Shown: positions 1 through 34,719 of the stretch, in pieces | Position numbering within the stretch: position 1 is the first letter of the stretch | Layout of the letters: each line of letters begins with the position of its first letter | Source: Bifidobacterium vansinderenii | Lineage (GTDB): Bacteria > Actinomycetota > Actinomycetes > Actinomycetales > Bifidobacteriaceae | Direction: 5' to 3' | Assembly (NCBI RefSeq): GCF_002234915.1 | Contig: NZ_NEWD01000025.1 | Coordinates: 1 to 34,719, forward strand | DNA length: 34,719 bases | Program-made: the position numbers and the translations under genes | The notes under the pieces: generated by a model | What the model was told of the DNA's origin: nothing | Databases searched by the model: none | What the model saw: only the letters and a program-made list of their open reading frames with translations

Positions 1-258
<258 letters not shown>

Positions 259-284
259 AACCCAACACCCTCGGGGGTTGGGTT
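259..284 (+). other. Hairpin in the 23S-5S spacer
   Basis: AACCCAAC (259-266) pairs with GTTGGGTT (277-284) around a short C/G-rich loop. It directly follows the 23S 3' end and is probably an rRNA processing or boundary structure. No U-tract follows, so it does not look like an intrinsic terminator. The rest of the spacer (285-432) holds no tRNA gene or other feature that I can recognise. Confidence 0.5.
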
Positions 285-432
285 CCCGGAACGAATTCCA
301 GACGTTCCCGGACAAGCACGGAGCACTTTTGGTTCACACTGCGATCGACACGAAAACACACGACGCGTCCGCTAGCCGGTTCCCAGACCACCACCATCCA
401 CCGGGATGATCCCCGGTGATAATTTCAATATT

Positions 433-550
433 TTGCGGCGGTCATGGCCCAGGGGAGACGCCCGGACCCATTCCGAACCCGGAAGCTAAGACCTGGCACG
501 GCGATGGTACTGCACTCGACAGGGTGTGGGAGAGTAGCACACCACCGCAA
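433..550 (+). rRNA. rrf: 5S ribosomal RNA
   Basis: The terminal stem TTGCGG (433-438) pairs with CCGCAA (545-550). Internal conserved 5S elements are present: CCATTCCGAACCCGGAAG and GGGAGAGTAG. The length of about 118 nt is normal for bacteria. It lies downstream of 23S and ends 12 nt before a strong terminator, so it closes the rRNA operon. Confidence 0.95.
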
Positions 551-562
551 TTTACTCTTATC

Positions 563-600
563 AGGGAGGGAAACCTAACGGTTTCCCTCCCTTTTTATTT
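563..600 (+). terminator. Intrinsic terminator of the rRNA operon
   Basis: A perfect 13-bp stem (AGGGAGGGAAACC, 563-575, with GGTTTCCCTCCCT, 580-592) closes a TAAC loop. A T-rich tail (TTTTATTTAT) follows. This is a textbook factor-independent terminator and marks the end of the rRNA transcript. Confidence 0.95.
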
Positions 601-628
601 ATCTACAGCTCTTTTTCTCCCATGGTTT

Positions 629-634
629 TACACT
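629..634 (+). promoter_or_regulatory. Predicted -10 box of the lactonase gene (leaderless)
   Basis: TACACT matches the TANNNT form of -10 boxes. It is separated from the ATG at 642 by 7 nt, which places transcription start at or next to the start codon. No convincing -35 box or Shine-Dalgarno sequence is visible. Confidence 0.45.
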
Positions 635-641
635 GAAGATC

Positions 642-1769
642 ATGACACGAGATATGAAAGCTGTTGATCTCCTGATCGGCGGATACGGAGCGTTGCAGGG
701 ATCGAACGGCAGAGGCATCGAACTATGCACCTTGCATGCGCAGACCAATGACGGCACGCTGCATCATGAGCGTCTACTATCCGACGTGCCGTCACCTTCG
801 TGGCTAGAACGGGATCGCAGCTCCGCGACCGACACCGTGTACGCGGTATTGGAAAACAGTCGTGGCTTGGTGGCTCTCCGCGTCGACGGCGATCATGAAA
901 CCCGCAGTCTGACACTGATCTCATGCGAAGACGTTCCCGGTGACGGGCCCACGCACGTGGCGGTAGCGGTGGACGACAACGGTCGGAAGCATGCCATCAC
1001 CGCGAACTACGTCAGCGGATCAATCAGCGTATTCCCGATCAACGAGGATGGAACACTGGGCGGTGTATCCCAGACGTTGCAGGGGAACCCGGAGGAAGGA
1101 CACGGTCCACTGCCTGCACAGGAAGGACCGCATGCGCACTGGCTCCTGCCGTTGCCGGACGGGCGCGTGCTGTCCACCGATCTCGGCGCCGATCGTATTT
1201 ATATTCATCAGTGGAACGATGGCGTACTGACTCGTACGGGCATGGTGCGATTGGCTTCCGGCACCGGCCCGCGAGACATGCATCTGCTGCCGGCGGATGA
1301 TGGCTCATGGCGCGTGGCCGTCGTTGACGAATGGGGATGCACGGTTACGGTGCTGCAGCCTGATGCCGACGACTTCCGTATTCTGCAGACGGTCGATCTT
1401 GCCGCCGCTCCGGCCGATCAGGCGGCGTCTCTCGCGTTCATTGCGGAATCCGAGTACGCGGAGCGGTCGGCATCTGCGGACACGGACGACACGGACAGTG
1501 CAGATTACGCGGGCATGGCCTACGTGGGATTGCGCGGATCCGATCGGATCGTTTCATTGCGCTGGGACGGGGAGACACTGACTCGCGTGAGCAGTGTGTT
1601 CAGTGGCGGTGGACGTCCCCGTCATCTGTGCGCGGTCGGACGATACCTGGTCGCGGCGAACGAGACCGAGGACCATCTGACACTGTTCCGCGTGGATGAG
1701 AACGGAACGCTGGCTACCGTTGACGATTTACCGATTGGGTCGCCTACGGCGGTATTGCCGCTGGTGTAG
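642..1769 (+). CDS. Lactonase-family beta-propeller protein (6-phosphogluconolactonase type)
   Basis: This 375-residue protein matches the seven-bladed lactonase family (Pfam PF10282 type), whose best-known member is the YbhE/Pgl 6-phosphogluconolactonase. Family landmarks are GPHAHW (residues 162-167), DLGADRI (180-186) and GTGPRDMH (207-214), plus repeated propeller-blade phrases such as NEDGTLG and DENGTLA. There is no signal peptide or membrane segment, so it should be cytoplasmic. Residues about 275-290 form an acidic Asp/Ser/Thr insertion. The substrate is uncertain: bifidobacteria ferment hexoses through the fructose-6-phosphate phosphoketolase shunt, so 6-phosphogluconolactone may not be the main one. 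An alternative ATG lies 12 nt downstream; I keep 642 because of the -10 box 7 nt before it. It stands alone between the rRNA terminator and the ClC gene. Confidence 0.8.
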   Translation: MTRDMKAVDLLIGGYGALQGSNGRGIELCTLHAQTNDGTLHHERLLSDVPSPSWLERDRSSATDTVYAVLENSRGLVALRVDGDHETRSLTLISCEDVPGDGPTHVAVAVDDNGRKHAITANYVSGSISVFPINEDGTLGGVSQTLQGNPEEGHGPLPAQEGPHAHWLLPLPDGRVLSTDLGADRIYIHQWNDGVLTRTGMVRLASGTGPRDMHLLPADDGSWRVAVVDEWGCTVTVLQPDADDFRILQTVDLAAAPADQAASLAFIAESEYAERSASADTDDTDSADYAGMAYVGLRGSDRIVSLRWDGETLTRVSSVFSGGGRPRHLCAVGRYLVAANETEDHLTLFRVDENGTLATVDDLPIGSPTAVLPLV

Positions 1770-1826
1770 GGGCTGAGTATGGTGTGGAGAGGCAATTTTG
1801 GATAAGCGGTATGAGGATATGCGCGC

Positions 1827-3380
1827 ATGCGGCAGGATACGAATCAGCGGAAGGGCTCCGACGGTAACGGACGGCAGACGAATCTGACGACTTCTGAGAA
1901 AACAACGGATGAGGCGACACCGTTCGCGGCAACGCCATCGGACAATGCGACGTCGAAAACGACGTCTAACGAGGCAACTTCCTCAGGCGGTATGGACTGG
2001 AAGCGTATCGGCTGGCTGGCTGCGGCGGTGGTCGTGCTTGGAGCGGTGATCGGCGCGGGTGCGGGATTGCTGACCCTGCTGCTGTACGGCGTGGAGCATG
2101 TGATGCTCGGCTATATCGAGGGCTCATCCATGCCGGGCCCGTTCATCGTGCCGGGATGGCGTCGCGCGGTGTCCGTGACGGTCGGCCTGTCGATCGCCGC
2201 CGTGGCTTGGTATCTGCTGCGCACCAAGACCACCAAGGTGCCGTCGGTCAAGAAGGCGGTGAACGGCGAACGCATGCCGTGGTGGCAGACTGTGGTGCAC
2301 GTCGTATTGCAGATCTTCATCGTCGGTTCGGGCGCGTCGATCGGCCGTGAGGTGGCACCGCGTGAACTCGGTGCCATGCTCGCCCAACGGTTCTGCGACA
2401 TCTTTCATCTGAATGGACTGGACCGTCGCATGGTCGTCGCCGTTGCGGCGGGCGCCGGTCTGGGCGGTGTCTATGACGCGCCGCTTGCCGGCATGTTCTT
2501 CGCCGTGGAGATCCTGCTCGCGGACATCACGATCGAGAAGGTCGCGTTCGGTCTGGGCACGTCGGCGGTGGCTGCGTTCGTCGCCACGCTGATCAAGGGA
2601 CACCATACGTTCTACGACATCACGGCGATACAGCCGGGGGAGACTCCCACGCTGATGCTGTTCGCACTGCTGTGCGGCACGGTGTGCGGCGTGGCCGGCG
2701 CGTTGTTCCGTCGTGGATCGCAGTGGGCCGAATCGCATAAGCCGTCCGGCAAGGCGCTGCTGTGGCAGATGCCGCTGGCCGGTGTACTCACCGGTGTGGT
2801 CGCATTGTTCGTGCCGCAGGTGATGGGCAATGGTCGTGCGGCCGCGCAGCTGGGGTTCAGCACGTTCATTGGCAACGATTCGGGCGCGGCGCTGTCGGCA
2901 ACGTCGGCCGGTGCTTCGCCGTGGAATCTGATCGGCTTCGGTCTGACTGGCGGCGCCTCATCCGGTACCGGCATGGGTGCGGGCGGTGATCTGCATCAGT
3001 ATTTCTGGCCGATGCTGGGACTGCTGTCGATCTCGTTCGCGGTCAAGGCGGTCGTCACGCTGCTGACCATTCGTTCGGGCGCGTCCGGTGGCGTGCTGCA
3101 GCCGGGAATCGCGTTGGGCGCCACGCTGGGCGCGATGCTGGCGTTGCCGTGGCTGTTGATCTGCCCGATCGACTCGGCCACGGCATGCGCGCTGATCGGC
3201 GCGGCGGCGCTGCTGTCCGCGTCGCAGCAGGCGCCGCTTATGGCCATGTGCCTGATCATGGAACTTGCGGAGGCGCCGATCACGTTCTTCGTGCCGGTGG
3301 GCATGGCCGTCGCCGTGTCGGCGTTCGTCTCCCACTGGCTGGTCGAACGGTGGAAGCGCACGGCGAAGCGCGAACGGTAA
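1827..3380 (+). CDS. ClC-family chloride channel/antiporter-like membrane protein
   Basis: This is a 517-residue ClC protein with a hydrophilic Thr/Ser-rich cytoplasmic N-terminus (about 1-57) and many hydrophobic segments. GSGASIGREVAP (residues 167-178) matches the family GREGP region and keeps the gating glutamate (E175). DAPLAGMFFAVEI (217-229) is the motif carrying, in E. coli ClcA, the paired glutamates E202-E203. Here the pair is E228-I229, so the internal proton glutamate is replaced by isoleucine. GGVLQP near the C-terminal third matches the GGxFxP anion-site motif. No CBS domain follows. The start is supported by GAGGAT at 1813-1818; the other nearby ATGs (1811, 1819) are out of frame. 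It probably moves chloride or another anion across the cytoplasmic membrane. Channel or antiporter mode cannot be settled from sequence. Confidence 0.85.
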   Translation: MRQDTNQRKGSDGNGRQTNLTTSEKTTDEATPFAATPSDNATSKTTSNEATSSGGMDWKRIGWLAAAVVVLGAVIGAGAGLLTLLLYGVEHVMLGYIEGSSMPGPFIVPGWRRAVSVTVGLSIAAVAWYLLRTKTTKVPSVKKAVNGERMPWWQTVVHVVLQIFIVGSGASIGREVAPRELGAMLAQRFCDIFHLNGLDRRMVVAVAAGAGLGGVYDAPLAGMFFAVEILLADITIEKVAFGLGTSAVAAFVATLIKGHHTFYDITAIQPGETPTLMLFALLCGTVCGVAGALFRRGSQWAESHKPSGKALLWQMPLAGVLTGVVALFVPQVMGNGRAAAQLGFSTFIGNDSGAALSATSAGASPWNLIGFGLTGGASSGTGMGAGGDLHQYFWPMLGLLSISFAVKAVVTLLTIRSGASGGVLQPGIALGATLGAMLALPWLLICPIDSATACALIGAAALLSASQQAPLMAMCLIMELAEAPITFFVPVGMAVAVSAFVSHWLVERWKRTAKRER

Positions 3381-3412
3381 TCAACGGCCGACACCTTGGC
3401 GGAGTCGTTGAT
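3380..3412. terminator. Possible bidirectional hairpin between convergent genes
   Basis: ATCAACG (3380-3386) pairs with CGTTGAT (3406-3412) between the converging ends of the ClC gene and the small membrane protein. The stem is short and has no U-tract, so termination is only a guess from its position. Confidence 0.3.
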
Positions 3413-3964
3413 CTAGTAGCCGCTGTCGATGTACACCCAGCCGTGGTCGGCATCCGGCGAGGAGGGGTCGTAGACGTAGGTGTCCATCCAACCGGTGTAC
3501 GGGCCGGAGCCGAAACTGCCGTCGCTTCCGTAAGAGCATTGGAAATCGGTACGGAATATGGCCACTCGGTCCATGCCGTACTTATCGATGGCCGCCGATA
3601 TGGAGGAACTCGAACCCGGATTGTCGATCGTCATCTGGTGTTCCGAGCGCAGGTAATCGTCCGACCACGCCTCGTCGTACGAGATTCGGGAGATCTCACA
3701 ACCCTTCCAGGAGGTCCATTTGCGGTCCAGCATGGCGCCGATCGCGTCGTCGATCTGCTGATGCGTGAACTTGCTGCCGGTCTTGATCTCGTACTGCGTA
3801 TGGCTGACGTCGACCGAACGATTCGGCAGGTAGATCCAGAAATACGCCATTACGGCGAATCCGATCGCGCACAACGCCGCGACCATGCCCTTCCAATGCC
3901 GTGCGATCCACGGACTGTCCGGCCGATCGCCGGGATCGCCGCGCCTGAAACGAATGCCTGTCAT
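3413..3964 (-). CDS. Hypothetical membrane-anchored protein
   Basis: This 183-residue protein is not one I recognise. A short basic N-terminus (about 1-25) precedes one hydrophobic segment, about residues 27-47 (MVAALCAIGFAVMAYFWIYL). A polar domain of about 135 residues follows and is predicted to be extracytoplasmic. It holds two cysteines (in WKGCEIS and FQCSYGS) that could form a disulfide, and ends in DHGWVYIDSGY. That ending resembles the 'dgkWkIddwGy' ends of small secreted domains such as DUF4829, but the likeness is weak. A -10-like TATACT lies exactly 7 nt before the ATG, so the mRNA is probably leaderless. It is downstream of, and on the same strand as, the MFS gene, 36 nt beyond its stop. 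Confidence 0.65.
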   Translation of the reverse strand: MTGIRFRRGDPGDRPDSPWIARHWKGMVAALCAIGFAVMAYFWIYLPNRSVDVSHTQYEIKTGSKFTHQQIDDAIGAMLDRKWTSWKGCEISRISYDEAWSDDYLRSEHQMTIDNPGSSSSISAAIDKYGMDRVAIFRTDFQCSYGSDGSFGSGPYTGWMDTYVYDPSSPDADHGWVYIDSGY

Positions 3965-3971
3965 ACGCTGA

Positions 3972-3977
3972 AGTATA
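3972..3977 (-). promoter_or_regulatory. Predicted -10 box of the small membrane protein gene (leaderless)
   Basis: Read on the minus strand the hexamer is TATACT, a near-consensus -10 box. Seven nucleotides separate it from the ATG at 3964, consistent with transcription starting at the start codon. No Shine-Dalgarno sequence fits in the short gap. Confidence 0.5.
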
Positions 3978-4000
3978 TTCGCCCGGAATGAGCGCCCGGA

Positions 4001-5410
4001 TCAGTCCGCCTTCGTCGGATCCTTTTGGAGGGTGAGGAAGACGAGGGCGACGACGAGGAGAATGGCGATGGAGAGGACGCCGAGCGATGCGTTGCCGGTG
4101 AGGGTCGTGGTGGTGGCGACCAGGAACGTGCCGAGGATCGAGGCGGTCTTGCCGAAGATGTCGTACAGACCGTAGTACTCGTTGGCGTGCTCCTTGGGAA
4201 TGATCTTGCCGTAGTACGAACGGCTCAACGCCTGGATGCCGCCTTGGAACATGCCGACCAGGATCGCGAGGATCCAGAATTCGGCCGCCGACTTCAGGAA
4301 GAACGCGGCGAAGAACACGATGCACATGTACGCCACGACGGCCGCGACGATCATCGGCTTGCAACCGAACCGGCCGGCCATGCGACCGTAGAGGATCGCA
4401 CACGGGAACGCGACGAACTGCGTGACCAGCAGCGCGATCACCAGCTGCGTCGAATCGATGCCGAGCTGCGTGCCGTACGACGTGCTCATCGAGATCACCG
4501 TGTTCACCGCGTCGATGTAGAAGAAGAACGCGACCATGAACATCCACAGCGGCTTGTTGCGTACGAGCTTGTGCAGCGTGGATGACAGTTCGGCGAACGT
4601 GCCGTGCACCGCCTCCCGCGTGTGATCGCGCGTGGCGCGGTAGTGCACCTGACGGTAGCTGGTCAGCAGCGGGATCGTGAACGCCACCCACCAGACGGCG
4701 GTGATCACGAACGACGCGCGCGTGCACGCCACCGTCGACCAACCGAACAGCGCCGGGCCGCCGAAGATCAACGCGATGCAGAAAATGAACGGAATCGTGG
4801 ACCCCACGTATCCCCATCCGTAGCCGTGGGACGACACCTTGTCCATGCGTTCGTTCGACGTGGTGTCGATCAGCATGGAATCGTAGAACGTGAGCGAGCC
4901 GTTCAGACCGATCGTGGCGAGTACATACACCACCAGAAACGGCAGCCATGTCAGCGGCAGCGCCATGGCACAGCAGGTCACCACGCCAGTGCCGAAGAAG
5001 CCGAGGAAGAACTTGATCTTCATACCCTGCACGTCGGCGATCGAGCCGAGCAATGGCATGAGCAGCGCGATCACGAGCGATGCGATCGTCTGCGCGTATC
5101 CCCATGCCGACACGATGTTGCCGTCGGCGGGCATGAGCGACTTCGCGTAGATCGGGATCACCGCGGTGCTCAGCAGCACGAACGCGGAATTGCCCACATC
5201 GTAGACGATCCACTTCTTCTCCCGCGCGGTGAGTCTGCCGCTCGGCGGGACGGGGAACTCGCCGTCGCCCAACGCGCGCGGCGCATCCTGACCCTTGATC
5301 GTGGCCGCATGATCGGCTGTATCGGGGGCGACGACGCGTGACGTGTTCGCGGTGTTCATGCTGGTGCTTGCGGTGTTCGTGGCGTTCTCACTCGGTTCGG
5401 TGCCGGTCAT
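4001..5410 (-). CDS. MFS transporter, UMF1 (Atg22-like) family
   Basis: This 469-residue protein has about 12 hydrophobic segments after a polar Thr/Asn-rich N-terminus (about 1-45). The first membrane helix contains YDVGNSAFVLLSTAVIPIYA. That phrase, with later pieces such as FYDSMLID and GGIQALSRSYYGKIIP, is typical of the UMF1 (unknown major facilitator 1)/Atg22-like group. Members are thought to export small solutes such as amino acids, but the substrate here is unknown. I start the gene at the ATG at 5410 rather than the longer open frame, because AGGAGG lies on the minus strand just upstream at ideal spacing. An 18-bp palindromic element (5445-5462) sits about 35 nt before the start and may be an operator. 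Confidence 0.8.
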   Translation of the reverse strand: MTGTEPSENATNTASTSMNTANTSRVVAPDTADHAATIKGQDAPRALGDGEFPVPPSGRLTAREKKWIVYDVGNSAFVLLSTAVIPIYAKSLMPADGNIVSAWGYAQTIASLVIALLMPLLGSIADVQGMKIKFFLGFFGTGVVTCCAMALPLTWLPFLVVYVLATIGLNGSLTFYDSMLIDTTSNERMDKVSSHGYGWGYVGSTIPFIFCIALIFGGPALFGWSTVACTRASFVITAVWWVAFTIPLLTSYRQVHYRATRDHTREAVHGTFAELSSTLHKLVRNKPLWMFMVAFFFYIDAVNTVISMSTSYGTQLGIDSTQLVIALLVTQFVAFPCAILYGRMAGRFGCKPMIVAAVVAYMCIVFFAAFFLKSAAEFWILAILVGMFQGGIQALSRSYYGKIIPKEHANEYYGLYDIFGKTASILGTFLVATTTTLTGNASLGVLSIAILLVVALVFLTLQKDPTKAD

Positions 5411-5444
5411 GGAAGGTCCTCCTGATCTTTCGCGCCCGCGCAGA

Positions 5445-5462
5445 GCATGCGGAACGGCATGC
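5445..5462. promoter_or_regulatory. Palindromic element upstream of the MFS transporter
   Basis: GCATGC-N6-GCATGC: each arm is itself a palindrome, so the element is both a direct and an inverted repeat. It lies about 35 nt upstream of the MFS start on the minus strand. Position and symmetry fit a repressor operator, but no partner regulator is visible nearby. Confidence 0.35.
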
Positions 5463-5560
5463 CGCGCGACAACCATCCTTCATCGTAAGGGGCGTTTGCG
5501 TGGGCGATGCGCCGAAGAACATGAACTCACGGTGAATTGATGGGCGATTCGAGGTACGGG

Positions 5561-5569
5561 TGTTACGGT
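5561..5569 (+). promoter_or_regulatory. Possible extended -10 promoter for the CPBP protease gene
   Basis: TGTTACGGT contains TG-N followed directly by TACGGT, an extended -10 arrangement with a TANNNT hexamer. It lies about 45 nt before the start codon at 5614. A weak TTGATG at 5537-5542 is too far away for normal spacing, so this is tentative. Confidence 0.35.
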
Positions 5570-5613
5570 GAAGGGAAAGACATCGTGGTTCGTGGTCCAG
5601 GGAAGGGGTGGCG

Positions 5614-6939
5614 ATGAGCGACCCGCAGCATCCTCAATATTCTCAACAGCCTCCGCAACGGTATCCGTCACAGCCATCGCAACGTCCGGCGCAGCAGACG
5701 CCGGGAGGATACCAGTATCCGTCCGGGTACCAGTCCGGTGGGTATGCGTCCGGTGGGTATGCGGCGAATCCTGTCGCCGGGTATGTGCCCCCTGCCGGGC
5801 AGCCGTATCCTGCCGGAGGCCATGCGCCCGCCGGGCAACCGTATCTGGCGTACCCCGGAGGCGGCCGGCTCGCGCCGCGTGGCACTGTGCACTATCCCGA
5901 AGTCAATCTTCGTACGGCGCGTACGGCGTTCTCCCGCATGGGCTGGACGCTGCTGGTGTGGATGCTCGGCGCAGAACTGGTACTGATGCTGCTGCAGTTC
6001 GTGGGCAACATTCTGGTACAGGAGATCGATCCCGCCGCGCGCACCATCGACAAGTTCCCCTGGCTGTCCCTGATGCTGTCGAACGTCGCACAGTATGGCG
6101 CCGCGCTGCCGCTGTGCCTGATCGTCGCGTTCACGATACCCAAATATCCACCGCAGCCGCGCGGGGCCGATCCGGGTGCACGGTTCTGCGCGCGCGAATG
6201 GCTGACGATTCTGGTCATGGGATTCCCGATCATGTTCGTCGGCAGCATACTCGGGTCGAGTCTGTCCGATCTGCTGTCCGGCGGCAAATTCAGCAATCTG
6301 CTGGACTCCGTGGCATCCGGCACCACCCCGCTGGATCATGTGGTGGAGGGCATCACGTTCGTGGTGTTCGCGCCGCTTGCCGAAGAGTTCATATTCCGCC
6401 GCTGCCTCATCGACCGCACGCGCATCTACGGCGAAAAACTCGCCGTTTTCTCGTCGGCGCTGCTGTTCGGACTCATGCACTCCAACCTGTATCAGTTCTT
6501 CTACGCGTTCGGCTGGGGACTGCTCTGGGGATACGTATACGTGCGCACCGGCAAACTGCGGTACACGATCGCGCTGCACGCCACGGTCAATTTCATAGGC
6601 GGCGTGGCGGCGCCGGCCCTCACCAACGTCAGCGACAAGGACATGAACGACCTGATGTCCGGCGACGTGCAGCGCATCACCGCGGCGTTCGGACGATCCG
6701 GCCCGCAGCTAATCGGATACATGCTCTACACGGTGTTGATACTGGCACTGGTCATCGCCGGCGTGGTGCTGCTCGTCAATGCCATCCGTCGCAAACGCGC
6801 GTACTTCCAGCAGTCGCCGAAGGAACTGGTGCCGCGCAACCGCTTCCGCGTGGCGCTCGCCAATCCCGGCATTATCGTGTTCGTCATACTGACGGTGCTG
6901 ACGACGTTCATTACGCCGCTGATGATGCGGTTCTCATGA
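5614..6939 (+). CDS. CPBP-family intramembrane metalloprotease
   Basis: This 441-residue membrane protein has an N-terminal tail of about 85 residues rich in Pro, Gln, Gly and Tyr (repeated SGGY, PAGQPY). Several hydrophobic segments follow. The CPBP (Rce1/Abi-like) catalytic motifs are all present: EExxxR as E257-E258-R262 (EEFIFR), FGLMH with H289, and LHATVNF with H322 and N326. The family cleaves or modifies substrates within the membrane, and many bacterial members are linked to bacteriocin self-immunity or protein maturation. The target here is unknown. I prefer the ATG at 5614, preceded by GAAGGGG, over the in-frame GTG at 5608. A second, out-of-phase frame over the same DNA is a shadow. 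Confidence 0.85.
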   Translation: MSDPQHPQYSQQPPQRYPSQPSQRPAQQTPGGYQYPSGYQSGGYASGGYAANPVAGYVPPAGQPYPAGGHAPAGQPYLAYPGGGRLAPRGTVHYPEVNLRTARTAFSRMGWTLLVWMLGAELVLMLLQFVGNILVQEIDPAARTIDKFPWLSLMLSNVAQYGAALPLCLIVAFTIPKYPPQPRGADPGARFCAREWLTILVMGFPIMFVGSILGSSLSDLLSGGKFSNLLDSVASGTTPLDHVVEGITFVVFAPLAEEFIFRRCLIDRTRIYGEKLAVFSSALLFGLMHSNLYQFFYAFGWGLLWGYVYVRTGKLRYTIALHATVNFIGGVAAPALTNVSDKDMNDLMSGDVQRITAAFGRSGPQLIGYMLYTVLILALVIAGVVLLVNAIRRKRAYFQQSPKELVPRNRFRVALANPGIIVFVILTVLTTFITPLMMRFS

Positions 6940-6998
6940 TCGACGGCACGCGATCCAACGGTCCATACACAATATCCACGGCATGATACCCGTGATAT

Positions 6999-7027
6999 TT
7001 GCAATATCTCGTATTTCGCTGTAATAT
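6999..7027 (+). promoter_or_regulatory. Promoter of rpmB
   Basis: TTGCAA (6999-7004) and TAATAT (7022-7027) are separated by exactly 17 nt, matching the vegetative sigma-factor consensus well. Transcription should start near 7034, giving an untranslated leader of about 80 nt before rpmB. The leader contains GGAGGAGT-like purines (GAGGAG) just before the start codon. Confidence 0.75.
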
Positions 7028-7112
7028 CGTGAAGTTGTGTGTTCAGGCCGGGTTGCTTCCCGACGGGGACACGGGAAAGACTTGAACAAGCAGTAAGTTA
7101 GAGGAGTCAAAC

Positions 7113-7304
7113 ATGGCAGCTCGTTGTGCAGTCTGCGGCAAGGGCCCGCAGGTCGGTTACACCGTTTCTCACTCGCATATCCGTAACAAGCGTCGCTTCC
7201 TGCCGAACCTGCAGTCGGTTCGCACCACCGTCGAGGGCGAGAACGTTCGCCTGCGCGTGTGCACCTCCTGCCTGAAGGCCGGCAAGGTCCAGCGCGCCGC
7301 CTGA
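7113..7304 (+). CDS. rpmB: 50S ribosomal protein L28
   Basis: This 63-residue protein begins [26 protein letters not shown] and matches L28 over its full length. It has the zinc-ribbon (C+) form: CAVC at residues 5-8 and CTSC near residues 50-53 supply four cysteine ligands. It is part of the large ribosomal subunit. GAGGAG lies 6-10 nt before the ATG. The gene is monocistronic, with its own consensus promoter at 6999-7027 and a strong terminator at 7328-7358. Confidence 0.97.
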
Positions 7305-7327
7305 TTGCGGTACGCATAAACACGTAC

Positions 7328-7358
7328 AAGGCTCCGGAACGATTCCGGAGCCTTTTTT
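7328..7358 (+). terminator. Intrinsic terminator of rpmB
   Basis: A perfect 12-bp stem (AAGGCTCCGGAA, 7328-7339, with TTCCGGAGCCTT, 7343-7354) has a CGA loop. It runs straight into a T-tract, and the arms themselves end in A and T runs. Confidence 0.95.
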
Positions 7359-7375
7359 GTTTGTATATGGCCCCC

Positions 7376-7397
7376 GTCGATACGACGTCGATACGAC
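7376..7397. repeat. Tandem 11-bp repeat upstream of recG
   Basis: GTCGATACGAC occurs twice back to back (7376-7386 and 7387-7397). Each copy is itself an inverted repeat (GTCG-ATA-CGAC). The pair ends 5 nt before the predicted recG -10 region, where a regulator could act. Function unknown. Confidence 0.5.
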
Positions 7398-7402
7398 TGG
7401 GT

Positions 7403-7408
7403 ACAAAT
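7403..7408 (+). promoter_or_regulatory. recG: Possible -10 box of recG (leaderless)
   Basis: ACAAAT (overlapping TACAAA at 7402) lies 7 nt before the ATG at 7416, the same geometry as at rsmD and other genes in the window. The match to a consensus -10 is modest. Confidence 0.35.
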
Positions 7409-7415
7409 GGGGCGT

Positions 7416-9887
7416 ATGACTATCGCTTTGGACTCCGCAGTATCGTCGCTGATGACGAACAAACGGCGCGTCGGAGCGTTGAAATCACTGGGCGTGATCA
7501 CCGTACGCGACGCGCTCGCCTACTATCCGTTCCGCGTGACCGACCCCGTGCCGGTGACGCCGATCCGCCGCATCACCGTCGGCGTGAAAGCCGCGTTCGT
7601 AGCCACCGTTCGGCAGACCCGCGTGGTGCCGATGAACGGTCGACGTGGCGGACGTGTGGAATCCATTCTCGACGACGCCGAATTCTCCTATGAATACGGC
7701 AGCGCGCCCGGAACGGTACGACTGACGTTCTTCTCACATAATCGTGGCTACGGTGACTGGATGGCGTCCCGCCTGGTCCCCGGTTCGGTGGTCGTGGTGT
7801 CCGGCGATCCGAGCATATTCAACGACAATCTGCAGTTCACCCATCCCGACGTGGTCGTGGTGCGCACGCCGGATGGAATGCCCGCCGAAATCGACTCCGT
7901 AGAGGCGGGTCTGGCCAAGGCATCCCGACCGCAGCCGGTATATCACGCCAGCTCGCGCATATCGTCCGACCATATTCATGAGTCGATTCTCGGATTCATG
8001 CGACTACTGGCATCGGGCGGTGTGCCCGAGACGCCGGATGCGAATGCCGATGCAGGCAAGACCGGCGGCTTTGCGCCGGCTGGGGCGGAGGAGTCGGTGC
8101 TGCCGATCGTGCCGGCCATGCTGGCCCACGCGATTCCCGACGTTCTGCCCGAAACCGTGCGCGAGCGCAACGGTTTGATGCACCGAGCCGAGGCGTTCTG
8201 CGCCATCCACAATCCCGACTCCGTCAAACAGTTCCGCGACGGCATCCGTACTCTTCGTTTCGAGGAGGCGTTCGTTTCACAGACCGCGCTGCTCAAGGCG
8301 CGCAGGCAGAGCGACGGCATCGAGGCATACGCGTGCGGGGAGCCGCACGATCCCAACGAATCGTTCAAGCAGCGGTTCATCGCGTCACTGCCGTTCTCGT
8401 TGACCGGCGGACAGCAGCAGGTGATCGATGACATCGCCGCCGACATGGCCAAACCGTCGCCGATGCAGCGACTCCTGCAGGGCGAGGTCGGCTCCGGCAA
8501 GACCGTGGTGGCCGTGGCCGCCATGCTGCAGGCCGTGGATGCCGGTCATCAGGCCGTGCTGGTCGCTCCCACGCAGGTGCTGGCCGAACAGCATTACGAG
8601 AGCATCGGCCGCATGGTGGGCAAGCAGGGCGTGCCCGTGCTACTGCTTACCGGTGGCATGAAGCTTGCACAGCGGCGGCGCGTGCTGGCGCAGGCGGCGA
8701 GCGGCGACCCGTGCATCGTGGTGGCCACGCACGCCGCATTTTCCAAGAGCTTTCAGGCGCCGAACCTGGCGCTCGCCGTGATCGACGAACAGCACCGGTT
8801 CGGCGTGGAACAGCGCGAGACGCTGCGACGCAAGTCGGAGAAGGCGCCGCACTTGCTGGTCATGACGGCCACACCGATCCCGCGCACTGCCGCGATGACA
8901 TGGTTCGGTGATCTTGACATCTCGTGGCTGACGGAACTGCCCGGCGGACGCAAGCCGATCCGCACGATCGTCGTTCCCGAGGCGGACGGGCGAACCATGG
9001 GGCGCATGTTCGCGCACATCCGTGCACGCGTGGACGCGGGGGAGCGGGCGTATATCGTCTGCCCGCGCATCGACGAGGACACCGAGGACGAAACCGACGA
9101 CGGCACCTCGACGAAGTCGGGCGGTCGGTCCGGCAAATCCGGCGGCGGCAAGGGCAAGGGCGCGCGCGGCGGGCGTGGTTCCGGTCGTGGCGGTTTACGC
9201 GGCGAGGAGTACGCCACGTACATCGAGGATCCGTTCGAGGAGCTTGCCGACGATGAGGATGCGGAGGAGAAGCCGCCGCTGCATTCCGTCGAGGAGATTT
9301 CCCGACGTCTGGCCGCGCTGCCGCAGTTCGCGGGCATTCGCATCGCCACGCTTACCGGGCGTGATGACGACGATACCAAACGTGAGGTGATGGAGGGCTT
9401 CTCGTCCGGTGATACGCCGGTGCTGGTGGCGACCACGGTGATCGAGGTCGGCGTGGACGTGCCGCAGGCCAGCTGCATCGTGATCTTCGACGCCGACCGT
9501 TTCGGCCTGTCGCAGCTGCACCAGCTGCGCGGTCGTGTGGGCCGTGGCGGTACGCACAGCTGGGCGTTCCTGATCTCGCGCGCCGAACCGGATTCGATCG
9601 CCGCGCAGCGATTGGAGGTCATCCGCACGTCCACCGACGGCGCCGACATCGCGCAGGCTGATCTGGAGCTACGCGGCGCGGGCGACGTGCTCGGCGACGC
9701 GCAGTCGGGCGGCCGCTCGTCGCTGAAGCTGCTACGCGTGGTCAAGGATGCGGACATGATCGGCGAGGCGCGCGAGCAGGCGCGCGAACTGCTGGCGGCC
9801 GATCCGACGCTTGCCGGTGCCACCGAACTTGCCGGAGCCGTGCTCGACTTCACCCGCGGCAACGAACAGTTCATCACCAGCACGTGA
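7416..9887 (+). CDS. recG: ATP-dependent DNA helicase RecG
   Basis: RecG remodels stalled replication forks and branch-migrates Holliday junctions. The N-terminal wedge region contains the family phrase SLGVITVRDALAYYPFR. Helicase motifs follow: Walker A GEVGSGKT, the RecG-type box DEQHRFGVEQR, VMTATPIPRTAA, TTVIEVGVDVPQAS and QLRGRVGRGG. From 7416 the length is 823 residues, well above the roughly 690 usual for RecG. The excess lies mainly in two low-complexity stretches. One is in the wedge/helicase linker. The other is an acidic then Gly/Lys/Arg-rich insertion in the second helicase domain (about residues 550-630). An in-frame ATG at 7407 would add three residues; I favour 7416 because of the -10-like element 7 nt upstream. 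rsmD follows on the same strand after about 60 nt. Confidence 0.92.
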   Translation: MTIALDSAVSSLMTNKRRVGALKSLGVITVRDALAYYPFRVTDPVPVTPIRRITVGVKAAFVATVRQTRVVPMNGRRGGRVESILDDAEFSYEYGSAPGTVRLTFFSHNRGYGDWMASRLVPGSVVVVSGDPSIFNDNLQFTHPDVVVVRTPDGMPAEIDSVEAGLAKASRPQPVYHASSRISSDHIHESILGFMRLLASGGVPETPDANADAGKTGGFAPAGAEESVLPIVPAMLAHAIPDVLPETVRERNGLMHRAEAFCAIHNPDSVKQFRDGIRTLRFEEAFVSQTALLKARRQSDGIEAYACGEPHDPNESFKQRFIASLPFSLTGGQQQVIDDIAADMAKPSPMQRLLQGEVGSGKTVVAVAAMLQAVDAGHQAVLVAPTQVLAEQHYESIGRMVGKQGVPVLLLTGGMKLAQRRRVLAQAASGDPCIVVATHAAFSKSFQAPNLALAVIDEQHRFGVEQRETLRRKSEKAPHLLVMTATPIPRTAAMTWFGDLDISWLTELPGGRKPIRTIVVPEADGRTMGRMFAHIRARVDAGERAYIVCPRIDEDTEDETDDGTSTKSGGRSGKSGGGKGKGARGGRGSGRGGLRGEEYATYIEDPFEELADDEDAEEKPPLHSVEEISRRLAALPQFAGIRIATLTGRDDDDTKREVMEGFSSGDTPVLVATTVIEVGVDVPQASCIVIFDADRFGLSQLHQLRGRVGRGGTHSWAFLISRAEPDSIAAQRLEVIRTSTDGADIAQADLELRGAGDVLGDAQSGGRSSLKLLRVVKDADMIGEAREQARELLAADPTLAGATELAGAVLDFTRGNEQFITST

Positions 9888-9933
9888 TTGCCGTTCGGGC
9901 CGTGTGATCGCCGGACTGCGCTGTGCGGCCGTG

Positions 9934-9939
9934 CATAAT
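9934..9939 (+). promoter_or_regulatory. rsmD: Predicted -10 box of rsmD (leaderless)
   Basis: CATAAT, one mismatch from TATAAT, lies exactly 7 nt before the ATG at 9947. This suggests transcription starts at the start codon and that rsmD is expressed apart from recG. No good -35 box is visible. Confidence 0.5.
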
Positions 9940-9946
9940 GGTTGGT

Positions 9947-10546
9947 ATGCGTATTATTGCTGGACGATTCAAGGGTTTTGAGATTACCACGCCGAAGACC
10001 GGCACCCGCCCCACCACCGACCGTGCCAAGGAGGCGATCTTCTCGCATCTGACGGCGATCGGCGTGCTCGACGACGCGCGCGTGCTCGACCTGTTCGCCG
10101 GCACCGGCGCGCTCGGCATCGAGGCGCTGTCCCGTGGCGCGAAATCGTTAGTTGCGGTGGAGTCGGCCGGTCCCGCGTCGGCGATGCTGGGCAAGTCGTT
10201 CGGCCGGCTGAAGCAGTCACGCGCGTGGAAGTCCGACATGTCGGCACGCGTGATCAAGGCGAAGGCCGAGAAGTTCGCCGCCGGTGCGGCTGGCGGGCCG
10301 TTCGACCTCGTATTCATCGACCCGCCGTACGTGTTCGGTACGGAGGACTGCAATGCGTTGCTGCGTGATCTGACCGTGAACGGCATGGTCGATCCGCAGG
10401 GCGTGATCATGCTGGAGCGTTCCGCGAGGTCCGATGATCCCACGGCCCCGGAGGGTTGGGAGATCACGCAGGTGCGCACGTATGGCGAGACCGCGGTGTT
10501 CTACTTCGAAACCGTGATCGAGGAATCCGTCGACAACATGGAGTGA
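9947..10546 (+). CDS. rsmD: 16S rRNA (guanine(966)-N2)-methyltransferase RsmD
   Basis: This 199-residue protein begins MRIIAGRFKGFEITTPKTGTRPTTDRAKEAIFSHL, the classic RsmD N-terminus. The SAM-binding region reads VLDLFAGTGALGIEALSRGA. The N2-guanine methyltransferase catalytic motif is DPPY (in VFIDPPYVFG). It methylates G966 of 16S rRNA in the assembled small subunit. The longer open frame starts at 9923, but homology and the -10-like CATAAT place the true start at 9947. The stop codon lies inside a 9-bp hairpin (10541-10567). Confidence 0.93.
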   Translation: MRIIAGRFKGFEITTPKTGTRPTTDRAKEAIFSHLTAIGVLDDARVLDLFAGTGALGIEALSRGAKSLVAVESAGPASAMLGKSFGRLKQSRAWKSDMSARVIKAKAEKFAAGAAGGPFDLVFIDPPYVFGTEDCNALLRDLTVNGMVDPQGVIMLERSARSDDPTAPEGWEITQVRTYGETAVFYFETVIEESVDNME

Positions 10547-10567
10547 GCCCATGGGTGTGGCTCACTC
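10541..10567 (+). terminator. Hairpin overlapping the rsmD stop codon
   Basis: GAGTGAGCC (10541-10549) pairs perfectly with GGCTCACTC (10559-10567), and the TGA stop lies in the left arm. There is no T-tract. It could stabilise or terminate the mRNA. It abuts a repeat unit that starts at 10569. Confidence 0.4.
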
Positions 10568-10568
10568 C

Positions 10569-10618
10569 GGCTCCCCTCAGTCGGTTGTCGCCGACGGCTC
10601 CCTTCAGGGAGGGGAGCC
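10569..10618 (-). repeat. Two-hairpin repeat, type B, reverse orientation
   Basis: On the minus strand this reads: hairpin I (GGCTCCCCTCCC, loop, GGGAGCC), hairpin II (GTCGG-loop-CCGAC), then the tail CTGAGGGGAG. Hairpin II differs in sequence from other type B copies but still pairs. It lies in the convergent rsmD/trmD gap. Confidence 0.8.
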
Positions 10619-10651
10619 GAGGAACAGGGAGTGACGGCTTGTTTGTGGTGT

Positions 10652-10699
10652 CACCTCATCCGTCACGCTTCGCGTGCCACCTTCCCCTCGAGGGGAAGG
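10652..10699 (-). repeat. Two-hairpin repeat, type A, 48 bp, reverse orientation
   Basis: On the minus strand: CCTTCCCCTCGAGGGGAAGG (hairpin I), TGG, CACGCGAAGCGTG (hairpin II), then ACGGATGAGGTG. It differs from the copy at 11810-11857 by one base in the hairpin I loop region. Together the two bracket trmD in opposite orientation. Confidence 0.9.
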
Positions 10700-10716
10700 A
10701 GAAAGCATAAGAGCTT

Positions 10717-10768
10717 GGCTCCCCTCCGTGGGAGGGGAGCTGGCCGCCGTATGGCGGACTGAGGGGAG
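10717..10768 (+). repeat. Two-hairpin repeat, type B
   Basis: Hairpin I is GGCTCCCCTCC-GT-GGGAGGGGAGC, then TGG. Hairpin II is CCGCC-GTAT-GGCGG, and the tail is ACTGAGGGGAG. It ends about 12 nt beyond the trmD stop codon. The tail GAGGGGAG could also pair with the initial CTCCCCTC, giving an alternative fold. Confidence 0.85.
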
Positions 10769-10779
10769 TCAAGGAGAAG

Positions 10780-11763
10780 CTAGTGGCGGGGGTGCTGGCC
10801 GGAGACGTTCCAGCCCAGGGCCATGAGGGTCTTGCGGTCGGCCTTGCTCAGCGCCTTGCAGTCAAGCTCCTCCACCAGATCCGGGCGAATGCGCGTGGTA
10901 CGTTCCATGGCCTCGTCGCGGCGATAGCGGTCCACCTTGCCGTGATCGCCGCTGGTGAGCACAGGGTCCACGGCGATGCCGCGCCACGTGGCCGGCTTAG
11001 TGAACTGGCGATGCTCGAGCAGCGGATCGCCGGTGTACGACTCCTCGACGATCGACTCGGGGTTGCCCATGAATCCGGGCACGAGTCGCACGATCGCCTC
11101 GATCATAGCGGACACGGCCACCTCGCCGCCGTTGAGCACGTAGTCGCCGATCGAATACTCGCGCACTTCCACGCCCTGCCGCGCATAGTATTCAGGCACG
11201 CGCGCGTCGATGCCTTCATAGCGGCCGCATCCGAACACCAGATGATCAGCGCGTGACAGTTCGGTCGCATCGGCCTGCGTGAACAGCGGCGCCGACGGAT
11301 TGGGGAAAATCAGGATCGGCTTGGGGGAATCGGTCGTCGCCTCGGCCGGTGCGGAATTTGCGATAGCGGGGTCATCCGTGGAATCAACGGAGTTGCCATC
11401 GCCATCATCGGAACCGTTGGAATCATCGACGTTGTCGTCATCGTCGGCACTGTCGTTGGCCTCGTCGTCCGTGCCGATCAGGCGGAAATCGCGCGACTGC
11501 ACGGGCTGGCCGTTATCGTCGAACGACACGGGAGCCAGACCCATGACGTCGTCGAGGCACTGCGCCCATACTTCGGGCTTCATCACCATGCCGGCGCCGC
11601 CGCCGACCGGGGTATCGTCCACGGAATGATGCACGTCGTGCGTCCAGTCACGCAGATTGTGGGCGGTCACACTGAGCAGCCCCTTGTCCTGGGCCTTGCC
11701 GAGCAGACTGAGCTTCAGCACGTCGAAGTACTCGGGAAACACGGAAACAATGTCGATACGCAT
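10780..11763 (-). CDS. trmD: tRNA (guanine(37)-N1)-methyltransferase TrmD
   Basis: TrmD makes m1G37 in tRNAs reading CNN codons and so prevents frameshifting. The protein begins [25 protein letters not shown] and carries the SPOUT trefoil-knot motifs GCGRYEGID (178-186) and [11 protein letters not shown] (204-214). It is 327 residues long against roughly 240-280 for most homologues. The surplus is an acidic Asp/Ser/Asn-rich stretch at about residues 97-147, just before the knot. The open frame extends upstream, but homology fixes the start at 11763. In many bacteria trmD lies directly after rimM; here about 6.4 kb, mostly the sugar locus, separates them. A TAGGCT -10-like box lies 8 nt before the start, so it probably has its own leaderless promoter. 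Confidence 0.94.
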
Positions 11764-11765
11764 AA

Positions 11766-11777
11766 TAGGCAAGCCTA
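11766..11777 (-). promoter_or_regulatory. trmD: trmD promoter region with palindrome
   Basis: TAGGC-AA-GCCTA is a perfect inverted repeat. Its minus-strand reading TAGGCT (11772-11777) can serve as a -10 box 8 nt before the trmD ATG. A protein bound here would cover both -10 and start codon. No -35 box stands out. Confidence 0.4.
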
Positions 11778-11809
11778 CCGTCTGCGCCCGAACTCCCGTC
11801 TTTTCTCGT

Positions 11810-11857
11810 CCTTCCCCTTGAGGGGAAGGTGGCACGCGAAGCGTGACGGATGAGGTG
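11810..11857 (+). repeat. Two-hairpin repeat, type A, 48 bp
   Basis: Hairpin I is CCTTCCCCTTGAGGGGAAGG, followed by TGG. Hairpin II is CACGC-GAA-GCGTG and the tail is ACGGATGAGGTG. It lies in the divergent gap between trmD and the dehydrogenase gene. It is the left, plus-oriented partner of the minus-oriented type A copies at 17870 and 18031 beyond the sugar locus. Confidence 0.9.
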
Positions 11858-11918
11858 CACGCAATCAGCGAATGAATCGACCGCGACGCAGTCGCGCACA
11901 ACCAGAAACCCCACACAT

Positions 11919-11937
11919 CACGAATCGTCGATCCGTG
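11919..11937. promoter_or_regulatory. Imperfect 19-bp palindrome upstream of the dehydrogenase promoter
   Basis: CACG-A-ATCG-T-CGAT-C-CGTG has 8 of 9 pairs around a central T. It lies about 25 nt upstream of the proposed -35 box, where an activator or repressor could bind. A second inverted repeat, AAAAC-N5-GTTTT, is at 11943-11957. The 11764-12146 gap holds only these elements, a type A repeat and the promoter. Confidence 0.4.
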
Positions 11938-11961
11938 CCCATAAAACGTCGTGTTTTCGCC

Positions 11962-12016
11962 TTCCCAAAGCCGCGGGCAGGGGCTATATTATCTTTCGTA
12001 AGTAACTTTAAAAAGT
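11962..12016 (+). promoter_or_regulatory. Promoter and ROK-type operator of the dehydrogenase operon
   Basis: TTCCCA (11962-11967) and TATATT (11985-11990) are 17 nt apart and form a plausible promoter. The palindrome ACTTT-AA-AAAGT (12005-12016) lies just after the predicted transcription start, where bound protein would block initiation or elongation. Nearly the same palindrome is found at 16342-16353 upstream of the ROK gene, so I infer a shared operator. Confidence 0.55.
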
Positions 12017-12146
12017 AAAAAACAAAAGTTGCGAACGCGGCGAGAAAGCACCCGGACGTCGGGCGGCCGACGAACCGGAACATAACAGCAAACCGATCAC
12101 ACGATCAACACCAACGGGAACCTTCCCGCAGAACAAAGGAGTTGCC

Positions 12147-13208
12147 ATGGAAGGAATGATGAAGGCGGCCTACCTGCCCGGAAACAGCACGGTCGATCTG
12201 CGCGAGATCCCGATCCCGAAGCCCGGCTACGGCCAGGTGCTCGTCAAGATGAAGGCGTCCACCATCTGCGGCAGCGACATCCGCGCCATCTACCGCGAGC
12301 ACACCGGCAAGGGCCCGGAGGGCTACCAGAACAAGGTCGCCGGTCACGAGCCGTGCGGTCAGGTCGTTGAGGAAGGCCCGGGCGTGCGTCGCTTCAAGGC
12401 CGGCTCCCGCGTGATCGTCTACCACATCTCCGGCTGCGGTCTGTGCCACGACTGCCGCATGGGCTACCAGATCTCCTGCTCCTCCCCGCTGCGTGCCGCA
12501 TACGGCTGGCAGTGCGACGGCGGCATGGAGGAATACGTGGTGTGCGACGAGAAGGACCTCATTGAGCTGCCCGACGAACTGACCTACACCGACGGCGCAC
12601 AGGTCGCCTGCGGCTTCGGCACCGTCTACGAAGGCATCGAGAAGATCGGCATCTCCGGCAACGATGCGGTGCTGGTCACCGGCCTCGGCCCGGTGGGTCT
12701 CGCCACCCTGATGCTGGCTCGCAAGCTCGGCGCGAACAAGCTCATCGGTGTGGAGAACAACCCCTACCGTCTCGAGCTCGCCCGCAAGATGGGTCTCGCG
12801 GACGTGGTCCTCGACTCCAACGAGAACACCGTCGACGAGATTCTCGACCTGACCGGCGGCCACGGCGTCGAACGCGCCATCGACACTTCCGGTGCGGATC
12901 CGGCCCGTCAGATCGCCATTCGCGCCACCCGCGCCTGGGGACGCATCGCACTAGTCGGCGAAGGCGGCACCGTGCACTTCAACCCGAGCCCGGATCTGCT
13001 GCACGGCCAGAAGACCATCTACGGCAGCTGGGTGACCAGCCTCGCCCGCATGGAGACCCTGGTCGAGGAACTGGTTCGTTGGAACCTGCACCCGGAGGAT
13101 CTCGTCACCGACCGCTTCTCTATCGACGACGTGTCCAAGGCTTACGAGCTGATGGACAAGGGCGAGTGCGGCAAGGTCGCCATCTGCTTCGACGAGGAAC
13201 TCAAGTAG
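12147..13208 (+). CDS. Zinc-dependent medium-chain dehydrogenase (polyol/sugar dehydrogenase type)
   Basis: This 353-residue protein belongs to the zinc medium-chain dehydrogenase family that includes sorbitol and threonine dehydrogenases. Catalytic zinc ligands are visible as C41 (TICGSD) and H67-E68 (GHEPCG). Structural zinc cysteines are C97, C100, C103 and C111. The nucleotide-binding motif is GLGPVG (179-184), and an acidic residue (E203) at the end of the next strand suggests NAD rather than NADP. The substrate cannot be read from sequence; the symporter and cupin nearby point to a sugar, polyol or sugar acid. AAAGGAG lies 6 nt before the ATG, in a leader of about 150 nt. It is the first gene of a plus-strand unit, 24 nt before the DUF4867-like gene. 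Confidence 0.85.
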   Translation: MEGMMKAAYLPGNSTVDLREIPIPKPGYGQVLVKMKASTICGSDIRAIYREHTGKGPEGYQNKVAGHEPCGQVVEEGPGVRRFKAGSRVIVYHISGCGLCHDCRMGYQISCSSPLRAAYGWQCDGGMEEYVVCDEKDLIELPDELTYTDGAQVACGFGTVYEGIEKIGISGNDAVLVTGLGPVGLATLMLARKLGANKLIGVENNPYRLELARKMGLADVVLDSNENTVDEILDLTGGHGVERAIDTSGADPARQIAIRATRAWGRIALVGEGGTVHFNPSPDLLHGQKTIYGSWVTSLARMETLVEELVRWNLHPEDLVTDRFSIDDVSKAYELMDKGECGKVAICFDEELK

Positions 13209-13232
13209 TCGCCCGTCGCAAGGAAACCGACC

Positions 13233-13898
13233 ATGATCCTGCATAACGTACTCACCGAACCGGAGGCATTCGCGCCCTACGGCCGTGTGCTCCCCGACGA
13301 CTACGACTTCAGCCAGCTGATCGGCGTGCTCAACGAGAACACCGACGCGCCGGCCGACGGCGTGGTCTACGTGCCCAGCTTCGACAAACTCGAAGGCCTG
13401 CCCGTGTTCCTGGATCTGCGCGACCGCATCTTCGGCGGTCTGACGATCCAGGCCGGGTACTGCAACGGAACCAACACCACGCTCAACGCGCTGGAATGCC
13501 ACCGTGGCATCGAGGTGCTGGTAGCTGCCGACGACATCGTGCTCATGCTCGGCAAGAAGCAGAACATCGAGATGAACGACGGCGACTACGCGCTCGACAC
13601 CTCCACGATCGAAGCGTTCCTCGTGCCAGCCGGCACGGCCGTGCTCTACTACGAGACGACCATGCACTACGCGCCGGCCACCACTAGAGGATCGTTCCGC
13701 ACGGCGATCGTTCTGGTGGAGGGCACCAACACCGACAAGCCGCTCATCCACCCCGGCAACGAGGAGGATCGCATCCTGTGGGCGCGCAACAAGTGGCTGC
13801 TCGCGCATCCGGACTCCCCGGAGGCGGCTGAAGGCGCCTACGTGGGGCTCAAGGGCAAGAACCTCGACCTTAACGAGGATCTGACCATCCCCGCGTGA
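13233..13898 (+). CDS. DUF4867-like cupin protein
   Basis: This 221-residue protein resembles the uncharacterised DUF4867 family. Its opening LTEPEAFAPYGRVL also recalls the ureidoglycolate lyase (AllA) cupin fold. Candidate metal-site residues follow cupin spacing: H90 and E94 in ECHRGIEVLV, then PAG (132-134) and H145 in VPAGTAVLYYETTMHYAP. There is no signal peptide, so it is probably a cytoplasmic enzyme acting on the product or substrate of the upstream dehydrogenase, for example as a lyase, isomerase or lactone-handling enzyme. That role is inferred from position only. AAGGAAA lies just before the ATG. Codon use is like its neighbour, and the two are surely co-transcribed. Confidence 0.7.
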   Translation: MILHNVLTEPEAFAPYGRVLPDDYDFSQLIGVLNENTDAPADGVVYVPSFDKLEGLPVFLDLRDRIFGGLTIQAGYCNGTNTTLNALECHRGIEVLVAADDIVLMLGKKQNIEMNDGDYALDTSTIEAFLVPAGTAVLYYETTMHYAPATTRGSFRTAIVLVEGTNTDKPLIHPGNEEDRILWARNKWLLAHPDSPEAAEGAYVGLKGKNLDLNEDLTIPA

Positions 13899-13926
13899 GC
13901 GGCCGGCGTCGGTCGTCGCCTGACGA

Positions 13927-13947
13927 ATGACGATGACGATGACGATG
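13927..13947 (+). repeat. Short tandem repeat (ATGACG) x3.5
   Basis: ATGACG is repeated three full times plus ATG, about 30 nt after the DUF4867-like stop codon. It is noncoding and may vary in copy number between strains. Confidence 0.6.
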
Positions 13948-13986
13948 TGGCTGGGCGGGTGAATGTCTGGCTGAGTGGTGTCTGAT

Positions 13987-14036
13987 CCCTCCCCCTGTCG
14001 CGGCTCCGCCCCGACATCCCCCTCCCTCGGAGGGAG
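13987..14036 (-). repeat. Two-hairpin repeat, divergent type C, reverse orientation
   Basis: On the minus strand: hairpin I CTCCCTCCGAGGGAG, a G-rich link, hairpin II TGTCG...CGACA, and a purine tail GGGGGAGGG. Sequence differs from the other type C copies, but the order of elements is the same. Confidence 0.65.
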
Positions 14037-14053
14037 AACATTCCTTCGGGTGT

Positions 14054-14103
14054 GCTCCCTCCGAGGGAGGGAGCTGGCCGGCGGTCGCCGGACTGAGGGA
14101 GGG
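14054..14103 (+). repeat. Two-hairpin repeat, type C
   Basis: Hairpin I is GCTCCCTCCGAGGGAGGGAGC, with TGG sharing its end. Hairpin II is CCGGCG-GT-CGCCGG and the tail is ACTGAGGGAGGG. With the inverted unit at 13987 it forms a head-to-head pair between the cupin and symporter genes. Confidence 0.85.
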
Positions 14104-14197
14104 CCCGACCCCCGTGTCCGCACATCTGCGTCCTGCACGCCATCGATCGTCAACGCCGATCCCCATTCGCAATCTCTCCTGAAGCATCTCCTTCCTC

Positions 14198-14229
14198 ACG
14201 GCTGCGGGCCTGTGCTCGCAGCCGTCTTT
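14198..14229 (+). terminator. Intrinsic terminator or attenuator before the symporter gene
   Basis: ACGGCTGCG (14198-14206) pairs perfectly with CGCAGCCGT (14217-14225), followed by CTTTC. The T-tract is short, so termination may be partial. It lies about 65 nt upstream of the symporter ATG and could separate its transcription from the dehydrogenase-cupin unit. Confidence 0.55.
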
Positions 14230-14291
14230 CCGTATCTCGTGCTCGATGGCGAGCCGGGAACGGCCCCTGTTCTTCGACGCAAAGAGGCATC

Positions 14292-15827
14292 ATGACAGCA
14301 CAACCAACATCCGTATCCACCGCATCCACGTCTCAGGCCGACACCCAGATCAACGTCCAATCCGCATCCTCAACGCAAACCCGATCCAAATCCAACACCC
14401 GTAATTTCGTCTTCTACCTGCTCGGCCTGATCGGCCACGACGTCTTCTACTTCGGCTTCTCCCTCTATCTCATCAAATTCATCACCGGACCGCTCTTCGC
14501 CAGCGGCAGCAAATCATACGACGACCATATGGTCGCCCTCATCTCCGGCATCATCATCGTGGTGCGCATCGTGGAACTCATTCTCGACCCGTTCCTCGGC
14601 ACGCTGATCGACAACACGCGCACCCCGATCGGCAAATTCAAGCCGTGGATCATCATCGGCGGACTGGTCGGATCGGTCAGCTTCGTCATGCTGTTCACCA
14701 CGTTCGGCGGTGCGAACATCAACAATCCCGTGCTCTACGTGGTGCTGTTCACCGTGTTCTTCCTGCTTATGGACTGCTCGTACTCGCTGTACGACATCTC
14801 CATGTGGTCCATGATCCCCGCGCTCTCCGACACCGCCGAAGGCCGTGGAACCGCCACCGCGGTGGGACGACTCGGCGCCGGCGTGGGCCAGATGATCGTC
14901 ACCGCCATGGTCATCCCGTCCGTGTTGCTCGGCGAAGGCTGGTTCGGCAGCGAACGCAACGGCTGGCTGTTCTTCGCCGTGCTCGTGTTCCTGTTCGTCG
15001 TCTCGTCGGTGCTGCTCACGAGCTTCGGCATCAAGGAGGTGGAGTCGCCACTGCGCGCCCACTCGGAGAAGACCAAGTTCAAGGACGTGTTCCGCATCAT
15101 CTTCCACAACGACCAGCTGGCCTGGCTGTCGGTGGCGAGCTTGTGCTACTACTTCGCGCTCGCGCTCACCGCGGCGCTGATGACCTACTACTTCCAGTAC
15201 ATCTACGGCGATGCGGCCAGCTATTCCATGATCTTCGGCCCGGCCACGCTCTCGGCGGTGGTGTCGATCGCGTTCTACCCGTGGCTGATCAGCAAGTTCG
15301 AACGCAAGCCGATCCTGTTCGGCGCGCTCGGCGTGATGCTCGTCTCGTTCGTCGTGTTCTTCCTGGCGCCCACGAACGTGGTGGTGATCGTGGTCGCGTC
15401 GGTCCTGTTCCTCTTCCCGCAGCCGATCATCTGGGCGTCGCTGACCCTGGCCCTCACCGACACGATCGAATACGGGCAGTGGAAGACGGGGGAGCGGCAC
15501 GAAAGCCTGACCCTGGCGCTGCGTCCGATGCTCGACAAGTTCTCCGGCGCGTTGTCGAACGGCATCGTCGGTCTGGTGGCCGTGGCGTGTGGTATGACCG
15601 GCGCCGCCACGTTCGCCGACATCACGCCGGGCGGCCGGTTCCTGTTCAAGGCGATCATGTGCGGCGTGCCGGTGGTGCTGGTGCTGCTCAGCATGCTGGT
15701 CTACCACTGCAAGTTCACGCTGACCATGGCCCGGCACGAACAGATCGTCAAGGAGCTTACCGAGGGCCTGTCTCAGGACGAGGGGCAGTCGGACGGGTCA
15801 TCGCGCTCCGATACTGTGCAGGCGTGA
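14292..15827 (+). CDS. GPH-family (glycoside-pentoside-hexuronide) cation symporter
   Basis: This 511-residue protein has a polar Ser/Thr/Gln-rich N-terminus (about 1-38) followed by about 12 hydrophobic segments. The first helix reads GLIGHDVFYFGFSLYLIKFI. The phrases DPFLGTLIDNTRTPIGKFKPWIIIGG and DTIEYGQWKTGERHES are typical of the MelB/GPH family, which takes up sugars or glycosides with sodium or protons. The substrate is not predictable from sequence. AAAGAGG lies about 6 nt before the ATG. Its 3' end overlaps the end of the convergent araC-type gene by 71 bp. It is most likely the uptake arm of the dehydrogenase-cupin locus. Confidence 0.87.
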   Translation: MTAQPTSVSTASTSQADTQINVQSASSTQTRSKSNTRNFVFYLLGLIGHDVFYFGFSLYLIKFITGPLFASGSKSYDDHMVALISGIIIVVRIVELILDPFLGTLIDNTRTPIGKFKPWIIIGGLVGSVSFVMLFTTFGGANINNPVLYVVLFTVFFLLMDCSYSLYDISMWSMIPALSDTAEGRGTATAVGRLGAGVGQMIVTAMVIPSVLLGEGWFGSERNGWLFFAVLVFLFVVSSVLLTSFGIKEVESPLRAHSEKTKFKDVFRIIFHNDQLAWLSVASLCYYFALALTAALMTYYFQYIYGDAASYSMIFGPATLSAVVSIAFYPWLISKFERKPILFGALGVMLVSFVVFFLAPTNVVVIVVASVLFLFPQPIIWASLTLALTDTIEYGQWKTGERHESLTLALRPMLDKFSGALSNGIVGLVAVACGMTGAATFADITPGGRFLFKAIMCGVPVVLVLLSMLVYHCKFTLTMARHEQIVKELTEGLSQDEGQSDGSSRSDTVQA

Positions 15828-16314
15828 TCTGCCTGACCGCGCGGAACCGCCGGGTGAGCACATCCGCGCTGGCGTAGCCGCAGCGCTGCGCCACGCGGGT
15901 GACGCTCATGGTCGTGCCGGCGAGCAGTCGTTCGGCCTGACGTATGCGCAGCATGTCGATGTACTGCTTCACCGTCATGCCGGTGCAGACGTGGAAGCGC
16001 CGCGACAGGTGGCTACGGTCCACGTTGATTCGACGGGCCACCTCGCCCACGTCGATCCGCGACGCGTAGTTGCAGTCGATGAATCTGATTGCGCGACGCA
16101 CGATGTGATCGACGGGGCGATCGCCGGGCAGATCGGCATCGGTGGAGTGCGGCGTCTGCTCGGCGATGACGGTGATCCGTTCGACGAGCGAGGCGTCCAC
16201 ATGGGCGTCGAGGATGATCCCCTCGCCGTGTTCGCCGACGATCGTAAGACGGACGGTTCGGGCGGTGCGGTCTGCCCGGGTGGAAGTCGTGTTCATGGTG
16301 GTGGTCATGGTCAT
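15757..16314 (-). CDS. AraC-family transcriptional regulator, short form
   Basis: This 185-residue protein has an AraC-type DNA-binding domain in its C-terminal part. The first helix-turn-helix is about residues 87-119 (IDVGEVARRINVDRSHLSRR), and the second about 136-168, ending with the family phrase ITPAQYR. The first 65 or so residues are Thr-rich, then a short stretch lacking the usual cupin sensor domain, so how it senses a signal is unclear. AAGGAGG lies just before the ATG at 16314. It is divergent from the ROK gene and convergent with the symporter gene, overlapping that gene's 3' end by 71 bp. It probably regulates the adjacent sugar genes. The ACTTTTAAAAGT palindrome lies about 30 nt upstream of its start. 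Confidence 0.85.
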   Translation of the reverse strand: MTMTTTMNTTSTRADRTARTVRLTIVGEHGEGIILDAHVDASLVERITVIAEQTPHSTDADLPGDRPVDHIVRRAIRFIDCNYASRIDVGEVARRINVDRSHLSRRFHVCTGMTVKQYIDMLRIRQAERLLAGTTMSVTRVAQRCGYASADVLTRRFRAVRQITPAQYRSAMTRPTAPRPETGPR

Positions 16315-16341
16315 GCCGTCCTCCTTGACGTTTTGTAATAA

Positions 16342-16353
16342 ACTTTTAAAAGT
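16342..16353. promoter_or_regulatory. Perfect 12-bp palindrome in the araC/ROK intergenic region
   Basis: ACTTTTAAAAGT is perfectly symmetrical and AT-rich, like known ROK operators. It lies between the divergent araC-type and ROK starts. The related ACTTTAAAAAGT lies at the dehydrogenase promoter (12005-12016), which supports a common regulator for both sites. Confidence 0.6.
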
Positions 16354-16463
16354 AGTTTAGAAAAGAATATCACAAATCATCTGCAAAAGTGCCGGAACGC
16401 GGCAAAACCACTGTGCCGCTTCCGTACAATGAGAAATCAGCGAGTGACAAGGAGCGTTCGGCG

Positions 16464-17759
16464 ATGAGCATGGCGATGAACAATCAGACGACATCAACAC
16501 GACCGGCATCACGAACCCGAACGATGCCGTCGCAGACCGGCCCAATGACGGCGGCCACGGCATCGACGTCGAAATCCGAGACCACCAAGCTCGCCAAACG
16601 CCAGATGATCCTCGACTACCTCTACACGCACAAGAAGGGCTCCCGCCAGGACATCGCCCTGGCCGTGCCATGCAGTCTGCCCATCATCGCGCAGAACCTC
16701 GCCGTGCTCGAAGACGAAGGCCTGATCCAGCGAACCGGATTCCTCACCTCAACCGGCGGACGCAAACCACAGAACTACGCGTTCATCCCCGAAGCCCGCA
16801 TCGCAGTAGGCGTATCCGTGTTCTCCGACGGCATGGACCTGTGCGCGGCCGACCTCAACGGGCGGCGCCTCGCCTTCACCCACGTCCGCCTCGCCTACGA
16901 GAACACCGCGCGATTCTACGACGCCGCCTGCAACAAGATCGAGGACTTCATCAACGCGCTCGCTGGCAGGGAGCGCGAGGCGCTTGCCGGGCAGGCACAG
17001 ACGGACGGCGGTGTCATGGGACCGGCCGACTTCGATCGGCATCGTGTGCTCGGCGTCGCGTTCTCCGTGCAGGGTCGCGTCTCGCCGGATGGCGAGCAGA
17101 TCACGTTCGGCGGCATTCTGGGCAATACCGGCCTGTCCGTCGCACCGTTCGCTGCGCGGCTGCCCTACCCGTGTCAGTTCATCCACGATTCGTATTCGGC
17201 AGCCAGCACCGAGGTCTGGTTCGATCCCACGGTCAGCGACGCCTACTGTCTGTATCTCAACGAGCATGTGGGCAGCGCGGTGATCGTCGACGGACGGGTT
17301 CGCCAGGGCACCGATCTGCGCAGCGGCAACTGCGAGCACATGCGGCTCGTGCCCGGTGGGCGCGCATGCTACTGCGGTCAGCGTGGATGCGTGGACGCGT
17401 ATTGTTCGCGCGAGGCGTTGCTGGGGGAGAGCGGTACCGATCTCGACGGCTTCTTCGACCGTCTGCATGCCGGCGACGAGACGTGTGTGAGACTGTTCAA
17501 CGACTATCTGGACGCGTTGGCGCAGACGATCACCAACATGCGCATGGTGTTCAGTGTGGACGTGATTCTCGGTGGCGAGATCGCCAGACGATTCTCTGAG
17601 GCGGATATGCGCAGGCTGGCCGATCGTGTGCGGGCGCTCGACCCGTTCCCCGAAAGCACCGTGCAGCTGCGCAAGAGCGTGGACGAAGCCGAGCAGAGCA
17701 CGCTCGGCGCTGCGCTGCACTACATTCGCCGTTTCGTGGACGCCAACACTGGGCGGTAG
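16464..17759 (+). CDS. ROK-family transcriptional regulator
   Basis: This 431-residue protein has an N-terminal winged helix-turn-helix at about residues 43-92 (QMILDYLYTHKKGSRQDIALAV...LIQRTGF). It is fused to a ROK (NagC/XylR-like) sugar-binding domain. The ROK zinc site is intact: H292 and the CxCGxxGC cluster with C302, C304 and C309. The N-terminal DxGGT phosphate loop of sugar kinases is degenerate (GVSVFSDGMD), so it should bind a sugar effector without phosphorylating it. I chose the ATG at 16464 because AAGGAG precedes it at 16449-16454. The open frame begins 75 nt earlier without such support. It is probably the repressor acting at the ACTTTWWAAAGT palindromes, switching the dehydrogenase operon and its own region. 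Confidence 0.88.
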   Translation: MSMAMNNQTTSTRPASRTRTMPSQTGPMTAATASTSKSETTKLAKRQMILDYLYTHKKGSRQDIALAVPCSLPIIAQNLAVLEDEGLIQRTGFLTSTGGRKPQNYAFIPEARIAVGVSVFSDGMDLCAADLNGRRLAFTHVRLAYENTARFYDAACNKIEDFINALAGREREALAGQAQTDGGVMGPADFDRHRVLGVAFSVQGRVSPDGEQITFGGILGNTGLSVAPFAARLPYPCQFIHDSYSAASTEVWFDPTVSDAYCLYLNEHVGSAVIVDGRVRQGTDLRSGNCEHMRLVPGGRACYCGQRGCVDAYCSREALLGESGTDLDGFFDRLHAGDETCVRLFNDYLDALAQTITNMRMVFSVDVILGGEIARRFSEADMRRLADRVRALDPFPESTVQLRKSVDEAEQSTLGAALHYIRRFVDANTGR

Positions 17760-17771
17760 CGCATTCGCCGT

Positions 17772-17822
17772 GGCTCCCCTCCGTGGGAGGGGAGCTGGCC
17801 GCCGCAGGCGGGCTGAGGTGAG
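17772..17822 (+). repeat. Two-hairpin repeat, type B
   Basis: Hairpin I is GGCTCCCCTCC-GT-GGGAGGGGAGC, then TGG. Hairpin II is CCGCC-GCA-GGCGG and the tail is GCTGAGGTGAG. It starts 12 nt after the ROK stop codon. Confidence 0.85.
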
Positions 17823-17869
17823 GAGGTGCTCGGTGGGATTGGACGGCTGCGCCGACCGTGTTGTTTTAT

Positions 17870-17917
17870 CACCTCATCCGTCACGCTGCGCGTGCCACCT
17901 TCCCCTCAAGGGGAAGG
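17870..17917 (-). repeat. Two-hairpin repeat, type A, 48 bp, reverse orientation
   Basis: On the minus strand: CCTTCCCCTTGAGGGGAAGG, TGG, CACGC-GCA-GCGTG, ACGGATGAGGTG. It is almost identical to the copy at 11810 but inverted, and only the hairpin II loop differs. Confidence 0.9.
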
Positions 17918-17929
17918 CATGAGAGCTGT

Positions 17930-17980
17930 GGCTTCCCCTTGAGGGAGGGGAGCTGGCCGCCGTAGGCGGTCTGAGGGGAG
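17930..17980 (+). repeat. Two-hairpin repeat, hybrid of types A and B
   Basis: The left arm GGCTTCCCCTTGAGGG resembles type A. The remainder (GGGGAGCTGG, CCGCC-GTA-GGCGG, TCTGAGGGGAG) is type B. This suggests recombination or conversion between the two types. Confidence 0.75.
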
Positions 17981-18030
17981 GGGTTGCGAGGGGTTTGGTC
18001 GATGTTCCCCTCAGCCCGTGTTTGTTTGTT

Positions 18031-18078
18031 CACCTCATCCGTCACGCTTTGCGTGCCACCTTCCCCTCAAGGGGAAGG
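18031..18078 (-). repeat. Two-hairpin repeat, type A, 48 bp, reverse orientation
   Basis: On the minus strand: CCTTCCCCTTGAGGGGAAGG, TGG, CACGC-AAA-GCGTG, ACGGATGAGGTG. A short B-like remnant (TCCCCTCAGCC) lies at 18006-18016. The 17760-18126 gap thus holds four repeat units and the rimM hairpin. Confidence 0.9.
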
Positions 18079-18093
18079 AGAGAGTTGAGAATG

Positions 18094-18118
18094 CGGTTCC
18101 CCACAGAGAGGGGAACCG
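18094..18118 (-). terminator. Hairpin downstream of rimM
   Basis: CGGTTCCCC (18094-18102) pairs perfectly with GGGGAACCG (18110-18118) around a 7-nt loop. It lies just beyond the rimM stop on the minus strand. There is no strong T-tract, but the position suits the end of the rpsP-khpA-rimM transcript. Confidence 0.5.
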
Positions 18119-18126
18119 GGAAGTGA

Positions 18127-18708
18127 TTAGCGATCCTGGAGAAGGCCGTTGGGGGGAGTGAGGACGAGATAGCCCTCCTCCAGATCCACTTCGGGCACGA
18201 TCTCCTCCACGAAGGGGACCAGCGACTCGGCGCCGCTGGGCTCGGTGATCTGCAGTAGATCCTGTGCGGGGCCGTCGATCACATCGGACACCTTGCCGGC
18301 CACCACATACGATTCGGCAGTGGCGTCGGCGTCGGCAGAATCGCCGTCCGACTCGTAGATGCGGGCCTCGAGACCAATAAGGTCCTCCATGTAGAACCCC
18401 TCATCCTCATCATCGTCGGAATACACGGGTTCCACATACAGATCGGTGCCGTTCAGCGCCTCCGACGCGTTACGGTCGGCAACGCCCTTGAACAACACGA
18501 TCCAACGTTCCTTGAATTTGCGTGACTTCGCGACCGTAAACTCACGGCCGTCGCGGGTCAGCAGCACGGAACCGGGAGCGAAACGCTCCTCCGGTTCGTC
18601 GGTGAAGACACGGACGTTCACTTCGCCCTTCAGTCCCTGAGCGCGTCCGATACGGCAGACCCTCAGCAGCTCGCGCTGCTGAGGGTCCTCGTTATGCTGT
18701 TCAGCCAT
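18127..18708 (-). CDS. rimM: Ribosome maturation factor RimM
   Basis: This 193-residue protein has the RimM N-terminal beta-barrel (LLRVCRIGRAQGLKGEVNVRVFTDEPEERF, from about residue 14). A PRC-barrel C-terminal half contains EDLIGLEARIYE and GKVSDVIDGPAQDLLQI, ending LEEGYLVLTPPNGLL. RimM helps assemble the 30S head and binds ribosomal protein S19. The linker between the domains is rich in Asp and Glu (YSDDDEDEG). The gene starts 3 nt after the khpA stop and is the last gene of the rpsP-khpA-rimM unit. trmD, its usual neighbour, lies about 6.4 kb away. Confidence 0.93.
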   Translation of the reverse strand: MAEQHNEDPQQRELLRVCRIGRAQGLKGEVNVRVFTDEPEERFAPGSVLLTRDGREFTVAKSRKFKERWIVLFKGVADRNASEALNGTDLYVEPVYSDDDEDEGFYMEDLIGLEARIYESDGDSADADATAESYVVAGKVSDVIDGPAQDLLQITEPSGAESLVPFVEEIVPEVDLEEGYLVLTPPNGLLQDR

Positions 18709-18711
18709 CGC

Positions 18712-18942
18712 TCAGCGGACATCCATGATGTCGACACGAACCTTGTGATCGGACAGCGCCTGCACCACGGTGCGAATGGCGTTGGCGGTGCGACCGCCAC
18801 GTCCGATGACGCGTCCGATGTCCTCCGGGTTCACCCGCACGCGAAGCAGTTCGCCGCGGTTGTTCTCGTGGGACTTCACGGAAACGTCGTCCGGGAAATC
18901 AACGATGTTCTTGATCAGGTGTTCGACGGCTTCGGCAAGCAT
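18712..18942 (-). CDS. khpA: KH-domain RNA-binding protein KhpA
   Basis: This 76-residue protein is a single KH domain. The GxxG-type loop appears in DIGRVIGRGGRTANAIRTVVQAL, the family signature (formerly YlqC). KhpA works with KhpB in Gram-positive bacteria to bind RNA and influence cell division and elongation. It starts 2 nt after the rpsP stop and ends 3 nt before rimM, so the three genes are translationally linked. Codon use and length are ordinary. Confidence 0.93.
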   Translation of the reverse strand: MLAEAVEHLIKNIVDFPDDVSVKSHENNRGELLRVRVNPEDIGRVIGRGGRTANAIRTVVQALSDHKVRVDIMDVR

Positions 18943-18944
18943 GA

Positions 18945-19406
18945 TTACTCAGCCTTCTCCTCGGCGGCTTCCTCGGCCGGAGCCTCGGCTTCTTCAGCGG
19001 CCTTGGCGGCTTCGGCCTCAGCCTTGGCCTTGGCTTCAGCTTCGGCCTTGGCGGCCTTCAGCTTCTGGGCCTCATCGGCGGCGGCAGCCACGCGGGCTTC
19101 GGCATCCGGGCCTTCCTCGGCCACCTTCAGCGTGCCCTCGGCACCCGGCAGACCCTTGAACTTCTGCCAGTCACCGGTGATGTTCAGCAGCTTGAAGACG
19201 GCTTCGGTCGGCTGGGCGCCAACGCCGAGCCAGTACTGAGCGCGGTCAGACTTGATCTGGATGAGCGAGGGCTGCTTGTTGGGATCGTAGATACCGATCT
19301 CCTCGATGGTCTTGCCATCGCGGGCCTTACGGGAATCCATGATCACAATGCGGTAGAAGGCGTAGTGCTTCTTACCCAGGCGCTTCAGACGAATCTTGGT
19401 TGCCAA
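18945..19406 (-). CDS. rpsP: 30S ribosomal protein S16
   Basis: The first 85 or so of its 153 residues are canonical S16 ([23 protein letters not shown]...[10 protein letters not shown]). The last 65 or so form an Ala/Glu/Lys-rich helical tail ([20 protein letters not shown]...) beyond the bacterial core, as in several actinobacterial S16 proteins. The start codon is TTG at 19406; AAGGAGA lies about 7 nt upstream and homology fixes the start. It heads the rpsP-khpA-rimM unit. Its leader contains a 9-bp hairpin with a one-base bulge (19443-19466), and a -10-like TACAAT lies further upstream. Confidence 0.95.
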
Positions 19407-19442
19407 AATGGCTCTCCTTATGTATTAGGGGTGTGCATCTTT

Positions 19443-19466
19443 GGTTTCGTGTGGGGCACGGAAACC
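19443..19466 (-). promoter_or_regulatory. Leader hairpin upstream of rpsP
   Basis: GGTTTC and GTG (19443-19451) pair with CAC and GAAACC (19457-19466), leaving one bulged G. It is in the 5' untranslated region on the minus strand, about 35 nt before the start codon. It could be a ribosomal-protein leader or the end of the upstream transcript. Confidence 0.4.
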
Positions 19467-19531
19467 GCGATCCACGTGTTCCTCATAAGAGACGGAGTTA
19501 GAGGGCGCCACCTCTTACGAATAACCTGAAT

Positions 19532-19537
19532 ATTGTA
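19532..19537 (-). promoter_or_regulatory. Predicted -10 box of the rpsP operon
   Basis: The minus-strand reading is TACAAT, one mismatch from consensus. It lies about 125 nt upstream of rpsP and downstream of the endonuclease-family stop. No clear -35 box is seen. Confidence 0.4.
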
Positions 19538-19594
19538 ACCACATAACCCCGACATTCCTCGGCGGGTCGTGGGCTGTGGCCACGGTCTGGTGTG

Positions 19595-21058
19595 CTATGC
19601 CACCTCGAGTTCCACGACAAGGGCCTTGTGGTCGGTTTTCGGCACCGTATAGGCGTGCGCGGAGACCGCGCGGATGCCCTGCGTATGCAGCACGTGGTCG
19701 ATCTCGATGAGCGACGGGAACGTGGGCCAGCTGGCCGGGAACGTCGTGTTGAATCCGGCGTGCAGCTCGAACGACGAATCCGCAAGACCCGATCCCTGCC
19801 GCAGCGCGTCGCGGAAGCTCGGATGATAGATGCTCGAGTTCATGTCGCCCATCACGACGGCCGCGTGATGCGGCACGGGACCGCGATCCGGCTCGGAGAA
19901 GTCCGGCAGCTCGATGACGGCGGTCTCGGTGACATCAGGCGTCGGCTCGGCGTTCGACGAATCCTCGTCGGAATCATCCTTCATGCCGCGCGTGATGATG
20001 TCGGCGAGCTCGGGCGGAAGCCCGGCCAGCAGATCGGCGTTGGGCGTCACATCATCGCTGTCGGTGCTGCCATTGGCGACAATGCTGGCGTCGTCGGTGT
20101 TCGCATCGTCGTCGGCGCAGCAGTTGAATCCCTCCTCGTTGCGGCTGTCGGCGCGCAACGCGAACTGGCCGAGCGCACGCACGCCGTCGCTCCAGTCCTT
20201 GCCGCTGCGCGGTGGCGACTTGGGATGCACGGAACTGAACTCCACGCACTGGTCGCCGATGCGAACGGTGGCCACCGGGGCGGCCGCGGCACTGATGTTC
20301 ACCGACGAATCGCCGAAGATCGCCGGCTTGAGACGCATAAACAGAGCGTTCGATCCCGCATTGTCGTCGTCACGCACCGCGCCGAGCACACGATACGGCA
20401 GTTCATCGCCGATATGCGAGATGTCAAGACGCTTGATGAACGCGGTGTTGACCTCCTGCACGGCGAGGATGTCGATGTTCTCCTGCTTGACCAGGTGCAT
20501 GATCGTACCGGTGTCTGCGCGACCGTAGCGCGTGTTGAGCGTCATCACGCGGATCGTGTGATGATCGTCGGTCGAAGCGGCTGATTTTAAGTCAGCTGCT
20601 TCGACCGAATCCGCATCGTCGTCCACAGCCTGTGGGGAAGCGGAAGAAGTCTGGGGATAATCGTCAGCCGACTCTGCGGAATCCTCCGAGGATGCGCCGG
20701 CTTCGTCGGCGAACGAGCTGTCAGCGTACTCGCCATCGACCGGCAGCGTCTGTACCGGCACACCGAGAATAGGGGACAGCGCACTCGGAATCGGCGCAAC
20801 ATAGCCGATCTGCCAGGCCACCTGCACCAGCAGCAGCACAACAGTCACGCCGAACTGCGGCCAGTTGCCAGTGAATCCGGTCGCCGGCAGCAGCAGCACG
20901 AGCGGTACCACAAGCAGCGGAATCAGTGCGATCACCTCGGGCAGAGGACGGTACTGATCCCAGCCCGCAGGCAGGTACTTCAACGCCATCCAACACGTGA
21001 TCAACACGATGACGATCCAAAAAAGCACGAGGCGTCTCCTTGCTGTAGTCGTTGCCAT
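19595..21058 (-). CDS. Membrane-anchored endonuclease/exonuclease/phosphatase-family protein
   Basis: Three hydrophobic segments (about residues 8-28, 42-60 and 68-88) anchor this 487-residue protein. A polar acidic linker (about 105-167) leads to an EEP domain. Catalytic landmarks are N174 (MTLNTRYG), E202 (AVQEVN), H278 (SSVHPKSP), D405 and N407 (MGDMNSS), D454-H455 (IDHVL) and D476-H477 (TDHKAL). The family uses a divalent metal to cut phosphodiester or phosphomonoester bonds, and the domain is predicted to face outside. Residues about 305-392 form an acidic insertion within the catalytic fold, between the H278 and D405 motifs. A consensus TATAAT lies upstream on the same strand. The substrate is unknown: nucleic acid, lipid headgroup or other phosphoester are all possible. 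Confidence 0.85.
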   Translation of the reverse strand: MATTTARRRLVLFWIVIVLITCWMALKYLPAGWDQYRPLPEVIALIPLLVVPLVLLLPATGFTGNWPQFGVTVVLLLVQVAWQIGYVAPIPSALSPILGVPVQTLPVDGEYADSSFADEAGASSEDSAESADDYPQTSSASPQAVDDDADSVEAADLKSAASTDDHHTIRVMTLNTRYGRADTGTIMHLVKQENIDILAVQEVNTAFIKRLDISHIGDELPYRVLGAVRDDDNAGSNALFMRLKPAIFGDSSVNISAAAAPVATVRIGDQCVEFSSVHPKSPPRSGKDWSDGVRALGQFALRADSRNEEGFNCCADDDANTDDASIVANGSTDSDDVTPNADLLAGLPPELADIITRGMKDDSDEDSSNAEPTPDVTETAVIELPDFSEPDRGPVPHHAAVVMGDMNSSIYHPSFRDALRQGSGLADSSFELHAGFNTTFPASWPTFPSLIEIDHVLHTQGIRAVSAHAYTVPKTDHKALVVELEVA

Positions 21059-21106
21059 GATTGCTGTTTCACCGTTCGTGGCTACCTGTTTTTGTCCGAA
21101 TTGCGA

Positions 21107-21112
21107 TTATAC
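21107..21112 (-). promoter_or_regulatory. Predicted -10 box of the EEP-family gene
   Basis: The minus strand reads TATAAT, a perfect consensus hexamer, about 50 nt upstream of the start codon. The -35 region is weak. Confidence 0.5.
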
Positions 21113-21216
21113 GAACCGGTTTTGGAGGATTTGCGCATACGGGAAAGACCACGTGGATTCCCGACCGTGTCTTTACGAATCGTTCGAATGGAAAACCTTC
21201 ACAGGGCATAAAAAAT

Positions 21217-21265
21217 GCTTCCCCTTGAGGGGAAGCTGTCACGCGAATGCGTGACTGATGAGGTG
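21217..21265 (+). repeat. Two-hairpin repeat, type A variant
   Basis: Hairpin I is GCTTCCCCTTGAGGGGAAGC, then TGT. Hairpin II is CACGC-GAAT-GCGTG and the tail is ACTGATGAGGTG. It faces the inverted copy at 21341, with 75 bp between them. Confidence 0.85.
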
Positions 21266-21340
21266 GGTTGCGGTCGGAACGACTGCATAGACATCGTATC
21301 GTCGAAGACGATTCCGAACATCTAGCTGTGACCCGCACAC

Positions 21341-21386
21341 CACCTCATCAGTCGGCTACGCCGACAGCTTCCCCTCGAGGGGAAGC
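21341..21386 (-). repeat. Two-hairpin repeat, type A variant, reverse orientation
   Basis: On the minus strand: GCTTCCCCTCGAGGGGAAGC, TGT, CGGC-GTA-GCCG, ACTGATGAGGTG. Relative to the facing copy at 21217, hairpin II has a different sequence yet still pairs, while both flanks are conserved. Confidence 0.85.
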
Positions 21387-21449
21387 AATAGAGGGGGCGG
21401 CCGACAGCGTCCTGCAAGTGCTGACGGTCTTCGACCGCGTTCTTCTTGC

Positions 21450-21520
21450 TCGCCTGTCGGCTCGCCTTCGCCTAAAAATGCCGCTGGCATTTTCTTTACG
21501 GCTCAGCCCCTCGAGGGGAA
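21450..21520 (-). terminator. Terminator-like hairpin and repeat fragment downstream of ffh
   Basis: AAAATGCC (21475-21482) and GGCATTTT (21486-21493) form an 8-bp stem with a 3-nt loop. On the minus strand it is followed by T residues, so it can terminate ffh transcription. CCCCTCGAGGGG (21507-21518) beside it looks like a hairpin I remnant of the repeat family. The remainder of 21059-21535 holds two repeat units and the EEP promoter. Confidence 0.6.
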
Positions 21521-21535
21521 ACGGGGGAGATGGGA

Positions 21536-23191
21536 TCAGCGACCGAAGAGGCCTCCGATGCCGCCGCCGAGGTTCGGCGGAAGCTCAGGCTGGCCGTTGC
21601 CGCCGAGCGCGTTCTGCAGACCCGCCGGAAGCGCCGGATTCTGCGGCTGCTTCTGGAACGCGGAACCGCCGCTCTTGCTCGAACCGGAGCCCTTGCCGCT
21701 CAGGCGCTCGCGCAATGCCTTCTCCTCGGCCTCGCGCTTCATCGGGTTTCCGGACTTGCCGCCCTTCTTCTTGCCCTTCTTACCCTTGCGCGCGCTCTTG
21801 CCGCCAGGACCGCCGAAGCCGCCCATGCCCGGCACGCCGCGAGAACCGTTGCTCATGCGCTTCATCATCTTGGATGCCTGCTCAAAGCGCTGCAGCAGCG
21901 CGTTCACCGCGGACACGGTGTTGCCCGAACCGTAGGCGATACGCGCACGACGCGAACCGTCGATGATCTTCGGATTGCGACGCTCCTCCGGGGTCATCGA
22001 ACGGATGATGGCCTCGGTGCGGTCCACCTCCTTCTCGTCGAACGCCTCAAGCTCCTTGCGATGCTGGGCCATACCCGGAATCATGCCGAGCAGGTTCTTC
22101 ATCGGACCAAGCTGGCGCACCTGCTGCAGCTGCTCCAGGAAGTCGTCGAGACCGAAGCTGCCATCGGAGATCTTCTCGGCGGCCTTGCGGGCCTCCTCCT
22201 CGTCGAACTGCTTCTGCGCCTGCTCGATCAGGGTGAGAATATCGCCCATGTCGAGGATTCGCGAGGCCATACGATCGGGGTGGAACACCTCGAAGTCCTT
22301 CAGGCCCTCGCCGTTGGACGCGAACAGGATCGGCTTGCCGGTCACGCTCGCCACAGACAGCGCGGCACCGCCACGGGCATCGCCATCGAGCTTGGAAAGC
22401 ACCACGCCGGTGAAGTCCACGCCCTCGTCGAACGCCTTGGCCGTCTGCACCGCATCCTGACCGATCATCGCATCGATCACGAACAGGATCTCGTTCGGGT
22501 TCACGGCGTCGCGGATGTCACGCGCCTGCTTCATCAGCGCCTCGTCCACGCCCAGACGACCGGCGGTATCGATGATCACCGTGTCATACAGCTTGGTCTT
22601 GGCCAGCTCGATCGAATCCTTGGCCACCTTCACCGGATCACCGGTGGTCAGGCCGGGAACGGTCACATCGTCGCCGCCATCGGACTGCACGCCCTTCTCC
22701 GGCGCGTACACGGGAACGCCCGCGCGCTCGCCCACCACCTGCAGCTGGGTCACAGCGTTCGGACGCTGAAGATCGGCCGCCACCAGCAGCGGCGTGTGAC
22801 CGGCGTCCTTGAGCCAGTAGCCGAGCTTGCCGGCGAGCGTGGTCTTACCGGCACCCTGCAGACCGGCGAGCATGATGATCGTCGGCGGGTTCTTGGCAAA
22901 GTTCAGCGGACGGTCCACGCCGGCGCCCAGGATCTGCGTGAGCTCGTCGTTGACGATCTTCACCACCTGCTGGGCGGGATTGAGCGCCTGCGAGACCTCC
23001 TCGCCCAGCGCGCGCTCGCGCACGTGGGCGGTGAAGGAACGCACCACGTCGAGCGCCACATCGGCGTCGAGCAGTGCTCGGCGGATTTCGCGGATCGTGC
23101 CGTCGATGTCCGCGTCGGTCAGCTTGCCCTTGGAGCGCAGATGCTTGAACGCGCCCGAGAGCCTATCGGTCAAAGAAGTAAAAGCAGCCAT
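21536..23191 (-). CDS. ffh: Signal recognition particle protein Ffh (SRP54)
   Basis: Ffh binds 4.5S RNA and signal sequences and directs ribosomes to FtsY and the Sec translocon. The 551-residue protein has the N domain (about 1-100). The G domain carries Walker A GLQGAGKTT (about 110-118), DTAGRLG and the closing SKLDGDARGG. The Met-rich M domain contains KNLLGMIPGM, the RNA-binding phrase SRRARIAYGSGNTVSAVNALL, and KMMKRMS. The tail is long and rich in Gly and Lys (GGFGGPGGKSARKGKKGKKKGG), ending in a Gly/Pro/Leu-rich stretch. A TAGACT -10-like box lies 10 nt before the ATG, implying a very short leader. The long open frame on the opposite strand is a shadow. Confidence 0.97.
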   Translation of the reverse strand: MAAFTSLTDRLSGAFKHLRSKGKLTDADIDGTIREIRRALLDADVALDVVRSFTAHVRERALGEEVSQALNPAQQVVKIVNDELTQILGAGVDRPLNFAKNPPTIIMLAGLQGAGKTTLAGKLGYWLKDAGHTPLLVAADLQRPNAVTQLQVVGERAGVPVYAPEKGVQSDGGDDVTVPGLTTGDPVKVAKDSIELAKTKLYDTVIIDTAGRLGVDEALMKQARDIRDAVNPNEILFVIDAMIGQDAVQTAKAFDEGVDFTGVVLSKLDGDARGGAALSVASVTGKPILFASNGEGLKDFEVFHPDRMASRILDMGDILTLIEQAQKQFDEEEARKAAEKISDGSFGLDDFLEQLQQVRQLGPMKNLLGMIPGMAQHRKELEAFDEKEVDRTEAIIRSMTPEERRNPKIIDGSRRARIAYGSGNTVSAVNALLQRFEQASKMMKRMSNGSRGVPGMGGFGGPGGKSARKGKKGKKKGGKSGNPMKREAEEKALRERLSGKGSGSSKSGGSAFQKQPQNPALPAGLQNALGGNGQPELPPNLGGGIGGLFGR

Positions 23192-23296
23192 AATGACCCC
23201 AAGTCTACCGACTGTGCGGGAGAACGGGAATCAAGGCGTTCTTTGCACTTGAACAGTTGTCTTGTCGGGGTGATTTGGGGTGTTGATGGAGTGGAT

Positions 23297-23348
23297 CCCT
23301 CCCTCAGTCCGATCTGACGATCGGCCAGCTCCCTCCCTCGGAGGGAGC
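23297..23348 (-). repeat. Two-hairpin repeat, type C, reverse orientation
   Basis: On the minus strand: GCTCCCTCCGAGGGAGGGAGC, TGG, CCGATC-GTCA-GATCGG, ACTGAGGGAGGG. Hairpin II is quite unlike those of the copies at 14054 and 23424, but pairing is perfect. Confidence 0.85.
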
Positions 23349-23380
23349 ACGGTACATATGTTCAGACCCTGCTGAGTTGG

Positions 23381-23405
23381 GCAGCTCCCTCCCTTGGAGA
23401 GAGCA
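23381..23405 (-). repeat. Truncated type C repeat (hairpin I only)
   Basis: Only the hairpin I portion (minus strand GTGCTCTCTCCAAGGGAG, then GGAGCTG) is recognisable. The hairpin II and tail portions are missing or decayed. It lies between two full copies. Confidence 0.6.
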
Positions 23406-23423
23406 CGCAGCTTGTTTTCTTTG

Positions 23424-23473
23424 TGCTCCCTCCGAGGGAGGGAGCTGGCGCGCGAAGCGCGACTGAGGGAGGG
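23424..23473 (+). repeat. Two-hairpin repeat, type C
   Basis: Hairpin I is GCTCCCTCCGAGGGAGGGAGC, then TGG. Hairpin II is CGCGC-GAA-GCGCG and the tail is ACTGAGGGAGGG. The ffh/ABC-F gap (23192-23554) contains this unit, an inverted unit, a fragment and little else. Confidence 0.85.
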
Positions 23474-23554
23474 CGCACGACCGAATACCGGCCGACGCCG
23501 GATGCTCAAGCTACCAGCCAGACATCAGATAACCGTCCGGTCGCGCATATCCGC

Positions 23555-25732
23555 CTACTCCAGTTGTTCGCTGAGCTCCATCCATTCCATTTCGAGCTCG
23601 TCGTTCTCCTCGGAGATGGACTGCAGCTGCTCGTTGAGCTTGTTCAGTCCCTCGAAATCGGTGGGATCGTGCGAGGCCATCTGCTCCTCGAGCTTCGCCT
23701 TCTGCTCCTCGAGCTTGGCGAGCTTACGCTCGATCGCATTGACACGACGGGACGCCTCGTGGAACTCCTTGCCGCTGAGCTTCGGCCTGGCGGCGGAATC
23801 GGAGTCGGCATCACCGGTACCGGACTCGCCGCTCGCAGTCGCGCCCGCAGTCGCAGTCGAACCGCCACGCTTCTTCCGCCCGGTCTCCGGCTCGGCCAGC
23901 ACCGAGTCCCAGCCGCTCTTCTGCGCCTGCTCCACCATGTCCAGATAATCCTGCACGCCGCCGGGCAGATGACGGATCTTGCCACCAAGCAGCGCGAACT
24001 GCTGATCGGTCACGCGTTCGAGCAGATACCGGTCGTGCGACACCACAATCAGCGTGCCGGGCCACGTGTCGAGCAGATCCTCCATCACGGCGAGCATATC
24101 GGTGTCGAGATCGTTGCCGGGCTCGTCCATGATCAGCACGTTCGGCTCGTCGAGCAGAATCAGCAGCAACTGCATACGGCGCTTCTGACCACCGGACAGG
24201 TCGCGGATCGGCGTCATCAGCTGCGCCGACTCGAAGCCGAGCCGTTCCATGAGCTGACCGGGCGTGACCTCCTTGCCGTCCACGATATAGCTCGGCTTGT
24301 AGCGGGACAGCACCTCCTTGATCTTGTACTTGCCCAGCTTCTCCAGCTCGTCGAGCCTTTGCGACAGCACGGCGAACTTCACGGTCTTGCCAATGTTCAC
24401 ATGGCCCGCGGTGGGCGTGATCGTGCCGTCGAGAATCTTCAGCAGCGTGGACTTGCCGGCGCCGTTCGCGCCGACGATGCCGAAACGATCACCCGGACCG
24501 ATCAGCCAGGTCACGTCGTCAAGGATCTTGCGACCGGAGACGGTGATCTTCTGCGCGGCGGAAGTCACATCGGCGGCGGCCGAAACGGTATCCCCATCCG
24601 CTGCCGTGGCGCCCGTCGTATCAGCGTTCTCGGCAGCGGCGGCATGGGCCTCGGCCACGGCAACGGCTTCGGGCACGCCCGCGTCGACCAGTCGGGGGTC
24701 GTCGAGATCGGTCACGGCCACCTCGACCGAACCATGCACCTGCGGTTCGGCATACGCGGACGGCACCACGTCCACACGTGACGTGGACTCATCCAAGGCG
24801 GCGGCATCCGGATCGATGTCGGTCATGCCCTGCGGCTTGGTGTAGATCTGCGTCACGTCGATCAGATCCACCACCTGCTTGCCCAAGCGGGACGTGGCCA
24901 TCTGCTTCAGCTCAAGCGTATTGCGCACCGGCGGCACGTCGGCGATCAGCTCGCGCGCGGCCTTCACGTGGAATTTCTGCTTGGTGGAACGGGCGCGGGC
25001 GCCACGCGTCAGCCAGGCGAGCTCCTTGCGGGCGAGATTGCGGCGCTTCGTCTCGCGCACGTCGGCCTGACGGTCGCGCTCCACACGCTGCAGCATGTAC
25101 GCGGAGTAGCCGCCCTCGAACGGCTCGATCACTCCGTCGTGCACCTCCCACATGGATTCGCACACCTCGTCGAGGAACCAACGATCGTGTGTCACAAGCA
25201 GCAGCGCACCCTGCCCCTTGGCCCAGCGGTTCTTCAGATGCTCGGCCAGCCAGTGGATCGTCACCACATCCAAGTGGTTGGTGGGCTCGTCGAGTGCGAG
25301 AATATCCCAGTCGTGCAGCAGCAGTCGGGCAAGATCGGCGCGACGACGCTGGCCGCCGGACAGCGAACCGATCTTCGCGTCCAGTGAGATACCGCCCAAC
25401 AGCGACTCCACGATCTCACGCGACGTGTTGTCCGACGCCCACTCGTAGTCCTCACGGTTCTCCAGCGCGGCCTGACGCACGGTGGCGTTGTCGTCGAGCG
25501 GATCACGCTGGTCGAGCATACCGAACGTGAGTCCGCCGCGGATGGTCACACGGCCCGAATCGGGTTCCTGCGTGCCGTTGAACAGATGCAGCAGCGTGGA
25601 TTTTCCGTCGCCGTTACGGCCGACGATGCCGATGCGATCCCCTTCGAAAACGCCCTGCGTCACATCGGTGAAGATGGTTTTGGTGGCGAAGGCGAGCGAT
25701 ACGTGTTCAAGTCCCAAATCATAAACCGGCAT
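23555..25732 (-). CDS. ABC-F family ATPase, Uup-like
   Basis: This 725-residue protein has two ABC ATPase domains and no membrane segments, so it is an ABC-F protein acting on ribosomes or nucleic acid rather than a transporter. The first domain has GRNGDGKST, LSGGQRRRADLARLLL and LDEPTNHLD. The second has GANGAGKST, LSGGQKRRMQLL and MDEPGNDLD, the last recalling Uup. A C-terminal coiled coil (about 650-725, REVNAIERKLAKLEEQKAKLEEQ-like) also fits Uup. Between the domains (about residues 295-400) is an Ala/Asp/Thr-rich insertion not expected in the family. A TACATT -10-like box lies 8 nt before the ATG, so the mRNA is probably leaderless. Antibiotic protection is possible but not indicated. 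Confidence 0.88.
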   Translation of the reverse strand: MPVYDLGLEHVSLAFATKTIFTDVTQGVFEGDRIGIVGRNGDGKSTLLHLFNGTQEPDSGRVTIRGGLTFGMLDQRDPLDDNATVRQAALENREDYEWASDNTSREIVESLLGGISLDAKIGSLSGGQRRRADLARLLLHDWDILALDEPTNHLDVVTIHWLAEHLKNRWAKGQGALLLVTHDRWFLDEVCESMWEVHDGVIEPFEGGYSAYMLQRVERDRQADVRETKRRNLARKELAWLTRGARARSTKQKFHVKAARELIADVPPVRNTLELKQMATSRLGKQVVDLIDVTQIYTKPQGMTDIDPDAAALDESTSRVDVVPSAYAEPQVHGSVEVAVTDLDDPRLVDAGVPEAVAVAEAHAAAAENADTTGATAADGDTVSAAADVTSAAQKITVSGRKILDDVTWLIGPGDRFGIVGANGAGKSTLLKILDGTITPTAGHVNIGKTVKFAVLSQRLDELEKLGKYKIKEVLSRYKPSYIVDGKEVTPGQLMERLGFESAQLMTPIRDLSGGQKRRMQLLLILLDEPNVLIMDEPGNDLDTDMLAVMEDLLDTWPGTLIVVSHDRYLLERVTDQQFALLGGKIRHLPGGVQDYLDMVEQAQKSGWDSVLAEPETGRKKRGGSTATAGATASGESGTGDADSDSAARPKLSGKEFHEASRRVNAIERKLAKLEEQKAKLEEQMASHDPTDFEGLNKLNEQLQSISEENDELEMEWMELSEQLE

Positions 25733-25742
25733 GATTCACCAA

Positions 25743-25807
25743 TGTACCGGCACCCGGCGTCAGTGATCGAGAATCCGGATCCGGCGGATCTGGGTAAAAC
25801 CGGTACA
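25743..25807. promoter_or_regulatory. Inverted repeat next to the ABC-F start
   Basis: TGTACCGG (25743-25750) and CCGGTACA (25800-25807) are perfect inverted arms 49 nt apart. The left arm overlaps the predicted ABC-F -10 box (minus strand TACATT, 25741-25746). The right arm overlaps a variant of the TCTGGGTNAAACCG element described next. Confidence 0.4.
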
Positions 25808-25905
25808 TAAGGAACGGGATTACGGGGTGTTCATGATGCGGATATACCCAGAACGGTCCGAAATGATTCGGTTTGACCCAGAAACAGTGATCGGTTTGAC
25901 CCAGA
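25789..25905. promoter_or_regulatory. Cluster of repeated ACCCAGA elements upstream of the exopolysaccharide operon
   Basis: TCGGTTTGACCCAGA occurs twice (25868-25882 and 25891-25905), offset by 23 bp. A third, shorter ACCCAGA is at 25846-25852. An inverted near-copy, TCTGGGTAAAACCGG, is at 25789-25803. The arrangement looks like multiple sites for one DNA-binding protein. The gap 25733-26105 has no other convincing gene. Confidence 0.55.
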
Positions 25906-25960
25906 TTCGACCGAACGACCGCAAATATGAGCACCCCCGTTTTCTTATCCCACCCGTTGA

Positions 25961-25975
25961 TATAGGATGAGGGGG
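25961..25975 (+). promoter_or_regulatory. Exopolysaccharide leader motif, copy 1
   Basis: TATAGGATGAGGGGG recurs exactly at 29669-29683 in front of the BY-kinase gene. TATAGG or TAGGAT may serve as a -10 box. A C-run (25934-25938) lies upstream and could pair with the G-run. It is about 130 nt before the sugar transferase start. Confidence 0.55.
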
Positions 25976-26105
25976 CTGTTGCGCCTTGATGAGTATGTGG
26001 CTTACGGTTTGTGACGTTTGCCATATTTCCGTGAAGCGCGTGGCATTCGGTACCCCCCTGAAGCGGTACCGTGAGGACGAGAGCGCGTGTAAGAGAGGGC
26101 GGAGA

Positions 26106-27725
26106 GTGAGTCAGAGAACCGCAGTCGACGTGGATGACACGACAGGCGTGAATGACGTGAATGGTGTGAACGACGTAAACGATACGACGAAGTCCGTTGC
26201 GGTCGACGAGAACAAAGACACGACCAACGAAGAGCCCCTGAGCAGCACCGGTGTGCGTCAGATGGCGAACGTGCTGTACTGGCGATTCTTCGTCAACCTG
26301 GTCCTCATGGTGCTCGACGGCACCATGCTCGTCATCGCGAACCTGATCATGTTCAACGTGGACCCGCTCGCCTATCTGCCGTACGGCGACAACTTCCGCA
26401 CGCAGCTGACGGCCGGCTTCCTGTTCGTCCTGCTCGGCGCCGTATACGTGGGCTGCCTGCACAGCTCCGGCATCTACCACCGTCACGTGATGGGCGACGG
26501 CTTCCAGGTGAACTACAAGATCATCGAAGGCGTGGTGAAACTGGTCGTCATCCAGTGCGCCGTCAACTACATCTTCAAATATCCGCTGCCCAACCATATT
26601 CTTTTCGAAGCGGCCGCACTCACCCTCGTGTTCACCGTGATCGAACGCATCATCGCCCGCGTGGTCATCACTCGCCGACGCAAGACCGGCAAGTATTCGT
26701 ACGCCACCATCGTGATGGGCTCGCCCGAGTGCATCGAGCGCACGCTGCACCGACTGCACAAGCGTTCGCAGCTCAACTACCGCACTGTGGGCGTGTGCCC
26801 GATCGGCGTGGATCCGAAGACCAAGAAGATCATCTCCGTGCCGATCCCCGACACCGTGAACATCGACGAGCACCTGACCGTGCTGCCCTACAGCACCACG
26901 ATCGGTGAAACCGCAGTGAACGCCGGCGTGCAGACCATCCTGATCTGCGACGTGATCCGCCGCGACTCCGTCGAATTCAATGTGCTCTCGCTCGCCGTGG
27001 AATCGCTCGACGTGGAGATCGCGCTCGCTGCCGGCGCCGCCGACATGGGTGCGCACCGCATGTACTTCCGCAACATCCAGGGCATGCCGGTGCTGACCAT
27101 GCACCTGCCTCAGTACGGCTACGCCACCCGTCTGATCAAGCGCGTGTTTGACATCGTGTGCTCGCTGCTGCTCATCATCCTGTCGTCGCCGGTCACCATT
27201 ATCACGGCCATCGCCATCAAACTCGACGACCACGGTCCGGTGTTCTACACGCAGAAGCGCATCGGGCTGCGCGGCAAGCCGTTCCGCATGATCAAGTTCC
27301 GTTCCATGGTGACGAACGCCGACGAGCTCAAGGCTAAGCTCGCCGCCGAGAACGGCCAGACCGATCGTTTCATCTTCAAGATGAAGAAGGATCCGCGCAT
27401 CACCAAGGTGGGCCACGTGATCCGCAAGTGGAGCATCGACGAGCTGCCGCAGTTCTTCAACGTGCTCAAGGGAGACATGAGCCTGGTGGGCCCGCGCCCG
27501 CCGCTGCCCGAGGAATATGCCCGCTACAACCGCCTCTATGCCACGCGCATGTTCGTCAAGCCGGGCATCACCGGTCCGTGGCAGGTCTCCGGCCGTAGCG
27601 ATCTGACCGCCGAGGAGTCGGAGCAGCTGGACGTCTCGTACGTGCAGGACTGGTCCATCACCGGCGACATCACGATCCTGTTCAAGACCGTGCAGGTGGT
27701 GCTCACGCACAAGGGTGCGTACTGA
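26106..27725 (+). CDS. Priming sugar transferase (undecaprenyl-phosphate glycosyl-1-phosphate transferase)
   Basis: This enzyme begins exopolysaccharide synthesis by moving a sugar-1-phosphate from a nucleotide sugar to undecaprenyl phosphate. I start it at GTG 26106, preceded by the purine-rich AGAGAGGGCGGAGA, giving 539 residues. The open frame runs back to a TTG at 25986 without support. An N-terminal polar stretch holds a VND/VNG repeat (residues about 15-26), followed by about four membrane segments and a nucleotide-binding-like region. The C-terminal catalytic domain (PF02397 type) includes RVFDIVCSLLLIILSSP, GPVFYTQKRIG, FRMIKFRSM, DPRITKVGHVIRKWSIDELPQ (about 429) and SLVGPRPP (about 461). 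It is the first gene of the operon; the next starts 2 nt after its stop. Confidence 0.9.
   Translation: MSQRTAVDVDDTTGVNDVNGVNDVNDTTKSVAVDENKDTTNEEPLSSTGVRQMANVLYWRFFVNLVLMVLDGTMLVIANLIMFNVDPLAYLPYGDNFRTQLTAGFLFVLLGAVYVGCLHSSGIYHRHVMGDGFQVNYKIIEGVVKLVVIQCAVNYIFKYPLPNHILFEAAALTLVFTVIERIIARVVITRRRKTGKYSYATIVMGSPECIERTLHRLHKRSQLNYRTVGVCPIGVDPKTKKIISVPIPDTVNIDEHLTVLPYSTTIGETAVNAGVQTILICDVIRRDSVEFNVLSLAVESLDVEIALAAGAADMGAHRMYFRNIQGMPVLTMHLPQYGYATRLIKRVFDIVCSLLLIILSSPVTIITAIAIKLDDHGPVFYTQKRIGLRGKPFRMIKFRSMVTNADELKAKLAAENGQTDRFIFKMKKDPRITKVGHVIRKWSIDELPQFFNVLKGDMSLVGPRPPLPEEYARYNRLYATRMFVKPGITGPWQVSGRSDLTAEESEQLDVSYVQDWSITGDITILFKTVQVVLTHKGAY
26148..26183 (+). repeat. In-frame 9-bp tandem repeat in the sugar transferase gene
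   Basis: Four copies of a nine-base unit (GTGAATGAC and near variants) encode VND-VNG-VND-VND. Being in frame, copy-number change would alter only the length of the N-terminal tail. Confidence 0.7.
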
Positions 27726-27727
27726 TC

Positions 27728-29659
27728 GTGGCGGAAGATAAGGAGCAGCGTCGTATCGTACAGCCGGATTTATCCGACGTTACGCCAACCGATACCGGCC
27801 AGTCCGGAACCAATGGCGACGGCAGTGCCCCGCGCCGTGTGCGGCGACGTATGAGCCCGGAGCACATCCGTCGCATCAAACGCCGCCGTCGCAATCGACG
27901 GATTCTCATCGCCGTGCTCGTCGTGCTGCTGGCCATTGCGGCATGGGCGGGCGCGCTTGCATATTCCGCGTTCAAGACCAAGTCTGAGCTGGAACAGGCG
28001 GTGTCGGCGGCGTCCGTCTCGCAAAAGAAGTTGGCGTCGGGCGATTCGGCGGCCGTGAAGAAGGGGCTGGGCGATTTCAGTGCGCACGTGGATGCCGCGT
28101 ATCGTCAGACGAGTAGTTCGCTGTGGAAACCGGCCGAACTGATCCCGTATTACGGTTCGGACGTGAAGGCCGTGCGTGAGGCCGTCTCGATCATGGAGGA
28201 CGTGTCGAACAACGCCGTTCCGAAGCTCGCCGAGTCCGCCGACAGCCTCTCGCTCAAGGGAATTGGCATGTCCAACGGCACGATCTCGTTGGGCTCGCTG
28301 GGTGCCGCCGCGCAGAATCTCACCGACGCCAATAAGACGATCAACGATGCCGCGATCAATCTGGGCAACATCGACGGCACGCATATTCCGCAGCTGACGA
28401 ATGCGCTGGACTCCGCGAAGAACAAGGTGGCAACGCTCGCCGATGCCGTGGATCTGGCGCAGCGCATTGCCAACGCCGCACCGTCCATGCTGGGTCTCGG
28501 TTCGGACGATGGTTCCGAACAGTCGGGCAAGCGCACGTATATCGTGCTGGCGCAGAACAATGCGGAGCTGCGCTCCACGGGCGGCATTGCCGGCTCATGG
28601 GGCAAGCTCACCATTGACCAGGGAAAGATCACGCTGGAGGATTTCGCGCCATACGGCGGATTGCCCCGGCAGGTGGATGCGTTCGAGATGACGGATTCCG
28701 AGAAGTCGTTCTTTGGCAACGATTACCTGATGTACCCGCAGAACGTAACCGCCGACCCTGATTTCCCGCGTACGGGCGAGCTTGCCGCCGCCATGTGGAA
28801 GCAGGAGAAGGGCGAAGACGTTGACGGCGTGATCAGCATGGACCCGTACTTCCTGCAGGGGCTGCTGAAGGTGACGGGTGGCTTCCGATCGGTTTCCGGC
28901 GTGGATGTAACCGGCGACAACGCAGCTCAGCTGCTGCTGCATCAGGTATATCTTGATCTGCCCGATCAGGAGAGTCAGGACGCGTTCTTCGGCGTGGTGG
29001 CCGGTGAGGCGTTTCAGCACATTCTGGGATCTCTGGACGGCAAGAACTCGGCACTGATGAAGACCGTGACCAAGTCGGTCAACGATGGTCATTTCATGGT
29101 GTGGTCGTCGCATGAGGGCGACCAGCAGTATATCGACGGCACCCCCTTGGCGGGGGGCCTGCAGAAGAATCCCTCCAAGCCGCAGATCGGACTGTATTTC
29201 AATGACGGCACGATGGGAAAGGCGGACTGGTATCTCAAACGTGAAACGTCGGTGAAGGAATCCTCGGTCAATGCGGACGGTTCCCGCACCTACACCGTGC
29301 ATGTGAAGGTGACCAACACCATGACCGCGCAGGAGGCCACCACGCTGCCTCCGCTTGTGCGCGGATATTCGGATCAGACGACCGGTACTGAACGCCATGG
29401 CGAGATCGCAACCGTGATGTACCTGTTCGCGCCGGCCGACGGACGGCTTGTGGACTGGAAATTTACGGGGGCATCTGCCGGTGACGGTGATTTTGATACC
29501 GTCACGTTGTATGACGATCTTACGGCGGGGGTAAAGGGATTCACCCTTCAACCTGGCGAAAGCATTGAGATGACGGTACACGTGCAGGCCTCTGCGACTG
29601 CTGGTGGAACGTCAGCGGTTCTGCGCCAGACCCCCCTTATAGAACGAACGGATTGGTAG
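27728..29659 (+). CDS. DUF4012-domain membrane-anchored protein
   Basis: This 643-residue protein has a basic cytoplasmic N-terminus (RRVRRRMSPEHIRRIKRRRRNRR) and one membrane segment at about residues 58-80. A large outside domain follows. The phrase QNNAELRSTGGIAGSWG (about 275-291) is the DUF4012 signature. Such proteins are often encoded in polysaccharide clusters of actinobacteria and cyanobacteria, but their function is unknown. Residues about 90-240 are predicted helical and may form coiled coils. The GTG start at 27728 is 2 nt after the sugar transferase stop, with little Shine-Dalgarno sequence, so translation is probably coupled. A role in polymer attachment or assembly is inferred from context. 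Confidence 0.85.
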   Translation: MAEDKEQRRIVQPDLSDVTPTDTGQSGTNGDGSAPRRVRRRMSPEHIRRIKRRRRNRRILIAVLVVLLAIAAWAGALAYSAFKTKSELEQAVSAASVSQKKLASGDSAAVKKGLGDFSAHVDAAYRQTSSSLWKPAELIPYYGSDVKAVREAVSIMEDVSNNAVPKLAESADSLSLKGIGMSNGTISLGSLGAAAQNLTDANKTINDAAINLGNIDGTHIPQLTNALDSAKNKVATLADAVDLAQRIANAAPSMLGLGSDDGSEQSGKRTYIVLAQNNAELRSTGGIAGSWGKLTIDQGKITLEDFAPYGGLPRQVDAFEMTDSEKSFFGNDYLMYPQNVTADPDFPRTGELAAAMWKQEKGEDVDGVISMDPYFLQGLLKVTGGFRSVSGVDVTGDNAAQLLLHQVYLDLPDQESQDAFFGVVAGEAFQHILGSLDGKNSALMKTVTKSVNDGHFMVWSSHEGDQQYIDGTPLAGGLQKNPSKPQIGLYFNDGTMGKADWYLKRETSVKESSVNADGSRTYTVHVKVTNTMTAQEATTLPPLVRGYSDQTTGTERHGEIATVMYLFAPADGRLVDWKFTGASAGDGDFDTVTLYDDLTAGVKGFTLQPGESIEMTVHVQASATAGGTSAVLRQTPLIERTDW

Positions 29660-29668
29660 GGGCCCCCG

Positions 29669-29683
29669 TATAGGATGAGGGGG
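29669..29683 (+). promoter_or_regulatory. Exopolysaccharide leader motif, copy 2
   Basis: TATAGGATGAGGGGG, identical to 25961-25975. Here CCCCC (29663-29667) and GGGGG (29679-29683) could form a hairpin around the motif. It begins 10 nt after the DUF4012 stop and may supply an internal promoter for the BY-kinase gene and those downstream. Confidence 0.55.
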
Positions 29684-29714
29684 TTATAGGAAGCATAGCC
29701 CGGTCAATGAACCA

Positions 29715-29764
29715 GCCGCCGAAAGGTGGATCGGCGGGGACTTAAGAAAGCCGTCGAAAGGCGG
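29715..29764 (+). promoter_or_regulatory. Tandem GAAA-tetraloop hairpins in the BY-kinase leader
   Basis: GCCGCCGAAAGGTGG (29715-29729) and GCCGTCGAAAGGCGG (29750-29764) each form a 5-bp stem capped by GAAA, a GNRA tetraloop. The G-U wobble lies at different places in the two stems. GGCGG at 29733-29737 could instead pair with CCGCC of the first hairpin, giving an alternative fold. They end about 40 nt before the GTG start. Confidence 0.5.
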
Positions 29765-29802
29765 TAACCGAGACGGAAGTTAGCGAAGAACGGAGCATCC
29801 GA

Positions 29803-31281
29803 GTGGAAAAGAACGATGCCGAAGAGAAGGATGTCATCTCGATTGACATTATTGGAGCGGTACGTAAGCATCTTGCCGCGCTGATCGTGACATTTGTCGT
29901 CGTGACGGCCGCTGTTTGCGGTTACACGTTCATGCAGACTCCTCAGTATTCGGCAACGGCTGAGGTGTTTGCGAGTTATAAGGGCGTTTCTTCGGACAAC
30001 AATCAGAATACCGATATGACCACCCGCTCCTATGCAACGTCGTATATCAATACTCAGTTGCAGTCCTACCCTCAGCTGGTGAAGACTGAAGCCATTCTGC
30101 AGCCGGTCATTGATGAAATGGGTTTGAACACCACGGTTAGTGCGTTAGCCGGTAAGATCACCGCTCAACAGCCCACGGATACGTTCCTCGTTGATATCAC
30201 CGCGACCGATCCGGATCCCAAGGTGGCTGCTGATCTCGCGAACAATGTGGCCAAGAGCTTGAAGGATCAGGTGTCGTCCACTCTGTACAGTTCCGACGCT
30301 TCCGAGTCTTCCCCCATCAACCTGTCCATTGTGCAGAGCGCTCAGGTACCGACCACCCATAGTTCGCCGAACATCAAGATGAATATCGCGATCGGCATTG
30401 TCGGCGGTCTGGTTCTGGGTCTCATCCTCGCCATTGTGCTGGATCTGCTTGATCATAAGATTCGTCAGGCTTCTGATCTTCAGGATATTCTTGACGTTCC
30501 CGTGCTTGGCGCACTCACCCGTAACGACGTATATGCGGGCAAGGCTCCCGTGGTCATTTCGCGTCCGGCTTCGCGTGAGGCGGAGGAGATTCGTCGTCTT
30601 CGTATGAATTTGACATACGTGATGCCGGATAAGGGGGAGCACTCCAACTTGATCGTCATCACTTCGGCTGGTGTTTCCGAAGGTAAGACCACCACCTCCG
30701 TCAATCTTGCCGCTGCATATGCTGAGGCCGGTAAGAAGATCCTGCTCATTGATGCGGATCTTCGTAATCCGTCAGTCGCCAAGGCGCTGTCCATGAACGG
30801 CACCGTCGGCTTGAGCCAGCTGCTTACCTATCAGGTGAAGTCCACCGATGCCATTCAGCAGTACTGGAAAGAGAATTTCCACGTGCTGCCGGCTGGCAAG
30901 CGTGCGCCGAACCCCGGTATTCTCTTCAATTCCAAGGCGATGAAGTCGCTGCTGGATCAGGTTTCCGGCATTTACGACTATGTGATCATCGATACCGCGC
31001 CTCTCAAGGTGGCCAACGATGCAGCCGTCTTCGTGAAGGAAGGCGCGACCATGCTGTTCGTTTCCGGCCTTGGCCACGGAGAGAAGAAGGACGTTCGCGC
31101 GGCGGCTGAAGAGCTTGAGACCCTTGACGTGACTGTTGCCGGTGCCGTGTTGAACTTCTCCGAGGAAGAGAAGTCCGACGACAACTATTACTACTACTAC
31201 AGCGATGGTGAGGACGGTAAGTCTCGCCGTAAGCGCCGTAGCTCCAGCAAGAAGACTTCCAGGAAGTCGAAGAAGAGCTAG
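29803..31281 (+). CDS. Wzz/BY-kinase fusion: polysaccharide chain-length regulator and tyrosine kinase
   Basis: This 492-residue protein joins a Wzz-type N-terminal half to a cytoplasmic BY-kinase. Membrane segments lie at about 22-45 and 190-212, with an external loop between. The kinase has Walker A SAGVSEGKTT (about 288-297), Walker A' ILLIDADLR (D317) and Walker B YVIIDTAP (D397). The tail has a run of five tyrosines, Y462-Y466, in an acidic setting, the expected autophosphorylation site, followed by a very basic Ser/Lys/Arg-rich end. Such proteins control polymer length and export through phosphorylation cycles. The start is GTG with CGGAG about 7 nt upstream. The next gene starts 3 nt after the stop. 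Confidence 0.92.
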   Translation: MEKNDAEEKDVISIDIIGAVRKHLAALIVTFVVVTAAVCGYTFMQTPQYSATAEVFASYKGVSSDNNQNTDMTTRSYATSYINTQLQSYPQLVKTEAILQPVIDEMGLNTTVSALAGKITAQQPTDTFLVDITATDPDPKVAADLANNVAKSLKDQVSSTLYSSDASESSPINLSIVQSAQVPTTHSSPNIKMNIAIGIVGGLVLGLILAIVLDLLDHKIRQASDLQDILDVPVLGALTRNDVYAGKAPVVISRPASREAEEIRRLRMNLTYVMPDKGEHSNLIVITSAGVSEGKTTTSVNLAAAYAEAGKKILLIDADLRNPSVAKALSMNGTVGLSQLLTYQVKSTDAIQQYWKENFHVLPAGKRAPNPGILFNSKAMKSLLDQVSGIYDYVIIDTAPLKVANDAAVFVKEGATMLFVSGLGHGEKKDVRAAAEELETLDVTVAGAVLNFSEEEKSDDNYYYYYSDGEDGKSRRKRRSSSKKTSRKSKKS

Positions 31282-31284
31282 CTC

Positions 31285-32433
31285 ATGAAGATTGCGTTCA
31301 TTGGGCACAAGCGCATCCCCTCGCGCGAAGGTGGCATCGAGATCGTCGTCGACGAACTCGCCACCCGCATGGCTGCTCGTGGCGAACAGGTGGTGGCGTA
31401 CAACCGCAAAGGTCATAATGTGGCCGGCGCGGAGTTCGATAACGAGACGAATGCCACTGATAAGCCATTCACCTATAAGGGTGTGCATGTAATTCCTGTT
31501 CCCACCTTTGAGGGAAAAGGTTTGGCAGCGCTCTCCTCTTCGTTCACTGCAACGCTAAAGGCCATTATTGCTCGCCCTGACGTGATCCATTATCACGCTG
31601 AGGGTCCCAGCGCCATGCTGCGTTTGGCTCATTGGATGGGTATACGGACCGTGTCCACGATTCATGGCCTTGACTGGCAGCGGGCGAAGTGGGGCAGGTT
31701 CGCTTCTTGGCACCTGAAGTTCGGTGAGCGTACCGCGGCAAAATGTGCCGATGAAGTGATTGTGCTCAGTCGCAATGTGCAGCAGTATTTCCGTGACACG
31801 TACGGTCGCGAGACCCGGTTCATTCCCAATGGTATTGAGCGCAATGAGCAGATTCCGGCTCGAGTAATCGCCGAAAAATACGGTTTGGAGAAGAACGGCT
31901 ATGTGCTGTTTCTCGGTCGTATCGTGCCGGAAAAAGGCGTGCATTACTTGGTTGAGGCATTCCGCCAGCTTGATACCGACAAGAAGCTGGTGATTGCTGG
32001 TGGCGCATCTGATTCGCATGAATATTATGCGCGAATTCGAGAGGCTGCGGCAGAGGATCCCCGCATTGTGCTGACTGGTTTTACTCAGGGTGAGGAACTG
32101 GCAGAGCTTTATTCGAACGCCTATGTGTATGTGCTTCCCAGTGATCTGGAAGGCATGCCGATGAGCTTGCTCGAAGCCATGAGCTTCGGTTGTTGCTGCC
32201 TGACCTCCGATATTCCCGAATGCGCGGAAGTCGTTGGTGATTACGGCATGACATTCCGAAAGGGCGATGTTCGTGATCTGGCCGATAAGCTCCAGGATCT
32301 CCTCACGAATCCTGAGAACGTGCAGCGATTCCAGTCTCAGGCTTCCGATTACATCACCAGTAAATTTAGCTGGGAATCAGTGGTGGATCAGACCTTGGCG
32401 TTGTACTCCTCTTCTTCCAAGGAGGTCAACTAA
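31285..32433 (+). CDS. GT4-family glycosyltransferase (DUF1972/rhamnosyltransferase-like N-terminus)
   Basis: This 382-residue protein has the GT-B fold of family GT4. The N-terminus MKIAFIGHKRIPSREGGIEIVVDELATRM matches the DUF1972-type domain seen in WchF-like rhamnosyltransferases. The C-terminal half has FLGRIVPEKGVHYLVEAF and the E-x7-E motif with E289 and E297 (EGMPMSLLE). It adds a sugar from a nucleotide donor to the lipid-linked repeat unit at the inner membrane face. Donor and acceptor cannot be assigned; rhamnose is a guess from similarity. It sits 3 nt after the BY-kinase gene and overlaps the next by one base (TAATG). GC content begins to fall here. Confidence 0.87.
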   Translation: MKIAFIGHKRIPSREGGIEIVVDELATRMAARGEQVVAYNRKGHNVAGAEFDNETNATDKPFTYKGVHVIPVPTFEGKGLAALSSSFTATLKAIIARPDVIHYHAEGPSAMLRLAHWMGIRTVSTIHGLDWQRAKWGRFASWHLKFGERTAAKCADEVIVLSRNVQQYFRDTYGRETRFIPNGIERNEQIPARVIAEKYGLEKNGYVLFLGRIVPEKGVHYLVEAFRQLDTDKKLVIAGGASDSHEYYARIREAAAEDPRIVLTGFTQGEELAELYSNAYVYVLPSDLEGMPMSLLEAMSFGCCCLTSDIPECAEVVGDYGMTFRKGDVRDLADKLQDLLTNPENVQRFQSQASDYITSKFSWESVVDQTLALYSSSSKEVN

Positions 32434-33767
32434 TGCGTATTCTTCTGGTCAACAAGTACTTCTACCGCAAAGGCGGTGCTGAAACTTACTTTTTTGCGCT
32501 AGCCGAAGGTCTTCGTGCTCTAGGCCACGAGGTTGCCTTCTTCTCTATGAAGCATCCGAATAACGAGCCGAGCTATTGGAGTAAGTATTTCGTATCCGAA
32601 AAAGATTATGTGGGCAAGATTTCTGCTTTCCAACAGGCAAAGGAAGCAGCCACGCTTGTTTACTCTTTTGAATCGAAGCGTAAATTTGAGGCTTTGCTGC
32701 AGGAGTTCAAGCCGGATGTGATTCACATGAACAATGTACATCGGCAGCTTACTCTCTCGATTCTTGATGCTCCGTACTTGAAGAAGCATCATGTGCCAGT
32801 GGTGTATACGGCGCATGACTATATCTTGCTGTGCCCGGCGTACACCATGGTGGATGGTTCTGGCAAAGTGTGTGATGATTGTCTTGATCGACGTTTCTCT
32901 CATGCCGTGAAGAAGACCTGTGTAAAGGGTTCTAAGGCTAAGAGTGGTTTGGCATTTCTTGAAGCCGTATTTTTGAAATATCACCATAGCTATGACAAAA
33001 TCGACAAGATTATCGCACCAAGTCAATTTATGAAGAGCAAGCTCGACGAGGGAGGATACTCCGATCGTACTGTAGCTCTGCAGAACTTTTTGACTAAGAG
33101 CCAAATGAGTATGGCTCGTATGGTAGCTAATACGAATAAGTTCGACACCGTCGAACCGTATTTCTTGTTCTTTGGACGTCTTTCCAAGGAAAAGGGCATC
33201 CTAACCCTGGTTAAGGCATTCCTTCTTGCGTCCGGCCTTTCCGATAATGGGCTTTCCTCTCGGGAGAGCTCTGGAGCGAAAGGATCTCTTCCTTCCAACT
33301 GGACTCTTCACATCGTCGGCGACGGACCCGAACGAGAAACTATCGAATCTCTCATCAAATCCGCTGGTCCCGAAGCCGAGTCCCGTATCAAGCTTCTTGG
33401 TTACAAGACAGGCGAGAGTCTACAGCGAGAGGTTGGTAATGCTCGTTTCTCGGTGCTGTGCTCCGAGTGGCGCGAGAATATGCCGTATTCCGGTCTGGAA
33501 TCGTTGGCTGCTCAGACTCCGGTGCTTGGAGCCAACATTGGCGGCATTCCCGAGCTGGTAGTTGAGGGAAAGACGGGCTTTAAATTTGAGCCTGGGAATT
33601 TTAGAGAACTGGCTTCCTTGTTATTGGAAGTATCAGGAATTGCTCAACCTCAGTATCAGATTATGCAGATGGCGTGTAACAGGTATGTGGAACAGAATTG
33701 CTCTACTAATTCCTACGTCAAGCATTTAGTAGATATATATATATCCTCCCTGCAAGGGAGACGTTAA
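32433..33767 (+). CDS. GT4-family glycosyltransferase
   Basis: This 444-residue protein is a second GT-B enzyme. The N-terminal domain begins MRILLVNKYFYRKGGAETYFFALAEGLRALGHEV. A Cys-containing stretch (CPAYTMVDGSGKVCDDCLDRRF) is typical of a subgroup of GT4 enzymes in surface polysaccharide clusters. The C-terminal domain has FFGRLSKEKGILTL, IVGDGPERE and the E-x7-E motif in ENMPYSGLE. It should add the next sugar to the repeat unit; the donor is unknown. It overlaps both neighbours by one base (TAATG at each end), so the three genes are translationally coupled. Base composition is clearly more AT-rich than the housekeeping genes, which suggests horizontal acquisition. Confidence 0.88.
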   Translation: MRILLVNKYFYRKGGAETYFFALAEGLRALGHEVAFFSMKHPNNEPSYWSKYFVSEKDYVGKISAFQQAKEAATLVYSFESKRKFEALLQEFKPDVIHMNNVHRQLTLSILDAPYLKKHHVPVVYTAHDYILLCPAYTMVDGSGKVCDDCLDRRFSHAVKKTCVKGSKAKSGLAFLEAVFLKYHHSYDKIDKIIAPSQFMKSKLDEGGYSDRTVALQNFLTKSQMSMARMVANTNKFDTVEPYFLFFGRLSKEKGILTLVKAFLLASGLSDNGLSSRESSGAKGSLPSNWTLHIVGDGPERETIESLIKSAGPEAESRIKLLGYKTGESLQREVGNARFSVLCSEWRENMPYSGLESLAAQTPVLGANIGGIPELVVEGKTGFKFEPGNFRELASLLLEVSGIAQPQYQIMQMACNRYVEQNCSTNSYVKHLVDIYISSLQGRR

Positions 33768-34719
33768 TGACCCAGCGTAATATTCTTGTTGATCAACTTA
33801 AAGGCTGGGCATGCTTTTTGGTGGTGTTCGGCCATGTTATTCTTGGTATCCGATCTGCTGGAATGACCGTTCCATTTTTCTCAATATATGTTGAGCGGTT
33901 TATCTGGTCTTTTCATATAGGCCTATTTATGTTTTTAAGCGGATTTGTGTACCATAAATTTGGCGAATGGGAGTCGAGAGGAAGTAGGTCGGTCTTTATT
34001 GCACATAAAGCGCTAAATATTCTCATCCCTTACTTTGTCTTTGCTTCAATCTACATCGCAGTCAATAGTTCCGTATCTGAGGTGAATCATCGCAGCGATA
34101 TTGATCGTATACTGTGGCTGTGGAAGGAGCCGGAAGCCCAATATTGGTTTTTATATGCGTTGTTTCTTCTTTTTATTTTTTGGGTGTTTTTATCTGGGTC
34201 TATGAAGAATTGGCATATTTTAATTTTCCTGTCAGTATTAAATTATGCTGCTGTACTTCTGGATATTCATTTTGGTAGCCTATCCTCGGCTATGAGTATG
34301 GCTTTTTCCTTTGGTTTGGGCACAGTTACCGAAAAATTATTTTTTTCCGAAAATTCTAGCATTAAAAAGATGCTAGTGATTGTGTTACATGTTCTGGTTG
34401 TTGGGTTTTTCTCCTACATGAATGTACAAAGCCTTCCGATTCTTAAAGAAGCAGGTGAAGCTCTGGGCATCGCCGCAAGTATCTGTTTTATTACTTTGAT
34501 CACTAAGTTTAGTCTTTTTGCAAAAGTTTTATTGTTGATCTGCAAATATTCCTTTCCAATATATTTATTGCACACCATCTTTACTGCTGGAATACGTATT
34601 GGACTCAATTATGCGGGGTGGCGGAATTATTGGATACAAGTTTTGGTGGGAACAGGAGTCGGAATATTGGCCCCGGTTTTAATTGCAATGCTTTGTTCAA
34701 AAACGCCTTTTCTTGATTT
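33767..34719 (+). CDS. Membrane acyltransferase family 3 protein (partial, cut by window end)
   Basis: The reading frame is open from the ATG at 33767 to the window end (317 codons, no stop), so the C-terminus is missing. It starts MTQRNILVDQLKGWACFLVVFGHVIL and continues with FHIGLFMFLSGFVYH. These are the first two conserved blocks of acyltransferase family 3 (PF01757; OatA/WecH-like), with the expected His in GHV. About nine or ten hydrophobic segments follow. The family acetylates sugars of surface polymers, so it probably decorates the exopolysaccharide repeat unit. It overlaps the upstream stop by one base. GC content here is among the lowest in the window (28% in the stretch 34201-34260), strongly unlike the start of the operon and pointing to foreign origin. 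Confidence 0.85.
   Translation, partial: MTQRNILVDQLKGWACFLVVFGHVILGIRSAGMTVPFFSIYVERFIWSFHIGLFMFLSGFVYHKFGEWESRGSRSVFIAHKALNILIPYFVFASIYIAVNSSVSEVNHRSDIDRILWLWKEPEAQYWFLYALFLLFIFWVFLSGSMKNWHILIFLSVLNYAAVLLDIHFGSLSSAMSMAFSFGLGTVTEKLFFSENSSIKKMLVIVLHVLVVGFFSYMNVQSLPILKEAGEALGIAASICFITLITKFSLFAKVLLLICKYSFPIYLLHTIFTAGIRIGLNYAGWRNYWIQVLVGTGVGILAPVLIAMLCSKTPFLD

Follow-up and report, generated by a model that had tools for sequence, protein, structure and literature searches.

A dispersed two-hairpin repeat of Bifidobacterium vansinderenii with a mirror-image purine tail: a candidate hairpin-hinged DNA triplex

Relation to described repeats

The formation and relevance of intramolecular DNA triplexes in living cells have yet to be settled. 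The closest described systems are the BoxC/PIT/TM-ECO class II repeats (Hoyne and Maher; Holder et al. 2015, PMC4666352), which have the order pyrimidine, purine, purine third strand and of which TM-ECO has been described from 262 proteobacterial genomes. The TM repeats of E. coli hardly differ from one another and so offer little scope for comparison, and in vivo DMS footprinting of them did not support a stable triplex (PMC4666352). Short dispersed extragenic palindromes with frequent inverted neighbours and hundreds of copies per genome are also known as REP/BIME and as REPINs with RAYT, and the CGTC-tagged REPs (Di Nocera et al. 2013, PMC3733652) carry CGTC before and CCA after a variable hairpin; in the parts of the latter paper that we consulted, stems almost always begin with A-T pairs and no third arm is described. 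In addition, GNA and GNNA loops form very stable DNA mini-hairpins, for example d(GCGAAGC), which the consulted parts of PMC4686876 present as a synthetic or aptamer module.

The window analysed in the present study, a stretch of 34,719 nucleotides of B. vansinderenii, contains 13 complete units at 10569-23474 on both strands, together with a few fragments holding hairpin I only (Table 1). The initial annotation had counted about fifteen; the family itself proved to be real, the complete number being 13, and the six hairpin II sequences that it quoted were all found where it had placed them. A covariance model built from six of the window units gave the seven others E values of 1e-10 to 9e-4, unit 1 reaching only 0.13, as well as 17 further matches up to E 1 that were mostly on the opposite strand or partial; after this single use, patterns and scripts replaced the covariance search.

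Table 1. Complete units in the window. Triads are arm positions on the antiparallel code (maximum 9; C over T counted as T.C:G); the last column gives the situation in the relative G002.
Unit	Position	Strand	Type	Hinge or hairpin II	Triads	G002
1	10569..10618	-	Arm from hinge CGAGGGAAG, tail TGAGGGGAG	Hinge CGTC..GAC	8/9	Absent
2	10652..10700	-	K (AAGG/ACGG)	ACGC-GAA-GCGT	8/9	Absent
3	10717..10768	+	G	CGCC-GTAT-GGCG	9/9	Absent
4	11809..11857	+	K	ACGC-GAA-GCGT	8/9	Same unit at orthologous place
5	14053..14102	+	C	CGGC/GCCG	9/9	Orthologue with different loop
6	17772..17822	+	G	CGCC-GCA-GGCG	8/9	Orthologous
7	17870..17918	-	K	ACGC-GCA-GCGT	8/9	Absent
8	17930..17980	+	G	CGCC-GTA-GGCG	9/9	Absent
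9	18031..18079	-	K	ACGC-AAA-GCGT	8/9	Absent
10	21216..21265	+	T (AAGC/ACTG)	ACGC-GAAT-GCGT	8/9	Orthologue, one loop change
11	21341..21387	-	T	GGC-GTA-GCC	8/9	Orthologue with wholly different hairpin II
12	23297..23350	-	C	CGATC-GTCA-GATCG	9/9	One T-A pair changed to C-G, both sides changed
13	23424..23474	+	C	GCGC-GAA-GCGC	9/9	Orthologous

These units resemble TM-ECO (PMC4666352) in being G/C-rich and intergenic, in forming some inverted pairs, in showing no strand bias, in their uneven copy number between close relatives and in a tail with TGAGG and a T over an A:T pair. However, the second loop of TM-ECO is 3 nt long (TTA or CCG; 1-6 nt in the ITxF search), whereas here a covarying hairpin, often with a GNA loop, takes its place, and the aligned units differ in both arms and hinge from the TM-ECO/BoxC consensus CCCTCNCCC N3-6 GGGNGAGGG N3 GGGNGAGGG given in PMC4666352, a paper whose main text contains none of the words Bifidobacterium, Faecalibacterium or Clostrid*. 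The REP systems with RAYT differ more widely, as hairpin II of the aligned units carries no GTAG tag at its foot, the genome has no Y1 transposase and a mirror third arm is present. With the CGTC-tagged REPs the units share a variable hairpin preceded by CGTC and followed by CCA, but only in ACGG-tail units read on the other strand, ACTG-tail units carrying AGTC there; Bifidobact* is absent from the main text of PMC3733652. Many hairpin IIs have the same loop and closing pair as the mini-hairpins of PMC4686876 (in the parts consulted), here as a natural hinge. Literature searches of the open-access PMC collection listed no description of this repeat family.

The arm-tail code and the variable hinge

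The tail of each unit is the mirror image of the purine arm of hairpin I, written in the antiparallel (reverse-Hoogsteen) triad code, in which an arm G takes a tail G, A takes A or T, and C takes T. Passages of PMC10609763 give these as the triads of the antiparallel motif, T.C:G included, and call the single hydrogen bond of T.C:G insufficient for a stable triplex. Units were collected by a search that placed no condition on the tail, which returned 627 raw matches (reversed control 292); 388 passed a filter on purine arm, stem and loop (reversed control 7, none with at least seven triads), yielding 339 non-redundant units with 88 distinct arm-tail types, all related by descent so that the counts are not independent events. 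Over the 88 types, 7.51 of nine positions fit the mirror code, as against 5.30 for permuted tails, and none of 5000 permutations reached the observed value. The first position was G/G in 176 of the 339 units, C/T in 135, A/A in 22 and another combination in six. The sixth position was off the code (arm G, tail A) in 200 units, 197 of them with the GAAG arm of the K and T types.

Asymmetric arms keep the mirror as well (GAGAGGGG/GAGAGGGG, GAGGGAAA/GAGGGATT and AAGGGGAC/AAGGGGTT), and, GAAGGGG aside, 36 of 44 asymmetric types scored at least 7 of 9; the remaining eight, with scores no higher than 6, were excluded from none of the counts. Scores for a direct repeat and for Watson-Crick pairing likewise exceeded permutation (5.51 vs 5.01 and 5.30 vs 4.84, 0/1000 in each case), an excess of the kind expected if many arms read alike in both directions. 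The stretches of the B. vansinderenii genome used here had been picked for many pattern matches, and the loci from other genomes by a K-type pattern that included hinge and tail. Among units lying outside these picking patterns, the code accounted for 193 of 216 cells in the species' own stretches (24 of 121 units, 15 of them belonging to a third class, A/A, not specified by any of the patterns) and for 548 of 630 cells at the other loci (70 of 187 units, first position on the code in 68 of the 70). In the converse direction, when purine hairpins were taken as the starting point, 154 of 304 within the species' own stretches (reversed 1 of 14) and 317 of 879 at the other loci (reversed 21 of 175) were followed by a mirror tail; for the 154 own tails the median gap was 18 nt, with 131 at 16-21 nt and 132 at 15-21 nt.

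Hairpin II lies in this gap, and the proposal in the initial annotation that its structure rather than its sequence is kept was borne out. Fits to the flanks alone in 408 kb gave 130 places, of which 119 had a stem of at least four pairs, with 29 different stems (a count made without a shuffle control). When gaps were chosen by hairpin I and tail only, such stems were present in 98 of 125 own gaps (shuffled 3.0%) and in 121 of 203 gaps at the other loci (shuffled 2.2%), the latter hinge counts being biased by the picking pattern, which included hinge and tail. The covariation test that the annotation had called for gave scores above shuffles in two equal-length alignments comprising 22 and 25 of the 121 own units (0.331 vs 0.087 and 0.235 vs 0.060; 0/500 shuffles reaching the observed score for either), a result conditional on the stem-requiring search from which the aligned units came. 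With the hinge ignored, the letters of the 125 own gaps were mostly T, G, T/G, C at the start (95, 96, 118 and 102) and G, A, C at the end (99, 91 and 103). Three-nucleotide loops were GNA in 44 of 65 own units and 60 of 87 at the other loci (TNC in one each), and the closing pair was C-G in 64 of the 65 and 86 of the 87. Hairpin II covaries and prefers C(GNA)G loops, which are known from DNA mini-hairpins; such loops together with the purine-triplex code argue that the folding molecule is single-stranded DNA and not RNA.

A proposed hairpin-hinged triplex

We consider it likely, from the sequence comparisons, that each unit encodes an intrastrand triplex of the class II purine motif, hinged by a hairpin. 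The pyrimidine and purine arms of single-stranded DNA would pair as hairpin I; the second hairpin, variable in sequence (TG[T/G]C, stem, often a GNA or GNNA loop, stem, GAC), would reverse the direction of the backbone; and the purine-rich tail would then occupy the major groove of hairpin I as an antiparallel third strand, forming G.G:C, A.A:T or T.A:T triads and T.C:G beside the hinge. The triplex may form once the purine-rich strand is exposed during replication or transcription, acting as a transient block, and the units may persist because the fold is copied or used, most probably as a REP/BoxC-like selfish repeat that depends on structure.

The class II order of 5' pyrimidine arm, purine arm and 3' reverse-Hoogsteen strand is present in all 13 window units and in the 339 units, and no window unit has more than one third-strand mismatch (8-9 of 9) provided that T.C:G is allowed; when it is disallowed, C/T units gain one further mismatch. 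The arm-tail gap, 15-21 nt in 132 of 154 own-stretch cases and occupied by a hairpin, falls outside the class II loop limits of 1-6 nt (ITxF) and 0-10 nt (Hoyne) given in PMC4666352, and a search limited to short loops would miss such a hairpin-hinged family. Relative to BoxC/PIT/TM, the new element reads as the replacement of the 3-nt second loop by a covarying hairpin. In several arm classes, hundreds of copies and at least two phyla, arm and tail change together by the third-strand code, and these conserved letter rules suggest that evolution preserves a three-stranded DNA shape; conservation of the hinge letters, and of TGAGG in the tail, goes beyond what the fold needs. If borne out, this would constitute evolutionary evidence for a triplex and not merely for a sequence motif, and the units would offer ready sets of natural triplex variants for testing. 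A bolder reading, which we put forward tentatively and rate at somewhat below even, is that a selfish DNA family of gut bacteria crosses phyla and owes its success to a triplex formed by its DNA in the cell, selection having kept the third-strand code, T.C:G beside the hinge included, together with a hairpin hinge that is freely rewritten, and that some factor recognizes the three-stranded knot.

Distribution and alternative explanations

The initial annotation had confined the units to 10.5-23.5 kb, but they occur throughout the genome, in about 320-350 copies by pattern counts. GGAGCTGKCN{6,30}CTGAKGR matched 193 times (reversed control 1), GAAGSTGKCN{6,30}CKGATGAGG 157 times (control 0) and GRAGSTGKCN{5,20}GACKGAKGR 322 times (control 0), and with 0-1 control matches for each pattern the family is not due to chance. 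They are mostly extragenic and their neighbours mostly inverted, as is the case for REPs. Divergent gene pairs are avoided, holding four of 120 placed units yet 10352 of 71565 intergenic bases, and beside co-directional genes the two orientations number 45 and 34. Copy number is erratic, from 0 to 387 among nine genomes of Bifidobacterium, and the family fills intergenic space in some gut species of this genus; similar units, assigned by record title, were found in Clostridia and Negativicutes with a patchy distribution, in agreement with the suggestion that they occur in other phyla. In genome G008 the two strands carry 52 and 33 units, and neighbouring identical copies are present. At E 1e-5 a C-type unit found no match among plasmids, nor did a K-type unit among phages, each being a weak test with a single short query.

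The best-surviving alternative, although we regard it as unlikely, is a REP-like element whose hairpins are recognized in trans by a Y1/HUH or similar enzyme, the mirror tail being part of the substrate; such a single-strand transposase could be compatible with the triplex fold. It is suited by the hundreds of dispersed copies, by the inverted arrangement of neighbours (of 47 pairs within 250 bases, 26 have hairpin I inside, 17 have the tails inside and four are direct), and by the range of copy number within the genus together with the patchiness in other phyla. At one locus of G002 (L249, ~14915-14995) an extra unit lies within a direct repeat of ~14 bases that overlaps the unit's own arm, but at the other sites compared by eye (G000, G002 and G007) the differences involve clusters or entire spacers, and single units with clean ends are not seen. 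Moreover, the Y1 transposase family PF01797 had no match in the species' own genome, B. callimiconis, B. simiarum or G082. Among 39 genomes (its own and relatives) it matched in two, G006 and G038, and among the nine genomes of the genus only in G006, which itself has no units. Of 21 unit-bearing genomes, 12 had a Y1 match at E <= 0.001, 11 of them over the cut-off; a script check of 32 Y1 loci, 30 of them from unit-bearing genomes, found a unit in none of the flanks of up to 1.5 kb. Linkage to RAYT/Y1 was rejected on this basis, and the unlinked Y1 transposase earlier envisaged is likewise not supported.

It is improbable that the fold is unselected, with template switching (that is, quasi-palindrome correction) rewriting hairpin II and gene conversion homogenizing the units. 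The G002 orthologue of unit 11, where hairpin II is wholly different yet perfect, fits such rewriting, and the neighbouring identical copies in G008 fit homogenization. However, asymmetric arms keep mirror tails, and template copying would be expected to yield inverted or direct repeats rather than mirror ones.

Still less probable is the RNA stability or termination element raised in the initial annotation, a transcribed two-hairpin mRNA 3' end. The avoidance of divergent gene pairs is as such an element would show, and RNA folding yields both hairpins in nine of 11 units, but orientation to co-directional genes stands at 45 against 34, a terminator scan found no excess (10 sites vs 7.8, sd 2.9, shuffled; they touch two of 13 units, one unit and the edge of another), and the arm-tail code is that of the purine-motif triplex, which is stated not to form in RNA (PMC4666352). 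No Rfam family reached its cut-off in the unit region, the one weak match being whalefall-1 (20.7 bits vs 37); the window's two Rfam matches at gathering score are rRNA and lie outside this region. The hammerhead ribozyme core comprises CUGANGA with GAAA and a third stem. A hammerhead suggested by CUGAUGAG in T-type tails was rejected, as the core is missing in K, C and G tails and the unit region gave no Rfam family at its cut-off; the hammerhead-like CTGATGAG is likewise not in the K, C and G types.

Least credible of all is the fold switch once proposed, in which tail and 3' arm would compete to pair with the first arm, giving two alternative Watson-Crick folds: many C- and G-type arms are near-identical when reversed and so permit it, unit 1 adopts the tail/first-arm pairing by free energy and this pairing beats permuted tails, but asymmetric arms pair poorly while the mirror holds (CGAGAGGGG with TGAGAGGGG, mirror 9 and Watson-Crick 4 of 9), and the mirror (third-strand) relation fits better, scoring 7.51 of 9 in a single fixed register, whereas Watson-Crick pairing scores 5.30, or 6.44 when G-T is allowed, in the best of seven registers.

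Two-hairpin units and their variable hinge

The window contains 13 complete two-hairpin units, on both strands, each consisting of hairpin I (a pyrimidine and a purine arm), a sequence-variable hairpin II that serves as a hinge, and a purine-rich tail. The initial annotation had recognized this shared plan, although with a somewhat higher number of units (approximately 15), and had confined the family to 10.5–23.5 kb. The latter does not hold: in the 3.11 Mb assembly (68 contigs, the window being contig 18), pattern searches gave 193 matches to the C/G types, 157 to the K/T types and 322 to a general pattern, against 1, 0 and 0 respectively in reversed controls, and the family is therefore genome-wide.

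Locations of the units and associated features (L-numbers denote fetched loci; G002 is a relative in the genus)
Feature	Location	Remark
Units 1–13	window 10569-23474	complete
Hairpin-I-only fragments	window 13988-14038, 18098-18120, 21505-21551, 23380-23402	no proper hairpin II or tail
A/A class (GAGATGTC..GACAGAGGGAG)	about L199:8503-8558; same place in G002 (L249)	22/339 units A/A at first position
Orthologous unit with differing hairpin I type	L249 ~9990-10050; L199 ~8640-8690	G-type in G002, C-type in B. vansinderenii
23S rRNA gene, 3' end	window 1-261	
5S rRNA gene	window 434-550	
Rfam match, whalefall-1 (unit 10 area)	window 21215-21265	sub-threshold, 20.7 bits vs cut-off 37

All six hairpin II examples quoted earlier were correct, and the claim that this hairpin keeps pairing while its letters change was borne out. 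Searching 408 kb of the B. vansinderenii genome with the flanks only, we obtained 130 matches, 119 of which contain a stem with four or more pairs (G-T pairs permitted), with 29 distinct stems. Where a gap of 13–28 nt separates a purine hairpin from a mirror tail, a stem this long was present in 98 of 125 distinct cases in the B. vansinderenii stretches (3.0% when shuffled) and in 121 of 203 at the other loci (2.2%). Covariation scores in ungapped alignments of 22 units (21 K/T types and one C type) and of 25 C-type units were 0.331 and 0.235, compared with 0.087 and 0.060 after shuffling (0/500 as high in each case), and were at most 0.060 when the partner column was shifted by 1–3; as the aligned units had been selected by a search demanding both stems, the unconditioned stem measures weigh more. 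The second hinge pair was non-standard in 11/22 and 13/25 of these units, and C-type hairpin I was almost invariant, with seven of nine pairs never varying.

Comparison with G002 (90–97% identity in aligned blocks >1 kb) revealed orthologous units with the same stem for units 4, 5, 6, 10 and 13, and a different hairpin II for units 11 and 12. In unit 12 a T-A pair has become C-G by a double change, and in unit 11 the hairpin II at the orthologous place is wholly different, yet perfect. In G002 the fragment at 18098 likewise appears, by eye, to carry C-G in place of T-A, with both letters changed.

A mirror code between purine arm and tail

The search by which units were collected placed no condition on the tail and returned 627 raw matches in 1.94 Mb (reversed control, 292), of which a purine-arm, stem and loop filter kept 388 (reversed control, 7), giving a non-redundant set of 339. 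When the purine arm is read from the hinge inward and the tail from the hinge outward, G meets G, A meets A or T, and C meets T. Among these 339 units, which are copies related by descent and so not independent events, the first position was G/G in 176, C/T in 135, A/A in 22 and other in 6; the fourth was A/T in 197, G/G in 129, A/A in 8 and other in 5; and the ninth was A/T in 127, G/G in 145 and T/T in 24, with scattered others.

Over 88 distinct types, a mean of 7.51 of nine positions was on code, compared with 5.30 for permuted tails (maximum 5.80 in 5000). Scored at the most favourable of seven registers, direct repetition reached 5.51, and Watson–Crick pairing with the first arm 5.30, or 6.44 with G-T permitted; the first two values exceed their own permutations (5.01 and 4.84) because many arms read alike in both directions. 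An alternative fold in which the tail pairs with the first arm, as had been suggested, therefore falls short of the mirror relation. Besides the common GAAGGGG arm, 36 of 44 asymmetric arm types (the asymmetric types include GAGAGGGG and GAGGGAAA) had at least seven of nine positions on code. As strand copying produces direct and inverted repeats but not a mirror, the fact that asymmetric arms still match their tails suggests selection acting on the fold.

The stretches of B. vansinderenii had been picked for abundant matches to two patterns and the other loci fetched with the K-type pattern, and units outside these patterns also follow the code: 193/216 cells in the 24 of 121 B. vansinderenii units matching neither pattern, and 548/630 cells (68/70 at the first position) in the 70 of 187 units from other loci. 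Of the 24, 15 belong to a third class, in which an A next to the hinge faces a tail A and which no pattern specified. In a converse scan, with purine hairpins alone as the criterion and a mirror tail sought within 45 nt, such a tail followed 154 of 304 hairpins in B. vansinderenii stretches, 131 of them at gaps of 16–21 (reversed, 1/14), and 317 of 879 at other loci (reversed, 21/175). Many of the tailless B. vansinderenii hairpins are probably opposite-strand readings of self-complementary hairpins.

Overall, 1027/1089 cells were on code in B. vansinderenii stretches, 250/279 in other Bifidobacterium stretches and 1461/1683 at other loci, and an arm G facing a tail A at the sixth position made up 36/62, 9/29 and 155/222 of the respective misses. 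This break, a tail A over G:C in the K/T types, is alike in Bifidobacterium and at the other loci. TGAGG is also found in the E. coli TM tail, according to PMC4666352, and together these sequence features hint at a common origin or a protein contact.

Proposed intrastrand triplex and probable preference for single-stranded DNA

The arm–tail code equals that of antiparallel purine-motif triads, given in PMC10609763 as A.A:T or T.A:T and G.G:C, and we therefore read the units as class II purine-motif intrastrand triplexes. The same source describes T as the natural base able to meet C:G, with one hydrogen bond, judged insufficient for a stable triplex. By reasoning, a pyrimidine-motif triplex formed by the opposite strand would permit A~A but not the frequent A~T or C~T.

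The sequences show a conserved design, in which two hairpins are joined by a mirror tail that obeys a third-strand code, and the hinge loops are of DNA type. Exposure of the purine-rich strand would let hairpin II form and turn the strand, and the tail would then dock on hairpin I; the folded knot could stall polymerases, and stalling in vitro has been reported for PIT elements, as cited in PMC4666352. Judged by sequence, the family would represent a new variety of intrastrand-triplex repeat, working like BoxC, PIT and TM-ECO. The arm order is the same in these repeats, for which PMC4666352 reports triplex formation by oligonucleotides, melting at 70–82 degrees, and locations between genes, with five pairs of inverted neighbours among the 23 in E. 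coli MG1655. That source presents them as without known function or vehicle and linked to local instability, and describes in vivo footprints as not showing a stable triplex for these E. coli repeats. As given in PMC4666352, those repeats have a 3-nt second loop and ITxF covers loops of 1–6 nt, so that the present units, with a hairpin as hinge, lie outside the range searched. REP/RAYT and CGTC-REP systems, as described in PMC3733652, differ from the family in tag, enzyme and third arm. We also noted 22 short-gap (2–10 nt) class II candidates at loci L005–L164 (reversed control, 7), which resemble the E. coli repeats more closely in design; in one example TA separates the purine arm from a G-rich tail.

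Among 3-nt hairpin II loops, 44/65 in B. vansinderenii and 60/87 elsewhere were GNA, and 64/65 and 86/87 were closed by C-G, the complementary TNC occurring once per set; 4-nt loops were GNNA in 11/23 and 12/24, with the RNA-type GNRA in 3 and 4. GNA/GNNA loops are described as extraordinarily stable DNA mini-hairpins (PMC4686876), and according to PMC4666352 RNA does not form purine-motif triplexes. These points favour a fold of single-stranded DNA over one of RNA.

All 13 window units are extragenic provided that the trmD-like gene, whose longest open frame would span unit 4, begins at 11763; Pfam names among nearby genes include tRNA_m1G_MT, RimM, SRP54, MFS_2 and ABC_tran. Of 147 pattern places in 21 stretches, a simple gene caller put 21 within genes, with 6 at edges and 120 placed. 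Of the placed ones, 37 lay between convergent, 79 between co-directional and 4 between divergent genes (14866, 46347 and 10352 intergenic bases respectively), with orientations of 45 vs 34 beside co-directional genes. A terminator scan gave no excess (10 sites vs 7.8, sd 2.9, in shuffles); of the unit-linked sites, one coincides with unit 10 on the opposite strand and one touches the edge of unit 3. Neither the scan nor the orientation favours the proposed role in RNA termination.

Occurrence and turnover across genomes

Across nine Bifidobacterium genomes the general pattern had 322 (B. vansinderenii), 387, 186, 164, 93, 85, 35, 0 and 0 matches. In match counts and listed coordinates G002 agrees with B. 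callimiconis 2028B, and in counts G003 agrees with B. simiarum TRI 7. Of the two without matches, G006 and G007, the latter has 86–91% identity to B. vansinderenii in compared genes, whereas five unit-bearing genomes have only 76–85% (pieces >200 bases). In the Actinomycetota, 58 of 296 genomes had a match; only B. vansinderenii and G082, a member of another family, stand apart from the rest, which have 1–3. G082 has 20 matches, and nearly all of the 13 listed are hairpin-like. With one genome per species, the exact K-type pattern occurs in at least 116 stretches, and the matches listed come, by record title, mostly from Clostridia and Oscillospiraceae assemblies, together with Butyrivibrio and Anaerovibrio isolates, Selenomonas assemblies and three Bifidobacterium stretches, in agreement with the earlier suggestion of similar strings in unrelated gut bacteria. 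Twenty of the genomes listed have 3–387 matches each (control, 0–1). Even sampling of 299 genomes in the phylum to which a Butyrivibrio belongs gave 27 with a match, the Butyrivibrio (46) and G420 (7, six hairpin-like) standing out; a small number of single matches, including one in G380, seem genuine. These uneven counts indicate a patchy family, which also has matches in 44 IMG/VR stretches. Structure-dependent selfish copying would best fit the erratic copy numbers, and the host may make use of units at gene ends.

Two three-unit clusters of the window are absent from G002, and a further stretch of 22 kb has both shared units and units confined to one genome; G007 has no units in either orthologous stretch. 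At one G002 site an additional unit is flanked by a direct repeat, approximately 14 bases long, that overlaps the arm of the unit itself; this may reflect an insertion or the trace of a deletion. The median intergenic length difference between the two species was 50.5 bases with units and 8 without (12 regions in each group; p 0.004, one-sided, and p 0.02 for the relative difference), a measure that partly restates unit gain and loss.

By eye, orthologous intergenic regions of G007 (L253, L167) contain other repeats, GAATCCGAAGGA and a CTGCGGGTTTG.. family, as if another repeat took the place of the units. On contig C5 of genome G008, one strand carries 13 of the 16 matches, and there are adjacent units with identical sequence, which suggests local duplication. 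Hairpin II is similar in both genomes at the orthologous unit whose hairpin I type differs, as if units exchange parts.
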